NCBI RefSeq assembly: GCF_011761235.1
Contig: NZ_JAAOYW010000002.1
Coordinates: forward strand, 1,054,001 to 1,118,000
Source: Frigoribacterium faeni
Lineage (GTDB): Bacteria; Actinomycetota; Actinomycetes; Actinomycetales; Microbacteriaceae
DNA length: 64,000 nt
Reading direction: 5' to 3'
This document shows, one piece after another, positions 1 to 64,000 of this stretch (the stretch's first letter is position 1; each line of letters starts with the position of its first letter). Made by a program: the position numbers and the translations under genes. The notes under the pieces are model-generated. The model worked only from the letters and a program-made list of their open reading frames with translations. It did not search any database and had not been told where the DNA came from.

Positions 1-185
1 GCGCCCTCTACGTCGGGTCGCCCGAGACGGTCGCCGCCAAGATCGCCAAGAACATGGCGCTGCTCGGCGCCACCCGCTTCGACATGCGCTACAGCATGGG
101 CCGTCTGCCGCACGCGTCGATGATGCGCAGCATCGAGCTCTACGGCACGAAGGTGGTGCCCCTGGTGCGCGAGATGCTGGCCTAG
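1..185 (+). CDS. LLM-class flavin-dependent oxidoreductase, C-terminal part (partial)
   Basis: The reading frame is open from the window edge and ends with TAG at 183-185. The 60 visible residues begin ALYVGSPETVAAKI and end VPLVREMLA. The GSPETVAxKI motif followed by a helix and a final VxPxVRE segment is typical of the C-terminus of bacterial luciferase-like (F420 or FMN) monooxygenases. Substrate cannot be inferred from this tail. Its stop codon overlaps the stop of the convergent regulator gene (TAG at 183-185 against CTA at 182-184), so no terminator fits between them. Confidence 0.75.
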   Translation, partial: ALYVGSPETVAAKIAKNMALLGATRFDMRYSMGRLPHASMMRSIELYGTKVVPLVREMLA

Positions 186-1132
186 CGGCTCCGCGCCTCC
201 TCGGCTCGCGCCCCCTCGGTCCGCGCCCCCTCGGCCCCGACGGCGCCGACCCGCAGGAAGTCGAGGGCGGCGGCCGCCGGGCTGCCCTCGGCGGCGGTGT
301 ACGCGACGATCCGCAGCTCGCTGCCCGGCACGGTGAACACGTCGCAGTCGAGCTCGAGCGGGCCGACGAGCGGGTGGTCCATCACCTTGCGCGCCGACTC
401 GTGCACGCCGACGGCGCCGCGGGCCCACAGCTCGGCGAACTCCGGCTCGGAGGCGAGCAGCCCGTCGACGAGGCCCCGGAGGCGCGGGTCGTCCGGGTGG
501 TCCACGAGCGTCCGCCTCAGGTCGGACACGAGCGCGGCCCGGAACCGGGCGCCGCCCGCCCCGTCGAGGTGACGGGTCTGCACGGCCGTGCCGCCGCCTC
601 CTCGGCCCGTCGCCGTCGGGTCCGTCGCCGTGGGGTCTGCCTGTCGGCGGGCGTCGCGGAACGCCCGCACGACGATGTTCCGCTCGCCGGCGGGCCAGCC
701 GTCGGGGTCGCCGAGCAGGCTGCCCCAGAGCGGGCTCCAGGTGAGCAGGTCCCAGGAGGCGGTGAAGACCGCCACGGGAGTCTCGCGCAGCCGCCCCACC
801 AGCCTCTGCACCCCGGGCGGGATGTGCCGCGACACGACCGCCGCCGTCGGGGGCAGCAGGCCGGCGCTGCGGAACAGGTGGTCGCGCTCGGAGTCGTCGA
901 GCTGCAGGGCCCGGGCGAGCGCCGTCGCGACCTGGTCGGAGGGGTGCTGGGCGCGGCCCTGCTCGAGGCGCACGACGTAGTCGACCGAGAGGCCCGCGAG
1001 GGCGGCCAGCTCCTCGCGCCGCAGCCCGAGGGCACGGCGCCGGCCGCCGGCGGGCAGGCCGGCGTCACCGGGAGCGAGGCGGGCTCGCCAGGTCTTCAGC
1101 AGCCAGCCGAGCTGGTCGTCCTGTGCAGGCAT
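182..1132 (-). CDS. XRE-family regulator with MmyB-like ligand-binding domain
   Basis: 316 aa. Residues about 30-95 form a helix-turn-helix XRE domain (LGLRREELAALAGLSVDYVV, RLEQGR), the hallmark start of the MmyB-like regulators common in actinobacteria. The rest (RHIPPGVQRLV, TASWDLLTWSPLW) matches the PAS-like ligand pocket of that family. It is divergent from a short-chain dehydrogenase 101 bp away, the usual arrangement in which the regulator controls the dehydrogenase; control here is inferred. The last 20 residues (GAEGARTEGARAEEARSR) are a low-complexity tail encoded by imperfect GC-rich repeats and a copy of the dispersed GCGCCTCCTCGG motif at 193-207, so the C-terminus looks extended by repeat DNA. 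Confidence 0.88.
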   Translation of the reverse strand: MPAQDDQLGWLLKTWRARLAPGDAGLPAGGRRRALGLRREELAALAGLSVDYVVRLEQGRAQHPSDQVATALARALQLDDSERDHLFRSAGLLPPTAAVVSRHIPPGVQRLVGRLRETPVAVFTASWDLLTWSPLWGSLLGDPDGWPAGERNIVVRAFRDARRQADPTATDPTATGRGGGGTAVQTRHLDGAGGARFRAALVSDLRRTLVDHPDDPRLRGLVDGLLASEPEFAELWARGAVGVHESARKVMDHPLVGPLELDCDVFTVPGSELRIVAYTAAEGSPAAAALDFLRVGAVGAEGARTEGARAEEARSR

Positions 1133-1161
1133 GAGCTCATCCTCTCCTCCCCCGGGGGCGG

Positions 1162-1178
1162 CTGCCTGGTACTGGCAG
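1162..1178. promoter_or_regulatory. Candidate operator in the XRE/SDR divergent intergenic region
   Basis: The 101-bp gap contains the interrupted inverted repeat CTGCCTGGTACTGGCAG with arms CTGCC/GGCAG, the only clear dyad between the two divergent starts. It is a reasonable binding site for the adjacent XRE regulator. Binding is inferred from position and symmetry only. Confidence 0.35.
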
Positions 1179-1233
1179 TCCTCCCGCCGGGCCGGGCCAC
1201 GCGCCCGTCGGCGCGGGCGCGCAGACTCGGGTC

Positions 1234-1926
1234 ATGACCACGACACTCATCACCGGATCCAACAAGGGCCTCGGCCTCGAGACCGCCCGCCGCCTGCTCG
1301 CCGAGGGCCACACCGTCTGGATGGCGGCCCGCGACACCGCCCGCGGGCAGCAGGCCGCCGACGAGCTCGGCGCCCGCTTCGTGCAGCTCGACGTCACCGA
1401 CGACGCGTCGGTCGCGGCGGCCGCCGAGCTCGTCGCCGCCGAGGGCGGGCTCGACGTCCTCATCAACAACGCGGGCATCACGGGGTCGCACGCCGACCCG
1501 GCCGACCTGACGGGCGCCGACGCGCTGCTCGTCCTCGACACCAACGTGGCCGGCATCGTGCGCACGACGCACGCGTTCCTGCCGCTGCTGCGCGCCTCCT
1601 CGGCACCGGCGATCGTCAACGTGACCAGCGGGCTCGGCTCGTTCACCGCGGTGCACGACGCCGACCGTGTCGAGTCGACCGTGGTGGCGCCGCTCTACAC
1701 GGCGTCGAAGTCGGCCGTGACGATGCTCACGGTGCAGTACGCCAAGGCCCTGCCCGGCATCCGCGTCAACGCGGCCGACCCCGGCTACACGGCGACCGAC
1801 CTCAACGGCCACTCCGGGCCGCAGACGGTGACCGAGGGCACCGACGCGGTCGTCGAGCTGGCGACCCAGGGGTCCGACGGCCCGACGGGCACGTTCATCG
1901 ACCGCGACGGGGTGGCGCCCTTCTAG
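1234..1926 (+). CDS. Short-chain dehydrogenase/reductase (SDR) family oxidoreductase
   Basis: 230 aa, classical SDR length. The NAD(P)-binding motif TGSNKGLG is at residues 7-14, NNAG at 78-81, the catalytic Ser near 132 (VNVTSGLG) and the YTASK catalytic pair at Tyr155/Lys159. Arg after strand two (AARDTARG) suggests NADPH preference. The substrate is unknown; such proteins next to MmyB-like regulators are generally uncharacterised ketone or quinone reductases. The ATG at 1234 has no clear Shine-Dalgarno sequence. Its TAG (1924-1926) overlaps the stop of a small convergent gene on the other strand. Confidence 0.92.
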   Translation: MTTTLITGSNKGLGLETARRLLAEGHTVWMAARDTARGQQAADELGARFVQLDVTDDASVAAAAELVAAEGGLDVLINNAGITGSHADPADLTGADALLVLDTNVAGIVRTTHAFLPLLRASSAPAIVNVTSGLGSFTAVHDADRVESTVVAPLYTASKSAVTMLTVQYAKALPGIRVNAADPGYTATDLNGHSGPQTVTEGTDAVVELATQGSDGPTGTFIDRDGVAPF

Positions 1927-2099
1927 CGGGTGGTGCCGGCCGCGGGGGCGGCGTCGCTCGGCTGCCGGCTCTGCTCCTGCTGCTGGGGCGCCGGGGAGTG
2001 GGCCGTGCTCTCGTGGGGCAGCGCCCCGCCGAAGAGGGTGGCCGCCGCGATGCCGAGCACGACGACCCCGAGCTGGGTTCTCACGATGGGGCTCGCCAC
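1923..2099 (-). CDS. Small single-span membrane protein
   Basis: 58 codons starting at GTG 2099 and ending at 1923. A GAGAGGA ribosome-binding site lies just upstream on the minus strand. After a short basic N-terminus (VASPIVRTQ) comes one hydrophobic helix (LGVVVLGIAAATLFGGAL), then a hydrophilic Pro/Gln/Ala-rich tail (HESTAHSPAPQQQEQS). It could be a membrane anchor or an exported peptide. I do not recognise a family. The overlap with the SDR stop codon is 2 bp. The well-placed ribosome-binding site and the TM pattern support it. Confidence 0.5.
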   Translation of the reverse strand: MASPIVRTQLGVVVLGIAAATLFGGALPHESTAHSPAPQQQEQSRQPSDAAPAAGTTR

Positions 2100-2218
2100 G
2101 GGGGTCCTCTCGGTCGTCGGCGTCGGTCGACGTCGGGTTCCGATCCAAGCCGCACCGCGCCTCCGGCACGACCCCCAGAGCGAGCGGCCCCCGCACGGGG
2201 TGCACGTCGGCGCGGGCT

Positions 2219-2278
2219 ACACCCCGAATGCCGCACCACACCTCGAATAAACGGGGTGTCGTGCGGCATTCGGGGTGT
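2219..2278. repeat. 60-bp palindromic element between convergent genes
   Basis: Perfect 18-bp inverted repeat (arm ACACCCCGAATGCCGCAC at 2219-2236, its complement at 2261-2278). The symmetry continues inward with two mismatches to a central AATAAA, so nearly all 60 bp are one palindrome. It lies between the small gene at 1923-2099 and the end of the CopD-CtaG gene and could act as a terminator in either direction. No T-tract follows. It resembles REP-type extragenic palindromes and shares the AATGCCG core with the elements at 17.3 kb. Confidence 0.75.
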
Positions 2279-2345
2279 GACGCCGGCAGCTGCCGCGCAC
2301 GAGCGCACGAGCGCAGCCGCGCACGAGCGCACGCGCGCCGCGGGC

Positions 2346-4322
2346 TCAGCGACCGCTGCGGGCCAGCGCCTCAAGCTGCTCGTTGTACGCCGTCAGCTCG
2401 GCGTCGCCGTCGCGGTCGGCCTGGCGGTCCTTGCGCTTGGCCTCGCGGCCGTCGCTGCGGCTCCACATGATCGCGACGACGATGGCCATGGCCACGGTCG
2501 GGATCTCGCCGACGCTCCAGGCGATGCCGCCCGCCGCGTACTGGTCCTGCATCGGGGTGACGCCCCAGGTGCGGCCCATGGCGCCGTACCAGTCGGCGAG
2601 GAACAGCCCGGTCGCCGTCATGATGCCGATGCCGAAGAACGCGTGGAACCCCATGGTCGCCAGCAGCACGACGATGCGCAGCGGGTACGGCAGGCGGCCC
2701 TTGACCGGATCGATGCCGATCATCGACTGCACGAAGAGGTACCCGACGATCAGGAAGTGCACGATCATCCAGTAGTGGCCGAGGTGCGTCGTCGTCGCCC
2801 AGCTGAAGAGCGACGTGTAGTAGAAGACGAAGAGCGACCCGGCGAAGAGCACGGCGGCGACGATCGGGTTGCTGATCACGTGGGCGTACCGCGAGTGCAC
2901 GAGGATCATGATCCACTCGCGCGGCCCGCGGGTGCCGTCGGCCCGCTTGCGGATCGCCCGCAGCGCCAGGGTGACCGGGGCGCCGGGCACGAGCAGCACG
3001 GGGATCACCATGCCGAGCACCATGTGCGACAGCATGTGCGCGCTGAACAGGTACGGCTCGTAGACGTTCGGGGCGCCGTTCGTCACGTAGAACAGCACGA
3101 GCATGCCGGCGACCCACGACACCGTGCGGCCGAGCGACCACCCGTCGCCGCGGCGGTGCAGGCGCACGACACCGGCCACGTAGAAGAAGATCCCGAAGGC
3201 ACAGACGAGCGCCCAGAGCAGGTCGACGTTCCACTCCGTCAGGTACCGGATCGGTGTCAGCTCCGGAGGCAGCGCCTCCTCGGTCAGGATCTCTGCCGCG
3301 GTCGGGGCGGCCAGGTCGGTCGTCGCGACCTCCTCGACCGGGGTGGCCGTGCGGGCGAGCGCCGACGCGACGCCCGAGGCGAGTCCCATGAAGGCGAGCT
3401 CGGCGGCGACGAACCACCAGAAGAAGCGTGCGGTCGCGGTCGGGTGGGTGTCCATGCGCCGCACCAGGTACTGACGCTGCACGACGCCGAACAGGCCGAG
3501 CGCGACGAGGGCGAAGGTCTTGACCAGCACGAGCACGCCGTAGCCCGTCGACAGGGCGGCCCAGTCGCCGATCCGCAGCGCCGCGCTGCCGACTCCCGAG
3601 ACGGCGACGACGACGAAGCAGATGATCGCGACGGTCGAGTAGCGCGCGAGGACGACGCCGATGCGGCCCTTCTCGAGGGTGCTCCGCAGCAGCACGAGCG
3701 CGACGAGCCCGCCCAGCCAGACCGACGCGCCCTCGAGGTGCAGCGCGAGGTCGGTGACGGCGGCGTCGTGTCCGCTCGAGCCGGCGGCGTGGCCCTGCTG
3801 CGCCAGGGGGATGAGCCCGCCCCCGGCGAGCACGGTCAGGGCGACCAGGGCCCAGATGTTCCGCAGCACGAAGCTCAGCACCGTGACGACGGCGGCGATC
3901 AGCGTCGTGGTGAGCCAGGCACGGCCGAGTTCGGTGTCGGTGAGGAAGAACGCCAGCGTGCGGCCGAACTGCTCGTCGAGGGTGACGGGCACGTTGGCGA
4001 CGCTGAGGAACGTGAAGAAGCTGGTGGCCGCGGAGGCGACGGTCCAGAACCCGGCGGCGCCGGCGGCGATGTCCATGGCGCGCTCGAACTCGGGCCGGTC
4101 GCGCGACAGGGCGAAGCAGGTGAGGAACAACGTGCCGATGGTGACCGCGGCGCCGATGTTGCCGAGCATCTTGGCCATGGGCAGCCCGTAGCGCACGACC
4201 TGGCCGGGGTCGACGACGAGCGGCGCGTCGGCCGCGCCGCCGAACTTGAGGGCGGCGACGAGGGCCGCGAACGCGACGACCACGAGCAGTGCGGGCCCGG
4301 CCGTGCGAGAGAGTCTGGGCAT
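2346..4322 (-). CDS. CopD-CtaG fusion: copper transport / cytochrome c oxidase assembly membrane protein
   Basis: 658 aa from ATG 4322. The N-terminal half carries about eight TM segments and matches the CopD copper-import domain (HLEGASVWLGGLVALVLL). The C-terminal half from about residue 360 matches caa3-type oxidase assembly factor CtaG (FSAHMLSHMVLGMVIPVLLV, GHYWMIVHFLIVGYLF). Conserved His and Met residues in the membrane helices suit copper handling. The protein probably supplies copper for the CuA/CuB centres of cytochrome oxidase. An in-frame ATG at 4331 is possible, but TAGCAT at 4330-4335 (minus strand) sits 7 nt before ATG 4322 and suggests a leaderless start there. The tail is charged and cytoplasmic. 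Confidence 0.9.
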   Translation of the reverse strand: MPRLSRTAGPALLVVVAFAALVAALKFGGAADAPLVVDPGQVVRYGLPMAKMLGNIGAAVTIGTLFLTCFALSRDRPEFERAMDIAAGAAGFWTVASAATSFFTFLSVANVPVTLDEQFGRTLAFFLTDTELGRAWLTTTLIAAVVTVLSFVLRNIWALVALTVLAGGGLIPLAQQGHAAGSSGHDAAVTDLALHLEGASVWLGGLVALVLLRSTLEKGRIGVVLARYSTVAIICFVVVAVSGVGSAALRIGDWAALSTGYGVLVLVKTFALVALGLFGVVQRQYLVRRMDTHPTATARFFWWFVAAELAFMGLASGVASALARTATPVEEVATTDLAAPTAAEILTEEALPPELTPIRYLTEWNVDLLWALVCAFGIFFYVAGVVRLHRRGDGWSLGRTVSWVAGMLVLFYVTNGAPNVYEPYLFSAHMLSHMVLGMVIPVLLVPGAPVTLALRAIRKRADGTRGPREWIMILVHSRYAHVISNPIVAAVLFAGSLFVFYYTSLFSWATTTHLGHYWMIVHFLIVGYLFVQSMIGIDPVKGRLPYPLRIVVLLATMGFHAFFGIGIMTATGLFLADWYGAMGRTWGVTPMQDQYAAGGIAWSVGEIPTVAMAIVVAIMWSRSDGREAKRKDRQADRDGDAELTAYNEQLEALARSGR

Positions 4323-4432
4323 CGCTCCCATGCTAGGTCGCCCCGACCGTGAGCGGGAGCGCTCCGCTCGCCGCCGAGCGATCTCCCGCCGCCCCGCCCG
4401 CCCGTTCGTGCAACACCCCCTGGACGCACGAA

Positions 4433-4462
4433 AGAGGGCGGCGACCGAAGTCGCCGCCCTCT
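4433..4462 (-). terminator. Hairpin terminator of the HU gene
   Basis: Perfect 13-bp stem (AGAGGGCGGCGAC and its complement) with a CGAA loop, 28 nt beyond the HU stop codon. On the minus strand it is followed only by a short T-poor stretch, so it may be an actinobacterial I-shaped terminator without a U-tract. Confidence 0.8.
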
Positions 4463-4489
4463 CGCGGGTGCTCCCTGAGGAGCGGAGGA

Positions 4490-4777
4490 CTACTTGACCG
4501 CAGCCTTGAGCTTGCTGCCGGCGCTGACCTTGACCGAGTCGCTCGCGGCGATCTCGAGGGCCTCACCCGTCTGCGGGTTGCGACCCGTGCGGGCGGCGCG
4601 GTGCGTCTTCTCGAAGGCGATCCACCCGGGGATGGTGACCTTCGTGCCGTCGGCGACCGACTGCGAGACGACGGAGAAGAACGCGTCGACGACGCTGCCG
4701 ACGGCAGCCTGGCTCTGGCCGGACTCGGAAGCGACAGCTGCGACGAGCTCGGTGCGGTTCAGTGACTTGTCAGCCAT
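4490..4777 (-). CDS. hup: HU family DNA-binding protein
   Basis: 95 aa, the size of short HU. The start MADKSLNRTELVAAVA and the DNA-binding arm signature (GWIAFEKTHRAARTGRNPQT) are diagnostic. The basic beta arms and RxGRNPxTGE motif intercalate in the minor groove of bent DNA. It lacks the long Lys/Ala tail of mycobacterial HupB. ATG is preceded by AGGAGG. It is a nucleoid-associated structural protein, followed by a strong hairpin terminator and therefore probably its own transcription unit. Confidence 0.96.
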   Translation of the reverse strand: MADKSLNRTELVAAVASESGQSQAAVGSVVDAFFSVVSQSVADGTKVTIPGWIAFEKTHRAARTGRNPQTGEALEIAASDSVKVSAGSKLKAAVK

Positions 4778-4946
4778 GTGGTGTCCTCCTCGGACTTCGT
4801 TCGGTGAGACATGACACGGCGTTCACCGTGCCTGTTCGGATCAGGCTGCAGAGCCGAGGGCCCTGCTCCCGTGTGGTTCAGTTGCCGACGCCGAGGCGCC
4901 GGGCGGGTCGCTCCCCGGAGCCGAGGCTCCGGGAAACGGCTCGAAC

Positions 4947-5252
4947 CTACCAGGAAGACTTCGTGATGCCCGGAAGCTCACCACGGTGCGCCATGTCACG
5001 GAAGCGCACACGGCTGATGCCGTACTCCTTGAGGTGACCGCGGGGGCGACCGTCGATCGCGTCGCGGTTGCGGAGGCGGACCGGCGACGCGTCGCGCGGC
5101 AGCTTCTGCAGGCCGAGGCGGGCGGCCTCACGGCTCTCGTCGGTGCCGGCCGGGTCGACCAGGGCCTTCTTCAGCTCGAGGCGCTTCTCCGCGTAGCGGG
5201 CGACGATGACGGCGCGCTGGTCGTTCTTGGCGATCTTGCTCTTCTTGGCCAT
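4947..5252 (-). CDS. rpsN: 30S ribosomal protein S14, zinc-independent form
   Basis: 101 aa starting [20 protein letters not shown] and ending [11 protein letters not shown], full length for the long S14 type. It has no Cys pairs, so it is the C-minus form that needs no zinc. The conserved [12 protein letters not shown] and [12 protein letters not shown] segments contact 16S rRNA in the 30S head. It is the last gene of an L28-L33-S14 operon on the minus strand, 2 nt after the rpmG stop. In many actinobacteria this trio is repressed by Zur and replaces zinc-binding versions under zinc limitation; here no Zur-like box is visible upstream of the operon. Confidence 0.95.
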
Positions 5253-5254
5253 GC

Positions 5255-5422
5255 TTAGCGCTCCTCGCGGAATTCGACGTGCTTGCGGATCACGGGGTCG
5301 TACTTCTTGAGCACGAGGCGATCGGGGTTGTTGCGACGGTTCTTCTTGGTCACGTACGTGAAACCGGTGCCCGCCGTCGAACGGAGCTTGATGATGGGAC
5401 GGACGTCCTGCTGACGAGCCAT
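5255..5422 (-). CDS. rpmG: 50S ribosomal protein L33, zinc-independent form
   Basis: 55 aa, [20 protein letters not shown], then [20 protein letters not shown]. This is a complete L33. The CxxC pairs of the zinc-binding form are absent. Its ATG overlaps the rpmB stop in TAATG (5420-5424), so L28 and L33 are probably translationally coupled, and rpsN begins 2 nt after its stop. L33 sits near the E site of the 50S subunit. Confidence 0.95.
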
Positions 5423-5658
5423 TAGATCTTCTCCCCACGAGCGAGCAGGTCCTTGACGACCGACTCGATGCCACGAGCGTCGATGACCTTGATCCCCTTG
5501 GCGCTGAGCTGCAGGGTCACGTTACGACGAAGCGACGGCACGTAGTACGTCTTCTTCTGGATGTTCGGGTCGAAACGACGCTTGGTGCGTCGGTGCGAGT
5601 GCGAGATGTTGTGTCCGAAGCCGGGAACGGCTCCGGTCACCTGGCAGGTTGCTGCCAT
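5422..5658 (-). CDS. rpmB: 50S ribosomal protein L28, zinc-independent form
   Basis: 78 aa. The motif [20 protein letters not shown] is diagnostic for L28. Position 5 is Cys, but the second Cys of the usual N-terminal CxxC is Thr (CQVTG), so this is the C-minus variant. It is first in the rpmB-rpmG-rpsN operon. A strong GGAGG is placed 7 nt before ATG on the minus strand. The three together form the zinc-sparing ribosomal set, next to the zinc uptake block. Confidence 0.96.
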
Positions 5659-5928
5659 GATTTTCCTCCGTAGGTACCGTAGGGAGCGCCGCCCGGAGGC
5701 GATCGACCCCTACCCAAGGTCACTTGTCGGCGCGCGTCACCCCGCTCGGCCCGCGTGACGGGCCGTGGTGCTCGAGGATCGGTGCACATGGGCGCAGAGA
5801 GCGCCCAACCAAAGGGAGAGCCTACGCGACACGCCCGAGGCCACGCAACCCGTCGTCATCCCGGCGACCGCGGCCCGTCGGCTGAGCTGAGACCCCGACC
5901 CTTCGACGGCTGGTCCCGGGCCGCCGCC
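5659..5928. other. Intergenic region upstream of rpmB
   Basis: About 270 bp without a credible gene. It contains the rpmB ribosome-binding site and a small hairpin with arms CGGCCCG/CGGGCCG at 5747-5765. I searched by eye for an AT-rich Zur-type palindrome like the one before znuA and did not see one. Confidence 0.5.
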
Positions 5929-6507
5929 TCAGCTCGGCGCCGCCGCGGTCCGCACGTTCGCGCCGGACGCGAACCGGCACGCGTCGTCGTCGGGGCAGGC
6001 GACCGAGAACGTCAGCACTCCGCTGCCCTCGGGCACGAGCAGGCTCGCGTCGGCCACGTCGGCCGCGTGCTGCAGGCTCCACTCGGCCTGGACGACCCGC
6101 ACGCCCTCGACCTCGACCACGTGGGAGGCGTCGACCACGAGCTCGGCCCCGTCGAGGCGGCTCGCGAAGGCGACGGCGTGGCCGCTCTCGATGCCGTCAC
6201 GGCCCGACATGCGCGAGCCGTAGATGTTCACGAACTCGGCGTCGTCGGCGAAGGTGCGGGCGAGGGCCGGGGCGTCGCCGGCGTTGAACGCGTCGACGAA
6301 GTCGTCGACGAGCGCCAGGGCGGCGTCGTCCTGGGCGGCCGAGGCCGTCGATCCGGGCGCCGTCGAGCCGGGCGCGGTCGAGCCGGGCGACGTCGACGAC
6401 GACGAGGGCGCCCCCGACGTCGAGCAGCCCGCGAGGGCGAGGACCGTGACGGCGGCGCCGGCGAGACGGATCGAGAGGGGGGTGCGACGCAGGTCGAGGT
6501 GGTTCAT
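5929..6507 (-). CDS. Secreted lipoprotein with SnoaL/NTF2-like domain
   Basis: 192 aa from ATG 6507. The signal peptide ends in a lipobox (VLALAGC, about residues 22-28), so the protein is exported and lipidated. A Ser/Thr/Gly/Pro linker with repeated PGSTA units follows. From about residue 60, DDFVDAFNAGDAPALARTF and FVNIYGSRMSGRDGI fit the NTF2-like/SnoaL fold (SgcJ/EcaC type). No catalytic residues can be assigned. Two Cys near the end (SVACPDDDACRF) may form a disulfide outside the cell. It is downstream of zur on the same strand, with a hairpin between them. Confidence 0.8.
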   Translation of the reverse strand: MNHLDLRRTPLSIRLAGAAVTVLALAGCSTSGAPSSSSTSPGSTAPGSTAPGSTASAAQDDAALALVDDFVDAFNAGDAPALARTFADDAEFVNIYGSRMSGRDGIESGHAVAFASRLDGAELVVDASHVVEVEGVRVVQAEWSLQHAADVADASLLVPEGSGVLTFSVACPDDDACRFASGANVRTAAAPS

Positions 6508-6520
6508 CCGTGGCTCCAGG

Positions 6521-6550
6521 TGGTGTCGTGCGAAATGTCGCACGACACCA
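6521..6550. repeat. Perfect 13-bp hairpin between zur and the lipoprotein gene
   Basis: Arms TGGTGTCGTGCGA and its exact complement enclose the 4-nt loop AATG. It is 37 nt past the zur stop and 13 nt before the lipoprotein start on the minus strand. It may terminate zur transcription or be an extragenic palindrome; the GTGTCGTGCG core is shared with the 2219-2278 palindrome. Confidence 0.75.
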
Positions 6551-6587
6551 TATCGGGCCGCGGCGGGTGAGCCGAGGAGGCGCCCCT

Positions 6588-7025
6588 CTAGCCGACGGCG
6601 CCGCCTCGCGTCACGGCAGGGTCGCGCCCCGCGGCCTTCTCCGCCGTGCAGGCGGCGCAGGTGCCGAAGACGTCGACCACGTGCTGGGCCTCGGTGAACC
6701 CGTGCTGGGCCGCCACCTGGCGCGCCCAGGTCTCGACGGCGTCGGCCTCGATCTCGACCGTGGTGCCGCAGGTGCGGCAGATGAGGTGGTGGTGGTGCGT
6801 GCCCGGCGTGCAGGCGCGGTAGAGGCTCTCGCCCTCCTGCTGCAGCGAGTCGGCGGCTCCGTCGGAGGCGAGGTCCGAGAGGGCGCGGTAGACCGTCGCG
6901 AGCCCGATCGGCGAGCCCGTGTCGCGCAGCTGGCCGTGCAGCGACTGGGCGCTGACGAAGCCCTCGCTGCGGCCGAGCGCCTCGCGCACGGCCTCGCGCT
7001 GCCAGGTGTTCCGACGCGTCACCAC
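6588..7025 (-). CDS. zur: Fur-family metalloregulator, probably zinc uptake regulator Zur
   Basis: 145 aa from GTG 7025. The N-terminal winged helix (TWQREAVREALGR, GLATVYRALSDL) is typical of Fur proteins. The dimerisation domain has THHHHLICRTCG and a second pair FGTCAACTAEK, the two CxxC pairs of the structural zinc site. It is downstream of znuACB on the same strand, so it should sense zinc and repress the transporter through the box at 9950-9964. The alternative, an iron or peroxide sensor, is less likely from context. A 22-bp direct repeat (7025-7046 and 7079-7100) overlaps and precedes its start. Confidence 0.88.
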   Translation of the reverse strand: MVTRRNTWQREAVREALGRSEGFVSAQSLHGQLRDTGSPIGLATVYRALSDLASDGAADSLQQEGESLYRACTPGTHHHHLICRTCGTTVEIEADAVETWARQVAAQHGFTEAQHVVDVFGTCAACTAEKAAGRDPAVTRGGAVG

Positions 7026-7127
7026 CGCGCACCGCCGACCGTGTCGCCGGGCCGGCTGCCGCCGCCCGCGCCGCCGGGCCGCGCACCGCCGACCGCGTCG
7101 CTCACCGTTCGTGCACCGTCCACCACG

Positions 7128-8027
7128 TCAGGCCTCCTTCGTCGTCGTCGAGGGTAGCGGGGCGTCCTGGGGTCGCCTGGGGGCGCCTCCTCGGCTCTCG
7201 CGCCGGCCGCCGACGATGCGGCAGACGAGCCAGATCAGGAACGAGATCGTCGTGACGTAGGGGCTGATCGGCAGGCCGCCGCCGAGCGCGAGCAGGATGC
7301 CGCCGACGACCGAGACGACGGCGAAGCCGACGCTGAGCAGCGGCACGAGGCGCGGGTCGACCGTGAGCCGCAGCGCCGCGGCGGCGGGCGTCACGAGCAG
7401 GGCGAGCACGAGCAGGGCGCCGACGATCTGCACCGAGACCGCCACGGCGAGGCCGAGCACGAGCATGAAGACGAGGCCGAGCGCGCGCACCGGGATGCCG
7501 GCCGCGGCCGCGACGTCGGGGTCGACGCTGGCGAAGGTCAGCGGGCGCCAGATCACGAGCAGCACCACGATCACGACGGCCGAGATCGCGACGAGCCAGC
7601 CCAGCTGGGGGTTGTCGACCGACACGATCTGGCCGGTGAGCAGGCCGAACTTGTTCGCCGAGCGTCCGCGGTACAGCGCCAGGAACAGTATGCCGAGGCC
7701 CAGGCCGGCGGGCATGAGCACGGCGATGATCGAGTTGCGCTCGCGGGCGCGCGAGCCGAGCAGCCCGATCAGCAGGGCCGCCACGACGCTGCCGACGACC
7801 GAGCCGCCGACCACGTTCGCCCCGATCAGCAGCGCGGCCGACGCCCCGGCGAACGACAGCTCGCTGATGCCGTGCACGGCGAACGGCAGGTTGCGGGTGA
7901 TCACGAACGGGCCGATCAGCCCGCCCACGAGGCCGAGCACGGCGCCCGCGATGATCGAGTTGCGCACCAGGACGACGAGCTCGCCGAAGTCCTGGAACGA
8001 GAACAGCTGGGTCCAGAGATCGGTCAC
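7128..8027 (-). CDS. znuB: Zinc ABC transporter permease
   Basis: 299 aa from GTG 8027, overlapping the znuC stop by GTGA. The start TDLWTQLFSFQDFGELVVLV, about eight hydrophobic helices and the GALLVLALLVTPAAAALRL segment are typical of ABC-3 metal permeases (ZnuB/TroC). The C-terminal tail (RRESRGGAPRRPQDAPL) is encoded by a copy of the dispersed GCGCCTCCTCGGCTC motif at 7183-7197 and looks like an appended extension. It forms the membrane channel for zinc delivered by ZnuA. Confidence 0.93.
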   Translation of the reverse strand: MTDLWTQLFSFQDFGELVVLVRNSIIAGAVLGLVGGLIGPFVITRNLPFAVHGISELSFAGASAALLIGANVVGGSVVGSVVAALLIGLLGSRARERNSIIAVLMPAGLGLGILFLALYRGRSANKFGLLTGQIVSVDNPQLGWLVAISAVVIVVLLVIWRPLTFASVDPDVAAAAGIPVRALGLVFMLVLGLAVAVSVQIVGALLVLALLVTPAAAALRLTVDPRLVPLLSVGFAVVSVVGGILLALGGGLPISPYVTTISFLIWLVCRIVGGRRESRGGAPRRPQDAPLPSTTTKEA

Positions 8028-8905
8028 CGCACGAGTCCTTCGTCGTCGTCGTGGTCGTCGACGTGGTGGTCGTCGTGCCCCTGGCCGCCGACGATGACGA
8101 TGCGGCCCATGGTCCGCACCACGTCGACGGGCGTGCCGTAGAGCTCGCTGAGCACGGGCGCCTGCAGCACCTCGTCGGGCGTGCCGATGCGGAACCGCCC
8201 GCCCGCCAGGTAGAGCACCCGGTCGACGACGTCGAGGATCGGGTTGACGTCGTGCGTCACGAACACGACGGCGGCGCCGCGGGCGCGCCGCTGCCGGTCG
8301 ATGAGCTCGGTGACGCCGCGCTGGTGGCGCAGGTCGAGCGAGATCAGCGGCTCGTCGCAGAGCAGCAGGGCGGGCTCGGCAGCGAGGGCCTGGCCGACCC
8401 GTGCGCGCTGCTGCTCGCCGCCGGACAGGCTCGCGACCGGGGCGGAGGCGAACGAGGAGGCGCCCACCTCGTCCACGAGGGCGTCGATCGTCGCGCGCTC
8501 GGCGGCCGACTCGCGGCGCAGGCCCCAGCGGTGCCCGGTGACGCCGAGCGCGATCATGTCGCGGGTGCGGAGCGGGGTGCCGGCCTCCATGAGGCGCTGT
8601 TGCGGCACGTAGCCGATGCGCCGGTGGCCCCGGCCGACCGGCTCGCCGAGGAACTCGAGCGTGCCCTCGGTGAGCTGCTGCTGGCCGAGCACGGCGCGCA
8701 GCAGCGTCGTCTTGCCCGCGCCGTTCGGGCCGAGCACGGCGATGAACTCGCCGGGCGCGACGTCGAGGTCGAGCCCCGACCAGAGCGTGCGGTCGCCGAA
8801 CGAGACGCCGGCGCCGCGCAGGCGCAGCACGGCGTCGCCGCCGCCGCCGGCCGAGGAGGCGCGGGCGGCGGCGGCGGGGGAGGGACCGGCCGTGCCCGGG
8901 GTCAC
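8024..8905 (-). CDS. znuC: Zinc ABC transporter ATP-binding protein
   Basis: 293 aa from GTG 8905, overlapping the znuA stop by GTGA. Walker A is GPNGAGKTT, the Q-loop is in YVPQQR, the signature is LSGGEQQR, Walker B is LLLCDEP and the switch His is in VTHDVN, all in order. The first ~25 residues are a Pro/Ala/Gly-rich extension containing a copy of the dispersed motif (8851-8862, encoding ASSAG). The C-terminus is rich in His and Asp (GHDDHHVDDHDDDEG), which may bind zinc at the cytoplasmic side. That role is inferred. Confidence 0.94.
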   Translation of the reverse strand: MTPGTAGPSPAAAARASSAGGGGDAVLRLRGAGVSFGDRTLWSGLDLDVAPGEFIAVLGPNGAGKTTLLRAVLGQQQLTEGTLEFLGEPVGRGHRRIGYVPQQRLMEAGTPLRTRDMIALGVTGHRWGLRRESAAERATIDALVDEVGASSFASAPVASLSGGEQQRARVGQALAAEPALLLCDEPLISLDLRHQRGVTELIDRQRRARGAAVVFVTHDVNPILDVVDRVLYLAGGRFRIGTPDEVLQAPVLSELYGTPVDVVRTMGRIVIVGGQGHDDHHVDDHDDDEGLVR

Positions 8906-9930
8906 TTCTCGAGCGCCGCCGTGATGCTGTCGATGTTGCTCTGCTGCCACGAGACGTAATCATCCCCCTCGGGGAGCAGTTCCGTGACCGGGACGATCGC
9001 GACGCCGGCGTCGGTGGCCGCCTGCTCGACCTGCTCGGTCTCGGGGCTCGAGGTCTGCTCGTTGTAGGCCAGCAGGTCGACCGAGCCGTCGGAGAAGAGC
9101 TTGAGCGTCTCGTTCAGCGCGGCGGGCGACACGTCGTCGCCCTGCTCGATGGCCTCCGAGAAGTCGGCCGGGGTGACGTTGACGAGGCCCATGGCGTCGA
9201 AGAGGTAGCCGGGCACGGGCTCGGTGTAGGCGACCGACTCGCCGCCGTGGGCTGCCTCGACGTCCGCGGCCTGCGCCTCCAGGTCGGCGATCTGCTCGCC
9301 GAACGCCTCGGCGTTCGCGGTGAACGTGTCGGCCTGCGCGGCGTCGACGGCGCCGAGCTCGTCGGCGATCGCGGTGGCCAGCGCGGCCATCGAGGGCAGG
9401 CTGTAGAAGACGTGCTCGTTGAACTCGCCGTGGTCGTGCTCGTGCTCGTCGGCGCCGGCGGCGGCGCCGGCCTCGCCGGTCTCGTCGGCGTGCGCCTCGT
9501 CGCCGTGGTCGTCCGAGCCGTGGTCGTCGGCGCCGTGCCCGTCGTCGAGCCCGCTCACCTCGACGGCGTCGACGACGGCCGCCTCCGAGCCGCTCGCGTC
9601 GAGCAGCGTGTGCATGAACTCGTCGTAGCCGCCGCCGTTCTGGACGACGACGTCGGCGCGCGAGACGGCGAGCTGCGTGCGGGCGTCGGCCTCATACGAG
9701 TGCGGGTCCTGCGAGGGGTCGCTGATCACGCTGGTGACGTCGACGGCGTCGCCGCCGACCGTCTTCGCGATGTCGCCGTAGACGTTCGTCGACGCGACGA
9801 CGGCGATGGCGCCTCCGTCGTCGGACGACGAGCCGGCCGCGCCCGAACCGTCGCCGGAGGCGCAGCCGCTCAGCACGAGCACGGCGGCGGCGGGCAGGGC
9901 GAGGAGCGGCAGGGCGCGCGATGTCTTCAT
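8902..9930 (-). CDS. znuA: Zinc ABC transporter substrate-binding lipoprotein
   Basis: 342 aa. The signal peptide ends in LVLSGC, a lipobox at about residues 18-23. The cluster A-1 metal-binding fold is visible in STNVYGDIAKTVGG and DPSQDPHSYEADARTQLAV. The central loop (about residues 130-175) is very rich in His, Asp and Glu (ADDHGSDDHGDEAHAD), a zinc-capturing loop typical of ZnuA. YTEPVPGYLFDAMGL and AYNEQTSSPETEQV are conserved C-terminal parts. It is first in the operon, with a Zur-type box 20 nt upstream of its start. Confidence 0.95.
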   Translation of the reverse strand: MKTSRALPLLALPAAAVLVLSGCASGDGSGAAGSSSDDGGAIAVVASTNVYGDIAKTVGGDAVDVTSVISDPSQDPHSYEADARTQLAVSRADVVVQNGGGYDEFMHTLLDASGSEAAVVDAVEVSGLDDGHGADDHGSDDHGDEAHADETGEAGAAAGADEHEHDHGEFNEHVFYSLPSMAALATAIADELGAVDAAQADTFTANAEAFGEQIADLEAQAADVEAAHGGESVAYTEPVPGYLFDAMGLVNVTPADFSEAIEQGDDVSPAALNETLKLFSDGSVDLLAYNEQTSSPETEQVEQAATDAGVAIVPVTELLPEGDDYVSWQQSNIDSITAALEK

Positions 9931-9949
9931 GCCGCCACGCTATTGCTAC

Positions 9950-9964
9950 TGATAATGATTGTCA
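9950..9964. promoter_or_regulatory. Zur box upstream of znuA
   Basis: TGATAATGATTGTCA is a near-perfect AT-rich dyad in a 70% GC background and matches the actinobacterial Zur/Fur consensus built on TGAnAATnATTnTCA. It ends 20 bp from the znuA ATG, where it would cover the promoter. The assignment to Zur rather than an iron Fur rests on the surrounding znu/zur genes. Confidence 0.8.
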
Positions 9965-10000
9965 AAACGGACTGGCGGGGCAGCCCGAGGAGGCGCGGGC

Positions 10001-11509
10001 TCAGTCGAGCAGGAGCGCCGGCTCCTCGAGCACGCTCGCCACGTCGGCGACGAACCGGCTCGCGACGTCGCCGTCGACCACGCGGTGGTCGAAGCTCGCC
10101 CCGATCGTCGTCACCATGCGCGACCGCACCTCGCCGTCGACGACCCACGGCTTCGGCTTGATCGTGCCGAGGGCGACGATGGCGACCTCGCCGGGGTTGA
10201 GGATCGGCGTGCCCGTGTCCATGCCGAAGACGCCGATGTTGGTGATCGTGATGGTGCCGTCGCGCATGTCGGCGGGGCTCGTCTTGCCGTCGCGGGCGGT
10301 CAGCGTCAGCTGCTCGAGCGCCTGGGCGAGCTCGAGCAGGCTCATCGACTGGGCCTCTTTGACGTTCGGCACGATCAGCCCGCGGGGCGTCGCGGCGGCG
10401 ATGCCGAGGTTGACGAAGTGGTGCACGAGGATCTCGCGGTCGGTCCACGCCGAGTTCACCATCGGGTTGCGGCGCACCGCCCAGATGATGGCCTTCGCCA
10501 TGATCAGCAGCGGCGAGACCTTGACGCCGGCGAACTGCGGCGAGGCCTTGAGGCGCTTGACGAACTCCATGGTGCGGGTCGCGTCGACGTCGACGAAGAG
10601 GCTGACGTGCGGCGCGGTGAACGCCGACGAGGTCATCGCGGCGGCGATGGCCTTGCGCACGCCCTTGACGGGGATGCGCTCGACCCTCTCTTCGCTCCAC
10701 TCGGGCGTCTCGATGTTGCGGAAGACGCTGGCCTGCTGCGCGTGCCGGATGACGTCGTCGCGGGTGACCTCGCCGGCGAGGCCGGTCGGCTGCACGGTGG
10801 TCAGGTCGACCTCGAGGTCCTTCGCGAGCTTGCGGATCGGCGGCTTCGCGATGATCGGCAGGGCCAGCGCGGCGGGCACCGAGGTCGTCGGGCGACGGCG
10901 GGCCTGCTCGGCGACGCGCAGCTGCCGCGCGTCGACCTCGCCCTGCGACACCTTGCGGCGGCGGGTCTGGCCGTGGCCGCCGGCGGCGCCGTAGCCCACG
11001 AGCACGGCGCCCGAGCCCGACGCGGGCTCGGCGGGCGCGGACGGCTCGGCGGGCGCGGACGGCACGGTGCCCGTGCTGCCCGACGCGGCCACCTCGTCGG
11101 CCGAGGGCGCAGGAGGCGCGGGCGCGGCAGCCGGGGCCGGCGCGGCCTGGCGAGCGCGCTGCTCGGACAGGGCCGACTCCTCCTGGGCGATGATCTGGGC
11201 CGTGCGGGCCATCGCGCCGGTCTCGGCCGACTCGGCCCGGGCCGCGCGGTCGGCCGGGGTGACCGGGCCGTCGCCGTCGGCGATGGTGATGATCGGGGTG
11301 CCCACGTCGACGGTCTCGCCGCTGGCGACGAGCACGCTCTCGACGACGCCCGCGTAGGGCGACGGCAGCTCGACGAGCGACTTGGCCGTCTCGATCTCGA
11401 CCAGCACCTGGTTGATCTGGACGGTGTCGCCGGGCGCGACCTTCCACTCGACGATCTCGGCCTCGGTCAGGCCCTCGCCGACGTCGGGCAGGCTGAACTC
11501 ACTGGTCAC
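10001..11509 (-). CDS. bkdC: Branched-chain 2-oxoacid dehydrogenase E2, dihydrolipoamide acyltransferase
   Basis: 502 aa from GTG 11509, with an AGAGGA site upstream. The lipoyl domain spans about residues 1-78 with the lipoylated Lys in [10 protein letters not shown] flexible Ala/Pro-rich linker follows, then a peripheral subunit-binding domain ([20 protein letters not shown]) and the acyltransferase core ending in [12 protein letters not shown], which holds the catalytic His. The preceding genes encode both E1 subunits with 13 bp or less between them. The complex makes acyl-CoA from branched 2-oxo acids, the primers for the iso/anteiso fatty acids of this family; pyruvate cannot be ruled out. 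No E3 gene is present here. Confidence 0.92.
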
Positions 11510-11522
11510 GGAGGTGTTCCTC

Positions 11523-12584
11523 TCAGTACGCGAGAGCGCGGTCGACGGCCTCGAGCACGCGGTCGGCGTCGGGCAGGTAGAGCGTCTCGAGCTTGGCGGG
11601 CGGGAACGGCGTGTCGAAGCCGCTCACGCGGAGCACCGGGGCCTCGAGCGAGTAGAACGCCTTCTCGGCGACGGTCGCGGCGATCTCGGAGCCGACGCTG
11701 ACGAAGCCGGGCGCCTCCTGTGCGACGACGAGCCGGCCGGTTTTGCGGACCGACTCGAGGATGGGCGCGTAGTCGATCGGCGACAGCGACCGCAGGTCGA
11801 CGACCTCGGCCGAGATGCCCTCGGCGGCGGCGATCTCGGCGGCCTGCAGCAGCACGCTGACCATGGCGCCGTGCCCGAGCAGGGTGACCTCGGTGCCGGT
11901 GCGCACGACGCGGCTGGCGTGCAGCGGCGCGTGCGGCTCGGCGAGGTCGACCTCGCCCTTGGGCCAGTAGCGGCTCTTGGGCTCGAAGAACATGACCGGG
12001 TCGTTCGACGCGATCGCCTCCTGGATCATCCAGTAGGCGTCGTGCGGCGTGCTCGGGCTGACCACGCGCAGGCCGGCCGTGTGCGCGAAGTACGCCTCGG
12101 GGCTCTCCTGGTGGTGCTCGACGGCGCCGATGTGCCCGCCGTAGGGCACGCGGATGACGACGGGCATCGTGAGCGAGCCCTCGTGGCGGTTCGTCATCTT
12201 GGCGAGCTGCGACACGATCTGGTCGAAGCCGGGGTAGATGAAGCCGTCGAACTGGATCTCGACGACGGGTCGGAAGCCGCCCATCGCGAGGCCGATGGCG
12301 GTGCCGACGATGCCCGACTCGGCCAGGGGCGTGTCGATGACGCGGCCCTCGCCGAACTCGGCCTGCAGCCCCTCGGTGACGCGGAAGACGCCGCCGAGCG
12401 TGCCGATGTCCTCGCCCATGAGCAGCACGCGCGGGTCGTCGGCCATCGCGCGGCGCAGGCCGGCGTTGATGGCCTTGCCGAGCGGCATGGTCTCCAAGGA
12501 GGCGCGGGTCGGCTCGACCGCGTCGGCGCCGCTCCCTGCGCCCTCGGCCGGGGCCGCGGCGGTGGTGGTCGTCACGTCGCTCAT
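11523..12584 (-). CDS. bkdB: 2-oxoacid dehydrogenase E1 component, beta subunit
   Basis: 353 aa from ATG 12584, overlapping the E1 alpha stop in ATGA. After a ~30-residue Ala/Thr-rich lead come the transketolase pyrimidine-binding features ([40 protein letters not shown]) and the [20 protein letters not shown] segment typical of branched-chain E1 beta. The C-terminal transketolase domain carries [13 protein letters not shown]. It pairs with E1 alpha as an alpha2beta2 tetramer binding ThDP at the interface. Confidence 0.94.
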
Positions 12585-13738
12585 GCGCGTCCTCCTGCGG
12601 TGTCGGCGTCGGCGCCGCCGCCGAGGCCCTGTTCGTAGTGGGTGAGCCACTCGTGCTGCTCGCGCATCAGCGGGTGCGGCTCGCTGTAGACGTTCTCGAA
12701 CATCAGCGACGGGTCGGGCGACGGCAGCGACGTGGTGCGGGTGCGCACGTCGTGGCCGAGGTCGTCGCCCTCGGCCTCGAGCTCGGCGAAGAACGCGTCG
12801 CCCTCGCCGCGCGAGCGGAGGAACGCCGCGAAGCGGTCGATCGGGTCGCGGGCGATCCAGCCCTGCAGCTCGTCGTCGGTGCGGTACTTGGTCGGGTCGT
12901 CGGACGAGGTGTGCGCGCCGATGCGGTACGTCATGGCCTCGATGAAGCGGGGCCCCGAGCCCGAGCGGGCCGCGTCGAGGTCGCGGCGGCTGACGGCGTA
13001 GCTCGCGAGCACGTCGTTGCCGTCGATCTGGGTCGCGGGCAGGCCGAAGCCGGCCGCGCGGTCGACGAGGGGGGTGCGCGACTGGCGCGACACCGGCACG
13101 CTGATCGCCCACTGGTTGTTCTGCAGGAAGAACAGCTCGGGGGTCTGGAAGCTCGTCGCGAAGATCATGGCCTCGTTGACGTCGCCCTGGCTGGTGGCGC
13201 CGTCGCCGAAGAAGGTGACGACGGCCTCGTCGACCTCGGGGTCGCCCGTGCCGCTCTTGCCGTCGAGCCCGAGGCCCATGGCGAAGCCCGTGGCGTGCAG
13301 GGTCTGCGAGCCGATCACGAGCGTGTAGACGTGGAAGTTGCCGTGGTCGGCCGGCACCCAGCCGCCGTGCGTGTGGCCGCGCAGCAGGCGCAGCACGTCG
13401 ACCGGGTCGACACCGCGCGCCAGGGCGACGGCGTGCTCGCGGTACGAGGGGAACAGGTGGTCCTGAGGGCGGGTGGCGTGGGCCAGCCCGACCTGGGCGC
13501 CCTCCTGCCCGTGGCTCGGCACCCAGAGCGCCAGCTGGCCCTGGCGGGCGAGGGCCGCGGCCTCGCGGTCGAACCGCCGCGTCAGCACCATGTCGCGGTG
13601 CATGGCGCGCAGCTGGTCGTCGCTCAGGGCGTCGACCCAGGGCAGGAACTCGGCCGTGGCGTCGGTGCGGACCAGCTCGCCCGTGGGCGTCAGCAGCTGG
13701 ACCGTGCCGGCCCGCTGGCCCGCTTCGCTCGGAGACAT
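12581..13738 (-). CDS. bkdA: 2-oxoacid dehydrogenase E1 component, alpha subunit
   Basis: 385 aa from ATG 13738. The ThDP motif FFGDGATSQGDVNEAM continues to QNNQWAISVP, and YRIGAHTSSDDPTKYR is the phosphorylation-loop region typical of branched-chain E1 alpha. A longer start eight codons upstream is possible, but TAGATT on the minus strand lies 7 nt before ATG 13738, which fits a leaderless transcript, and neither start has a Shine-Dalgarno sequence. It is first gene of the E1 alpha-E1 beta-E2 operon. The aminotransferase upstream on the same strand could feed it 2-oxo acids, but this is speculative. Confidence 0.93.
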   Translation of the reverse strand: MSPSEAGQRAGTVQLLTPTGELVRTDATAEFLPWVDALSDDQLRAMHRDMVLTRRFDREAAALARQGQLALWVPSHGQEGAQVGLAHATRPQDHLFPSYREHAVALARGVDPVDVLRLLRGHTHGGWVPADHGNFHVYTLVIGSQTLHATGFAMGLGLDGKSGTGDPEVDEAVVTFFGDGATSQGDVNEAMIFATSFQTPELFFLQNNQWAISVPVSRQSRTPLVDRAAGFGLPATQIDGNDVLASYAVSRRDLDAARSGSGPRFIEAMTYRIGAHTSSDDPTKYRTDDELQGWIARDPIDRFAAFLRSRGEGDAFFAELEAEGDDLGHDVRTRTTSLPSPDPSLMFENVYSEPHPLMREQHEWLTHYEQGLGGGADADTAGGRA

Positions 13739-13768
13739 GGGGACCAATCTACTAGGGCACACATGCCC

Positions 13769-14839
13769 TCACGAGGATGTGTTGCTGAGCACTTCCTGGG
13801 CCGCGCGCAACAGTCGGTCGACCGAGGCGGGCTCGCCGATCGTGACGCGCAGGCCCTCGGGCGCGAAGGCGCGGACCACCAGGCCGTGGGCCGCGAACAC
13901 CTCGGCCGCGTGGGCGGTGTGCTCGCCCGTCGGCAGCCAGACGAAGTTGCCCTGCGCCAGCGGCGGCTCCCAGCCCTGGTCGACGAGGGCGCGCCAGACC
14001 TGGTCGCGCAGCACCGCGATGCGGTCCACCCGCGCGAGCAGCTCCTCCTCGTGCGCCATCGAGGCCAGGGCGGCCGCCTGGCCCTGCGCGGTGACGGCGA
14101 GAGGGATCGCGGTCGAGCGCGCGGCGTCGAGCACCGAGGAGGCGCCGATCGCGTACCCGACGCGCAGCGCGGCCAGCCCGTGCGCCTTCGAGAAGGTGCG
14201 CAGCACGACGAGGTTCGGGTGCCGCTCGGTCAGCGAGGGCCCGTCGACGGCGTGCTCGTCGGTGACGAACTCGGCGTACGCCTCGTCGAGCACGACGAGC
14301 AGGTCGTCGGGCACGGCGGCCATGAACGCCTCGAACTCGGCGGTCGTGACGACGGTGCCCGTCGGGTTGTTGGGGGAGCAGACGATCACGAGGCGGGTGC
14401 GCTCGCCGACGGCCGCGGCCATCGCGACGAGGTCGTGGCTGCCGTCCTCGCGGAGCGGCACCTGCACGCTCGTCGCGCCGCTGACCGTGACGAGCCCCGG
14501 GTAGGCCTCGAACGAGCGCCACGCGTAGACGACCTCGTCGCCGGGCGCCGCGGCGGCCAGCACGAGCTGCTGCAGCAGCGAGACGCTGCCGGCGCCCACG
14601 TGCACCTCGTCGGTCGTGACGCCGAACTTGTCGGCGAGGGCGGCGCGCAGGTCGGCCGCGGTGGCGTCGGGGTACCGGTTCACCGCTACCGCGTCGCGCA
14701 GGGCCTCGACGACGGCGGGCAACGGCTCGAACGGGTTCTCGTTCGACGACAGCTTGAACGCGTCGGGCGCGGCCTGCCTCCCCTGGCGGTAGGCGGGCAG
14801 GGCGGCGATCTCGGGACGGAGCCTGACGGGAGCGTTCAC
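13769..14839 (-). CDS. Histidinol-phosphate / aromatic amino acid aminotransferase
   Basis: 356 aa, class I/II PLP aminotransferase of the HisC/Pat subfamily. [13 protein letters not shown] binds the substrate end, [10 protein letters not shown] and [10 protein letters not shown] position the cofactor, and the Schiff-base Lys is in [15 protein letters not shown]. With no his genes nearby, the aromatic (phenylalanine) aminotransferase Pat is as likely as HisC2. GTG 14839 has no Shine-Dalgarno; TAAGGT lies 6 nt upstream on the minus strand (14846-14851), consistent with a leaderless start. Confidence 0.88.
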
Positions 14840-14845
14840 CCGGCC

Positions 14846-14851
14846 ACCTTA
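14846..14851 (-). promoter_or_regulatory. -10 element of a leaderless aminotransferase promoter
   Basis: TAAGGT read on the minus strand is 6 nt from the GTG start at 14839. The same spacing recurs before several other genes in this window. No Shine-Dalgarno sequence is present, so transcription probably begins at the start codon. Confidence 0.5.
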
Positions 14852-14876
14852 GGACGTGCCCCTCCTCCACAGCGGG

Positions 14877-14935
14877 CCCGCGCCTCCTCGTGTCCGCTCC
14901 CGGGTCGCGCACGACTACCGCGAGGAGGCGGCGGG
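14877..14935. repeat. Inverted pair of the dispersed GAGGAGGCG motif
   Basis: CCCGCGCCTCCTCG (14877-14890) faces CGAGGAGGCGGCGGG (14921-14935), an inverted pair with one bulged base and a 30-nt loop. It lies in the short gap between the divergent aminotransferase and membrane-protein genes, so it may form a hairpin close to both promoters. Confidence 0.65.
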
Positions 14936-14951
14936 TCGGCATGATGGACCC

Positions 14952-15356
14952 ATGCGATTCATCGTGCGGCTGCTCATCAACGCCCTCGCGCTCTGGGCCA
15001 CCACGTCCGTCGTGGCCGGCGTGCGGGTCGACCCCTACGGCGACGGCGGCACGACCGAGACGGTGCTCACCTACCTGCTCGTCGCGCTGATCTTCGGCCT
15101 CGTCAACGGCATCGTCGGCACCGCGATCCGCGTCGTGGCGTTCCCGCTGTACGTGCTCACGCTCGGGCTGCTCGCGCTGATCGTCAACGGGCTGCTGCTC
15201 GGCATCGTCGCCTGGATCTCGGGGCAGATCGGCTTCGGGCTCGTCGTCGACGGCTTCTGGTGGGGCGTGCTCGGCGCGCTCGTGCTCGCCGTCGTCGCCT
15301 GGCTGATCGGCATCGTGGTGCGCCCGGTCGTCGAGTCCGGCGACCGCCGCCGGTGA
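14952..15356 (+). CDS. Phage-holin-superfamily type IV membrane protein (YvlD-like)
   Basis: 134 aa, four hydrophobic segments. MRFIVRLLINALALWATTSV, LLVALIFGLVNGIV and VAFPLYVLTLGLLALIVNGL match the PF04020 family of small membrane proteins, called holin-like but found in non-phage chromosomes. Function is unknown. ATG 14952 begins at the first conserved residue. It starts an operon with the phosphatase and purB genes through 4-bp overlaps. Confidence 0.85.
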   Translation: MRFIVRLLINALALWATTSVVAGVRVDPYGDGGTTETVLTYLLVALIFGLVNGIVGTAIRVVAFPLYVLTLGLLALIVNGLLLGIVAWISGQIGFGLVVDGFWWGVLGALVLAVVAWLIGIVVRPVVESGDRRR

Positions 15357-15856
15357 GCCGCTTCAGCGTCGTCTTCGTCTGCACCGGCAACATCTGCCGG
15401 TCGCCCATGGCCGAGGTGGTCCTGCGCGAGCTCGCCGCACGGGCCGGCCACGCCGACTCGCTCGTCGTCTCGTCGTCGGGCACCGGCGACTGGCACGTCG
15501 GCGAGGGGGCCGACCCGCGCACCGTCCAGGCGCTGCAGGCCCGTGGCTACGATGGCTCCCGGCACCGCGCCTCCCAGTTCTCGACCGCCGACTTCGCCCG
15601 GCACGACCTCGTGGTCGCGCTCGACCGGGGCCACGAACGGGTGCTGAGGTCGTGGGCCGAGAACGAGGCCGACCGCTCGAAGGTGCAGCTGCTGATGTCG
15701 TTCGACCCCGAGGGCACGACCCGGCGCGGCCCCGACGTGCCCGACCCCTACTACTCGGACGCAGCCGCCTTCGACGACGTGCTCGCCATGGTCGAGCGAG
15801 CCTGCACCGCCCTCTTCCGCCAGATCGAACCCGCACTCCGCAAGGGACCCTTATGA
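15353..15856 (+). CDS. Low-molecular-weight protein-tyrosine phosphatase
   Basis: 167 aa from GTG 15353, overlapping the previous stop by GTGA. The P-loop CTGNICRS (Cys10 to Arg16) and the general acid loop DPYYSD (about residues 142-147) are both present, with a GTGDWHVGEGADPR segment typical of LMW-PTPs. It is a cytoplasmic phosphatase likely to act on tyrosine- or arginine-phosphorylated proteins; targets are unknown. The purB start overlaps its stop, so the two are co-translated. Confidence 0.93.
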   Translation: MSRFSVVFVCTGNICRSPMAEVVLRELAARAGHADSLVVSSSGTGDWHVGEGADPRTVQALQARGYDGSRHRASQFSTADFARHDLVVALDRGHERVLRSWAENEADRSKVQLLMSFDPEGTTRRGPDVPDPYYSDAAAFDDVLAMVERACTALFRQIEPALRKGPL

Positions 15857-17235
15857 CGTTGCCTCCTCAGCCCCTCAGCCCGCTCGACGGCCGCTACCGC
15901 ACCTCCGTGGGCGCGCTCGGCGACCACCTCAGCGAGGCCGGCCTCAACCGGGCGCGCGTGCACGTCGAGGTCGAGTGGCTGATCGCCCAGACCGACCGCG
16001 GGGCGTTCGGCTCGCAGGCGCTCGCCGCCGACCAGAAGGAGGCGCTGCGAGCGATCGTCGCCGACTTCGGCCAGGACGCGATCGACGAGCTCGCGGGGCT
16101 CGAGGCCACGACCCGTCACGACGTCAAGGCGGTCGAGTACTACGTGCGCGCCCGGCTGTCCGAGCTGGGCCTCGACGCGATCGCCGAGCTGACGCACTTC
16201 GCCTGCACCAGCGAGGACATCAACAACCTGTCGTACGCGGTCACCGTGAAGGCCGCCGTGGCCGAGGTGTGGCTGCCCGCCTTCGACGCCGTCGTCGAGG
16301 CCCTGCAGCGCTGGGCGGTCGACGCCCGCGACGTGCCGATGCTCGCGCACACGCACGGCCAGCCCGCGACCCCGACGACCGTCGGCAAGGAGTTCGCGGT
16401 GTTCGTGCACCGCCTCCAGCGCCTCCGCGCCCAGATCGAGGGCACCGAGTACCTCGGCAAGTTCAGCGGCGCGACGGGCACCTTCTCGGCGCACGTCGTG
16501 GCCGACCCGGGCGCCGACTGGCCCGAGATCTCGCGCTCGTTCGTCGAGGACGCGCTCGGCCTCACCTGGAACCCCCTCACGACCCAGATCGAGTCGCACG
16601 ACTGGCAGGCCGAGCTCTACTCGCGCGTCGCCCACGCCAACCGCGTGCTGCACAACCTCGCGACCGACGTGTGGTCGTACATCTCGATGGGCTACTTCAC
16701 GCAGATCCCGCAGGTCGGCGCGACGGGCTCGTCGACGATGCCGCACAAGATCAACCCGATCCGCTTCGAGAACGCCGAGGCCAACCTCGAGCTGTCGTGC
16801 GCCCTGCTCGACTCGCTCGCCGCCACGCTCGTCACCTCGCGCCAGCAGCGCGACCTCACCGACTCGTCGACCCAGCGCAACATCGGCGTGGCCCTAGGGC
16901 ACTCGATGCTCGCGCTCGACAACCTGCGGCGGGGCCTCGGCGAGATCGCCGTCGGCACCGCGGCGCTCGAGGCCGACCTCGACGGCAACTGGGAGGTGCT
17001 CGGCGAGGCGATCCAGACGGTGATCCGCGCCGAGGTCGTCGCCGGTCGCTCGTCGATCGCCGACCCCTACGCCCTGCTCAAGGAGCTCACCCGCGGCAAG
17101 CGCGTCTCGCAGGCCGACCTCGTCGCCTTCGTCGAGGGTCTCGACATCGGCGCCGACGCGAAGGCCCGCCTCGTCGCCCTCACCCCCGCGACCTACACGG
17201 GCCTCGCCTCGGAGCTCGTCGCCCGCCTGGGGTAG
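15853..17235 (+). CDS. purB: Adenylosuccinate lyase
   Basis: 460 aa from ATG 15853 (ATGA overlap with the phosphatase). The fumarase/aspartase superfamily signature SSTMPHKINPIRFENAE holds the catalytic Ser loop, and TSEDINNLSYA and AHTHGQPATPTTVGKEF hold the other active-site regions. The length and LSPLDGRYRTSV start match the long E. coli-type PurB. It catalyses two steps of purine synthesis, SAICAR to AICAR and adenylosuccinate to AMP. Confidence 0.97.
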   Translation: MTLPPQPLSPLDGRYRTSVGALGDHLSEAGLNRARVHVEVEWLIAQTDRGAFGSQALAADQKEALRAIVADFGQDAIDELAGLEATTRHDVKAVEYYVRARLSELGLDAIAELTHFACTSEDINNLSYAVTVKAAVAEVWLPAFDAVVEALQRWAVDARDVPMLAHTHGQPATPTTVGKEFAVFVHRLQRLRAQIEGTEYLGKFSGATGTFSAHVVADPGADWPEISRSFVEDALGLTWNPLTTQIESHDWQAELYSRVAHANRVLHNLATDVWSYISMGYFTQIPQVGATGSSTMPHKINPIRFENAEANLELSCALLDSLAATLVTSRQQRDLTDSSTQRNIGVALGHSMLALDNLRRGLGEIAVGTAALEADLDGNWEVLGEAIQTVIRAEVVAGRSSIADPYALLKELTRGKRVSQADLVAFVEGLDIGADAKARLVALTPATYTGLASELVARLG

Positions 17236-17270
17236 TGCGCGGCTGCGCCTAGACCCCTCTCGTCGATCTG

Positions 17271-17355
17271 CAGCAAATGCCGACCGCCGCGTCCGCAACA
17301 CCGGGAAATCCCGTCATTGTGGGCCGTCCCAGGGGCGGATGGTCGGCATTTGCTG
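17271..17355. repeat. MITE/REP-like palindromic element, copy 1
   Basis: Perfect 15-bp terminal inverted repeats (CAGCAAATGCCGACC and its complement) bound an 85-bp unit. The interior has its own short stems. It is 36 bp after purB and is paired with a diverged second copy 51 bp away in the same orientation. Confidence 0.8.
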
Positions 17356-17406
17356 AGACCTGGGGGCTCGAGCTCCAGTGACGCCGGGTGGTCCACTCGG
17401 CTCAGC

Positions 17407-17489
17407 CGCAAATGCCGACCGCGCACTCTGCAAAAGAGGGATATCCGGGTGTTCTGAGGCTCTGGGAGGGGCAACCGTCGGCATTTGCG
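17407..17489. repeat. MITE/REP-like palindromic element, copy 2
   Basis: 83-bp unit with 13-bp perfect terminal inverted repeats (CGCAAATGCCGAC). Its ends share GCAAATGCCGAC with copy 1, and the interior shares scattered blocks (CCGCAA/CTGCAA, GGGAAATCC/GGGATATCC, GGGGC) with it. It is 22 bp from the stop of the next minus-strand gene and could also act as its terminator. Confidence 0.8.
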
Positions 17490-17511
17490 ACGGGCACGGC
17501 GGCGCCGCGGG

Positions 17512-17757
17512 TCAGTGGCCCTTGGGGCGGTCCGACTCGTCGATCTCGTGGCGCTCGTCCTCGTTGGGCTTGGCGGCGAGGGCGAGCATCGCGATGAGCA
17601 CGAGCGCGACGATGAACGCGATGCAGAGGAAGATCAGCGCGAGCTCGAGCTGACGCGTCGTCATCAGCACGACGAGCCCGACGAAGAGGGCGAAGACGGC
17701 GCTGAGGCCGAGGAACTCGGCGGGTCGGACGCGCTCGCGCCAGCTGGGTGTGGTCAT
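17512..17757 (-). CDS. Small two-helix membrane protein
   Basis: 81 aa. MTTPSWRERVRPAEFLGLSA leads into two adjacent hydrophobic helices (about residues 15-35 and 38-62), then a charged cytoplasmic tail (KPNEDERHEIDESDRPKGH). I recognise no characterised family. Its start overlaps the stop of the upstream 241-residue membrane protein by ATGA, so the two probably act together. Confidence 0.8.
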   Translation of the reverse strand: MTTPSWRERVRPAEFLGLSAVFALFVGLVVLMTTRQLELALIFLCIAFIVALVLIAMLALAAKPNEDERHEIDESDRPKGH

Positions 17758-18479
17758 GCGTGGTGTCCCTCGTCGAGTGTCGGATCGGTGCCCGGGCGGT
17801 GCCCGTGCGCCGTGTCGGTCTGCCACCGGAGCGAGAGCCCGGCGATGACGAGGAACACCCCGACGACCGCGGCCCACGCGCCGAGCACGCCGACGAGCAC
17901 CGTCGACGAGGTGAGCTCGCCCTGGATCTCTTCGACGCCCCCGAGCGGCTGCGCGTAGTCGAGCGGCACGGCGAGGAACACGACGGCCAGGGCGATCGTG
18001 AGCACGGCCACGCTGACCCAGTCGCGGGCGAGGGGGGACCGGCCGCGACGACGCAGCCCGGTGACGAGCTCGAGGGCGCCGGCGACGAGGGCCCAGCCCG
18101 AGACGAGGGCGACGAAGAAGGCGAGCCCGGCCGACGAGGCGGCGAGGGCCACGACGCCCGCGACGGCGGTCGTGACGCCCTGGACGACCTGCAGCGTGCG
18201 GCTGCTGCGGTCGTCGAGGCGCAGCAGCGCGCCGACGGCGAGCAGCAGACCGCCCACGGCGGCGGCGGCCCCGAAGCCCACGAGGCCGACGAACGGCGAG
18301 TGGTCGGGCGAGAAGGTCACCACGGCGGCCGTCACGAGGAGGGGCGCCGCACGCACCAGGGGCACGGGCCAGTAGCGAGACGCGTCGTGCCCGACCGAGG
18401 CGTCGCCCCGACCGGCGGTGCGGCCGCCGGCGGCCGTGTCGTCGCCGGACGGCACGAGAGGCGCGGAGGCAGACGGCAC
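17754..18479 (-). CDS. Multi-span membrane protein, HdeD/DUF308-like
   Basis: 241 aa with an Ala/Gly/Asp-rich cytoplasmic N-terminus and six hydrophobic helices from about residue 45. The paired short helices with small residues (GWALVAGALELVTGLRRRG) resemble the HdeD/DUF308 type seen in actinobacteria. Function unknown. GTG 18479 is preceded by AAGGAAG. It is first in a two-gene operon with the 81-residue protein. Confidence 0.75.
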   Translation of the reverse strand: MPSASAPLVPSGDDTAAGGRTAGRGDASVGHDASRYWPVPLVRAAPLLVTAAVVTFSPDHSPFVGLVGFGAAAAVGGLLLAVGALLRLDDRSSRTLQVVQGVTTAVAGVVALAASSAGLAFFVALVSGWALVAGALELVTGLRRRGRSPLARDWVSVAVLTIALAVVFLAVPLDYAQPLGGVEEIQGELTSSTVLVGVLGAWAAVVGVFLVIAGLSLRWQTDTAHGHRPGTDPTLDEGHHA

Positions 18480-18818
18480 GGTACTTCTTCCTTGGCGGGG
18501 CGGACCCGAGGAGTTTACCGCCCCCTCCTGGCAGCTCCCGCGCCGAGCGGCCCGGGTCGCTCGCCGCCGAGAGAGCCGCCGCGACAGCCGCGCGGAGAGC
18601 CGCCGCGACAGCCGCCGAGACGGCTTCTCGCGCGCACCAGCGCGCCCTCCCGCGCCCGCGCGCGGAGCAACGCCCCCACCTGTGCATCCGCCCGGCTTCC
18701 CTGTGCATCGCGGCGAGCACTGGCGCTGCCCCCGCTCCTGCCCCTAGCGTCAGGAGCATCCGGGCACATCGCTCACGTCACGCGGCTGGGAAGTCGAACT
18801 ATCCCCGCGGGAGCACCC
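18480..18818. other. Intergenic region upstream of the desaturase
   Basis: 339 bp without a convincing gene. It contains a 24-bp-period direct repeat (GAGAGCCGCCGCGACAGCCG at 18571-18590 and 18595-18614) and TAGCGT at 18745-18750, a plausible -10 hexamer for the desaturase with a leader of about 60 nt. No regulatory protein gene is adjacent. Confidence 0.5.
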
Positions 18819-19934
18819 ATGTCCGTCATCGCACCCCCGACCGCCGCCTCCGGCCCGGTCTCGTCCGGCTTCCGCCCGACCGTCGCCGGTCGCGCCAGCC
18901 GCCCCACCAGCACCTACTCGGCCCTGCTCGCCAGCGTCCGCGAGGCCGGCCTGCTGCGTCGCCGCACCGGCTTCTACGTCACCGTCTTCGTGATCCTCGT
19001 GGCCTGCCTCGGCGGCGCCGCGACCGGCTTCGTGCTGCTCGGCTCGAGCTGGTTCCAGCTGCTCATCGCCGCGGCGCTCGGCGTCATCCTCACCCAGTTC
19101 GCGTTCCTCACCCACGAGGCGGCGCACCGTCAGGTCTTCGACTCGGGCACCCGCAACGACGCGGTGGGCCGTGTGCTCGCCGCCGGCGTCGTCGGCATGA
19201 GCTACGCGTGGTGGATGTCGAAGCACACCCGCCACCACGCCAACCCGAACACCAAGGGCAAGGACCCGGACATCGCGTTCGACACCGTGTCGTTCCTCGA
19301 GGAGGACGCGGCGAAGCAGACCGGCCTCATGAAGCACCTGACGCGTCGTCAGGGCTACTTCTTCTTCCCGCTGCTGCTCGGCGAGGGCGTCAACCTGCAC
19401 GTGCACTCGTTCAAGGTGCTGCTCACGAAGGAGAAGATCGAGGGCCGCGCGCTCGAGATCTCGCTGATCGCCACCCGCATGGTGCTCTACTTCGGCGCCG
19501 TGTTCTTCTTCCTGCCCGTCGGCATGGCCTTCGCCTTCATCGGCGTGCAGATGGCCGTCTTCGGCCTCTACATGGGCTCGTCGTTCGCGCCGAACCACAA
19601 GGGCATGCCGATCATCCCCGAGGGCGCCAAGGTCGACTTCCTCAGCAAGCAGGTGCTCACCTCGCGCAACATCACGGGTCGCTTCTCGACCGCGTTCATG
19701 GGCGGGCTGAACTACCAGATCGAGCACCACCTGTTCCCGAGCATGGCCAGGCCGCACCTGCGTGCCGCGTCGAAGCTGGTCAAGGCGCACTGCGCCGAGC
19801 ACGAGATCCCCTACCAGGAGACGACGGCCGTCAAGTCGTACGGCATCGTCATCCGCTACCTGAACCGCGTCGGCCTCGCCGCCGGCGGCGACCCGTTCGA
19901 CTGCCCGGCCGCGGCGCAGCTGCGCCCCCGCTGA
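18819..19934 (+). CDS. Membrane fatty acid desaturase
   Basis: 371 aa. The three His boxes of acyl-lipid/acyl-CoA desaturases are HEAAH (about residue 94), HTRHHAN (about 133) and QIEHH (about 305), which bind the di-iron centre. Hydrophobic pairs lie between them. The QxxHH third box suggests front-end (delta-5/6-like) or DesA3-like regiochemistry; double-bond position cannot be told. The product should lower lipid melting temperature. A GGGAG site precedes ATG 18819. It ends at a strong bidirectional hairpin shared with idi. Confidence 0.92.
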   Translation: MSVIAPPTAASGPVSSGFRPTVAGRASRPTSTYSALLASVREAGLLRRRTGFYVTVFVILVACLGGAATGFVLLGSSWFQLLIAAALGVILTQFAFLTHEAAHRQVFDSGTRNDAVGRVLAAGVVGMSYAWWMSKHTRHHANPNTKGKDPDIAFDTVSFLEEDAAKQTGLMKHLTRRQGYFFFPLLLGEGVNLHVHSFKVLLTKEKIEGRALEISLIATRMVLYFGAVFFFLPVGMAFAFIGVQMAVFGLYMGSSFAPNHKGMPIIPEGAKVDFLSKQVLTSRNITGRFSTAFMGGLNYQIEHHLFPSMARPHLRAASKLVKAHCAEHEIPYQETTAVKSYGIVIRYLNRVGLAAGGDPFDCPAAAQLRPR

Positions 19935-19993
19935 CCCCCGAGGAGGCGCGGGCCGGGTCGACGACGACGGCCGCGTCCCCCGAGGTGCTCACC

Positions 19994-20031
19994 ACGACGG
20001 CCGCCCCGACCTCGGTCGGGGCGGCCGTCGT
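19994..20031. terminator. Bidirectional hairpin terminator between desaturase and idi
   Basis: Perfect 17-bp stem (ACGACGGCCGCCCCGAC and its complement) with a CTCG loop between two convergent genes, 59 bp after the desaturase stop and 54 bp before the idi stop. No U-tract is present. Confidence 0.85.
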
Positions 20032-20085
20032 CGTCCGGGGCCTGCCCCTGTCGGCGCGCGTCGGCGCCCGCGCGCCCGGCGGCAC

Positions 20086-20664
20086 TCAGCCCTGCGGCGT
20101 CGGCCACGCCTCGAGCTGCCAGCCGAGCCACGGGCTGAAGGCGAACGGCGTCGCGGCGACCGCGTCGCGCAGCGCCTGCGGGTCGGTCCAGGCCCACTCG
20201 GCGACCTCGTCGGGCGAGGGGTCGGGCACGCCGACCGCGCGAGCGGTGAAGACGGGGCAGATCTCGTTCTCGACCACGCCGGAGGCGTCGGTCGCGAGGT
20301 ACCGGAAGTCCGGCAGCACGCTGGTCACCTCGGCGACCTCGATGCCGAGCTCCTGCGACGCTCGCCGGGCCACCGCCTCCTCGGGGGTCTCGCCGGGCGC
20401 CGGGTGCCCGCAGAACGAGTTCGTCCAGACGCCGGGCCAGGTCTTCTTCGACAGGGCGCGGCGGGTGACGAGCACGCGGCCGCGGTCGTCGAGCACGTGG
20501 CAGCTGAAGGCGAGGTGCAGCGGCGTCGTCGCCGTGTGCACCGTGGCCTTGAGGTGCGTGCCGCAGGGCTCGCCCGACTCGTCGAGCAGTACCACGAGCT
20601 CGTCGCCGCTGCTCGTGACGGGGCTGCGGAGCGCCTGGGGATGCACGGAGGTCTCGGGTGTCAT
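20086..20664 (-). CDS. idi: Isopentenyl-diphosphate delta-isomerase, type 1
   Basis: 192 aa Nudix-fold enzyme. LHLAFSCHVLDDRGRVLVTR, KKTWPGVWTNSFCGHPAPGE and ENEICPVF are the metal-binding and catalytic parts; the catalytic Cys is in NSFCGHP. It interconverts IPP and DMAPP to supply the prenyl chain. It is divergent from crtE with only 18 bp between the start codons, linking precursor supply to the carotenoid operon. Confidence 0.96.
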   Translation of the reverse strand: MTPETSVHPQALRSPVTSSGDELVVLLDESGEPCGTHLKATVHTATTPLHLAFSCHVLDDRGRVLVTRRALSKKTWPGVWTNSFCGHPAPGETPEEAVARRASQELGIEVAEVTSVLPDFRYLATDASGVVENEICPVFTARAVGVPDPSPDEVAEWAWTDPQALRDAVAATPFAFSPWLGWQLEAWPTPQG

Positions 20665-20670
20665 GAGAGG

Positions 20671-20676
20671 TAGTCT
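20671..20676 (+). promoter_or_regulatory. -10 element of the crtE promoter in an 18-bp divergent gap
   Basis: TAGTCT is 6 nt before the crtE GTG, fitting a leaderless mRNA. The -35 of crtE would then lie inside the idi coding start, and the idi promoter inside crtE, unless one transcript runs from elsewhere. Confidence 0.45.
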
Positions 20677-20682
20677 GCCCTG

Positions 20683-21798
20683 GTGAGCGCTGAACACCAG
20701 CGTGCGGGGACGCACGACCGGCAGGGCCGTGTCGGCGGCGACCTCGTCGACCGTGACGCGCGCGACCAGGCCCGGGTCGACGCCGTGCTCGACGACTTCT
20801 TCCGCCTCGCCCAGCGCCGGGCCGAGTCGGTCGGCTACCGCTACGTCGACCTCTGGAAGGTCCTCGAGCGCAACACCAGCGGCGGCAAGCGGTTCCGGCC
20901 GCGCATGGTCTTCACCACCTACACGGCGCTCGGCGGCCACGACGACGAGGCCGCGGCCAAGGTCGGCGCCGCCTTCGAGCTGCTGCACACCGCGCTGATC
21001 GTGCACGACGACGTGATCGACCGCGACTTCTCGCGCCGCGGCATCCCGAACGTCTCGGGCAGCTACCGCGACGAGGCGACCACGGCGGGCGTCCCCACGC
21101 CCACCGCCGAGCACCGCGGCATGTCGGCCGCCGTGATCGCGGGCGACCTGGCGCTGACGGGCGCGAGCCGCCTCCTGCTGCAGGTGCCCTGCGACGGCCC
21201 GGTGCAGGCGCGCCTCCTCGACCTGCTCGACGAGGCCGTGTTCGTCAGCGCGGGCGGCGAGATGATCGACGTCGAGCTCTCGCTCTCGGACGACCTGCCG
21301 ACCGTCGACGAGATCCTCGCGATGGAGCGCGCCAAGACCGCCGTCTACTCGTTCGAGGCGCCGCTGCAGGCCGGCGCGGTGCTGGCCCAGGCGCCGGAGG
21401 CGGTGGTCAGGGCCCTGGGCGAGTTCGGCCGCGAGGTCGGGGTCGCGTACCAGGTGGTCGACGACCTGCTCGGCGTCTTCGGCACCCAGACCGACACCGG
21501 CAAGACCACCCTCGGCGACCTGCGCGAGGGCAAGCGCACGGTGCTCGTGGCGCACGCGGCGACGACGGACGACTGGTTCGGCATCCGCCCGTTCATCGGC
21601 AAGGCCGACCTGACCGAGGCCGAGGCCGACGTCGTGCGCGGCCGGCTCGAGGCCTGCGGGGCCCGGCGCTTCGCCGAGCAGCTCGTCGAGGAGCACGCCC
21701 GCCGCGCGCTCGACGTGCTCGACGGCCCCGAGATCGGCGCCGCACTGCGCGACGCGCTCGCCCCGCTCGTCCAGGTCGTGCTGGAGCGCGTGCGGTGA
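20683..21798 (+). CDS. crtE: Geranylgeranyl diphosphate synthase
   Basis: 371 aa, trans-prenyltransferase. The first Asp-rich motif is DDVID (109-113), the second DDLLG with flanking [12 protein letters not shown], and GGKRFRPRM binds IPP. It elongates DMAPP/FPP to C20 GGPP for phytoene synthesis. GTG 20683 is the only start that keeps the N-terminal helix. The crtB start overlaps its stop by GTGA, so the operon is translationally coupled. Confidence 0.95.
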
Positions 21799-22691
21799 CC
21801 GGCCTCGCGCTCTACGACGACGCGGCCGACGGCACGGCGTCCGGCGTCATCCGTCGCTACTCGACGTCGTTCGGCCTCGCGTCGCGGCTGCTCGGCCCGG
21901 CCGTGCGGCAGCACGTCGAGAACGTCTACGCGCTGGTGCGCGTCGCCGACGAGGTCGTCGACGGACCGGCCACGGAGGCGGGCCTGACGGTCGACGAGTC
22001 CCGTCGCTGCCTCGACGAGCTCGAGTCCGAGACCGAGCGGGCGATGCAGCAGGGCTTCAGCGCCAACCTCGTCGTGCACGCCTTCGCGCGGACCGCGCGG
22101 GCGACGGGCTTCGGCCCCGAGCTGACCCGGCCGTTCTTCGAGTCGATGCGCGCCGACCTCAGCGCGACCGAGCACGACCAAGAGTCGTTCGACCGCTACG
22201 TGCACGGCTCCGCCGAGGTCGTCGGGCTGATGTGCCTGCGGGCGTTCCTCGCCGGGCACGCCTACCCCGACTCGACGCGGGCGCTGCTCGACGAGGGCGC
22301 GACGCGTCTCGGCGCGGCCTTCCAGAAGGTGAACTTCCTCCGCGACCTCGCGGCCGACTTCGAGCACCTCGGGCGCAGCTACTTCCCCGGGGTCGACGTG
22401 ACGACCTTCGACGAGGCCACGAAGCAGCGCCTGGTCGCCGACATCGACGACGACCTGCGCGTCTCGGGCGAGGTGATCCCCGTGCTCCCCGCCTCGTCGC
22501 GCCGCGCGGTGGCGCTCGCCCACGGCCTGTTCGCCGAGCTGAACCGACGTCTCGAGGCGACCCCCGCCTCCTCGCTCATCCGGACGCGCGTGCGCGTGCC
22601 CGACCCCGTCAAGGTGCGGATCGCGCTGCGGGCCGCCGCCGGCCGCGTCGCCTCCGTGCCCGACCACCGACCCCCTGGAGCCTCCCTGTGA
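21795..22691 (+). CDS. crtB: Phytoene synthase
   Basis: 298 aa from GTG 21795. The squalene/phytoene synthase motifs DEVVD (52-56) and [20 protein letters not shown] hold the two Mg-binding Asp-rich sites, and [12 protein letters not shown] is the substrate-entry helix. It condenses two GGPP to C40 phytoene. Overlaps at both ends (crtE, crtI) by 4 bp show tight operon packing. Confidence 0.96.
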
Positions 22692-24325
22692 CGACCCCCT
22701 GGCTGAAGCGCGCCACCGGCGACACGAGCATCGAGCGGCACGGCCGCCGGGTGGTCGTGATCGGCGGGGGCATCTCCGGCCTCGCCAGCGCCGCGCTGCT
22801 GGCCCGCGAGGGCCACGAGGTCACCGTGCTCGAGAAGAACGACCAGGTCGGCGGCCGCGCCGGCACGTGGGAGCAGGACGGCTTCCGCTTCGACCTGGGG
22901 CCGAGCTGGTACCTCATGCCCGAGGTGTTCGACCACTTCTTCAAGATGATGGGCACGTCGTCCGACGAGCAGCTCGACCTCGTGCCGCTCGACCCCGGCT
23001 ACCGCGTGCTGTTCGAGCCCGACGCCGACGGCACCCGCGCCGAGCCGATCGTCGTGCCGCGCGGCCTCGAGGAGAACATCGCCCTGTTCGACAGCGTCGA
23101 GCCCGGCAGCGGCGACCGCATGCGCGGCTACCTGCGGTCGGCGCGCGACACGTACGAGCTCGCGAAGCAGAGGTTCCTCTACACGAGCTTCGAGACGGTC
23201 GGGCCGCTGCTGCGCGGCGACGTCGTGGTGCGGCTGCCGAAGCTCGGCCGACTGCTGCTGCAGGATCTCGACGCGTTCGCCTCGCGGGCCGTGAAGGAGC
23301 CGCGGCTGCGGCAGATCCTCGGCTACCCGGCCGTGTTCCTCGGGTCGTCGCCGTTCGCGACGCCGAGCATGTACCACCTGATGAGCACGCTCGACCTCGA
23401 CGACGGCGTGCTCTACCCGCAGGGCGGCCTGACGACCGTGATCCAGCGGATCGCGGCGGTGGCCGAGGAGGCGGGGGTGCGGATCGTCACGGAGGCGCCG
23501 GTCACGCGCGTCCTCACCGAGCCGGGGCCCGGGCGCACCGCGGTCGTGCGCGGCGTCGAGCACGGCGACGCCGACGGCGGCCACCACCGCCTCGAGGCCG
23601 ACGTGGTCGTCGGCGCGGCCGACCTCGAGCACCTCGAGACGACGCTGCTGCCCGAGGGGCTGCGCACCTACGACTCCGACTACTGGGCGACGCGCGACCC
23701 GGGGCCGAGCGCCCTGCTGCTCTACCTCGGCGTCGAGGGCGAGGTGCCCGAGCTCGAGCACCACACGCTGTTCTTCGCGCGCGACTGGCACGAGAACTTC
23801 GAGCGCATCTTCGGCGACGACAAGCGCATCCCCGACCCGCCCTCGCTGTACGTCTGCAAGCCGAGCACGGTCGACCCGTCGACGGCGCCCGCCGGGCACA
23901 CGAACCTGTTCGTGCTCGTGCCGCTGCCCGCCGACCCGGCGCTCGGCGGCGGCGACGTGGCCGGCGACGGCGACCCGCTGATCGAGCGGCTCGCCGACCA
24001 GGTCATCGAGCAGATCGCCGACTGGGCCGAGATCCCCGACCTCGCGTCGCGCGTCGTGCTGCGTCGCACCCGCGGCCCGCGCGACTTCGTCGACGACGTC
24101 AACGCGTGGAGCGGCAGCATGCTCGGCCCGGCGCACACGCTCTCGCAGAGCGCGATGTTCCGCGCGGGCAACACCTCCGAGCACGTGCAGGGCCTGTTCT
24201 ACGCCGGCGGCTCGGTGCGGCCGGGCATCGGCCTGCCGATGTGCCTGATCAGCGCCGAGATCCTGCTCAAGAACATGCGGGGCGACACGAGCACCGGTCC
24301 GCTGCCCGAGCCCGGCGCCGCCTGA
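22688..24325 (+). CDS. crtI: Phytoene desaturase
   Basis: 545 aa from GTG 22688. The FAD-binding motif [14 protein letters not shown] is at residues 22-35, followed by [19 protein letters not shown] and [12 protein letters not shown]. The C-terminal signature [20 protein letters not shown] is the bacterial-type CrtI motif. It desaturates phytoene to lycopene in four steps, the substrate of the elongase downstream. Its TGA overlaps the crtYe ATG. Confidence 0.96.
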
Positions 24326-24759
24326 TGGGCTTCGCGTACCTGATCGCCCTGCTGATCTCGATCTTCGGCATGGCGATGCTCGACCGACGGTTCGGCCTGT
24401 TCTTCTGGCGCGACGGCTGGCGGGCGTTCGTCACGCTGCTGGTCGGCGTCGTGTTCTTCCTCATCTGGGACATCGTCGGCATCGACGCCGGAGTGTTCTT
24501 CCGGGGCGAGACCTCGTTCATGACGGGCGTGCAGCTGGCGCCCGAGCTGCCCCTCGAGGAGGTCTTCTTCCTCGTGCTGCTCTGCTGGCTGACGATGGAC
24601 CTGCTCGCCGGCTCGCGGCTCGTGCTCGACGCCCGGGCCCAGCGGCGGGCCGCCTCGGCGCGCCTGTCGACGGGCGAGCCGGTCGTGCCGGGCGGGTCTG
24701 CCGGTGCCGCCGGGTCGGCGAGCTCCTCCGACGCGCCGACGGACGGCGGCCGCGCATGA
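24325..24759 (+). CDS. crtYe: Heterodimeric C50 carotenoid epsilon-cyclase subunit
   Basis: 144 aa with three TM helices. The lycopene cyclase-domain features WDIVGIDAGVFFRGE and APELPLEEVFFLVLLCWLT are clear; PLEEVFF is the conserved acidic motif. In Corynebacterium and other actinobacteria CrtYe and CrtYf together cyclise the elongated C50 chain. The C-terminal ~35 residues are Ser/Ala/Gly-rich (AGSASSSDAPTDGGRA) and probably disordered. The name follows gene order and motif. Epsilon rather than beta ring chemistry is inferred from the family. Confidence 0.88.
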   Translation: MGFAYLIALLISIFGMAMLDRRFGLFFWRDGWRAFVTLLVGVVFFLIWDIVGIDAGVFFRGETSFMTGVQLAPELPLEEVFFLVLLCWLTMDLLAGSRLVLDARAQRRAASARLSTGEPVVPGGSAGAAGSASSSDAPTDGGRA

Positions 24760-25181
24760 CCTACTGGGCGATCAACGCCGTGTTCCTCGGGCTCGTGGCC
24801 GTGACGGCGGGAGCCGCGCTGCTGCTGCGCTGGGTGCGCACCCGGGCGACCCGCGCCTCCTCGGCTCCCGGGTCGCTCGCGCCCGTGGTGCGCGCGGCGG
24901 GCCTGGCCACGGCCGTGCTGCTCGTGATGACCGCGGTCTTCGACAACGTCATGATCGGCGTCGGGCTGGTCGGCTACGACGAGTCGCGGATCAGCGGCGC
25001 CTTCGTCGGCATCGCCCCGCTCGAGGACTTCGCGTACGCGGTCGCGGCGCTCGTGCTGCTGCCGAGCGTGTGGACCCTGCTCGGCTCGAAGAGCGAGACC
25101 GAGGCGGCGAAGGCCGCGACCGCGGCGCGTCGTGCGGCCCGGGCCGGCGGCGCGGGGACGAAGGCCGAGGAGGCGCGGTGA
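24756..25181 (+). CDS. crtYf: Heterodimeric C50 carotenoid cyclase subunit
   Basis: 141 aa, three TM segments, overlapping crtYe by ATGA. FDNVMIGVGLVGYDESRISG and GIAPLEDFAYAVAALVLLPS match the second cyclase half; IAPLEDF is the partner acidic motif. Copies of the dispersed GCGCCTCCTCGG motif encode a loop (TRASSAPGS, DNA 24853-24867) and the C-terminal KAEEAR (25165-25178). The latter also supplies the GAGGAGG in front of crtEb. Confidence 0.88.
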   Translation: MTYWAINAVFLGLVAVTAGAALLLRWVRTRATRASSAPGSLAPVVRAAGLATAVLLVMTAVFDNVMIGVGLVGYDESRISGAFVGIAPLEDFAYAVAALVLLPSVWTLLGSKSETEAAKAATAARRAARAGGAGTKAEEAR

Positions 25182-26167
25182 CGGCGACCCTGAAGGCCCT
25201 GTTCTGGTCGTCCCGGCCCCTCAGCTGGATCAACACGGCGTTCCCGTTCGCGGCGGCGTACATCCTGACGGCGGCGAGTGCGCCGCGACCCGAGAGCGAG
25301 GGCGCCTACGTCTCCGAGACGGTCGCCCGCCAGATCGCAGACGGCACGGCGGCCGTCGTCCTCTCGACCGGCCCGAGCCCCGCCTTCGACTTCTCGCAGG
25401 TGAACTGGCTGGTCGCGGTCGTGGGCATCCTGTTCTTCCTCGTGCCGTACAACCTGGCGATGTACGGCATCAACGACGTCTTCGACTACGAGAGCGACCT
25501 GCGCAACCCGCGCAAGGGCGGCGTCGAGGGCGCGCTGCTCGACCGCAGCATGCACCGCACGACGCTCTGGGCGGCGGTGCTGTCGTGCGTGCCGTTCGTG
25601 CTGTTCCTCGTCGCGGTGGGCAGCCCGCTCAGCTGGCTGGTGCTGGCCGTGAGCCTGTTCGCCGTGGTGGCGTACTCGGCGAAGGGCCTGCGCTTCAAGG
25701 AGCGCCCGGTGGTCGACTCCGTCACGTCGAGCACGCACTTCGTCAGCCCGGCCGTCTACGGGCTGGTGCTCGCGGGGGCGACGTTCACGCCGCAGCTGTG
25801 GGCGCTGCTCGGGGCGTTCTTCCTCTGGGGGGCGGCGAGCCACGCGTTCGGCGCCGTGCAGGACGTCCTCGCCGACCGCGAGGGAGGCATCGCCTCGATC
25901 GCGACCGTCTTCGGGGCGCGCACCACCGTGCGCCTCGCGGTCGTCGCCTACCTGCTCTCGGGCGTCCTGCTCACGTTCACCGACGCCCCCGGCCCGTTCG
26001 CCGCGGTGATCCCGGTCGCGTACGCGCTGAACTGCGCCCCGTGGTGGAACGTCACCGACGCGGAGGCGGAGGGCGCGAACAAGGGCTGGAAGCGGTTCCT
26101 CTGGCTCAACTTCGTGGCGGGGTTCATCACCACGATGCTGCTGATCGCGTGGGTGGCGCTGCGCTGA
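25178..26167 (+). CDS. crtEb: Lycopene elongase (UbiA-type prenyltransferase)
   Basis: 329 aa from GTG 25178, coupled to crtYf by GTGA. The UbiA Asp motifs NDVFDYESDLRNPRKGG (about residues 103-119) and VLADREGGI (about 232) are present among about eight TM helices. It adds two C5 units to lycopene to give flavuxanthin-type C50 carotenoid, which CrtYe/CrtYf then cyclise. GAGGAGG 6 nt upstream gives a strong start. Confidence 0.94.
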   Translation: MTATLKALFWSSRPLSWINTAFPFAAAYILTAASAPRPESEGAYVSETVARQIADGTAAVVLSTGPSPAFDFSQVNWLVAVVGILFFLVPYNLAMYGINDVFDYESDLRNPRKGGVEGALLDRSMHRTTLWAAVLSCVPFVLFLVAVGSPLSWLVLAVSLFAVVAYSAKGLRFKERPVVDSVTSSTHFVSPAVYGLVLAGATFTPQLWALLGAFFLWGAASHAFGAVQDVLADREGGIASIATVFGARTTVRLAVVAYLLSGVLLTFTDAPGPFAAVIPVAYALNCAPWWNVTDAEAEGANKGWKRFLWLNFVAGFITTMLLIAWVALR

Positions 26168-26357
26168 GGTCAGGCTCGCGCTGATGGCGGGCGCGGCCCT
26201 GAGGGGCGGCGCCTGCTGCGGTTCTGCGGTGCCCGTCAGCCGGTCGTTCATCGGGACACCTTCTCGAGCCAGTTTCGGCCGGCAGAGGTCAAGTGGCGTC
26301 TGGCCTGCGGATTCGCGTATGCCTGTCCCGCAAAAGTGCCCGGTGACGGGGGCTTGA
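26168..26357. other. Left border of the accessory region
   Basis: 190 bp after crtEb with no credible gene. GC and codon character change here. It contains a TGTCCCGCAAAAGTGCCCGG stretch just before the recombinase remnant, the kind of sequence found at transposon ends or res sites. No clear inverted terminal repeat could be paired with it by eye. Confidence 0.35.
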
Positions 26358-26942
26358 ACGCTACGGCCGTTCGGGCTCATCGGATGCGCGCGCGTCTCGA
26401 CCTCGGGACAGAATTTCACAGCACAGCGGGACGGTCTTGCAGCACTGGGTGTTGACGATCAACACGTGCATGTTGACCACGGCTTGTCGGGCACGACTCG
26501 AGCCCGGCCGGGTCTTCGCGGGGCGTTGGCCGCGTGCCGCGCCGGCGACGTCCTCGTCGTCACCAAGCTCGACCGTCTTGCTCGATGGCTGCGGGACGCG
26601 ACCGACATCGCGGACGAGCCAACGAAGAAGGGCGTCGCCTTGAACCTCGGGGGAGCGGTCTGCGACCCCACCGACCATGTCGGCCGGCTCCTCTTCAACG
26701 TCCTCGGCATGGTGGCCGAGTTCGAAGCCGACCTCATCCGTGCCCGAACCCGCGAGGGCATGGCCATCGCGAAGGCCGCTAACAAGCTCCGAGGCCGCAA
26801 GCCCAAGCTCACCTCCTCGCAGGAGAAGCACCTCGTGCAGCTGCACCGCACCGGCGCCCACACGACGAGCGAGATCGCCGAGCTGTTCGGCGGCGCCCGC
26901 TCAACGGTCTACCGTGCGATTCAACGAGGGGAACAGTCCTGA
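26358..26942 (+). pseudogene. Serine recombinase (resolvase/invertase), full reading frame but start codon lost
   Basis: A frame open from the TGA at 26355 to 26942 encodes a whole Tn3-type resolvase: LIGCARVSTSGQNFTAQRDG with the catalytic Ser, then VDHGLSGTTRARPGL, VVTKLDRLARWLRD, VLGMVAEFEADLIRART, and a C-terminal helix-turn-helix (TTSEIAELFGGARSTVYRAI). No ATG, GTG or TTG exists before GTG 26466, which would drop the catalytic Ser; the position where LIGYARVS proteins start reads TTC GGG. The usual Tyr before ARVS is Cys. I infer a decayed gene, or a protein starting at 26466 without catalytic activity (158 aa). Confidence 0.7.
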
Positions 26943-27505
26943 TGTGGTTCCACAAGCGAGTCAAGGCGAGGACGAGACCTTTGGTCGCAGAAGACAATGC
27001 TGCCGTCGACCATGGCGGATTTGTGCAAACTGAGGTGACTGAATGGGACGTGATCGCGATCCCGCTGCTCGTCGCGCTCACTCGAGAGGCCGATGAATGG
27101 TGCGGCCCTGAGCTTGCCGTCGCTTGGTTGATGGCGGGCCATGACAGCTTGAACATTCGCCTTCTTGCTGGCGAGTCCAAGAGCCTGCCTGCAAACGAGA
27201 ATCTTCGGTACCTCCTCGCGATCGGCACCGATCTAGGGTTGACCACCGACGCAGACGAGGCTGGCCGACGAACTCTCATTGTCGAGAGTCTGCGCTTGAT
27301 CGCTGGTCGCAACGACAGGTCTCTGCAGCTCTCGGAAGCCTTGCGAGAATTCAGTTTCAAATTCAGGGATGACACGTGGGTGCCTGCGGTCGAGGCCTTG
27401 CTGATCATGAGCCGTGTCGACGAGCTGCCACGGGAACAGTTGTCGGATCTCATCGCCATCGAGGCTGCCGACTTGCTTGCCGCGCCCGGGCCCCTGCGTG
27501 GGTAG
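26942..27505 (+). CDS. Hypothetical protein between two recombinase remnants
   Basis: 187 aa. Its ATG overlaps the recombinase TGA (TGATG at 26940-26944). Codon use is clearly less GC-biased than the core genes. No signal peptide or TM helix; the sequence is acidic and helical (ELAVAWLMAGHDSLNIRLLA, LQLSEALREFSFKFRDDTW). I recognise no family. It is the only cargo between two copies of a recombinase sequence and may be a passenger gene of that mobile unit. Confidence 0.65.
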   Translation: MWFHKRVKARTRPLVAEDNAAVDHGGFVQTEVTEWDVIAIPLLVALTREADEWCGPELAVAWLMAGHDSLNIRLLAGESKSLPANENLRYLLAIGTDLGLTTDADEAGRRTLIVESLRLIAGRNDRSLQLSEALREFSFKFRDDTWVPAVEALLIMSRVDELPREQLSDLIAIEAADLLAAPGPLRG

Positions 27506-27576
27506 CACCAGGAGTCCAGGCACGCGCAGAGGAGGAAAGGGCGGCTTTGGTGTGTCGCAGTAGACGATGGTCTTTC

Positions 27577-28029
27577 GGCACGACTCGAGCACGGCCGGGG
27601 CTCCTTGAGGCGCTGGCGGCGTGCCGTGCCGGCGACGTCTTGGTCGTCACCAAGCTCGATCGTCCAGCTCGGTCACTGCGGGACACGACCGACATCGCGG
27701 ACGAGCTGACGAAGAAGGGCGTCGCTCTCAATCTCGGGGGAGCGGTCTACGACCCCACCGACCCCATCGGCCGGCTGCTGCTCAACGTCCTCGGCATGGT
27801 TGCCGAGTTCGAGGGCGAACTCATCCGTGCCCGGACGCGGGAGGGCATGGCTGTCGCGAAGGCCGCCGGTAAGCTCCGTGGCCGCAGACCCGAGCTCACT
27901 GCCTCGCAGGAGAAGCGCCTCGTGCAGCTGCACCGCACCGGTGCCCACACCGCCGGCGAGATCGCCGAGCTGTTCGGCGTCGCCCGGTCGACGGTGTATC
28001 GCTCGATCCAACGGGCCGAGCAGGCGTGA
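27577..28029 (+). pseudogene. Serine recombinase, N-terminally truncated second copy
   Basis: From 27577 to the TGA at 28027-28029 the frame encodes GTTRARPGLLEALAACRAGD to STVYRSIQRAEQA, aligning without a gap to the first copy at a constant offset of 1087 bp and about 84% identical at protein level by my count. The catalytic N-terminus (LIGxARVSTSGQ) is missing; sequence upstream of 27577 is unrelated and in another reading context. It is a fragment, not an active recombinase. Confidence 0.75.
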
Positions 28030-28098
28030 CCGCCCTGCGGCCACGCCTCGCTCGACCCTGACCGTGTCTGTGGCTGAAGCGGGGGCGGTCCGGTGCGC

Positions 28099-28962
28099 TC
28101 AGGCCTGGTCTGCGAGCCAGTCCCTGATCGTGCCGGCGACCTCGTCCAGGTGCGACTCGAGGAGGAAGTGCCCGCCGTCGACGAGCTCCACCCGAGCCTC
28201 GGGGGAGTCCTCGAGGAACGCGCTCGCGCCGGCGGCGGCGAAGATCTCGTCGTTGCGTCCCCAGATGGCCAGGACGGGGACGCCGGAGGTGCGGAGCCAG
28301 TCGTGCACCGCCGGGTACAGGGCGCGGTTGGTCGCGTAGTCGCGGAAGAGGGCGAGCTGGACGTCGTCCTGTCCGGGGCGGGCGAGGAGGGCGAGGTCGT
28401 GCTCCCAGGCGTCGGGGTCGACGGTCGTGGGGTCGGGCACGCCGTGGGTGTACTGCCACTCGACGGCCTCCCGTCCGAGCGCGGGGCGGAGCGCGTCGCG
28501 GGTCTCGGCGGTCCGCTCGGCGGCGTCGGCCCAGATGCCGTCCCAGAAGCTCGGCACGAAGCCGTCCTCGTAGGCGTTGCCGTTCTGGGTGATGACGCCG
28601 GTGATCGCCGCAGGGTCGGCGAGGGCGAGACGCCAGCCGATCGGGGCGCCGTAGTCCTGGACGTAGACCGTGTACCGCTCGATCCCGAGCGACGAGAGGA
28701 ATCGCCCGGTCACGGCGGCGAGGGCCTCGAAGGTGTAGTCGAACTCGTCGGTCGACGGGGCGGACGAGCGGCCGAAGCCGAGGTGGTCGGGTGCCACCAC
28801 GCGGTAGCGGTCGGCCAGCATCGGGATGAGGTGGCGGAACATGTGGGAGCTCGACGGGTAGCCGTGCAGCAGGAGCAGCACGGGGGCGTCGGCGGGCCCG
28901 GCCTCCCGGTAGAACACGTCGTGCCCGTCGACGGAGACGGTGCGGTGGTGGACGGCGACCAT
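28099..28962 (-). CDS. Alpha/beta hydrolase (haloalkane dehalogenase/epoxide hydrolase-like)
   Basis: 287 aa. LLHGYPSSSHMFRHLIP forms the oxyanion loop, the nucleophile elbow is VQDYGAPIG with Asp103 rather than Ser, and the catalytic His is in GGHFLLES (about 265). An Asp nucleophile places it with dehalogenases and epoxide hydrolases, not esterases. The cap domain includes FVPSFWDGIWAD. No signal peptide. A CGNR-type regulator is divergent 87 bp away and probably controls it. Substrate unknown. Confidence 0.9.
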   Translation of the reverse strand: MVAVHHRTVSVDGHDVFYREAGPADAPVLLLLHGYPSSSHMFRHLIPMLADRYRVVAPDHLGFGRSSAPSTDEFDYTFEALAAVTGRFLSSLGIERYTVYVQDYGAPIGWRLALADPAAITGVITQNGNAYEDGFVPSFWDGIWADAAERTAETRDALRPALGREAVEWQYTHGVPDPTTVDPDAWEHDLALLARPGQDDVQLALFRDYATNRALYPAVHDWLRTSGVPVLAIWGRNDEIFAAAGASAFLEDSPEARVELVDGGHFLLESHLDEVAGTIRDWLADQA

Positions 28963-29049
28963 GCGTAACCCCTTTGGATTGTTTTACTGGTTAGGTGGAC
29001 GGTAGCATGGGTCAGATCGCGCCGGACAGGTGCGAGGAGACGAGGACCG

Positions 29050-29550
29050 ATGCTGACGGACGAAGAGCTGCTGCTGGCCGTGCTCAACAGCGCCCCGGTG
29101 GTGGACGGTCACCCGACGGACGCCCTCGAGGGCGACCACGGTCGCCAGCTGGCCCGGAGCTGGGGCGGCGTCGGCTCGGTCGACGAGGCCGCTCAGCTCC
29201 GCCGGGCTCGCGCGGCCCTCCAGGCCGTGATCCGCGGGGCCGGGCCGGAGGCGGTCGACGAGCTCGCGCGTGTGGTCGAGGGGGCGGTGCGCACGCCTCG
29301 CGTCACGTCCGAGGGCGTGGCCTGGGACCTCGTCGCGGCGGACGACGACCGCCTCGCGACCACGGCCGTCCTGGCGTGGTCACGCGTCGCCGAGCAGTTC
29401 CCGGGTCGCGTCCGCGCCTGCGCGAACGCCGAGTGCAACCTGTTCCTCATCGACCACAGCCGCCCCGGCACCGCGAAGTGGTGCTCCATGGCGACCTGCG
29501 GCAACAGGGCGAAAGCACGCACGCACGCGCGCCGGCCCAAGATCAGCTGA
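29050..29550 (+). CDS. CGNR zinc finger transcriptional regulator
   Basis: 166 aa. The N-terminal ABATE-type stress-domain helices are followed by a C-terminal zinc finger CANAECNLFLIDHS, then CSMATCGNRAKARTHARR, with the CGNR motif that names the family. Such proteins are one-component regulators next to hydrolases or oxidoreductases. Divergent orientation to the alpha/beta hydrolase suggests it controls that gene. The AT-rich stretch at 28973-28993 between them is the likely promoter region. Confidence 0.88.
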   Translation: MLTDEELLLAVLNSAPVVDGHPTDALEGDHGRQLARSWGGVGSVDEAAQLRRARAALQAVIRGAGPEAVDELARVVEGAVRTPRVTSEGVAWDLVAADDDRLATTAVLAWSRVAEQFPGRVRACANAECNLFLIDHSRPGTAKWCSMATCGNRAKARTHARRPKIS

Positions 29551-29634
29551 ACGCCGCCCTGGTCTGCAGTCTGCTTGCGGTGCGGCCCCCATGGTCGATC
29601 AGGTCCGGGTGGATCGGTGATCGGTGCTCGGTGC

Positions 29635-30087
29635 TCACAGGTGCTTTTCCATGCAGTAGCTCAGCGGGTCCTCGGTGTACTCGCCGAAGCGAGGGATCTG
29701 GCAGTAGCCCAGCCTCTCATAGAGGGCGATCGCGGCGAATTGTGGGACCCCTGTCTCAAGTTGCAGGGTCGAGATGCCCGTGCCCAGCGCGTGGGCCTCG
29801 AGCGTTTCGACGAGGCCACGTCCGATCCCACGTCCGCGGGCCGTGTCCTTGACGAACATCCTCTTGATCTCAGCTGACCTGTCGCCGCGGTCCACGAGTG
29901 CCGCCGTGCCGAGCGCTGCACCGTCATCACGAGCGACGAAGAGCGTCACGCCGTCCGCTGCAAGAGCCTCGACGTCGAGGCCGTGGTAGTTCTCGGCGGG
30001 GTACAACGCCAACGCGAATGCATCGCCCTCGCGGAGCAGATCGAGCACATCGTCTGCGCGTGCCGATTCCGTTCCGATGATGACCAT
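29635..30087 (-). CDS. GNAT family N-acetyltransferase
   Basis: 150 aa. The acetyl-CoA motif A is clear: IKRMFVKDTARGRGIGRGLV (RGRGIG pyrophosphate loop), followed by LQLETGVPQFAAIALYERLG. Substrate unknown. ATG 30087 has TAGGGT 5 nt upstream on the minus strand and no Shine-Dalgarno sequence, suggesting leaderless expression. Confidence 0.9.
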   Translation of the reverse strand: MVIIGTESARADDVLDLLREGDAFALALYPAENYHGLDVEALAADGVTLFVARDDGAALGTAALVDRGDRSAEIKRMFVKDTARGRGIGRGLVETLEAHALGTGISTLQLETGVPQFAAIALYERLGYCQIPRFGEYTEDPLSYCMEKHL

Positions 30088-30157
30088 GAGCCACCCTACG
30101 AAGAGCGCTCCAGCTTCGCTCTGATAGCCGGCCGGCTGTCGCGGATGCCGAAGGCGG

Positions 30158-31378
30158 TCAGGCGGTGGTGAACACCAGGGACGCGTTCTGCCCGCCGAAC
30201 CCGAACGAGTTGTTCAGCGCCGCTCGCAACGGAGCGCTCCGAACCGTCCCGGTGACGACGTCCAAGTCCACCGCTGGGTCGAGCTGTTCGAGGTTCCTCG
30301 TTGGCGGGACCGTCCCGGTTTCCAGCGCCCGGATCGTCAGGATCGCCTCCACAGCCCCGGCTGCGCCGAACATGTGGCCGATGGAACTCTTCGGCGCGGT
30401 CACGAGCGCATGCGGCCCGACAGTTCGACGGATTGCAGCCGCTTCGCCGATGTCCCCCAAGAGGGTGCCCGTTGCGTGCGCGTTGACGTGGTCGACGTCG
30501 CCACCGGTGAGCCCGGCCATCCGGATGGCCGCGGTCATCGCTCGTTCCTGTTCACTGCCGTCTTCGAGAGGTGCGGTGATGTGATGCGCGTCGGAGGTGA
30601 TGCCCCAACCGGCAAGCGTCGCATGTGATCGCTGGCGACGTGCCGCTGCGTGCTCGGCGCGTTCGAGGACGACGAAACCTGCCCCTTCACCTAACACGAA
30701 GCCTCGGCGCCGGACGTCGAACGGGCGAGAGAGTGTCGCGGGGTCGTCGCCGTCGGGCTTCGCCAGTGCCTGTGACTGGGCGAACGAAGCCATGGTCACC
30801 GGGGTCACCGCAGCCTCTGCCCCGCCGGCGATCACGACGTCAGCCTCGCCCGTCACGATGAGTCGTGCGGCGACGGCGATCGCCTCGGCTCCGGATGCGC
30901 ACGCGGACACCGTCGTGTAGGCACCACCGCGGGCGCCGTACTCGATGCTGATCTGGGCGGCGGCAGCGTTGGCCATGAGCATCGGCACCGTGCGCGGTGA
31001 CACCCGGCGGGCACCGCTGGCTCCGAGGGTGTCGTGTGCGTCGAGCAGGGTCTCGATGCCGCCGACGCCGGTCCCGACGACCACAGCGAGCCGATCGCCG
31101 GCAACGGCCGGCGCTCCTGCGTCGGACCATGCCTCGGCCGCGGCCACGAGTGCGAGCTGCTGGCTTCGGTCCAGCCGGTTCGCGCGGACCCGGCCGAGCA
31201 AGCCGTCGGCGTCGAGCGCTGCGGGCGCTCCGACACGGATCGGCACCTGCTCCCACAGAGCACCATCGCGGTCGAGCTGGCGAACACCGGAAGAACCCGC
31301 CAGGAGTGCGTCCCACAGCGGGTCGACGCCGTGTCCGAAGGGTGAGACCGCGCCGTAGCCAGTAACTGAGATGTCCAC
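30158..31378 (-). CDS. Beta-ketoacyl-ACP synthase II-like enzyme (solitary)
   Basis: 406 aa thiolase-fold synthase with an intact active site: Cys160 in VSACASGAEAI, His301 in NAHATGTLLGD, Lys330 and His335 in PKSSIGHMFGAAG, and the C-terminal NNSFGFGGQNASLVF. It should condense malonyl-ACP with acyl primers. No ACP, reductase or malonyl transferase gene is nearby, so it is not a complete fatty acid or polyketide set. A TetR regulator is divergent 54 bp away with two operators between them. Typical fabF genes lie elsewhere in fab operons; this is probably a regulated extra copy with altered chain specificity (inference). Confidence 0.92.
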   Translation of the reverse strand: MDISVTGYGAVSPFGHGVDPLWDALLAGSSGVRQLDRDGALWEQVPIRVGAPAALDADGLLGRVRANRLDRSQQLALVAAAEAWSDAGAPAVAGDRLAVVVGTGVGGIETLLDAHDTLGASGARRVSPRTVPMLMANAAAAQISIEYGARGGAYTTVSACASGAEAIAVAARLIVTGEADVVIAGGAEAAVTPVTMASFAQSQALAKPDGDDPATLSRPFDVRRRGFVLGEGAGFVVLERAEHAAARRQRSHATLAGWGITSDAHHITAPLEDGSEQERAMTAAIRMAGLTGGDVDHVNAHATGTLLGDIGEAAAIRRTVGPHALVTAPKSSIGHMFGAAGAVEAILTIRALETGTVPPTRNLEQLDPAVDLDVVTGTVRSAPLRAALNNSFGFGGQNASLVFTTA

Positions 31379-31389
31379 GATGCTCCTTC

Positions 31390-31404
31390 TTGTACGACGA
31401 ACAA
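31390..31404. promoter_or_regulatory. TetR operator 1
   Basis: TTGTACGACGAACAA, a 15-bp near-palindrome (arms TTGTxC / GxACAA) between the ketosynthase and the divergent TetR gene. It starts 21 bp from the start of operator 2, two helical turns. Confidence 0.7.
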
Positions 31405-31410
31405 GTCAAG

Positions 31411-31425
31411 TTGTATCACGTACAA
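31411..31425. promoter_or_regulatory. TetR operator 2
   Basis: TTGTATCACGTACAA, a 15-bp near-palindrome (arms TTGTA/TACAA) of the same pattern as operator 1, ending 7 nt before the TetR start codon. Both face the promoters of the divergent pair, so the regulator probably represses both genes. Confidence 0.7.
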
Positions 31426-31432
31426 TTGAGCT

Positions 31433-32020
31433 ATGGCAAGCGCAACAGGCAGCGGCACGGCACGGGGCGCGGCGACACGTGCCCGCATTCTCGCTGCGAC
31501 GGCCGGGCTCCTGAGCGCGAGCGAACCGCGCGGCATCACAGTCAGTGAGATCGCCCGTGCGGCTGGGGCGTACCCGAACCAAATCACGCACCACTTTGGG
31601 TCGAAGGACCGACTGGTGCTCGATGCCGCCTTCGCGCTGCTCCTCAGGGACACCACGCGGCTGCAAGCCGCCGGCCGCCGAGCTACAGACGTTGGACAGT
31701 TCCGCGAGGTCCTGGCCCGCACCGCGTTGGCCATGCCGGCCACGGTCATCGTCGTGCAGGCGCTGGCTCGTGCCGGGGATGACGCACCGCAACGCGAGCG
31801 CGTCAGGCTGTTGCTCGCTGTCCTCTTCCGACAGTCAGAGCGCTACCTGGAGCGCGTGACCCGAGAGCGCGACTGGACGAGCGCGAGCGGTGTCGGCAGG
31901 GACGCCCGAACCTTCTGGAGCGCGGTCTTCGGAGCAACCCTCCTCGCGTCCGCGGGCGTCACCGGCGGTCCTAGCGACCTCGATCTCGCCGCGACGCTCT
32001 CGATTGCTGACCCGTCATGA
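31433..32020 (+). CDS. TetR family transcriptional regulator
   Basis: 195 aa. After a basic lead the helix-turn-helix runs from about residue 17 to 60 (RARILAATAGLLSASEPRGI, TVSEIARAAGAYPNQITHHF, GSKDRLVLDAAF). The C-terminal domain binds an unknown ligand. Divergent from the beta-ketoacyl synthase; the tandem TTGTA-type operators in the 54-bp gap support repression of that gene and itself, possibly relieved by an acyl compound. Confidence 0.9.
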   Translation: MASATGSGTARGAATRARILAATAGLLSASEPRGITVSEIARAAGAYPNQITHHFGSKDRLVLDAAFALLLRDTTRLQAAGRRATDVGQFREVLARTALAMPATVIVVQALARAGDDAPQRERVRLLLAVLFRQSERYLERVTRERDWTSASGVGRDARTFWSAVFGATLLASAGVTGGPSDLDLAATLSIADPS

Positions 32021-32174
32021 CGCGGATGTCATCGGCAGGTTGCCGCTGGCGGCAGCCTGTTAGCGATCGTTCCTGATCGCCCGTTAGGGGATGGGTTGTC
32101 GGTCACTACTTCGGTCGCAATCGCGCTAAGAATCCCTCCGCCGCAGACGGGTCGGGGACTTGCTCGCATGGTCC

Positions 32175-34475
32175 CTATTTAGCGGTCGGCTCCGCGGCTC
32201 GTCGGCGGCGGGTGGTCACAGTGAGGGCGACGCCGGCTGCTGTGAGCAGTGCGCCGAAACTAGCGAGGCCTGTAGTTTTCGAGCCTGTGAAGGCGAGCCC
32301 TTTCGGTGCACCCGCATTCGGTGTGCCTACCGCAGGGGTGGGGGAGGTTGGTGTCGATGCGGCGGGGACCACGGCTGCGGTGACGCTGTAGGTGACGGAC
32401 ACGGAAGCGGGCGAGCTGCCCGTCACGCTCCAGTTCGCATCGCGAAGGAACTGGACCGCGAAGGTCGTGTAGTCGCCTGGAGTGACTGTGACAATCCGTG
32501 ACCAGGTTCCATCGGCGGAGACCTGAATTGGGTCGGCGGCGGCAAAGGCGGCCTCGATTGGTCCGGAGGACTGCGGGGGGATTTCACCCTCGTAGGTCAC
32601 CAATGCGATGTATGCCCCTGGGGTGCCCGTGCCGCTGTAGGTCACGCTGCCCGTGATGGTCTGGTCGGGGGTGGGGCTTGTGATGATCGGTGCGGGGAGC
32701 CGATCAGGGGCGGGCACAACTACTGGGGACACCGTGATGGTGACTGGTGTTGTCGACGCCACTGGGGCGACGCCGTTGGTAGCGGTCACGGTGAAGGTGC
32801 TCGAGGAGACGGTGGTCGGGATGCCGGACAGGACTCCAGCGGCATCGAGCTCGAGTCCTGCGGGCAGGGCGCCTGATGTCACGGCGAACGTCGGCGCGGG
32901 ATTTCCGGTTGCGGTGAAGGTGTACATGTACGTTTGGCCGACGGTCACGGAGGCGGGCGGAGTCGCGGCCGTGAAGGTGGGTGCTGTAGGGGCGGCGGCC
33001 ACCGTGATCGTGATCGCTTCCGTCGTCGCGTCAGGGGCGACGCCGTTGGTCGCGGTCACGGTGAAGGTGCTCGAGGAGGCGGTAGTCGGGATGCCGGACA
33101 GGACGCCAGCGGCGTCGAGTTCGAGTCCGGCGGGCAGGGTGCCTGATGTCACGGCGAAGGTCGGTGCCGGGTTTCCGGTTGCGGTGAAGGTGTACGAGTA
33201 CGACTGCCCTGCGATTGCCGTCGCGGGCGGTGCCGCGCTGGTGAAGACGGGAGCGGCGACCGCCGCCTCTACGGTGATGGTCAGAGGGTCCGTGGTTACA
33301 TCGGGTGCGATCCCGTTGGTCGCGGTGACCGTGAAGGTGACCGCCCCGGCGGTCGTGGGGGTGCCGGAGAGCAAGCCGCCAGCGGTGAGCGTGAGCCCGC
33401 CGGGCAAGGTTCCTGATGACACCGTGAAGGTCGGCGCGGGGGTGCCGTCAGCACTGAAGGTGTACGAGTACGGCTGTCCGACCGTCGCAGTCGCCGGCGG
33501 CGTGGTGTCGATCAGAACCGGCGACCGGTCGAAGGACACCGCGACCACGCTATTTCCGCTGCGGGTCGATGCATAGATCGAGCCAGAGGGGGAAAAAGCG
33601 ACGGCGTAGGCGTTCGCGACGGCGACGGTCTGGACAACTGTGTTCGTGGTCACATCGATAATTTGGACCCCACCGGCCGCCCCCCGATTGGTGATCGCCA
33701 CGAACCGGCCATCGTGGCTCGCAGCCACGTCGTAGGCTCTTGTCCCCGGAATGGTCCGCACGACGTTGAAGGTCGCGGTGTTGATCACCGAGGTGGCGTT
33801 GCCGCGTTCCGTCGGGGCGTACAGCGCGGTCCCGTCCGTGCTCGTAACGAGGAAGCGGGGCGTGTCGGTGACGCTGGCGAACCGTCCTGCGATTCCGGTT
33901 GCGGCGTCGATCTCGAAGACGACCCTCGAACTTGGCAGCGACCCATAGAGCGTCCTGCTGTCCGGGCTGACGGTCAGCGATATCACGCCCTCCCGGAGTC
34001 CGGGGTCGATCGTGCGGACGACTGCACCGGTCGTCGCATTGAGCACGGCGATGGTCCCGGCGTTGTAGAGAGGTGCGTAGACGACTGAGCCATCCGGGCT
34101 GACTGTGATGTCAGACGCCGACGCGGCTAGAGGCACTGCCTGCTCGATCGTGCCGGTGGTGGTGTCCAGGAACAGCACGGAGTCGAAGGCGGAGACGAAG
34201 AGGGTAGATCCGTTGGGGCTTAGCGCTAATGCGCCCGGCAACGTGGTGAGGGGCCAGGTCGCCCGGACGGTGTTCGTCGCGGTGTCGACCACGGAGATGG
34301 TCCGGTCTCCCGAGTTCATGACGTAAACCGTCGCGCCGTCAGGTGCGGCCACGACGTCGTCGGCGAGGGCTCCGGTCGGGATCGTCGTGGTGATGGTGGC
34401 AGCGAACGCGGCGGGGGCCCACAGGAGGCACACCGCCAGTATCGTCGTCGCGACGGCGGCGATCAGGGCGCGCAT
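32175..34475 (-). CDS. Cell-wall-anchored surface protein: YVTN beta-propeller, three Ig-like repeats, LAFTG signal
   Basis: 766 aa. A signal peptide (MRALIAAVATTILAVCLLWA) precedes a seven-bladed YVTN-type propeller (about residues 30-335; repeats such as YVMNSGDRTISVVDTATNTV). Three about 90-residue putative Ig repeats follow (motifs ATVGQPYSYTFSADGTPAPT, LPAGLELDAAGVLSGIPTT); repeats two and three are almost identical in DNA with a 270-bp period (32766 and 33036). An extra Ig-like domain leads to a Pro/Thr linker, LAFTG, a TM helix and RRRR tail, a class E-type sortase signal. Probable adhesin or ligand-binding surface protein. Confidence 0.88.
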   Translation of the reverse strand: MRALIAAVATTILAVCLLWAPAAFAATITTTIPTGALADDVVAAPDGATVYVMNSGDRTISVVDTATNTVRATWPLTTLPGALALSPNGSTLFVSAFDSVLFLDTTTGTIEQAVPLAASASDITVSPDGSVVYAPLYNAGTIAVLNATTGAVVRTIDPGLREGVISLTVSPDSRTLYGSLPSSRVVFEIDAATGIAGRFASVTDTPRFLVTSTDGTALYAPTERGNATSVINTATFNVVRTIPGTRAYDVAASHDGRFVAITNRGAAGGVQIIDVTTNTVVQTVAVANAYAVAFSPSGSIYASTRSGNSVVAVSFDRSPVLIDTTPPATATVGQPYSYTFSADGTPAPTFTVSSGTLPGGLTLTAGGLLSGTPTTAGAVTFTVTATNGIAPDVTTDPLTITVEAAVAAPVFTSAAPPATAIAGQSYSYTFTATGNPAPTFAVTSGTLPAGLELDAAGVLSGIPTTASSSTFTVTATNGVAPDATTEAITITVAAAPTAPTFTAATPPASVTVGQTYMYTFTATGNPAPTFAVTSGALPAGLELDAAGVLSGIPTTVSSSTFTVTATNGVAPVASTTPVTITVSPVVVPAPDRLPAPIITSPTPDQTITGSVTYSGTGTPGAYIALVTYEGEIPPQSSGPIEAAFAAADPIQVSADGTWSRIVTVTPGDYTTFAVQFLRDANWSVTGSSPASVSVTYSVTAAVVPAASTPTSPTPAVGTPNAGAPKGLAFTGSKTTGLASFGALLTAAGVALTVTTRRRRAAEPTAK
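32700..33510. repeat. Tandem 270-bp repeats encoding Ig-like domains
   Basis: Three units with a period of about 270 bp. The two 5'-most on the plus strand (starting near 32766 and 33036) differ at only a few positions over about 165 bp; the third is more diverged. Such near-identity suggests recent duplication and makes domain number prone to change. Confidence 0.8.
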
Positions 34476-34864
34476 GGTCAGTCCCGTCTTTCAGCTGCGC
34501 CGAGCAGGGTGGTCGCGCTCGTGCATGTCGTCCGCCACAGAATCCAGTTCGTTCGAGCGAAGGCTCGGCCACCCCCCGGGGGGTTCTGTGCAGGCACGCT
34601 GAGCGGCCCTCGTCGATCCTAGGGAGTATCCAGCCGACAAGCCACAACATCGGAGCTCTGCGCGGGCAGCCCGCTCGTAGTCGATCCTCGATGTCAGTCG
34701 ATCGATCAGGTAGGACCGTGTTCCGCCGTCTCAATGGACAGGGAGAGTGTCCAGGCCCGTTGCTGTCGCGCTAGCCGGGTGTCCCGTTGGACCATCCGCT
34801 ACCGGGCCTGCGGCCCTCGACTGCGGGCTAGGCAGAGTTGCCTTTCACCGCCACTGTGGATCTA
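34476..34864. other. Intergenic region upstream of the surface protein
   Basis: 389 bp with no convincing gene. It has a CCCCCCGGGGGG-centred palindrome near 34571-34583 and GTCGATC-type short repeats near 34680-34710. It must hold the promoters of the surface protein (minus) and the membrane protein (plus), but none stands out. Confidence 0.45.
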
Positions 34865-35329
34865 ATGAGCGCTGAGCGGCTGGTTTGGATGGCTCTGCCG
34901 GTTCAGATGGTGGTCTGCGGTGCCTTGCTGTTCGTAGACGGTTTGGCCGCATTCTCGAGTGTCGCCACCGCGGGGGCGTTCACGGCGTCAGCAGTAGCCG
35001 TCATCGCGGCCGTCACGACGATCGCGGCTTTGATCGTTGGGCTCCCGCTTCGTCTCGTGCCGGGGCTGCGCCGCGTGTGGCTTCGGCATCCCTTGGTCAC
35101 GGTGGTCGCCGTAGGAGCGTCGATCGTCGTTGCCGTGACTGCCTGGTTCATTGGGGAGGCGGGGATGCAACACTTCACTTCGTTCCAGGGAATGCCTGCC
35201 TACGAGGCCTATGTGCCTGACTGGCCGGTCGCGGTGACGGGCTGGTTCTTGCTCGCCGTGACCAGCGCGCATGCCTGGTGGCCTCATGCCCGTTTGGAAG
35301 AAGCAGCCTCTATGCCGATCGCCCGCTGA
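34865..35329 (+). CDS. Four-helix membrane protein of unknown function
   Basis: 154 aa from ATG 34865 (TTG 34838 is an alternative). Four hydrophobic segments (LVWMALPVQMVVCGALLFVD; TASAVAVIAAVTTIAALIVG; PLVTVVAVGASIVVAVTAWF; WPVAVTGWFLLAVTSAHAWW). No recognised family. It lies in the accessory region, with lower GC than core genes. Confidence 0.6.
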   Translation: MSAERLVWMALPVQMVVCGALLFVDGLAAFSSVATAGAFTASAVAVIAAVTTIAALIVGLPLRLVPGLRRVWLRHPLVTVVAVGASIVVAVTAWFIGEAGMQHFTSFQGMPAYEAYVPDWPVAVTGWFLLAVTSAHAWWPHARLEEAASMPIAR

Positions 35330-35402
35330 CGACGTCCCGATGGACGACCGCTCAGCGGCCGATAGGTCCTCCGGGGATCACGTCGGGCCGGGAGCCCGTT
35401 CT

Positions 35403-35723
35403 TCAGGGCCCCGCTATGAGGGTGACGAGCACGAAGAGTGCCGGCACACAGACGAGCCCGAAGAGGGCAGAGCCCACGGCCCAGAGGGCCTTGCTGTTCA
35501 CGCCGACCTCCCGGTCGAGAATTGCTGCGATCGTGCCCCCGAAAGCCAGGAGGGGAGGGAGGGGCAGGAGGAACAACGCGAGTCGCGCGCCGCCCCAGAC
35601 GTAGGGGCTGGGCAGCAGAGGGAGCAAGACGAGGAGTACGAAAGCTGCTGCGAGAAGGACAGCAGCGATGCGAGGGACCCGTCGCTGGTGCAGGCGAGAC
35701 GCGATGCCGTCGTCGTAGGACAT
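35403..35723 (-). CDS. Small membrane protein
   Basis: 106 aa with three hydrophobic stretches (AAVLLAAAFVLLVLLPLLPS; LALFLLPLPPLLAFGGTIAA; LWAVGSALFGLVCVPALFVL). AGGGAG lies 12 nt upstream of ATG on the minus strand. Family not recognised. Confidence 0.65.
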   Translation of the reverse strand: MSYDDGIASRLHQRRVPRIAAVLLAAAFVLLVLLPLLPSPYVWGGARLALFLLPLPPLLAFGGTIAAILDREVGVNSKALWAVGSALFGLVCVPALFVLVTLIAGP

Positions 35724-35826
35724 GACTCATTGTCTCCCTGGATCGGTGACGGCTAGGTTCCGTGGACCTGGTCTGCCCGTCAGGGGATCGCCTACCGGAG
35801 ATCAATTCGGAAACTAGGTTCGTCAC

Positions 35827-36831
35827 ATGGCTGACGATTCCTGGCACGCTAGCGGGAAGATCCACGCGCCCCGATCGCGTCCGGGGCGTCCGTCTACGCC
35901 CTCGCCCTGGGTCGCGGTCAGTGACGACAGGGTGTGGGCATGGGACCCGACAGTCGGTCTGCTCGCCCTGGCCCCGATCGAGCCCGACGCGCACACCCTC
36001 CTCTTTCACTCACCACTTGCCCCAGACGGTCGAACGATCACCTACCTCCGCTACTACGAGGGAAGCCGGAACCCCGACGTGCCGGCCGAGCGCCGGTTCG
36101 TCCGGTGGGACTTGGTGTCGGACGAACGATCCGACGGGCCCCTGCTCGAGAGATGGCCGTCCTTCGAGGAGCAGGTCTACCCGGCCCCCGACGGGCGTCG
36201 ACTCAGCATCGAGTTCACGCACCCTACGGTCGACGGCCCTCGTCACGGGCGCTACGTACTGGCAGGCGAGGGAGAAGAGGAGGTCCTACCTCTCGCCGAC
36301 CCCCTCCGGTTCAACTTTCACGGGCCCTCGGCCCACTTCTCAGCCGACGGCCGATTCCTCGCCCTGGGGCACCGCGCCGTCGACGGTCCCGAGAACGACT
36401 GGCTGAGCATCACGGATCTCACGACCGGCGATCAGCGTCGCCATCTAGGACTGTGCCCGGCCGGGTCGGGAGCATGGAGCCCGGACGGCTCCCGCCTCCT
36501 CGTCAGGGCCGACCCGCACTCCCAGTTCGCCATCCTCGACGTCGCGTCGGGAACCGCCACTCCTCTCCGATCGCTCGAGATGCGGAACCGCAGCCGAGGC
36601 GCGTCGTTCTGGGAGGAAGCCATCGGATGGGCGGACAACAGCCGGGTCATCGCCTACGGAAGCGGCGGTTCGGGGCGCCTCGTGCTCAGCGTGCTCGACA
36701 TCGACCGTGGTGAACAGCACGACGTCCTCGACCTCCCCGTGCCGGGCGGAGGGGGCCAGGGTTTCCGGGGCATCTTCATGACACCCGCGGTGGTGCAGGC
36801 AGACCCGTCATCGATCACTCATCGCCGTTGA
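35827..36831 (+). CDS. Cytoplasmic TolB/WD40-like beta-propeller protein
   Basis: 334 aa, no signal peptide. PD40-type blades recur: FHSPLAPDGRTITYLRYYEG, VYPAPDGRRLSIEFTHP, AHFSADGRFLALGHRAV, GAWSPDGSRLLVRADPHSQF. Such propellers usually bind proteins or oligopeptides; partner unknown. TAGGTT (35815-35820) is 6 nt before the ATG, a likely leaderless promoter. Confidence 0.8.
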   Translation: MADDSWHASGKIHAPRSRPGRPSTPSPWVAVSDDRVWAWDPTVGLLALAPIEPDAHTLLFHSPLAPDGRTITYLRYYEGSRNPDVPAERRFVRWDLVSDERSDGPLLERWPSFEEQVYPAPDGRRLSIEFTHPTVDGPRHGRYVLAGEGEEEVLPLADPLRFNFHGPSAHFSADGRFLALGHRAVDGPENDWLSITDLTTGDQRRHLGLCPAGSGAWSPDGSRLLVRADPHSQFAILDVASGTATPLRSLEMRNRSRGASFWEEAIGWADNSRVIAYGSGGSGRLVLSVLDIDRGEQHDVLDLPVPGGGGQGFRGIFMTPAVVQADPSSITHRR

Positions 36832-36902
36832 GGTGCCGTCTCCACAGCGGATCGGGAACCGAGACGCTTGGCCAAGGGGCGGGGCAGGAGCACACTGAGG
36901 CG

Positions 36903-36998
36903 GTGATCTACTACGTCGCGCCTCTAGTGCTCGGGGCATCGTTCGTGGGGCTTTGCCTTGTTCTGCGCGGAGAGCAGCGGGCTCGTCGGCGCAAGTAG
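36903..36998 (+). CDS. Possible 31-aa single-span membrane peptide
   Basis: GTG 36903 to TAG 36998 encodes VIYYVAPLVLGASFVGLCLV followed by LRGEQRARRRK: one hydrophobic helix and a basic tail. GAGG lies 4 nt before the start. Too short for a firm call, but the TM-plus-basic pattern is coherent and fills an otherwise empty 310-bp gap. Confidence 0.35.
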   Translation: MIYYVAPLVLGASFVGLCLVLRGEQRARRRK

Positions 36999-37141
36999 AT
37001 CCTCCGCCCGGCGCCCGAGGCCCATCGTCTCTCGACCAGGCTCTGGCTGAGCATCAAGACGTAGAAGGCATCAGGGGCTCGGTGCTGTTTCGACCGCTGC
37101 TCGGGCAGACCGCCGAACCCTCACCGTGCGTGAGGAGAACG

Positions 37142-37633
37142 TCATCGGCCGGTGTCCGGTTCGTGAAGCAACTCGACTAGCAGGCGTGATGCCGTTGATT
37201 CGAGATCTTCGTGGGTCCGTCCCCACGTTCCCGGGTCTTCCCACTCGTCATCGAGGCCGATGAATTCTTCGAGCCACATGTCGAGACCGAGATTCGTGAT
37301 GGCCAATTGCGAAAGGGTGTTGACGGCGTGTCTCGTGTTGCCGTGTCGGAGCCAGCTCCTGGCGACCCATTCGACGGCCATGGCTCTGCGGTCCGCTGTC
37401 GCCAGTGGGACGGATGGGCCGAGCTCGTCGATGGTTGCCGCGAGGAGAGCTCCAACAGTCCAGGCGTCGTGGGGGTTCTGTCCTGCTAGAGAACGCACTG
37501 CAGGCGAGTTGGCCATCTCGGCTGCGAGCCAGCGCGCTGCTATTCCGGGAAGGGCGTCAGACAAGATCAAGCGGAACTCGTGAAGGACCATCGCCTCGGT
37601 CGGCGTGGGCAGTACGTCTCCATCCCAACGCAT
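37142..37633 (-). CDS. Hypothetical protein
   Basis: 163 aa, soluble, acidic, helical. Segments such as LHEFRLILSDALPGIAARWL and NTLSQLAITNLGLDMWLEEF have the hydrophobic periodicity of helical bundles. No family recognised, no signal peptide. Its codon use fits a real gene in the accessory region, with GC below the core. Confidence 0.65.
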   Translation of the reverse strand: MRWDGDVLPTPTEAMVLHEFRLILSDALPGIAARWLAAEMANSPAVRSLAGQNPHDAWTVGALLAATIDELGPSVPLATADRRAMAVEWVARSWLRHGNTRHAVNTLSQLAITNLGLDMWLEEFIGLDDEWEDPGTWGRTHEDLESTASRLLVELLHEPDTGR

Positions 37634-37964
37634 GTGGCCATCGTCCCACGGGCGCAGTGTCGGGCAAGTCAGCTGGGGCCATCCAGCGTGCTCGGAGGGA
37701 GTTCCTCAGCGCACCGTCAGCTCTCCCGAGCCCTCGGTGGTGTTCTGACCTCGACCCATGGGCACCGCGGCTGGGCGACGCACAGGACGTTGCCCCCCAG
37801 CGGAGCAGAAGACCCACAACACCAGTAGCGATGCCGGCGACGATGACATGCACTCCGACCAGCAGGGCTGCCCCGGACTCATCGCGCCAGCTCGCGATGA
37901 CGAGAAAGCACAGAGGCAGCATCAGGGCCCCACGATGAGATTTACTCGTGGCATGGGCAGTCAC
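37557..37964 (-). CDS. Possible two-helix membrane protein
   Basis: From GTG 37964 the frame encodes a short basic lead, then LMLPLCFLVIASWRDESGAA and LLVGVHVIVAGIATGVVGLL, which look like two TM helices; the rest is Arg/Ala-rich and may be spurious. It overlaps the start of the next plus-strand gene by 12 bp and the gene at 37142-37633 by 77 bp. Reported at low confidence because the hydrophobic half is not typical of a shadow frame. Confidence 0.25.
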   Translation of the reverse strand: MTAHATSKSHRGALMLPLCFLVIASWRDESGAALLVGVHVIVAGIATGVVGLLLRWGATSCASPSRGAHGSRSEHHRGLGRADGALRNSLRARWMAPADLPDTAPVGRWPHALGWRRTAHADRGDGPSRVPLDLV

Positions 37965-38219
37965 TCCGGCATTCCGGCACCAGGCGAGCAACGCGTTCCG
38001 ATCGATCAGGCTCTGACGGGCTTGGAGGTCCATGCGTTGGAGGCAGGCGAGACGGCCATCGAGGCCTTCGTGCTCGTGAAGACGCTGGATGCCGAAGGCG
38101 AGACGACCTGGGCCTACAGAACGACGAACAGGCTAAACCGCGAAGAACTACTCGGAGCTCTGACGGTTCAGGTCGCGGTGCTGACCAAAGAATTGCGCGA
38201 CGAATGGGACGACGACTGA
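37953..38219 (+). CDS. Conserved hypothetical protein
   Basis: 88 aa from ATG 37953 (ATG 37935 in frame is possible). The sequence LEAGETAIEAFVLVKTLDAE, TTWAYRTTNRLNREELLGAL, LRDEWDDD has the look of a small conserved actinobacterial protein with a C-terminal helix and acidic end. Function unknown. No Shine-Dalgarno sequence. Confidence 0.6.
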   Translation: MGSHSGIPAPGEQRVPIDQALTGLEVHALEAGETAIEAFVLVKTLDAEGETTWAYRTTNRLNREELLGALTVQVAVLTKELRDEWDDD

Positions 38220-38447
38220 GTCCGTCTCGGACGAAGCTGGCTCGACCCTCGTCAGGGTGCCCGGTAGGGGAGCGGCTGCCGGACAGTGCGACTCACGCGA
38301 AGACATCGCGGAAGGGCGTCCCCGCCAGGAGACGACTGCGCTGCATCCGCTCGACGATCTCGTCGCGTCGACCGCGGAAGGCCTTGGGGACCACGCGGTC
38401 CCAGTCCTCGGATCGTCGATCGTGGGATCGGGGCGCACACTGATGGC

Positions 38448-38687
38448 ATGAAGCTCCTGCCCCGAGAAGAGCGCCGATGGTTCGTCGTCGCCGTGGCTCT
38501 CGTCCTGGCGGGGGCCGCGATCCTCCTTCAGCCGTTCGACACGATCCCCGTCCTGGGTGATGCGTCCTTCGCCGGCCGCATCATCATCGCGATGGGCCTC
38601 GGAACCGTCCTCCGCATCCTCGTGCTCCTCTTCCGAGCGCGGAGGCGGTCACGCCGGCGGGCCGACCGGGATCCAGAGACCCGATAG
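38448..38687 (+). CDS. Small two-helix membrane protein
   Basis: 79 aa from ATG 38448. MKLLPREERRWFVVAVALVL starts the first helix, and IIIAMGLGTVLRILVLLFRA the second, followed by a strongly basic tail ([15 protein letters not shown]). Family unknown. Confidence 0.6.
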   Translation: MKLLPREERRWFVVAVALVLAGAAILLQPFDTIPVLGDASFAGRIIIAMGLGTVLRILVLLFRARRRSRRRADRDPETR

Positions 38688-38754
38688 GGGTCGGCTACGG
38701 GGCGGGGCGCTCGGGCGGCCGAGGATCGCGCAGAAGTGGCGGAGACCACCCGGT

Positions 38755-39345
38755 TCACTCGGTCGTCGCGGCCGCCGTCTCGATGAGTGCTCGGAGGATC
38801 GAAGGATCGACGGCCCCTAAGACCCGCGCGCTCACGCGCCCGTCCGGGTCGAGGACGAACGTCGCCGGGGTCGCATTGGGGGCCGTCTCGCCGGCGAACG
38901 CGAGTTGGACGCTTCCGGAGTCCACGTCCATGGCGGTGGGGTAGGTGACGCCGAAGCGTCGGGTGAAGGCGTCAGCGGTGTCGGGCTGGTCCCGGACGTT
39001 GACGCCCAGGAACGCGGCGTCGTCGGCCGTGTCCTCGCTCACCGCTTGGAGATCGGCCGCTTCCGTTCGGCAGGGGACGCACCCGGCGAACCAGAAGTTC
39101 AGGACGGCGACCTTGCCCTGGTAGTCCGCCGCGGTGATCTTCGTGCCGTCGCTGAGCTCGGAGTCGAACTCGATCGGATCGCCGCGGTCCTCGGGAGCGA
39201 CCTCGGTCACGAGCTGGTCGGCTGAGAGATACCCCTTGCCGTCACCCCACTGCTGTTCGATCCCCGCTGATGAGGTGCACCCCGCCACGGCCGCGCCGGT
39301 GGCCAGGAGAAGGGCCGGGAGAACCAGGATTCGTCGTGTCCGCAC
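38755..39345 (-). CDS. Thioredoxin-like lipoprotein (TlpA/ResA family)
   Basis: 196 aa from GTG 39345. Signal peptide RTRRILVLPALLLATGAAVA ends in the lipobox AVAGC. The TlpA domain has KVAVLNFWFAGCVPCRTEAA with the CVPC redox pair and the cis-Pro region NATPATFVLDPDGRV. It should reduce or exchange disulfides outside the membrane, for example in cytochrome c maturation. TATCCT just before GTG suggests a leaderless start; a longer frame to 39453 lacks a signal peptide at its start and is less likely. Confidence 0.88.
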   Translation of the reverse strand: MRTRRILVLPALLLATGAAVAGCTSSAGIEQQWGDGKGYLSADQLVTEVAPEDRGDPIEFDSELSDGTKITAADYQGKVAVLNFWFAGCVPCRTEAADLQAVSEDTADDAAFLGVNVRDQPDTADAFTRRFGVTYPTAMDVDSGSVQLAFAGETAPNATPATFVLDPDGRVSARVLGAVDPSILRALIETAAATTE

Positions 39346-39519
39346 GCGTGAGGATAACTCGGCCCGCCTGCACGCGGGCAGCGTCGCATCCGGGGCGATC
39401 CCGTCGACACCGTCGGGCCCGCCTCTGGGGCGGCGCTCGGTTCGGGCCGTCATCGTCTCGGCTCCGTCAGAGCTCCTGATGCGGTGCGCGATGACCGGCG
39501 ACCGAGGGCTGGACGCCTC

Positions 39520-40386
39520 CTAGTGGCCGGTCGCCTCGAGCGGCGCCGTGAGCAGGTCGCGGACGGAGCGGGGCTCGCGCCCGAGGATCTCGCCCAGCAG
39601 GGGGTCGGTGCCGGCGAAGAACCCGCCGGCGGCGGCGTGGTACATCCCGAGCATGAACCGCGCCATGGGCTCCGGCTGCCCCGCCGACACCTGATGTGCG
39701 ATCCACTCGTCGTCGCCGAGCACCACGGTCTCGACCGGCCGGCCCGCGACGTCGGCGGCGATCGCCGCGACCTCGGCGAACGTGGGAGCCGCGGGCGCGG
39801 TCAGGGTGACGGGCCCGTCGTGCGCCCCGTCGGCCAGCAGGATGCGCGCGGCGGCCTCGGCGGCGTCCTCTCGAGCCGTCCACGACACCGGCCCGTCGGC
39901 CGGCACCGTCACGACGCCCGTCTCGCGCCAGTCTCCGAGGAACCAGGTCAGGCTGTGCGCGTAGAAGCCGTTGCGCAACGACGTCCAGGCGAGTCCCGAC
40001 TCGGCGAGGAGGCGCTCGGTCGCTTCGTGGTCGCGCCCCGGCCCGAAGGGCGTGTCCCGCGCCGCCCCCTGGTGGCTCGTGTAGAGCACCCGGCCGACGC
40101 CCGCCTCCACCGCGGCCTCGACCGCGTTCCGGTGCAGCGCGAGGGCGTCGGCCTGCGGGTCGTTGGACGAGACGAGGAGGAGCTGGTCGGCTCCCGCGAA
40201 CGCGGCCGGCAACGACGTGGGGTCGGCGTAGTCACCCGTCCGCACCTCGACTCCGCGGTCCGCGAAGTGGGCGGCCTTCGCAGAGTCGCGGGCGACGACG
40301 GCGACGTCGGAGGCCGGCATGGTCTCGAGGAGGTGCGCGACGGTGGAGCCGTTGAGGGCGCCGGTGGCGCCGGTGACGATGATCAT
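39520..40386 (-). CDS. NAD(P)H-binding NmrA/quinone-oxidoreductase-like protein
   Basis: 288 aa extended SDR. The N-terminal MIIVTGATGALNGSTVAHLL binds NADP, ARDSAKAAHFADRGVEVRTG holds the Arg that marks NADPH use, and the family core DQLLLVSSNDPQADALALHR follows. It resembles QorB-type NAD(P)H:quinone reductases and NmrA sensors, which lack the SDR Tyr-Lys pair. Divergent from a TetR regulator 102 bp away with an operator between. Confidence 0.9.
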   Translation of the reverse strand: MIIVTGATGALNGSTVAHLLETMPASDVAVVARDSAKAAHFADRGVEVRTGDYADPTSLPAAFAGADQLLLVSSNDPQADALALHRNAVEAAVEAGVGRVLYTSHQGAARDTPFGPGRDHEATERLLAESGLAWTSLRNGFYAHSLTWFLGDWRETGVVTVPADGPVSWTAREDAAEAAARILLADGAHDGPVTLTAPAAPTFAEVAAIAADVAGRPVETVVLGDDEWIAHQVSAGQPEPMARFMLGMYHAAAGGFFAGTDPLLGEILGREPRSVRDLLTAPLEATGH

Positions 40387-40442
40387 GGGTGAGGCCTCTC
40401 GTCGGAACGCAGATGGAGTATCCGCGGAACTCTCAGGATGCT

Positions 40443-40462
40443 ATCGCTGGAAACGCAGCGAT
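40443..40462. promoter_or_regulatory. Candidate TetR operator between NmrA-like gene and TetR
   Basis: ATCGCTG-N6-CAGCGAT, perfect 7-bp arms, in the 102-bp divergent gap. It is 26 bp before the TetR GTG and upstream of its -10 (TATCGT at 40476-40481). Probable binding site of the adjacent regulator. Confidence 0.65.
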
Positions 40463-40475
40463 GACAAGGGGGCGT

Positions 40476-40481
40476 TATCGT
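40476..40481 (+). promoter_or_regulatory. -10 element of a leaderless TetR promoter
   Basis: TATCGT with 7 nt to GTG 40489 and no Shine-Dalgarno sequence. Confidence 0.5.
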
Positions 40482-40488
40482 TGATCTC

Positions 40489-41211
40489 GTGACCGTCGAA
40501 CCAGTGCCCGCCGACACCCGGACGCGCATCGTCGAGGTCGCCGCCCGGTTCCTCCGGGAGGAGGGGCCCGGCGCCGTCACGACACGAGGGGTCGCCCAGG
40601 CCGCCGGTGTCCAGGCGCCCGCGATCTACCGGCTGTTCGGCGACAAGGACGGCCTGCTCGAGGCCGTCGCCGAGCACGTCATGTCGTCGTTCGTCGCGCA
40701 CAAGGCCTCGACGGTGGCCGCCGCCGCCGAGGCGGACCTCGACCCCGTGGAGGAGCTCGGCGACGGGTGGCGTCGTCAGATCGAGTTCGGTCTCGAGAAC
40801 CCGGCTCTCTTCGCCCTGCTCAGCGACCCGCGTCGCGTCGCGGGCTCGCCCGCCGCTCGCCTGGGCAAGGACGTCCTCGCGGCTCGTGTCCGTCGGGTCG
40901 CCGCGGCCGGGCGCCTCGCGGTCCCGGAGGCGCGGGCGATCGGGCTCATCCAGTCGGCGGGCGTCGGGGTCATCACGACGATCCTCGCGACTCCGCCCGC
41001 CGAGCGCGATCCCGGACTGGCGGATGCCGTCTTCGAGGGCCTCCTGGCGCAGATCCTCACGGACGCCCCCGCCACGGCCGGGTCCGGTCACCTGACCGCG
41101 GCCGTCGCGTTCCGTGCCGTCGCCCCCGAGCTCGAGCACCTCAGCGACCCCGAGCGCCGCCTCCTCGTCGAGTGGCTCGACCGGATCGTCTCCTCGCCGT
41201 CCGCACGGTAG
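40489..41211 (+). CDS. TetR family transcriptional regulator
   Basis: 240 aa from GTG 40489. The N-terminal helix-turn-helix is RTRIVEVAARFLREEGPGAV, TTRGVAQAAGVQAPAIYRLF, GDKDGLLEAVAEHV. The long C-terminal helical domain (FGLENPALFALLSDPRRVAG) binds an unknown inducer. Placed to control the divergent NmrA-like reductase, possibly by quinones or electrophiles (inference). Confidence 0.92.
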   Translation: MTVEPVPADTRTRIVEVAARFLREEGPGAVTTRGVAQAAGVQAPAIYRLFGDKDGLLEAVAEHVMSSFVAHKASTVAAAAEADLDPVEELGDGWRRQIEFGLENPALFALLSDPRRVAGSPAARLGKDVLAARVRRVAAAGRLAVPEARAIGLIQSAGVGVITTILATPPAERDPGLADAVFEGLLAQILTDAPATAGSGHLTAAVAFRAVAPELEHLSDPERRLLVEWLDRIVSSPSAR

Positions 41212-41270
41212 GGGAGGGGCGGCGTCGACGCCGGACGCCCGACGTTCACCTCGTCGAAAGGTGCGCGCCC

Positions 41271-41276
41271 TAGCGT
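41271..41276 (+). promoter_or_regulatory. -10 element of the mannosyltransferase promoter
   Basis: TAGCGT followed 7 nt later by GTG 41284; no Shine-Dalgarno. The same hexamer occurs 6 nt before the methyltransferase GTG at 62364. Confidence 0.5.
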
Positions 41277-41283
41277 CCGGGGG

Positions 41284-42867
41284 GTGAGCTCGCCCACCGA
41301 CCGGACCAGCGCCTCCTCGACTCCACGGCCCCCGCTGCCCCGACGGTCGCGCTCGCCGCACGGGCCGCTCGCCGCCCGCGCCGGGCGGGGCGTGCGGCAC
41401 CTGCGTGACGTCTGGCGCCTGTTCCGCCGGCAGCCGCGCGCGATCTGGTGGACCTTCGCCGCCCTGCACGCCGCCGTCTTCGTCGCCCTCGGGCCGCTGA
41501 TGCTCCGAGGAGGCGCGGAGGGCGACCTGCCCCTGTACCGCACCTGGGCCACCGGCGCCCTGAGCGAGGGCCGCTGGCCCGTCATGGACTTCGCCTGGGT
41601 CTACCCGGCGGGCGCCCTGCTGCCCGTCGTGCTGCCGAACGTGCTGGGCGAGTCGCTCTACCAGCTCGTCTGGCTCGTGCTCGTGACGGCCGCGAACGCC
41701 GCGTCGCTCTGGCTGCTCACCGACCGCGGCCGGCGCACCGTCGACGCGCCCGCCGCGTGGTGGTGGCTGCTCGCGCTGTTCCTGCTCAGCCCGGTCGCGT
41801 TCCTGCGGCTCGAGGCGTTCAGCGCGCCCGCCGTCGTCGCCGCCCTGCTGCTGCTCGGCACCCGCCCGCGGGTAGCCGGAGCGCTGCTCGCCGCGGCCAC
41901 GTGGGTCAAGGTGTGGCCGGCCGCGGTGATCGCCGCGGCCGTGGTCGCGAGCCGGGGCCGCGGGGCCGTCGTGCGGTCGTGCCTGTGGGTGACGCTCGTC
42001 GTCGTCGGGGCGGTCGCCCTCGGCGGCGGGCTGTCGAACGTCGACAGCTTCGTCACCATGCAGTCCGACCGGGCGCTGCAGCTCGAGGCCCCGCTGGCGA
42101 CCCCGTGGCTGTGGATGGCGATGCTGGGGGTGCGGGGCGCCTCCGTCTACGAGAACGTCGGCCTCGCCACCCGCGAGGTCATGGGTCCGGGCGACTCGTG
42201 GGCGGTGCACGGCAGCACGCAGACGATGGGCGTCGTCATGGTCGTGCTGGTCGGCCTGCTCGCCGTCGCGGCGGCCGGGCGGGCGCGGGCCGGGCGGGCG
42301 CAGGCCGGGCGGGCGCAGGCCGGTCGCGACGGGCGGGTCGTCGCGACGGCCGGCGCCGCGCACGAGCCGCGCCTGGTGCTGCTCGGCGCCCTCACGCTCA
42401 CCGTCACCCTGATCGTGTTCAACAAGGTCGGGTCGCCCCAGTACGTGCTGTGGATCGCGCCCGTCGTGGCGGCCGGCCTGTGGACGAGCCCCGCCGTGTT
42501 CCGCACGCCGGCGACGATCACGGCGTGGGCCGCAGGGCTCACGACGCTCGTGTTCCCGGTGCTCTACCTGCCCCTGATCGACCTCCACCCCGTCGCCGTG
42601 GTCGTGCTCGGCCTGCGCAACGCGCTGCTGGTCGCCCTCTTCGGCTGGTGCGTGCTGCGCCTCGTCGAGGAGGCGCTCGCCGCGTGGGGCCGACGGCTCG
42701 AGCCCCGCAGATGGGCACGACGCGCGTGGGCCGGGAGCCTCGCCGGCCTCGGGGGCGTGCGCACCGCCTCCTCGGCTCCCCTCGGGTCGGTCTCGACCGG
42801 CGCGCCGCTCGGCACGGCCGTCGACCAGGCGGGCGTCCACAGCGAGGCAGATCGTCGCCCCTCCTGA
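41284..42867 (+). CDS. Membrane glycosyltransferase, GT87/DUF2029-like mannosyltransferase
   Basis: 527 aa with about ten TM helices. GAEGDLPLYRTWATGALSEG and WPVMDFAWVYPAGALLPVVL form the first extracytoplasmic loop with the Asp typical of GT-C enzymes using polyprenyl-phosphate sugars. KVGSPQYVLWIAPVVAAGLW is a second conserved loop. The family includes PimE-like alpha-mannosyltransferases. A loop at about residues 335-350 is a short repeat (GRARAGRAQAGRAQAGR) encoded by three 15-bp repeats at 42274-42323. A copy of the dispersed motif encodes TASSAPLGS near the C-terminus. Confidence 0.82.
   Translation: MSSPTDRTSASSTPRPPLPRRSRSPHGPLAARAGRGVRHLRDVWRLFRRQPRAIWWTFAALHAAVFVALGPLMLRGGAEGDLPLYRTWATGALSEGRWPVMDFAWVYPAGALLPVVLPNVLGESLYQLVWLVLVTAANAASLWLLTDRGRRTVDAPAAWWWLLALFLLSPVAFLRLEAFSAPAVVAALLLLGTRPRVAGALLAAATWVKVWPAAVIAAAVVASRGRGAVVRSCLWVTLVVVGAVALGGGLSNVDSFVTMQSDRALQLEAPLATPWLWMAMLGVRGASVYENVGLATREVMGPGDSWAVHGSTQTMGVVMVVLVGLLAVAAAGRARAGRAQAGRAQAGRDGRVVATAGAAHEPRLVLLGALTLTVTLIVFNKVGSPQYVLWIAPVVAAGLWTSPAVFRTPATITAWAAGLTTLVFPVLYLPLIDLHPVAVVVLGLRNALLVALFGWCVLRLVEEALAAWGRRLEPRRWARRAWAGSLAGLGGVRTASSAPLGSVSTGAPLGTAVDQAGVHSEADRRPS
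42274..42323. repeat. 15-bp tandem repeats in the GT87 gene
   Basis: Three in-frame copies of a GCCGGGCGGGCGCAG-like unit encode AGRAQ repeats in a cytoplasmic or periplasmic loop. In-frame length changes would be tolerated. Confidence 0.75.
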
Positions 42868-42993
42868 GCGGCGCGCGGTGTACCCCTGGGCGGTCGACCG
42901 CCCTGGGAATCTGGCCTGTGCGCCGGGGTTCGTGCCAGCGTTGACGATCAGGGCCGCTGGGGCCCGCTCGACCTCGAACTGAATGGAGCACTC

Positions 42994-43350
42994 ATGAAGG
43001 GCAAGATCCTCTTCGTCGCCGGAGCAGCCGTGGGCTACGTCCTGGGCGCACGCGCCGGGCGCGGTGCCTACGTCAAGATCAAGTCGCAGGCCGAGAGCCT
43101 GTGGGAGAACCCGTCGGTGCAGAAGACCGTCCACCAGGCGGAGGACTTCGTCAAGGAGAACGCTCCCGCCGTCGGCAAGAAGCTGCAGTCCGCCGCGGGC
43201 GACGCGGCCTCCGCCGCCGGCTCGAAGGCCAAGTCGGTCGCCTCGAAGGCCACCGACAAGAAGGGCTCGGGCTCCGACGCCTCGACCACGGGCGCGAGCT
43301 CCGACAGCGAGGGCGCCGCCAAGCTGCCCGGGGTGAACGTCGGTGAGTGA
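42994..43350 (+). CDS. YtxH-like small membrane-anchored protein
   Basis: 118 aa. MKGKILFVAGAAVGYVLGAR is a TM/Gly-zipper start typical of YtxH-domain proteins; a helical KIKSQAESLWENPSVQKTV region and a Lys/Ser/Ala-rich tail follow. It starts a four-gene plus-strand cluster with holin-like, DUF3618 and YihY proteins, a set often linked in actinobacteria to envelope or osmotic stress. Function is not established. Confidence 0.8.
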   Translation: MKGKILFVAGAAVGYVLGARAGRGAYVKIKSQAESLWENPSVQKTVHQAEDFVKENAPAVGKKLQSAAGDAASAAGSKAKSVASKATDKKGSGSDASTTGASSDSEGAAKLPGVNVGE

Positions 43351-43783
43351 CCTCAAGGCACCGGAACAGAGCACCAAGAAGTCGCTCGGCTCGCTGCTCG
43401 GCAGCCTGCCCGAGCTCATCTCTCGCCTCATCAGGGGCGAGATCCAGCTCGCGAAGACCGAGCTCGTCACCAAGCTGAAGGAGGCGGGGGTCGGCGCAGG
43501 ATTCCTGGTCGGCGCCGCACTCTTCGGCTTCTTCCTGCTCGCCGTGCTGATCACCGCCGGGGTGCTGGGGCTCGCCACCGTGGTGGCGCCGTGGCTGGCC
43601 GCCCTGATCGTGGCGGCCGTGCTGCTGGTCATCACCGGCGTGCTCGCGCTGCTGGGCGTCAAGGCGCTCAAGAAGGGCGTGCCGCCCGTGCCGAAGCAGG
43701 CCGTCGACAGCGTGAAGGCCGACGTCGCCGCGCTCAAGGGCACCAGCACGCCGAGCACCACCACCGAGGGGACGACGCGATGA
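43343..43783 (+). CDS. Actinobacterial holin-X-like membrane protein
   Basis: 146 aa from GTG 43343, overlapping the previous gene by 8 bp. LPELISRLIRGEIQLAKTEL is the amphipathic entry of PF07332 proteins, followed by two TM helices (FLVGAALFGFFLLAVLITAG; WLAALIVAAVLLVITGVLAL). Holin refers only to topology; there is no phage context. Overlap with the next gene is 4 bp (ATGA). Confidence 0.85.
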   Translation: MSDLKAPEQSTKKSLGSLLGSLPELISRLIRGEIQLAKTELVTKLKEAGVGAGFLVGAALFGFFLLAVLITAGVLGLATVVAPWLAALIVAAVLLVITGVLALLGVKALKKGVPPVPKQAVDSVKADVAALKGTSTPSTTTEGTTR

Positions 43784-44052
43784 GCGACGAGAACGAGCAG
43801 AAGCCCGGGCCCCGCGAGGGCGCGAGCATCCCCGAGATCGAGCTGGACATCGCCCGCACCCGCGAGCAGTTCCGCGAGACCCTCGACGCCATCGAGGACA
43901 AGCTGAGCGTGCCGGCGCACGCCCGGCGCCTCAAGGCGAGCGTCAAGCGCCGCCTCGACGACGACCCGGCTCCCGTGGTCGCCGCAGCGGCCGCCGGCGT
44001 GGCCGGCGTGGCCGCGGTCGTCGCGGGCGTCGTGAAGATCGCCCGCCGCTGA
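43780..44052 (+). CDS. DUF3618 family protein
   Basis: 90 aa from ATG 43780. The DUF3618 signature EIELDIARTREQFRETLDAI is at residues 20-39, followed by basic helix and a C-terminal TM segment (VVAAAAAGVAGVAAVVAGVV). Third in the stress-like membrane cluster. Followed by a strong hairpin, so YihY is probably a separate unit. Confidence 0.88.
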   Translation: MSDENEQKPGPREGASIPEIELDIARTREQFRETLDAIEDKLSVPAHARRLKASVKRRLDDDPAPVVAAAAAGVAGVAAVVAGVVKIARR

Positions 44053-44058
44053 CGGTCC

Positions 44059-44096
44059 GGGCCGGGTGACGGGGGCACGCCCCCGTCGCCCGGCCC
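44059..44096 (+). terminator. Hairpin terminator after the DUF3618 gene
   Basis: 17-bp stem (GGGCCGGGTGACGGGGG with one G-T pair to its partner) and CACG loop, 6 nt beyond the stop codon. Confidence 0.85.
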
Positions 44097-44155
44097 TCAG
44101 CACCTCGGCCGACACCGCCTCTCGGCCCCCGACACCTCGGGCCGCCACCACCTGC

Positions 44156-44208
44156 GGCCCCGCAGCACCCCAGGCCGGCGCCACCCGCCGGCCCCGCAGC
44201 ACCCCAGG
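44156..44208. repeat. Direct repeat upstream of yihY
   Basis: GGCCCCGCAGCACCCCAGG occurs at 44156-44174 and again at 44190-44208, 34 bp apart, within a 125-bp C-rich spacer that also has CCGACACC-type repeats. Could bind a regulator or be simple sequence. Confidence 0.55.
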
Positions 44209-44225
44209 ACAGGAAGACCACGACC

Positions 44226-45386
44226 ATGGCGCAGAGCAGCACCGCGCGTGACCAGACCGCACCGGACCCCGACGACGCGCGCAAGCCCGACAGCCCCGAC
44301 GACCTGCACAAGCGGTCGTGGGGCTACGTGCTGAAGAAGACCCTGCGCGAGTTCGGCTCCGACCAGTGCACCGACCTGGCCGCGTCGCTCACCTACTACG
44401 CCGTGCTCGCGATCTTCCCCGGTCTGCTGGCCGTCGTCTCGTTGCTCGGCATCTTCGGCCAGGCCGAGGCCACGACGAAGGCGATGCTCGACCTGCTCAC
44501 ACAGCTCGGCAGCTCGTCGATCGCCGACACCCTGCGCGGCCCGATCGAGGAGCTGACGCAGTCGCGCGCGGCCGGCGTCGCGTTCGTCGTCGGCGTGCTC
44601 GGCGCCCTCTGGTCGGCGTCGGGCTACGTCGGCGGCTTCGGCCGGGCGATGAACCGCGTCTACAACATCGACGAGGGGCGCCCCATCTGGAAGCTCCGCC
44701 CGACGATGCTCGCCATCACGGCCTTCACCGTCGTGCTGATCGTGATCGCCGGCCTCATCCTCGTGCTGAGCGGCGACGTCGCCCAGACCGTCGGCGACCT
44801 GATCGGCCTCGGCTCGACCGCGGTCTTCGTCTGGGGCATCGTCAAGTGGCCCGTGCTGCTGCTGATCGTCGTGGTCGTCGTCGCCGTGCTGTTCTACTTC
44901 GCTCCGAACGTGAAGCAGCCGAAGTTCCGCTGGATGAGCATGGGCTCGCTGCTCGCCATCCTCATCTGGGGGCTCGCCAGCGTCGGCTTCGGCTTCTACG
45001 TCGCGAACTTCTCGAACTACAACAAGACGTACGGCTCGCTCGGTGCCGTCATCGTGTTCCTGCTGTGGCTCTGGATCACCAACCTCGCGCTGCTCTTCGG
45101 CGCCGAGTTCGACGCCGAGATCGAGCGCGGCCGCGAGCTGCAGGCCGGCATGAAGGCCGAGAAGGACATCCTGCTGCCGCCGCGCGACACCGCGCAGAGC
45201 GACAAGAAGCAGGCCAAGGCCGCCCAGGACGAGCTCGACGGCATGCGCCTGCGCCAGGCGGCCGCCGAGTCGATCGCCCGACAGGAGGCCGAGGAGGAGC
45301 GGGCCGGCCACGGCCGCGAGGGCGACGACCACGCCGACGCCGACTCGGGCGACCTCGAGCGCGACCGCGGGCGGGGCAGGGACTGA
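44226..45386 (+). CDS. YihY/virulence factor BrkB family membrane protein
   Basis: 386 aa. Six TM helices in the BrkB arrangement; SLTYYAVLAIFPGLLAVVSL and SNYNKTYGSLGAVIVFLLWL with ITNLALLFGAEFDAEIERGR are family signatures. Long charged C-terminal tail (AEEERAGHGREGDDHADADS). Not an RNase despite older RNase BN labels. It may be a transporter of unknown substrate. ATG preceded by AGGAAG. Confidence 0.92.
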   Translation: MAQSSTARDQTAPDPDDARKPDSPDDLHKRSWGYVLKKTLREFGSDQCTDLAASLTYYAVLAIFPGLLAVVSLLGIFGQAEATTKAMLDLLTQLGSSSIADTLRGPIEELTQSRAAGVAFVVGVLGALWSASGYVGGFGRAMNRVYNIDEGRPIWKLRPTMLAITAFTVVLIVIAGLILVLSGDVAQTVGDLIGLGSTAVFVWGIVKWPVLLLIVVVVVAVLFYFAPNVKQPKFRWMSMGSLLAILIWGLASVGFGFYVANFSNYNKTYGSLGAVIVFLLWLWITNLALLFGAEFDAEIERGRELQAGMKAEKDILLPPRDTAQSDKKQAKAAQDELDGMRLRQAAAESIARQEAEEERAGHGREGDDHADADSGDLERDRGRGRD

Positions 45387-45408
45387 CGCCGCGCCTCCTC
45401 GGGGCACG

Positions 45409-45446
45409 ACGAAGGCCCCCGCGACCGGTGTCGCGGGGGCCTTCGT
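45409..45446 (+). terminator. Strong hairpin terminator after yihY
   Basis: Perfect 17-bp stem (ACGAAGGCCCCCGCGAC and complement) with CGGT loop. It follows a copy of the dispersed motif at 45391-45402. Confidence 0.9.
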
Positions 45447-45588
45447 CATGTGCGGCCCTGCCTGACGGCAGGGCCGGCGGCGACTGCGGGCGAGTCCGAC
45501 GAGCACGGGCCGTCGTGACGGCCCGACGACGACGAACTCGCCCGGGGACGCGCGGCGGCGGCGGCGCGCGCCGTGCCGCCGGCGGCGC

Positions 45589-46386
45589 CTAGAAGCTGAA
45601 GCCGAGCTCGCGCGGGTACTCGCCCCGAGCGGTGAGCTGCTCGGCGGCGTCGCGCAGGTGCGACAGCGTGAGGCCCATCGTCATCGGCCCGAAGCTGACG
45701 CGCGAGACGCCCAGCTCGGCGAGGCGGGCGAGCGGCACCGAGTCCGGGCCCGAGATGACGCTCACCTTGCCGTGGATCTCGTCGAGCGCGCGCTTCACGA
45801 GGTCTTCGGTGCCGAGGCCGAGCACGAAGGCGCAGTCGGCGCCGGCGTCGAGGTACGCGTTGGCGCGGCGGACGGCGTCGTCGAACAGGTCGGGGTCGCC
45901 GGCCAGCGCGTCGACGCGGGCGTTGATGACGATCGGCACGCCGGCGCGGTCGCCGGCCTGGCGGGCCGCCGCGATCTTCGACACCTGCGTGTCGACGTCG
46001 TAGAGCTCGGCCTTCGACTGGCCGACGCTGTCCTCGAGGTTGAGGCCGGCGGCGCCCTCCTCGATGAGGCGCCAGACGTTGTCGAGCGTGCCGGCGGCGT
46101 CGGTGGCGTAGGCCTTCTCGAAGTCGACGGAGACGGGCAGATCGACCGAGCGGATGACGAGGCGCACCGCGTCGAGCATCTGGTCGACGTCGAGCCCCTC
46201 GCCGTCCTCGACGCCGTGGGCCTCGCTGATCGAGTGCGAGGCGGTGGCCAGAGCCTTCACGCCCGGGGCGCCGGCGACGACGCGGGCGGTGATGCTGTCC
46301 CACACGTTGGTGACCACGAGCGGGTCGCCGGGCACGTGCAGCGAGCGGAGCAGGTCGGCCTTCGCGGCCGTGGAGGAGATCGACAT
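45589..46386 (-). CDS. Isocitrate lyase/phosphoenolpyruvate mutase family protein
   Basis: 265 aa (beta/alpha)8 enzyme of the ICL/PEPM superfamily: LVVTNVWDSITARVVAGAPG, LPVSVDFEKAYA, GLNLEDSVGQSKAEL and VINARVDALAGDPD. It lacks the KKCGH loop of isocitrate lyase and resembles carboxyvinyl-carboxyphosphonate mutase-like/oxaloacetate decarboxylase proteins, whose reaction is usually unknown. ATG 46386 follows a 47-bp hairpin. Confidence 0.88.
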   Translation of the reverse strand: MSISSTAAKADLLRSLHVPGDPLVVTNVWDSITARVVAGAPGVKALATASHSISEAHGVEDGEGLDVDQMLDAVRLVIRSVDLPVSVDFEKAYATDAAGTLDNVWRLIEEGAAGLNLEDSVGQSKAELYDVDTQVSKIAAARQAGDRAGVPIVINARVDALAGDPDLFDDAVRRANAYLDAGADCAFVLGLGTEDLVKRALDEIHGKVSVISGPDSVPLARLAELGVSRVSFGPMTMGLTLSHLRDAAEQLTARGEYPRELGFSF

Positions 46387-46400
46387 GGGTCCAGCCAACC

Positions 46401-46447
46401 GCACCCGCGCCTCCTTGGCCAGCAGGGGGCCGAGGAGGCGCGGGTGC
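46401..46447. repeat. Hairpin formed by two inverted copies of the dispersed motif
   Basis: 20-bp arms GCACCCGCGCCTCCTTGGCC (46401-46420) and GGCCGAGGAGGCGCGGGTGC (46428-46447) with one G-T pair and a 7-nt loop. It lies in the 80-bp gap between two minus-strand genes. Confidence 0.85.
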
Positions 46448-46466
46448 CGCGGGCGGGTCGGCCCGG

Positions 46467-47699
46467 TCAGCGGTCGGTCCAGTCCCAGGTCGTGAGCAGG
46501 CTGTCGACAACGCGCTCGGTCGCGGCGGCGCGGGAGGCGGCGACGTCGGCGGCCCAGGCCGCGTCGTCGCCCCAGCCGGTGTCGGTGCCCGTGTCGCCGT
46601 CGACCTCGTAGCCGTCGCCGTCCTGGGAGACCGTCACGAGCGTCAGGGCGGAGGCGCCGCTCGCGTCGGCGGGCGACCAGGCCACGACGACCGCGGCGGG
46701 GGCGCTCAGGTCGGTGCCGGTCGCGAGGCGGACGAGCGCGGCGGGGCGGCCGTCGAGCTCGACCTGCTCGGGGCCGCCGACGACGGTGCCGACGGCGGGC
46801 AGCCAGCTGGTGCGGAGGGCCTCGACGGCGGCGACCGGGTCGTTGCCGGCGGCGGGGACCAGCGTGGCGGCGGTCGCGGCGGGGACGGTCACGACGTCGA
46901 TCCAGGACGGCGACCCGTCGTCGACCTCGAGCGAGGCGCGGCAGGTGACGTCGTCGGAGTCCTGGCCGACCGCCCACGTGTCGGCGGGCAGCCGGAACGT
47001 CCAGCACGAGGTCGCGACGTCGCCGAGGGCGTCCGTGTCGGCGTCGTCGACGGAGGCCGGCTGCCCGCGGTCGTACCAGGTGCTCGCCGCCTCGTCGACG
47101 AGACGAGCCGCGATCGGGGTCGCCACGACGAGCACGGCGACGACGGCGACGTTGGTCGCCGCCGCCAGGCCCGAGAGGACGAGGCCGGTGACGCCGAGCC
47201 CCAGGCCGGACCGGGCCCGGCGGCGCACGAGCGCGACGACGCCGAGGGCGACGCCGACGAGGGCGGCGACCAGGCCGACCCCGGGCACGAGGCCGAGGAG
47301 GAACGCGGCGACGCCGACGACGAGCGCCGCGATCGCCCAGCCGCCGGGGCCGCCGAGGGCCGGGGCGGGGTGCCCGGGGCGGGTCGGTGCGGCGGGGCCG
47401 GTCGGCGCGGCGGCTGTCGCCTGCGCGGGGGAGGGGGTCATGGGGGTCGAGGCGGGCGAGGCGGGTGCGCCGGCAGGTGCGGCGGATGCGGCGGGCGTCT
47501 CGGTGCCCGGTGCCTCGGTGGCGGCCGCGTCGGCTGCCTCGGCGGCGTCGCCGTGGGCACCGCCTCCGGCTCCGGCGGCGGGCTGTGCGTCGCCGGCTCC
47601 GGCGCCGGGCTGGGCAGCGCCGGGCTCGTCGCCGGCGCGCTGGTCGGCCGGGGTGCGGTCGGCGGGGTCGCCGTCGGCGGGGGTGCGGTCGTCGGTCAC
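46467..47699 (-). CDS. DUF4190-type membrane protein with long Ala/Pro linker
   Basis: 410 aa from GTG 47699 with AAGGAGA upstream on the minus strand. Residues 1-120 are Ala/Pro/Gly/Asp-rich and disordered. Two TM helices (GWAIAALVVGVAAFLLGLVP; LGVTGLVLSGLAAATNVAVV) flank a basic loop, the DUF4190 arrangement. The extracellular C-terminal domain has Cys in VATSCWTFRLPADT and SDDVTCRASLEVDD. Role unknown. Confidence 0.78.
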   Translation of the reverse strand: MTDDRTPADGDPADRTPADQRAGDEPGAAQPGAGAGDAQPAAGAGGGAHGDAAEAADAAATEAPGTETPAASAAPAGAPASPASTPMTPSPAQATAAAPTGPAAPTRPGHPAPALGGPGGWAIAALVVGVAAFLLGLVPGVGLVAALVGVALGVVALVRRRARSGLGLGVTGLVLSGLAAATNVAVVAVLVVATPIAARLVDEAASTWYDRGQPASVDDADTDALGDVATSCWTFRLPADTWAVGQDSDDVTCRASLEVDDGSPSWIDVVTVPAATAATLVPAAGNDPVAAVEALRTSWLPAVGTVVGGPEQVELDGRPAALVRLATGTDLSAPAAVVVAWSPADASGASALTLVTVSQDGDGYEVDGDTGTDTGWGDDAAWAADVAASRAAATERVVDSLLTTWDWTDR

Positions 47700-47861
47700 G
47701 AGGGTCTCCTTCGGTGCGGCGAGCAGAGGTCGTCGGCTCGCCATCGACGCTACGGACCGGCCGCGCACCGGTCGTCCGCCCGCGGTGTCGCGGGTGCGGT
47801 CCTCGCGGATGACCCGCGCCTCCTCGGCTCTCACCCCAGGGAATGACCCCGCCCCGGACGC

Positions 47862-47918
47862 ACGAGAGGCCGCGGACCGACCCCCGCGGTGCGGGGAAGA
47901 TCGATCTGCGGCCTCTCG
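47862..47918. terminator. Probable terminator of the nitroreductase gene
   Basis: CGAGAGGCCGC (47862-47872) pairs with GCGGCCTCTCG (47908-47918) around an inner CCCCGC/GCGGGG stem. It lies 19 bp past the stop of the minus-strand nitroreductase gene. A motif copy (47816-47830) is next to it. Confidence 0.6.
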
Positions 47919-47936
47919 AGGCGGCGACGGAGGGGG

Positions 47937-48539
47937 CTAGTCGCGGTGGAGGACCAGCTCGGTGAGGGGCAGGCGGGTGCGCGGCGCGGTCTCGCGCTCG
48001 GCCAGGGCCTCGATCAGCTTGTCGGCGGTGTCGACGACGCCCACCGCGGTGATCGTGACCGGCTTGAGGTTGTCGGTCAGGCCGAACGCCGCGACGATCT
48101 TGTCCCACTCGACCCCGGCCATCTGGTGCGTGTGGAAGCCCTCGGCGTGCGCCTGCACGCTGAGGTGGGCGACGGCCTGGCCGAGGTCGTACTCGGCGGT
48201 GGGGCGCTCGTCGCCCTCGACCGTCGAGGTCTCGGCGATGGCGATGACGAGCGCCGAGGCGTTGCCGGCCCACATGGCGTTGAAGCTGAGCAGGGCGCCG
48301 ACGATCGTGTCGAACGACTCGCTGCCGCGGCGGGCCACGACGAACCGGCGGGCCTGGTGGTTCTGCGCCGACGGCGCCCAACGGGCGGCCTCGAGCAGCG
48401 CGTCGAGCTGGCGGTCGCTGATCGTCGCGGTCGGGTCGAAGGAGCGGGGGCTCCAGCGCTCGTCGAGCAGGTCGACGATCGGCACGCTCGTCTCGGCGGT
48501 GCGGACGGTGGAGGGGGCAGTGGACTCGGAGATCGACAT
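47937..48539 (-). CDS. Nitroreductase family protein
   Basis: 200 aa from ATG 48539. FMN-binding features: LLDERWSPRSFDPTATISDR at the N-terminus, EAARWAPSAQNHQARRFVVA, then YDLGQAVAHLSVQAHAEGFH and HQMAGVEWDKI. It is an FMN-dependent NAD(P)H oxidoreductase acting on quinones or nitro compounds; the physiological substrate is unknown. A longer frame to 48629 adds a low-quality lead and is rejected. Confidence 0.92.
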   Translation of the reverse strand: MSISESTAPSTVRTAETSVPIVDLLDERWSPRSFDPTATISDRQLDALLEAARWAPSAQNHQARRFVVARRGSESFDTIVGALLSFNAMWAGNASALVIAIAETSTVEGDERPTAEYDLGQAVAHLSVQAHAEGFHTHQMAGVEWDKIVAAFGLTDNLKPVTITAVGVVDTADKLIEALAERETAPRTRLPLTELVLHRD

Positions 48540-48760
48540 GGAGCACCGGCTTTCGTGGTCAGGGAACGGGTCGGCACCTCGTCGGGCCAGCGGGGTCAAC
48601 CGAGCACCCGGGCGCACGATTCCCGCCACGGGGGTGGTCGTCGATGTCGAGTGGTCAGGAGGTGTCCTCCGAGGGGGCGGGAGGAGCCTCTTCCGACCGC
48701 TCGAGGGGGCGAGGAGGGGGAAGAGGGGAGGGGCCGGGGGCCGGCCGGGGCAGGCAGTGC

Positions 48761-50818
<2,058 letters not shown>

Positions 50819-51088
50819 GGCCGGTGCGCGCCTCCTGTGCCGGGCCCCTCGTGGGTCCGTGGCCGTCGACCCTACGGGCTGCGGGGCGGGTCGAGCGGGC
50901 GGGGCGACACACGTCGTCATCTGGGCCGGGTCGGGCGGACGCATCGGCCCGTGCACCGGCGGCAGGCGTCGTGTCCGACCTAGGGCCTTTGCCAGCATCC
51001 CGCATCTGACATACCATGCTGCATCCGCGATCGTCTTGTTCCTCCCGTCCCCGCCTCTCCCGACCACCGAGACCGAGGTCCCGTCACC
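50819..51088. other. Intergenic region between acs and the acyltransferase
   Basis: 270 bp, divergent promoters. A motif variant CGCGCCTCCTG is next to the acs start. The acyltransferase promoter is listed separately. Nothing else recognised. Confidence 0.5.
50989..51017 (+). promoter_or_regulatory. Sigma-70-like promoter of the acyltransferase gene
   Basis: TTGCCA (50989-50994), 17-bp spacer, TACCAT (51012-51017), leaving a leader of about 65 nt before GTG 51089. It is one of the few AT-rich spots in the gap. Confidence 0.45.
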
Positions 51089-53323
51089 GTGCCTGACTCG
51101 CCTGCTGCCGTCACTGCCGCCCCCGCCCCCGCCGTCGTGCCTGCCCGTGGTGCTGCCGCACCCGCGCCGGCCGCTGCCGTCCGGGCTTCGCCGATGCGCT
51201 TCCGGGCCGACGTCCAGGGCCTGCGCGCGCTCGCCGTCACGGCGGTCGTGGTCGACCACGTGTCGGGCGTCCCGGGCGGCGGCTTCGTCGGCGTCGACGT
51301 GTTCTTCGTGCTGTCGGGCTACCTGATCACGGGCCTCCTGCTGCGGGAGCACGCGCGGAACGGTCGCATCTCGATGGCGGGGTTCTGGCGGCGTCGCGCC
51401 CGGCGCCTCCTGCCGTCCCTGGTCGTCGTCGTCGGCATCACGCTGTTCGCCGTCTGGCGGCTGCTGCCCGAGCGCCGGCTGGCGACGACCCTCGTCGACA
51501 CCGCCTGGTCGGCCGTCCTCGCCGCCAACTGGCGCTTCGCCGCCGTCGGCACCGACTACTTCGGCTCGACCGCGCCCCCGTCGCCGTTGCAGCACCTGTG
51601 GTCGCTCGCCGTCGAGGAGCAGTTCTACCTGCTGTGGCCGGTGCTCGTGATCGCGGTGCTCTGGCTGGCCGGACGTCGGTCGGCCGGTGCCCGGGGCGCG
51701 ACCGCGCTCACCGTCGTGCTCGGCGTCATCGCGGTCGCGTCGTTCGCGTGGTCGCTGCACGAGACGGCCGACAGCCCGACGACGGCCTACTTCTCGACCC
51801 TCAGCCGCGCGTGGGAACTCGCCGTCGGGGGTCTCGTCGCCCTGACCGCCTCGTGGTGGCGACGCGTGCCGGCGGGCGTGGGCACCGTGGCGGCGTGGGC
51901 CGGGGTCGCGCTGGTCGTGGCCTCGTTCTGGGTCGTCGACGAGACGAGCGCGTTCCCCGGCCCCTGGGCGCTGCTGCCCGTCCTCGCGACGGCCCTCGTG
52001 ATCGTCGCGGGCGAGGCCGGCACCTCGAGGCCGCCCGTGGTGCTCACCAACCCGGTCAGCCGGTACGTCGGCGCGATCAGCTACTCGCTGTACCTCTGGC
52101 ACTTCCCGGTGCTGGTCGTCGTGCAGGCCGTCGAGCCCGGCGCCGCCTGGCTGACGTACCCGCTGGCGCTCGGCTGCTCCGTGGTCGCGCACCACCTCGT
52201 CGAGGTGCCGCTGATGCAGGCCCCGGCGCTGTTCGGCCACGGAACGCGGCAGCGGCGGGTGCACGCCTGGGCGCACTGGGCGGCCGAGCGCTCGACGACG
52301 CTGCGCAACGCGTCCCTCGGTGCGCTGCTCATGGTGTCCGTCGTCCTGGCGCCGCTCGTGGTGCACGAACGGCAGCCCCCCACGGCGCCGCCCGTGTTCG
52401 CGGCGGACGGTGCCGACGTCGGCGCCGCCGGCACGGAGGACGCCGCGGCCTCGCCCGACCAGGCCGAGGTCACGGCGGCGGGTCCCGCCGTGCAGGCCCT
52501 GCAGGCGCAGGTGCAGTCGGCGCTCGCCGCCACGAGCTGGCCGGCCCTCGACCCCGACCCGGGGCACGAGATCCCCGGCGGCGACTCGCTCGCCTGCGGC
52601 TCCCTGACGAACGCCGCGGCGTGGTCGGCGGCCTGCACCTTCGGCTCGCCGACGGCCCCGCACACGGCGGTGCTCGTGGGCGACTCGACCGGGGTGCACG
52701 AGCTCGACGCGCTCGTCGACCTCGTCGAGCAGCCCGACAGCGGGTGGCGGCTGATCGCGCGGGCACGCTTCGGCTGCCCGTTCCTCGACCTGCGCACGAC
52801 GAACGCGGTCGCCGACCAGTGCGCCGAGCACATCAGCAGGACCATCGACGAGATCCAGACGGTGCAGCCCGACGCCCTCATCGTGACCGACACCTTCGAC
52901 GCGTTCGACGACGCGGCCACGGGGGCGGTCGTGACGCCCGCCGACTTCGCGTCCGGCCTCGAGCGGCTGCTGGCCCAGGTCGACGACTCCGTCGGGCAGC
53001 TCGTGTTCCTCACCTCGCCCCCGCCCGGCGGCGACCTGCAGACGTGCTACCGGCCCGGGGGCACGCCTGCCGACTGCGTGAGCCGGGTCAGCGCGCGCCA
53101 CGGGGCCGTGCTCTTCGAGCTCGGCAAGGACGCCGAGGCTCGACCGATGACGATCGTCGACGTGGGCGACCTCGTCTGCTTCCGGGGCGTCTGCCCGTCG
53201 TTCGTCGGCACCGTGCCGATGAAGATCGACCACGTGCACTTCTCGGGCGCCTTCGCGGCGGTGCTGTCGCCCGCGCTCGGCGAGCTGCTGCGGTCGAAGG
53301 GCGTGCTGGTGCCCGGCGTCTGA
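51089..53323 (+). CDS. Acyltransferase-3 / SGNH-domain membrane protein (OafA/YrhL type)
   Basis: 744 aa from GTG 51089. A disordered Ala/Pro lead is followed by the acyltransferase-3 domain of about ten TM helices (FRADVQGLRALAVTAVVVDH, GGGFVGVDVFFVLSGYLITG, LQHLWSLAVEEQFYLLWPVL). From about residue 520 an extracellular SGNH hydrolase domain has VLVGDSTGVHELDAL and the late DHVHFSGAF with the catalytic Asp-His. Such proteins O-acetylate exported glycans. Confidence 0.92.
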   Translation: MPDSPAAVTAAPAPAVVPARGAAAPAPAAAVRASPMRFRADVQGLRALAVTAVVVDHVSGVPGGGFVGVDVFFVLSGYLITGLLLREHARNGRISMAGFWRRRARRLLPSLVVVVGITLFAVWRLLPERRLATTLVDTAWSAVLAANWRFAAVGTDYFGSTAPPSPLQHLWSLAVEEQFYLLWPVLVIAVLWLAGRRSAGARGATALTVVLGVIAVASFAWSLHETADSPTTAYFSTLSRAWELAVGGLVALTASWWRRVPAGVGTVAAWAGVALVVASFWVVDETSAFPGPWALLPVLATALVIVAGEAGTSRPPVVLTNPVSRYVGAISYSLYLWHFPVLVVVQAVEPGAAWLTYPLALGCSVVAHHLVEVPLMQAPALFGHGTRQRRVHAWAHWAAERSTTLRNASLGALLMVSVVLAPLVVHERQPPTAPPVFAADGADVGAAGTEDAAASPDQAEVTAAGPAVQALQAQVQSALAATSWPALDPDPGHEIPGGDSLACGSLTNAAAWSAACTFGSPTAPHTAVLVGDSTGVHELDALVDLVEQPDSGWRLIARARFGCPFLDLRTTNAVADQCAEHISRTIDEIQTVQPDALIVTDTFDAFDDAATGAVVTPADFASGLERLLAQVDDSVGQLVFLTSPPPGGDLQTCYRPGGTPADCVSRVSARHGAVLFELGKDAEARPMTIVDVGDLVCFRGVCPSFVGTVPMKIDHVHFSGAFAAVLSPALGELLRSKGVLVPGV

Positions 53324-53493
53324 CGCCGCCCGGCCTGCGGCCCGGGTCGGGATGCGCACTCGACACCCGTCGCGGACTCGCGCCCCCTACTCTGGGGGAG
53401 ACCGGTCCCGAGGGCCGCTCGACCAGGGGGTCGGGCGACCACGTCCTCGTGGCTCGCGCCCGTCGCCGTGCGCCCGACATCAGGAGTCACCCC

Positions 53494-56169
53494 GTGATCA
53501 CACCCACCCGCCGCCGGGGAGCGCGCTACGCGACCGCCCTCGCCCTCGCGAGCGCCCTCGTGCTCGCTCCCACCGCCGCCTTCGCCGCCGACGGCGACGG
53601 GGTCGCGACCGAGGTGCCGACGACGGCCGACGCGAGCGCGACGCCGGTCGCCGACGCTCCCGTCGAGACCGCCCCGGCGGACGCCGCTGCGGGCGACGCG
53701 GCCACGGCCGAGACCGCCCCGGCCGCGGACGCCGCCGGAGCCGACGCCTCGGCGCCCGACGTCGCGGCGCCCGGTTCCGCGGAGGCGCCCGCGCCGGCCG
53801 CCGGCGAGCCCGGAGCCGAGGAGGCGCCGGTCGCCGCCGAGCCCGTCGCCGACGCCGCCGACCAGTCCGACGCCGTCTCGGCCGAGCTGCCGGCGGCGTC
53901 CGCCCGCGTGGCCGACGGCGTCGTCATGAACTACGTGGTCAACACCGTCGTGCGCGACGACGCCGCCGTCGACTCCGTGCGCACGGCCGTCGAGGCTGCC
54001 GGCGGCGTCGTGCTGTCCGCCTACCCCGAGATCGGCGTCGTCACGGCGCAGTCGCGGGACGGCGAGTTCCTCGCCACGATGCGCGAGACGCCCGGCGTCG
54101 AGTCGGCCGGGCCGACCCGCACGGCCGCGGTCGTCGGCCCCGAGGTCGCGCTCCCCGCCGAGGCGCCCGCCGCCGTCGACCGGTCGGCCGCCGGCGCGAC
54201 CGGTTCCGACTCCGGCGAGGGCTCCGGCACGCAGTCCATCGAGCAGCCGCTCGACGCGCAGGCCGCCCCCGTCGACCCGCTCGAGGGCGACCAGTGGGAC
54301 ATGGCGGCCATCGGAGCCCCCGAGGCCCACGAGGTCGAGACCGGCGACGGCGTCGTCGTGGGCGTGCTCGACAGCGGCATCGACGTGGCGCACCCCGACC
54401 TCGTCGACCGGATCGACGCCTCCTCGTCCGTGGGCTGCGCCGTGAACGGCCAGCCGGACCGCGACCAGGCCGCCTGGGTGCCCACCACGAGCGACCACGG
54501 CACGCACGTCGCGGGCACCATCGCGGCCTCCGACAACGGCGTCGGCATCGTCGGCGTCGCGCCGGGCGCCACGCTCGCCAGCGTCAAGGTCGTCAACGAC
54601 GGCGGCTTCATCTACCCCGAGTACGCCCTCTGCGGCTTCATGTGGGCCGCCGACCAGGGCTTCGACGTGACCAACAACAGCTACTACGTCGACCCGTGGG
54701 AGTTCTGGTGCACGACCGAGGCCGACCAGGCCCCGGCCCTCGAGTCCGTCACGCGCGCCGTCGAGTACTCGGAGCAGGAGGGCGTGCTCAACGTGGCCGC
54801 CGCCGGCAACTCCGACTACGACCTGGCGAACAAGACGCGCAGCGCCTCCAGCCCGAACGACACGGTGAAGGTCGACCGGGACGTCTCGACGGGGTGCGCC
54901 GACATCCCCACCGAGATCGACGGCGTGGTCACGGTCGCGTCGCTCGAGCAGCAGGCCGACGGCTCGCTCGTGAAGTCGTCGTTCTCGAACTACGGCGAGG
55001 GCGTCGTCGACGTCGCCGCCCCCGGTTCGTCGATCCTCAGCACCGTCCCCGGCGGGTACGGCCTGAAGAGCGGCACGTCGATGGCCTCGCCGCACGTCGC
55101 CGGCGTCGCCGCGCTGCTCGCCGCGACCCACCCCGGCGCCTCGCCGGCCGAGCTGCAGGCGCTGCTCAAGGCCCAGGCCACGCCGGTCGCCGGCGCGGGC
55201 GAGCTGACGGGCACGCGCTACTTCGGCGCGGGCCTCGTCAACGCGTTCGCCGCGGTCACCGAGGACGTCGTCCCCGCCGTCGGCCCGATCGCGGCCGTCG
55301 CCGACGGCACCGTGCAGGCCGGGCGGCCGTTCCGCGTGCTCGGCGCGAACTTCGCGCCCGACGAGACCGTGACGGTCACCGGCCCCGACGGGCTGCCCCT
55401 CGAGGGCGAGTCCGTCGCGGACGCCGACGGCCGCATCGCGGACGTGGCCGTGCTGAGCCCGCTCGTTCCCGCGGGCGTGAGCACGCTCGTGCTCACCGGC
55501 GACGCCGGCAGCGAGTTCGAGCTGACCCTGCTGGTCGAGGAGGCGGTGGCCGGTCCGCGCATCGACGCTCCCGTCGCCGGGCAGGTCGTCCAGCCCGGCA
55601 CCGTCACGGTGACCGGCGTCGCCCAGCCGGGTGCGCTCGTGACCGTGCTGCTGGGCGAGGCCGCCCAGGCCGCCGGGCTCGACGAGCTCGGCGAGCCCCG
55701 CTCGGCCCAGGCGCGCGCACTCGACGTGGACGCCGAGCCGGTCCCGTACGACGCCGAGGTCGGCTTCGCGCTCGCGACGGTGCAGACCGACTCGACCGGC
55801 ACGTTCTCCGTGCCGTTCACGGGCGTCCCCGAGGGCGACTTCGTCGTGACCGCGGTGCAGCTCCTCACCGACGGCACGACGTCGGCCGCCACCGAGCCGG
55901 TGCCGTTCAGCGTCGTCGCCGTCGTGGCGCCGGTCGAGCCGCCCGTCACGGTGCCGGGCGGCACGGTGCCCGGCACCGCTCCCGTGGCGGTGCCCGCGGG
56001 CTCCGGCCTCGTGCCGGTCGCCGCGGCCCCGGCCGGAGCGCTCGCCTACACCGGCTCCGAGCCGACCGTGCCCCTGGTGGCCGCGGCGCTCCTCCTGGTT
56101 GTCGGTGCGGGCACGGTGGTCACGGCCGGGCGACTGCGTCGCCGGGCCGCCGTCCGGGCTGACCGCTAG
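53494..56169 (+). CDS. Cell-wall-anchored subtilisin-like serine protease (S8) with LAYTG signal
   Basis: 891 aa from GTG 53494 with GGAG 9 nt upstream. Signal peptide (ATALALASALVLAPTAAFAA), an Ala/Asp/Pro/Glu-rich linker, an I9-like propeptide (MNYVVNTVVRDDAAVDSVRT), then the catalytic domain with Asp293 (VLDSGIDVAHPD), His335 (DHGTHVAGT) and Ser529 (GTSMASPHVAG). Two Ig-like domains follow, then LAYTG, a TM helix and a basic end (GRLRRRAAVRADR), a class E-type sortase signal. The C-terminal Ig-like domain resembles the one in the surface protein at 32175-34475. A motif variant encodes GAEEAPV in the linker. Confidence 0.94.
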   Translation: MITPTRRRGARYATALALASALVLAPTAAFAADGDGVATEVPTTADASATPVADAPVETAPADAAAGDAATAETAPAADAAGADASAPDVAAPGSAEAPAPAAGEPGAEEAPVAAEPVADAADQSDAVSAELPAASARVADGVVMNYVVNTVVRDDAAVDSVRTAVEAAGGVVLSAYPEIGVVTAQSRDGEFLATMRETPGVESAGPTRTAAVVGPEVALPAEAPAAVDRSAAGATGSDSGEGSGTQSIEQPLDAQAAPVDPLEGDQWDMAAIGAPEAHEVETGDGVVVGVLDSGIDVAHPDLVDRIDASSSVGCAVNGQPDRDQAAWVPTTSDHGTHVAGTIAASDNGVGIVGVAPGATLASVKVVNDGGFIYPEYALCGFMWAADQGFDVTNNSYYVDPWEFWCTTEADQAPALESVTRAVEYSEQEGVLNVAAAGNSDYDLANKTRSASSPNDTVKVDRDVSTGCADIPTEIDGVVTVASLEQQADGSLVKSSFSNYGEGVVDVAAPGSSILSTVPGGYGLKSGTSMASPHVAGVAALLAATHPGASPAELQALLKAQATPVAGAGELTGTRYFGAGLVNAFAAVTEDVVPAVGPIAAVADGTVQAGRPFRVLGANFAPDETVTVTGPDGLPLEGESVADADGRIADVAVLSPLVPAGVSTLVLTGDAGSEFELTLLVEEAVAGPRIDAPVAGQVVQPGTVTVTGVAQPGALVTVLLGEAAQAAGLDELGEPRSAQARALDVDAEPVPYDAEVGFALATVQTDSTGTFSVPFTGVPEGDFVVTAVQLLTDGTTSAATEPVPFSVVAVVAPVEPPVTVPGGTVPGTAPVAVPAGSGLVPVAAAPAGALAYTGSEPTVPLVAAALLLVVGAGTVVTAGRLRRRAAVRADR

Positions 56170-56242
56170 GCGGCTGGTCCGCACCGCGGGCCCTGCTGCA
56201 CACGGCGCCGCTCGTCCTCCGGGACGGGCGGCGCCGTCGTCG

Positions 56243-56315
56243 TGCCGGGCGTGCCGGGCGTGCGGGGCGTGCGGGCGTGCGGGCGTGCGGGCGTGCGGGG
56301 CGCTCCGGGCGTGCC
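56243..56315. repeat. Short tandem repeats after the subtilase gene
   Basis: About eight copies of an 8-9-bp unit GGGCGTGCG/GGGCGTGC, partly with CCGG variants. No coding role seen. Confidence 0.7.
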
Positions 56316-56342
56316 GGCCGCGCCGGGCGCTGACCCGTCCGT

Positions 56343-56436
56343 GATCCAGGAACCCGGTGGTCGCCGTTCCTGATCCGTGCACCGTTCAGGATCCACGGTC
56401 CCACCGCAGCGCGGATCAGGACGCATGTTCCTGAAC
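56343..56436. repeat. Two adjacent palindromes with GTTCCTGATC/GTTCAGGATC arms
   Basis: First dyad: GATCCAGGAAC (56343-56353) with GTTCCTGATC (56366-56375). Second: GTTCAGGATCC (from 56384) with GGATCAGGA (56413-56421) and GTTCCTGAAC (56427-56436). They lie between two convergent genes and may work as terminators or be an extragenic palindrome pair like that at 17.3 kb. Confidence 0.65.
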
Positions 56437-56446
56437 GAGGGAGGGG

Positions 56447-57808
56447 TCAGTCGATGGCGCGCTGCACGGCCTTGACGGGGAGCATGAGCACCAGCCCGGC
56501 GAGCAGCACGAGCGCGATGCCGACGATGCCGAACCGGGTGTCGCCCGTCGCGCTCACGAACAGCGTGAAGAGCCCCGGCGCGAGGAAGCTCACGGCGCGG
56601 CCCGTGGTCGCGTACAGCCCGAAGATCTCGCCCTCGCGTCCGGGCGGCGTCACCCGGGCCAGGAACGAGCGGCTGGCCGACTGGATCGGCCCGACGAACA
56701 GGGCGAGGGCCAGGCCGAAGACCCAGAACAGGTTCGTCGCGGTGCCGATGGCGAGCACCGCGAATGCTGCGACGACCAGCCCGGCCAGCGCGCCCACGAT
56801 GATCGTCTTGGCGCCGACCTTGTCGTCGAGCCAGCCCCCGACGAAGGTGCCGATGCCGGCGACGAGGTTCGCCCCGACGGCGAAGTAGATCACCATGCTC
56901 GGCGTGAAGCCGAACACCTGCGCCGCGATGATCGCGCCGAAGGTGAAGACCGCGGCCAGCCCGTCGCGGAACACCGCGCTGGCGAGCAGGAACAGCAGCA
57001 CCTGCCGGTTGGTGCGCCACAGCTTCGCGATCGTCGAGCCGAGGAGGCGGTACGAGCCCAGCAGCCCGACCCGGGGTCGTCCCGGCGCGGCGGGCAGCTC
57101 GGGCACGCTGAGCAGCACCGGCACCGCGAAGACGGCGAACCACACGGCGGAGACGACGATGGACAGCCGGACGTCCCACGAGCCGCCCTCGGCGCCCGTC
57201 GCGACGCCGAGCAGCCCGCCGCGCCCCTCGACGCCGAAGCTCTGCAGGAAGGCCACGAGCAACAGCAGCAACAGCACGATGCCGCCGACGTAGCCGAGGC
57301 CCCAGCCGAAGCCGGACACCTTGCCGATGGTGCGCGGGGTCGAGACCTGCACGAGCATCGCGTTGTAGTTGACGCTCGCGAACTCGAAGAAGAGGTTGCC
57401 GACGGCGAGCAGGGCGGCGCCGAAGACGAGGTAGCCGGGGGCCGGCGCGACGAACACCATGGCGAGCATCGCGACGACGACCAGCCCGGTGTTGACGGCG
57501 AGCCAGAGCTTGCGTCGTCCCGAGCCGTCGCTGCGCTGGCCGAGCGCCGGCGCGAGCAGGGCGATGAGCACGCCGGCGATCGTCAGCGCGGTCGAGATCA
57601 CGGTGGCGTTGTCGGCCAGCGCCCTGGTCTCGCCGGACGCGTCGACGACGGCGGGGTCGACGAAGGCCCCGCTCGCGAGGTAGGTGCTGAAGACGAACGA
57701 GGTGACCACGGCGTTGAACGCGGCCGAGCCCCAGTCCCACAGGGCCCACGAGACGACCCGGCGGCGCGGGATCGGGGCGGCGTCGGCGAGCGTCTGCGCT
57801 GCGGTCAT
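56447..57808 (-). CDS. MFS transporter, UMF1/Atg22-like
   Basis: 453 aa, twelve TM helices, from ATG 57808. The start VVSWALWDWGSAAFNAVVTS is the DWxxSAF motif of the Atg22/UMF1 branch. Later features (FFEFASVNYNAMLVQVSTPR, TIGKVSGFGWGLGYVGGIVL, ARVTPPGREGEIFGLYATTG) also match. Probable metabolite exporter, substrate unknown. A longer frame to 57889 adds repeat-encoded residues and is not supported. Confidence 0.9.
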   Translation of the reverse strand: MTAAQTLADAAPIPRRRVVSWALWDWGSAAFNAVVTSFVFSTYLASGAFVDPAVVDASGETRALADNATVISTALTIAGVLIALLAPALGQRSDGSGRRKLWLAVNTGLVVVAMLAMVFVAPAPGYLVFGAALLAVGNLFFEFASVNYNAMLVQVSTPRTIGKVSGFGWGLGYVGGIVLLLLLLVAFLQSFGVEGRGGLLGVATGAEGGSWDVRLSIVVSAVWFAVFAVPVLLSVPELPAAPGRPRVGLLGSYRLLGSTIAKLWRTNRQVLLFLLASAVFRDGLAAVFTFGAIIAAQVFGFTPSMVIYFAVGANLVAGIGTFVGGWLDDKVGAKTIIVGALAGLVVAAFAVLAIGTATNLFWVFGLALALFVGPIQSASRSFLARVTPPGREGEIFGLYATTGRAVSFLAPGLFTLFVSATGDTRFGIVGIALVLLAGLVLMLPVKAVQRAID

Positions 57809-57885
57809 GGGGGTCAACCTAGTGGTCGCGGGTGACGGCGAGGAGGCGGCGCCCCTCTCTGGGGGCACGCCCGCCCTGCCGGGCT

Positions 57886-57942
57886 GCACCGCGCCTCCTC
57901 AGACTGCACCGCGCCTCCTCAGGCCGCACCGCGCCTCCTTGA
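57886..57942. repeat. Tandem 20-bp repeat array of the dispersed motif
   Basis: GCACCGCGCCTCCTCAG at 57886 and 57906 and GCACCGCGCCTCCTTGA at 57926, a 20-bp period. An inverted partner CGAGGAGGCGGCGCCCC lies at 57839-57855. The third copy runs into the CTTGAGT of the HspR box. Confidence 0.85.
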
Positions 57943-57958
57943 GTCGCTCTGGCTCAAC
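57938..57958. promoter_or_regulatory. HspR-associated inverted repeat (HAIR) upstream of dnaK
   Basis: CTTGAGT-N7-GCTCAAC, 12 of 14 positions of the HAIR consensus CTTGAGT-N7-ACTCAAG, located 16 bp upstream of the -35. HspR is encoded at the end of this operon, so the circuit is autoregulatory. Confidence 0.75.
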
Positions 57959-57973
57959 TTTCAGGTTCACAGC

Positions 57974-58001
57974 TTGACTCCGGGTCGAGCGTGAGTAAAG
58001 T
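57974..58001 (+). promoter_or_regulatory. dnaK operon promoter
   Basis: TTGACT (57974-57979), 16-bp spacer, TAAAGT (57996-58001). Vegetative sigma-factor consensus, unusually good for this genome. The 5' leader to ATG 58092 is about 85 nt. Confidence 0.75.
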
Positions 58002-58020
58002 TGATGCCAGCGGACTCAAG
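58000..58020. promoter_or_regulatory. Second HAIR-like half site at the dnaK start point
   Basis: GTTGATG-N7-ACTCAAG: the right half is a perfect HAIR half-site, the left is degenerate. It covers the expected transcription start and so could mediate repression with the upstream box. Confidence 0.5.
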
Positions 58021-58091
58021 GTCCGCGGCAGTCTTCCCGGTCCGCCGGGCACCGCATCGAACGCAGCACCAGAATCGAAGGAGCGCCACAC

Positions 58092-59972
<1,881 letters not shown>

Positions 59973-59981
59973 GGACACCTC

Positions 59982-60692
59982 ATGGCAGACGAGAGAGACG
60001 GCACGCCTGACGAGCCCGTGGTGAACGACAAGCGCCGCATCGACCCCGAGACGGGCGAGCTGCGTGCCGAGCCGGCCGCTCCGTCCGAGGACGGCGGCAC
60101 GGCCGCGGTGACCGACCCCGACGAGCTCGTCGACGCCGAGGCCCCCGACGTCGAGGTGCCCGCGGGCGCCGAGGCGCCGGAGGGCGCGGCCGCCGCCGCG
60201 GCCGAGATGGCCGCCGAGGCCGAGGGCGCCGAGTCGCTGAGCGCCGACGACGAGGCCATCCTCGACGAGGCCAGCCGCGACCTCGTGGCCGACATGCGCC
60301 AGGACATGCTCCGGGCGCAGGCCGAGCTGGTCAACTTCCGGAGGCGCGTCGAGCGCGACCGCGAGGCGAACCGCGAGGCCGTGGTCGCCGAGGTCGTCCG
60401 GTCGCTGCTCCCCGCCCTCGACGACCTGGCCCGGGCCGAGCAGCACGGCGACCTGACCGAGGGCCCGATGGTGATCGTCGCGCAGAAGATCCGCGGCGGG
60501 CTCGACAAGTTCGGGCTCGTGCAGGTCGGCGAGAAGGGCGAGGTCTTCGACCCCACCATGCACGACGCCCTGGTCCAGCTGCCGAGCGCCGACGTCACGG
60601 TCAACACCGTGGCCGACGTGATCGAGCCGGGCTACAAGATCGGCGAGCGGGTCATCCGCGCCGCCAAGGTCGCGGTGCACACGCCGCAGTAG
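59982..60692 (+). CDS. grpE: Nucleotide exchange factor GrpE
   Basis: 236 aa, starting 9 nt after dnaK. An acidic, disordered ~90-residue N-terminus is followed by the coiled coil (RQDMLRAQAELVNFRRRVER) and the beta domain (VGEKGEVFDPTMHDALVQLP). It releases ADP from DnaK. Confidence 0.96.
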   Translation: MADERDGTPDEPVVNDKRRIDPETGELRAEPAAPSEDGGTAAVTDPDELVDAEAPDVEVPAGAEAPEGAAAAAAEMAAEAEGAESLSADDEAILDEASRDLVADMRQDMLRAQAELVNFRRRVERDREANREAVVAEVVRSLLPALDDLARAEQHGDLTEGPMVIVAQKIRGGLDKFGLVQVGEKGEVFDPTMHDALVQLPSADVTVNTVADVIEPGYKIGERVIRAAKVAVHTPQ

Positions 60693-60718
60693 CGGCATCC
60701 GCGACGCGAGTCGCGACG

Positions 60719-60751
60719 GGCGGTGGGCTCCTCGAGAAGGGGCCCACCGCC
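60719..60751 (+). terminator. Hairpin between grpE and dnaJ
   Basis: GGCGGTGGGC (60719-60728) pairs with GCCCACCGCC (60742-60751). It lies 27 bp after the grpE stop and 64 bp before dnaJ. It may lower dnaJ-hspR expression relative to dnaK-grpE. Confidence 0.65.
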
Positions 60752-60814
60752 TCCCCCGTTCCCCGGTCCGCCCCCGTCAGGGCGGCGGCCCAGAAGAAAG
60801 AGAGGAGGTGCCGC

Positions 60815-61828
60815 ATGGCAAGCCAGGACTGGTTCGACAAGGACTTCTACGCGATCCTCGGTGTCTCCAAGGACGTCACGCCGGCCGAGCTGAAGAAGGT
60901 CTACCGCAAGCTCGCCCGCAAGTACCACCCCGACTCGAACCCGGGCGACGCCGCCTCCGAGGCGAAGTTCAAGGAGGTCAGCGAGGCGCACTCGGTGCTC
61001 TCCGACCCCGAGCAGCGCCGCGAGTACGACCAGATCCGGGCCATGGGCTCGGGCGCGCGCTTCACGGCGGGCAGCGGCGGCCCCGGCGGCGGCGCAGGCG
61101 GCTTCGAGGACGTCTTCGGCGGCATGTTCGGCGGCGGCGGCCAGCCCGGCGGCGGCCGCACGCAGTACCGCCAGCAGGGCGGCGGCGGCTTCGACGACAT
61201 CTTCGGCGGCATGTTCGGCGGCGGCGGCTTCGGCCAGACGAGCGGCGGCTACCGCGGCTTCGGCGGCCCGCAGAAGGGCCGCGACATGACGGCCACGACG
61301 ACGCTCGACTTCCAGACCGCCGTCGTCGGCGAGACCATCTCGCTGCAGGGCGCGAACGGCCGCCCGATGAAGGTCCGCATCCCCGCGGGCGTGCACGACG
61401 GCCAGAAGATCCGGCTGCGCGGCAAGGGCGAGCCCAGCCCCGACGGCGGCGACGCCGGCGACATGGTGCTGACCATCGCCGTGCGCAAGCACCCCGTCTT
61501 CGAGCTCGACGGCCAGAACCTCCGGCTCGACGTGCCCGTCACCTTCGCCGAGGCCGCTCTCGGCGCGACGATCGAGGTGCCCACGCTCGGCGGCGAGCCC
61601 GTGCGGCTGCGCGTCGCGCCCGGCACCCCGTCCGGTCGCGTGCTGCGGGTCAAGGGCCGCGGCGTCGCGACGAAGTCGGGCACCGGCGACCTGCTCGCCA
61701 CCGTGCAGGTGGCCGTGCCGTCGCACCTCAGCGACAAGGCCAAGGAGGCGGTCGAGGCCCTGGCCGCGGCGCTCCCGGCCGAGAACCCCCGCGACGACCT
61801 CATCGTGCGGGCCCGCGCGCAGGCGTGA
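60815..61828 (+). CDS. dnaJ: DnaJ-family co-chaperone without zinc finger (CbpA-like)
   Basis: 337 aa. J domain at residues 8-75 with the HPD motif (KYHPDSNPGD), a long Gly/Phe-rich region with two GGFxDxFGGMFGGG repeats, and two C-terminal substrate-binding domains. The CxxCxGxG zinc fingers of type I DnaJ are missing, so this is type II. Stimulates DnaK ATPase. The start ATG is preceded by AGAGAGGAGG. Its stop overlaps the hspR GTG. Confidence 0.94.
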   Translation: MASQDWFDKDFYAILGVSKDVTPAELKKVYRKLARKYHPDSNPGDAASEAKFKEVSEAHSVLSDPEQRREYDQIRAMGSGARFTAGSGGPGGGAGGFEDVFGGMFGGGGQPGGGRTQYRQQGGGGFDDIFGGMFGGGGFGQTSGGYRGFGGPQKGRDMTATTTLDFQTAVVGETISLQGANGRPMKVRIPAGVHDGQKIRLRGKGEPSPDGGDAGDMVLTIAVRKHPVFELDGQNLRLDVPVTFAEAALGATIEVPTLGGEPVRLRVAPGTPSGRVLRVKGRGVATKSGTGDLLATVQVAVPSHLSDKAKEAVEALAAALPAENPRDDLIVRARAQA

Positions 61829-62241
61829 CCCCGATGGACGAGAACTCGCCGCTCTTCGCGATCGCGACGGCCGCCGAGCTCGCGGGCATGCACGCCCAGA
61901 CGCTGCGGCAGTACGACCGGCTCGGCCTCGTCGTGCCGCAGCGCACGGCGGGCAAGTCGCGCCGGTACTCGATGCGCGACGTGGTGCAGCTGCGCGAGAT
62001 CGCGCGGCTCGGCGGCGAGGGGGTCTCGCTCGAGGGGGTCAAGCGCATCCTCGAGCTCGAGAACCAGGTCACGGCGCTGCAGTCGCGGGTGCGCGAGCTC
62101 GAGCGGGCGCTGGCCGACGAGATGGTCAACCGCCCCGGGTCGCGCGTCTTCGCCGCGGGCGAGAGCGGGGTCGTGCCGCTGCGGCACGGCACGCGCCCGT
62201 CGCGGCAGACGTCGGTCGTCGTCTGGCGGCCGCTGCGCTGA
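61825..62241 (+). CDS. hspR: Heat-shock repressor HspR (MerR family)
   Basis: 138 aa from GTG 61825 (ATG 61834 in frame is possible). MerR winged helix: FAIATAAELAGMHAQTLRQY, DRLGLVVPQRTAGKSRRYSM, RDVVQLREIARLGGEG. It binds HAIR boxes with DnaK as co-repressor in other actinobacteria, here those before dnaK. The C-terminus has a coiled coil (LENQVTALQSRVRELERALA) and a basic end. Confidence 0.94.
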   Translation: MTPMDENSPLFAIATAAELAGMHAQTLRQYDRLGLVVPQRTAGKSRRYSMRDVVQLREIARLGGEGVSLEGVKRILELENQVTALQSRVRELERALADEMVNRPGSRVFAAGESGVVPLRHGTRPSRQTSVVVWRPLR

Positions 62242-62351
62242 GGCCCGGGCCGCCGCGCAGGGGCGCCGGTGCCCGCTCCGCCGGCGGCCGGGGGCGGCTG
62301 CGCGCGGTGGCTGCTCCGCCGGAGGCCGCCGGCGTGGTGCCCGCCGGGCGC

Positions 62352-62357
62352 TAGCGT
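62352..62357 (+). promoter_or_regulatory. -10 element of a leaderless methyltransferase promoter
   Basis: TAGCGT 6 nt before GTG 62364; no Shine-Dalgarno sequence. Confidence 0.5.
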
Positions 62358-62363
62358 GGGCAG

Positions 62364-63512
62364 GTGATCGACTTCGCGCAGCTCCGCCGGTGGCCCGACA
62401 TCGAGGCCCCCGAGCTCGTGGCGCACGACGCGACCGACCGCCTCCTGCTCGACACCGCGGCCGAGGTCGCGGCCGACGTGCTGACCGGCCACCCCGGCGA
62501 CGTCGTCGTGGTCGGCGACCGGCACGGCGCGCTGACCCTCGGCGCCGCCGAGCTGGTGCGGGCGTCCGGCGGCGCGGCCGCCGCCGCCGACCCCGTCGTG
62601 CGCGTGCACCAGGACTCCCTGGCCGGCGAGCTCGCCCTCGCCGCCAACGCCGCGCGCCTCGTGCCCGCCGCCCGCTGGGCCGGGCACGACCTCGAGCCCG
62701 CGCTGGTCGCCGGCGCCCGTCTCGTGCTGCTGCAGCTGCCGCGCGGGCTCGACGCCCTCGACGAGATCGCCGAGCTCGTCGCCGAGCACGCCCACCCCGA
62801 CGTCGTCGTGCTGGCGGGCGGCCGCGTCAAGCACATGACCCGCGCCATGAACGACGTGCTCGCCCGCCGCTTCGACGCGGTGTCGGCGGGGCTGGCGCGC
62901 CAGAAGTCGCGGGTGCTGACCGCGCGCGGTCCCCGTCGAGGAGGCGGCGCCTCCTGGCCTCGCACGTCGCGCCACGGCGACCTGGTCGTCGCCGCGCACG
63001 GTGCGGCGTTCGCCGGCTCGACGATCGACATCGGCACCCGGGCCCTGCTGGCCGAGCTCGGCGGGGTCGCGCCCGAGGCCCGCGAGGTCGTCGACCTCGG
63101 CTGCGGCACGGGCGTGCTCGCGGTGTCGTTCGCCCTCGCGCGGCCGGGGGCGCACGTCGTCGCCACCGACCAGTCCGCCGCCGCCGTCGCGTCGGCCCGC
63201 CTCACCGCCGAGGCGAACGGCGTGGCCGACCGGGTCGACGTCGTCCGCGACGACGCGGCGGCGTCGCTGCCGGCGGGGTCGGTCGACGTGGTGCTGCTCA
63301 ACCCGCCGTTCCACGTCGGGGCGACGGTGCACACCGCCATCGCGCACAAGCTGTTCGAGGCCGCGGCCCGCGTGCTGCGGCCGGGCGGCGAGCTGTGGTG
63401 CGTGTGGAACTCGTCGCTCGGCTACCGCCCCGAGCTGTCCCGCGTCGTGGGCCCCACGACCCAGGTGTCCCGCACCGCGAAGTTCACGGTGACGCGGTCC
63501 GTGCGCCGCTGA
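62364..63512 (+). CDS. RsmC/RlmG-like class I SAM methyltransferase
   Basis: 382 aa from GTG 62364. The N-terminal half is a degenerate methyltransferase-like domain, as in RlmG/RsmC. The C-terminal half has VVDLGCGTGVLAVSFALARP for SAM and VVLLNPPFHVGATVHTAIAH with the NPPF motif of guanine-N2 methyltransferases of rRNA. Target 16S G1207 or 23S G1835 cannot be told apart. Between the halves a copy of the dispersed motif makes an inverted GAGGAGGCGGCGCCTCCT, encoding RRGGGASWPRTSRHG, an apparent loop insertion. Confidence 0.88.
   Translation: MIDFAQLRRWPDIEAPELVAHDATDRLLLDTAAEVAADVLTGHPGDVVVVGDRHGALTLGAAELVRASGGAAAAADPVVRVHQDSLAGELALAANAARLVPAARWAGHDLEPALVAGARLVLLQLPRGLDALDEIAELVAEHAHPDVVVLAGGRVKHMTRAMNDVLARRFDAVSAGLARQKSRVLTARGPRRGGGASWPRTSRHGDLVVAAHGAAFAGSTIDIGTRALLAELGGVAPEAREVVDLGCGTGVLAVSFALARPGAHVVATDQSAAAVASARLTAEANGVADRVDVVRDDAAASLPAGSVDVVLLNPPFHVGATVHTAIAHKLFEAAARVLRPGGELWCVWNSSLGYRPELSRVVGPTTQVSRTAKFTVTRSVRR
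62938..62956. repeat. Palindromic motif copy within a coding loop
   Basis: AGGAGGC-GGC-GCCTCCT is a 7-bp inverted repeat within the methyltransferase gene, built from the dispersed motif. The encoded residues lie between the two domains, where an insertion would be tolerated. Confidence 0.7.
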
Positions 63513-63555
63513 CCGGACCTGCCCGCGCCGGCGGGCCCGCCGGCCCGTCCCCGGC

Positions 63556-64000
63556 TCAGGCGTCGTCGAGCGTCAGGGTCGGCTCGGCCTCGTCGAGCCG
63601 CAGCGAGCTGTCGACGTAGTGCAGCAGGGCGAGGGCGTACGCGTCCTCCGCCTCGGGGGCCGCGAAGCGCTCCTCGGCGCCGCCGACGACGACCAGCACC
63701 TCGTGCTCGTCTCCCTGCCGACTCAGCGACCGGAACGACCCGGCCAGCAGGAGGCGCAGCTGGTCCTCCCGAGGCAGCCAGAGCGAGTCGTCGGCCGCGA
63801 CCGAGTCGAGGGCCCACTCCGTCGTGCCGTTGAAGCCGAGCACGGTGCCCGTCGGGTGGTCGTGGGCCTCGATCGTCATGTCGCTGAGCGTGAACACGTC
63901 GTCGGCGAAGGCGGGGGTGTCGATGACGAATCGGTCGCCCGGTGCCGGCCGCCAGCGCAGGCCGGCGTCGTGCAGGCGGCGGGCGAGGTCGACGCTGATC
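63556..64000 (-). CDS. Conserved actinobacterial protein, partial (often labelled CpaE)
   Basis: The frame runs to the window edge, so the N-terminus is missing. Visible part: ISVDLARRLHDAGLRWRPAP, GDRFVIDTPAFADD, VFTLSDMTIEAHDHPTGTVL, GFNGTTEWALDSV, LWLPREDQLRLLLAG. This is a short conserved protein often called a pilus assembly protein CpaE in actinobacteria, a label I consider unproven: no ATPase or receiver domain is visible. Confidence 0.75.
   Translation of the reverse strand, partial: ISVDLARRLHDAGLRWRPAPGDRFVIDTPAFADDVFTLSDMTIEAHDHPTGTVLGFNGTTEWALDSVAADDSLWLPREDQLRLLLAGSFRSLSRQGDEHEVLVVVGGAEERFAAPEAEDAYALALLHYVDSSLRLDEAEPTLTLDDA

What the first reader, a model, noticed from the sequence alone, without database searches (positions are those of the whole stretch)
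193..62956. Dispersed GCGCCTCCTCGG element across the core chromosome
I find fifteen exact copies of GCGCCTCCTCGG on either strand (193, 1592, 6572, 7183, 8851, 9985, 14135, 19938, 24853, 25165, 41505, 45391, 46430, 47816, 53816) plus many one-mismatch variants. Five extend to GCGCCTCCTCGGCTC or a close form (193, 7183, 24853, 42765 partly, 47816). Composition alone would give far fewer than one by my rough estimate. Copies lie at gene ends, next to terminators and starts, in hairpins and in low-complexity protein parts. The reverse strand carries GAGGAGG, a near-perfect Shine-Dalgarno core, and at 25165 it serves crtEb. It may be a mobile REP-like element, a DNA-binding site or a chromosome-organising sequence.
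Basis: seen in the sequence. Interest (0 to 1): 0.75.

Follow-up and report, generated by a model that had tools for sequence, protein, structure and literature searches.

The report
Genus-wide DNA tag resembling uptake sequences
A short DNA word, AGGAGGCGCGG, is scattered hundreds of times over the genomes of one bacterial genus (Frigoribacterium) and is rare in the other genera sampled from its family, and its pattern resembles the self-DNA tags that some naturally transformable bacteria, such as Neisseria and Haemophilus, use to recognise their own DNA.

Summary
The window holds 16 exact GCGCCTCCTCGG (0.16 expected) and the genome 389, against 2 for the reversed word. The underlying unit, read on the other strand, is AGGAGGCGCGG, present 383-1239 times in 16 of 16 genus genomes. 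The genus is Frigoribacterium, judged from named relatives. Of 120 family genomes, only the three from this genus exceed 65 copies of a 12-mer form. The motif is about 50-fold enriched between genes and 12-fold within genes after codon shuffling, neutral to transcription and replication, and more conserved than control words. It is not enriched in a lineage-specific island, forms some hairpin pairs and shows lineage 'dialects'. No Y1 transposase domain was found, so REP/RAYT is rejected. The genome encodes a type IV pilus locus, comEA/comEC and dprA, but the pilus marker is common in the family. Best reading: a self-DNA tag like a DNA uptake sequence, for which no actinobacterial report was found. 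Function is untested; a genus-specific DNA-binding site is the main rival.

The parts
193..204 (+). exact copy GCGCCTCCTCGG (extends to ...CTC), centre 17 nt from the stop of the called gene 182-1132 (-); one-mismatch copies follow at 208 and 223
1592..1603 (+). exact copy inside called gene 1234-1926
6572..6583 (-). exact copy, spacer between 5929-6507 and 6588-7025 (FUR family); the 9-mer is in 4 of 7 aligned rows
7183..7194 (+). exact copy near the 3' end of the ABC-3 permease gene 7128-8027
8851..8862 (-). exact copy, 49 nt into the ABC transporter ATPase gene 8024-8905; the 9-mer is in 5 of 7 aligned rows
9985..9996 (-). exact copy, spacer between the ZnuA-family gene 8902-9930 and the 2-oxoacid dehydrogenase acyltransferase gene 10001-11509; the 9-mer is in 5 of 7 aligned rows
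14134..14145 (-). exact copy inside the aminotransferase gene 13769-14839; the 9-mer is in 6 of 7 aligned rows
19938..19949 (-). exact copy beginning 4 nt past the end of called gene 18819-19934
24853..24864 (+). exact copy inside called gene 24756-25181
25165..25176 (-). exact copy; its AGGAGG (25168-25173) lies 4 nt before the GTG of the UbiA-family gene 25178-26167, so it may double as a ribosome-binding site
41505..41516 (-). exact copy inside called gene 41392-42867
45391..45402 (+). exact copy beginning 5 nt past the end of called gene 44226-45386
46407..46441 (.). inverted pair: one-mismatch copy 46407-46418 (+) and exact copy 46430-46441 (-); folds to a hairpin of -51.1 kcal/mol, z -5.97
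47816..47827 (+). exact copy, spacer between 46467-47699 and 47937-48539
53816..53827 (-). exact copy inside called gene 53494-56169
57889..57939 (-). three tandem AGGAGGCGCGG at 20-nt spacing
26165..41230 (.). lineage-specific island (its two flanks lie 170-882 bp apart in 15 of 15 relatives): GGAGGCGC 2 observed, 1.7 expected from its own composition, against 48 observed and 7.3 expected in the rest of the window

Best explanation
AGGAGGCGCGG (core GGAGG(C/T)GC, weak tail often GGTC or GTGC) is a double-stranded DNA recognition tag of the genus Frigoribacterium that works like a DNA uptake sequence. A surface DNA receptor, most likely a minor pilin of the type IV pilus or another part of the com machinery, prefers fragments carrying the tag. 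These are pulled in, pass ComEA/ComEC and recombine, so tagged alleles are copied back into chromosomes more often than untagged ones. Drive and/or selection then keeps tags at about one per kilobase wherever proteins and promoters tolerate them; some have been co-opted as hairpins or ribosome-binding sites. Shown here: abundance, genus limits, strand neutrality, positional specificity, conservation above controls, lack of enrichment in one lineage-specific island, lineage differences in base preference, and genes for a pilus and DNA import. Inferred: that the strains are competent, that a receptor reads the tag, and that uptake drives its abundance.
For: Density: GGAGGCGC averages 17 per 20 kb over 39 stretches of relative G110, unrelated to distance from its presumed origin; neisserial DUS is about 2,000 copies per genome (PMC2397512, passages). 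Genus-only: 16 of 16 genomes with 383-1239 copies, reversed control 4-27; 0-65 copies of a 12-mer form in the other 117 family genomes. Orientation neutral in spacers (30 with, 32 against) and between chromosome arms. Enriched beyond protein and codon constraints. Strict core: single changes at positions 2-6 and 8 of the 11-mer are not enriched, while positions 1, 7, 9, 10 and 11 tolerate change, as expected of a recognised site. GGAGGCGC is kept in 44 of 72 coding and 14 of 22 spacer sites, against 373 of 1000 and 40 of 120 for permuted words (p = 9e-5 and 0.009), while coding flanks are less conserved (0.846 vs 0.877); DUS are likewise more conserved than their more divergent surroundings. 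Not enriched in the island, as reported for DUS in recently acquired genes. Some inverted pairs form hairpins, as reported for DUS/USS. Lineage differences: position 1 A:C:G is 98:18:17 in the own genome and 14:17:24 in G120 (p = 1e-9); position 7 T is common in some lineages only, reminiscent of DUS dialects. Machinery: comEC, a comEA-like gene, dprA, a type IV pilus locus.
Against: No uptake, binding or transformation data; competence of the genus was not established. The pilus marker PilM is in 62 of 120 family genomes, 59 of them outside this genus and with at most 65 copies of the 12-mer, so the machinery does not predict the motif. Conservation (61-64% exact) is well below the 97% identity reported for neisserial DUS, though the species compared differ more. 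Spacer flanks are not less conserved than control flanks (0.775 vs 0.771), and for the longer words the spacer comparison is weak (AGGAGGCGC 12 of 18 vs 7 of 15). Spacing is clustered (CV 1.26) and counts follow GC (Spearman 0.74). The acquired-DNA test rests on one 15-kb island; low-GC 2-kb bins in G110 still hold some excess (12 vs 4.3 and 4 vs 1.6). Many aligned rows lacking the 9-mer differ at 4 or more of 9 bases, so single-step gain is shown for only part of the sites. The same facts would fit an abundant genus-specific DNA-binding protein.
Confidence: 0.48

Rival explanations
1. The motif is the binding site of an abundant, genus-specific chromosomal DNA-binding protein (non-polar nucleoid organiser or global regulator), kept by selection for its binding.
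For: Strict core with tolerant edges, spread over the whole chromosome of G110, strand neutrality, conservation above controls, lineage shifts in base preference.
Against: About one GGAGGCGC per kilobase, with 50 of 98 strong AGGAGGCGCGG sites inside called genes, and no origin-terminus gradient. No candidate protein was looked for.
Confidence: 0.27
2. A HIP1-like highly iterated sequence created and kept by a methyltransferase with methylation-dependent biased repair.
For: HIP1 in cyanobacteria is a very frequent word tied to methyltransferases, with deviations biased to its edges (PMC4390886, abstract); here deviations are tolerated mainly at the edges, though also at position 7.
Against: HIPs are palindromes; this motif is not. 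The weak tail reaches some 17 positions, long for a modification site. Methyltransferases were not surveyed.
Confidence: 0.12
3. A REP/BIME-like mobile or formerly mobile palindromic repeat whose half-units are scattered.
For: Neighbouring pairs within 80 bp are in excess (43, 17.7 expected) and 20 of them are inverted, with arms up to 17 bp; tandem 20-nt arrays.
Against: No Y1_Tnp in the genome. Most of 325 sites are single. Of the aligned rows that lack the 9-mer, 251 have no gap in it (125 differ at 1-3 and 126 at 4-8 of 9 bases), 18 have a gap in it, and 141 were too gappy to judge; rows consisting only of gaps were left out.
Confidence: 0.04
4. Chi-like or KOPS-like polar sequence for recombination or chromosome translocation.
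For: Short, frequent, genome-wide.
Against: No difference in strand use between the arms: GGAGGCGC 211/206 and 135/114 in G110 (p 0.38), 35/54 and 50/61 on the own C2 (p 0.47) (origin presumed from the start of the closed G110 record).
Confidence: 0.04
5. Shine-Dalgarno sequences, terminators or codon usage explain the counts.
For: GGAGG is a ribosome-binding core; one copy sits just before a start (25165); some pairs fold to hairpins; sites are about twofold enriched within 30 nt of stops (26 vs 11.9 expected).
Against: Orientation is neutral; coding copies exceed codon shuffles about 12-fold; other high-GC genera of the family have few copies.
Confidence: 0.03

Closest known systems
DNA uptake sequence (DUS) of Neisseriaceae
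   Same: Short non-palindromic word, on both strands, at roughly one per kilobase; in permissive places; inverted pairs; itself conserved; missing from recently acquired genes; dialects (PMC2397512 and PMC3630211, passages)
   Different: Different sequence, GC-rich actinobacterial host, lower measured conservation, no functional test, receptor unknown
Uptake signal sequence (USS) of Pasteurellaceae
   Same: Repeated short word; hairpin pairs (PMC1852404, passages); a minor pilin is the predicted receptor there (PMC12616744, abstract)
   Different: Different sequence with a GC-rich weak tail; no receptor known here
HIP1 of cyanobacteria
   Same: Highly iterated word whose edges tolerate change (PMC4390886, abstract)
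   Different: HIP1 is palindromic and linked to methyltransferases; this motif is not palindromic, and methyltransferases were not surveyed
REP/BIME with RAYT transposase (features recalled)
   Same: Some inverted pairs and short arrays
   Different: No Y1_Tnp in the genome, mostly single copies, strong unit only about 11 bases
Flp/Tad-pilus transformation of Micrococcus luteus
   Same: An actinobacterium in which tad genes are required for transformation and comEA/comEC are studied with them (PMC4322843, passages); a probable Tad-type ATPase, a comEA-like gene and comEC are present here
   Different: 'Uptake sequence' does not occur in that paper's main text; Frigoribacterium also has a type IV pilus locus

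Membership tests
DUS/USS uptake sequence | Genome-wide over-representation of a 9-12-mer, hundreds to thousands of copies | tested here: met
DUS/USS uptake sequence | No orientation bias to genes or replication | tested here: met
   PMC2346458 (abstract) reports some orientation preference within reading frames for known uptake sequences; here coding counts are balanced (24/24 for the 11-mer)
DUS/USS uptake sequence | Lies in permissive places and is itself conserved above its flanks | tested here: met
   94 aligned GGAGGCGC sites, one species pair. Flank effect seen in coding sequence, not in spacers
DUS/USS uptake sequence | Absent or rare in recently acquired DNA | tested here: inconclusive
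   no enrichment in one 15-kb island, but low-GC bins of G110 keep a 2.5-2.8 fold excess
DUS/USS uptake sequence | Close inverted pairs forming hairpins | tested here: met
   20 inverted among 43 close pairs; three pairs folded; terminator function not tested
DUS/USS uptake sequence | Clade-specific dialects | tested here: met
   base preference at positions 1 and 7 differs among lineages; lineage groups were chosen after seeing the counts
DUS/USS uptake sequence | Competence machinery (pilus, ComEA, ComEC, DprA) encoded | tested here: met
   not specific to the genus
DUS/USS uptake sequence | Motif raises DNA uptake or transformation | not testable with these tools
   needs experiment
REP element with RAYT | Y1 (IS200-like) transposase encoded in the genome | tested here: not met
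   0 matches
REP element with RAYT | Palindromic unit of some 20-40 nt conserved over its length (recalled) | tested here: not met
Chi / KOPS | Strand bias relative to replication (recalled) | tested here: not met
HIP1-like sequence | Palindromic word | tested here: not met
   direct from the sequence
HIP1-like sequence | Cognate methyltransferase | not tested
Shine-Dalgarno sequence | Same strand as, and just upstream of, start codons | tested here: not met
   (11 of 90 spacer sites within 30 nt of a start, 12.7 expected), though single copies such as 25165 may serve as one

The most novel reading that the evidence does not exclude
Frigoribacterium has a self-DNA recognition system for natural transformation with a dedicated uptake sequence, AGGAGGCGCGG, that arose independently of those of Neisseriaceae and Pasteurellaceae and would be the first in a monoderm, high-GC actinobacterium, with lineage dialects that could act as a mating barrier within the genus.
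Probability: 0.42. Interest if true: 0.87.

Novelty: new variant of a known kind. Interest (0 to 1): 0.72.

Why it matters
The uptake sequences described in the papers seen here belong to Neisseriaceae and Pasteurellaceae. An independent origin in a high-GC monoderm would show that biased DNA uptake evolves repeatedly, would point to naturally transformable Frigoribacterium, and would give a fresh system, with lineage differences inside one genus, for asking whether such tags spread by selection or by molecular drive. If instead a chromosomal protein reads the tag, it would be an unusually dense, genus-specific DNA-binding system.

Tried and rejected
Strand switch: the list shows only + places on C1 beyond about 1.07 Mb. 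This is an effect of the capped list, because the stretches sampled from that region carry both strands.

Motif desert: the 14-mer list in G110 (67 sites) leaves 1.85-2.22 Mb empty, and the sampled own stretches at C1 20-320 kb, whose start maps to G110 2.19-2.21 Mb, are poor in AGGAGGCGC (2-3 per 20 kb). With the shorter form the region is only mildly poorer (13.4 vs 17.6 GGAGGCGC per 20 kb, 5 and 34 stretches), so no domain is claimed. The three own stretches there hold housekeeping genes such as a cell-wall and division cluster (named by eye).

Other genera: five other family genomes (40-80 kb each) and named loci of Curtobacterium, Leifsonia and Arthrobacter gave no top word that resembles this motif at comparable strength. 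Some had other frequent words (for example a palindrome AGCAGCTGCT in the Arthrobacter loci and local repeats in G016 and G109), which I did not follow; small samples, and orthologous loci for the named sets, limit this. Viral contigs: 12 stretches hold an exact 17-mer form; not followed. Rfam: no match in the window at gathering threshold. A comEC reading frame that I guessed gave no family (protein 2); the comEC match itself is.

Limits: gene calls come from my own simple codon-usage caller and contain doubtful short ORFs, so the coding/spacer split is approximate. Conservation used one relative, G110; six of the seven own sequences offered gave alignments, L045 gave none. The lineage groups compared were chosen. 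The dialect counts come from 60-780 kb per genome, and about 21-42 kb for the named loci.


Full report
Observation. In the whole genome it occurs 389 times, against 2 for the word read backwards.

What the unit is. Word counts on the window plus 20 stretches of 20 kb (464 kb in all) show that the 12-mer is part of a motif whose strong form is AGGAGGCGCGG (98 copies, 2.9 expected). A matrix refined on spacer sequence (92 sites, 4 in a Markov control) has the core AGGAGG(C/T)GCGG and a weak tail to about +17, often GGTC or GTGC. Counts of all single changes show that positions 2-6 and 8 are strict (no variant clearly enriched), while C or G at position 1, T, A or G at 7, G at 9, T or C at 10 and C or T at 11 are still 4-12 fold enriched. 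A sharp, position-specific tolerance of this kind is what recognition by a protein would leave.

Who has it. A scan with the ZnuA-family protein finds six Frigoribacterium loci at 73-88% identity and more distant ones in Curtobacterium, Leifsonia and others. The same-genus genome G035 has a contig of the same length (572,303 bases) as the named Frigoribacterium sp. PhB160 record. Frigoribacterium belongs to Microbacteriaceae, Actinomycetota. AGGAGGCGCGG is present 383-1239 times in 16 of 16 genus genomes, reversed control 4-27. Of 120 family genomes searched with CGAGGAGGCGCG, the three of this genus have 390-465 copies and the other 117 have 0-65.

Where it lies. By my own approximate gene calls, 47 AGGAGGCGCGG lie in spacers against 0.9 expected, and 24 + 24 in coding sequence in the two orientations against 2.0 + 1.9 in shuffles that keep the protein, the codon pool and local context. 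Among 90 spacer sites (words AGGAGGCGC or GGAGGCGCGG) the orientation between co-directional genes is neutral (30 with, 32 against), with a twofold excess within 30 nt of stops. Strand use does not differ between the two arms of G110 or on the two sides of the presumed origin of the own genome (p 0.25-1.0 over three words). GGAGGCGC is spread over G110 at 17 per 20 kb in 39 stretches, without a relation to distance from the origin but with a clear relation to GC (Spearman 0.74). Close pairs are in excess (43 within 80 bp among 325 sites, 17.7 expected): 20 inverted and 23 tandem; of 17 inverted pairs within 60 bp, 15 are 20-47 bp apart and two overlap. Three inverted pairs folded as RNA (four folds) give stable hairpins, z from -5.6 to -7.1.

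How it changes. In alignments of orthologous loci with 7 and 16 sequences, most sites are not shared by all species (23 of 45 clusters in one species only; 24 of 56). Of aligned rows that lack the 9-mer, 251 have no gap in it (125 differ at 1-3 bases, 126 at 4-8), 18 have a gap in it and 141 were too gappy to judge; rows consisting only of gaps were left out. Several cases in genes are gapless and differ by one or a few bases, so copies can arise by substitution; the rows with many differences would also fit replacement by recombination, which the DUS paper argues for many new DUS. Against G110, GGAGGCGC is kept in 44 of 72 coding and 14 of 22 spacer sites, permuted words in 373 of 1000 and 40 of 120 (p = 9e-5, 0.009). 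Coding flanks are less conserved than those of the control words (0.846 vs 0.877); spacer flanks are not (0.775 vs 0.771). The longer words point the same way, with small numbers in spacers (AGGAGGCGC 12 of 18 vs 7 of 15; GGAGGCGCGG 7 of 13 vs 8 of 21).

Island. The flanks of window 26165-41230 lie 170-882 bp apart in 15 of 15 relatives (list, distances), so this 15 kb at this place is specific to the own lineage; some of its pieces occur elsewhere in relatives. It carries 2 GGAGGCGC against 1.7 expected from its own composition, both in its last 1.2 kb, while the rest of the window carries 48 against 7.3. Low-GC bins of the samples give mixed evidence: own genome 3 vs 1.2 and 3 vs 1.9, G110 4 vs 1.6 and 12 vs 4.3.

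Dialects. The first position is mostly A in the own genome (98:18:17 for A:C:G), G110 (163:33:23) and G127 (41:9:9), but mixed in G035 (30:29:19) and G120 (14:17:24). T at position 7 is common in the own genome (21 vs 98 C), G110 (26 vs 163) and G129 (6 vs 11) but rare in G127 (1 vs 41).

Machinery. The own genome encodes comEC beside an HHH_3/SLBB protein (comEA-like), dprA, a further T2SSE ATPase that I take for a Tad-type locus from its neighbours (label recalled), and a type IV pilus locus: two T2SSE ATPases, T2SSF, three proteins with N-methyl pilin signals (one just under its cut-off), prepilin peptidase, PilM, and PilN and PilO matches below their curated cut-offs. PilM is in 62 of 120 family genomes, so the pilus is permissive, not diagnostic. 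In Micrococcus luteus, of the same phylum, tad genes are needed for transformation (PMC4322843, passages).

Comparison. These features resemble those reported for neisserial uptake sequences: about 2,000 copies, permissive parts of the core genome, high conservation of the word, absence from recently acquired genes, inverted pairs (PMC2397512, passages), and dialects with a strictly required core (PMC3630211, passages). Hairpins from paired uptake signals are described for Neisseria and Pasteurellaceae (PMC1852404, passages). Differences: conservation here is lower, a link to recombination was not tested, and no receptor is known. A HIP1-like, methylation-linked origin (PMC4390886, abstract) and a chromosomal binding protein remain open.

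Prior reports. Searches for uptake sequences with Actinobacteria or Actinomycetota terms, for Frigoribacterium with repeat and motif, for Microbacteriaceae with overrepresented DNA motif, and for the literal 9-mer (15 of 184 papers listed) showed no report of this motif in the titles and abstracts listed. The library holds open-licence papers only, and I did not open most of the papers listed.

Verdict. A real, strong, genus-wide DNA tag. It meets the sequence-level features of an uptake sequence that I could test, except that the acquired-DNA feature is inconclusive; no functional feature is tested. I put the uptake reading at about one half and a chromosomal binding site at about one quarter.

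Noticed in passing
window 26165-41230: Lineage-specific island (GC 0.68) with a resolvase-like fragment, ketosynthase, Ig-domain/beta-propeller protein and hydrolase; its flanks lie 170-882 bp apart in 15 of 15 relatives.
   Followed up: partly
L151:1790-14719: Type IV pilus locus in an actinobacterium, with GTPase-like and roadblock-like genes beside it.
   Followed up: partly
L043:15010-15200 and L050:19733-19882: Dense runs of 7-49 G or C in a row, with G and C runs alternating; possibly an assembly artefact.
   Followed up: no
L049:6001-6285: Six copies of TGTTCCGTTT at 52-62 nt spacing, a tandem repeat in a stretch without a called gene.
   Followed up: no
L047:11594-11773: Array of several motif copies about 4 kb from the position that matches the start of the closed G110 record (probably the origin); the copies shown in the uncut part are absent in the aligned relatives.
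   Followed up: no
window 57889-57939: Three tandem AGGAGGCGCGG at exact 20-nt spacing.
   Followed up: no
window about 9970, beside the ZnuA-family gene: TGATTGTCAA is kept in all 7 aligned rows and may be a metal-regulator site (recalled, not tested).
   Followed up: no
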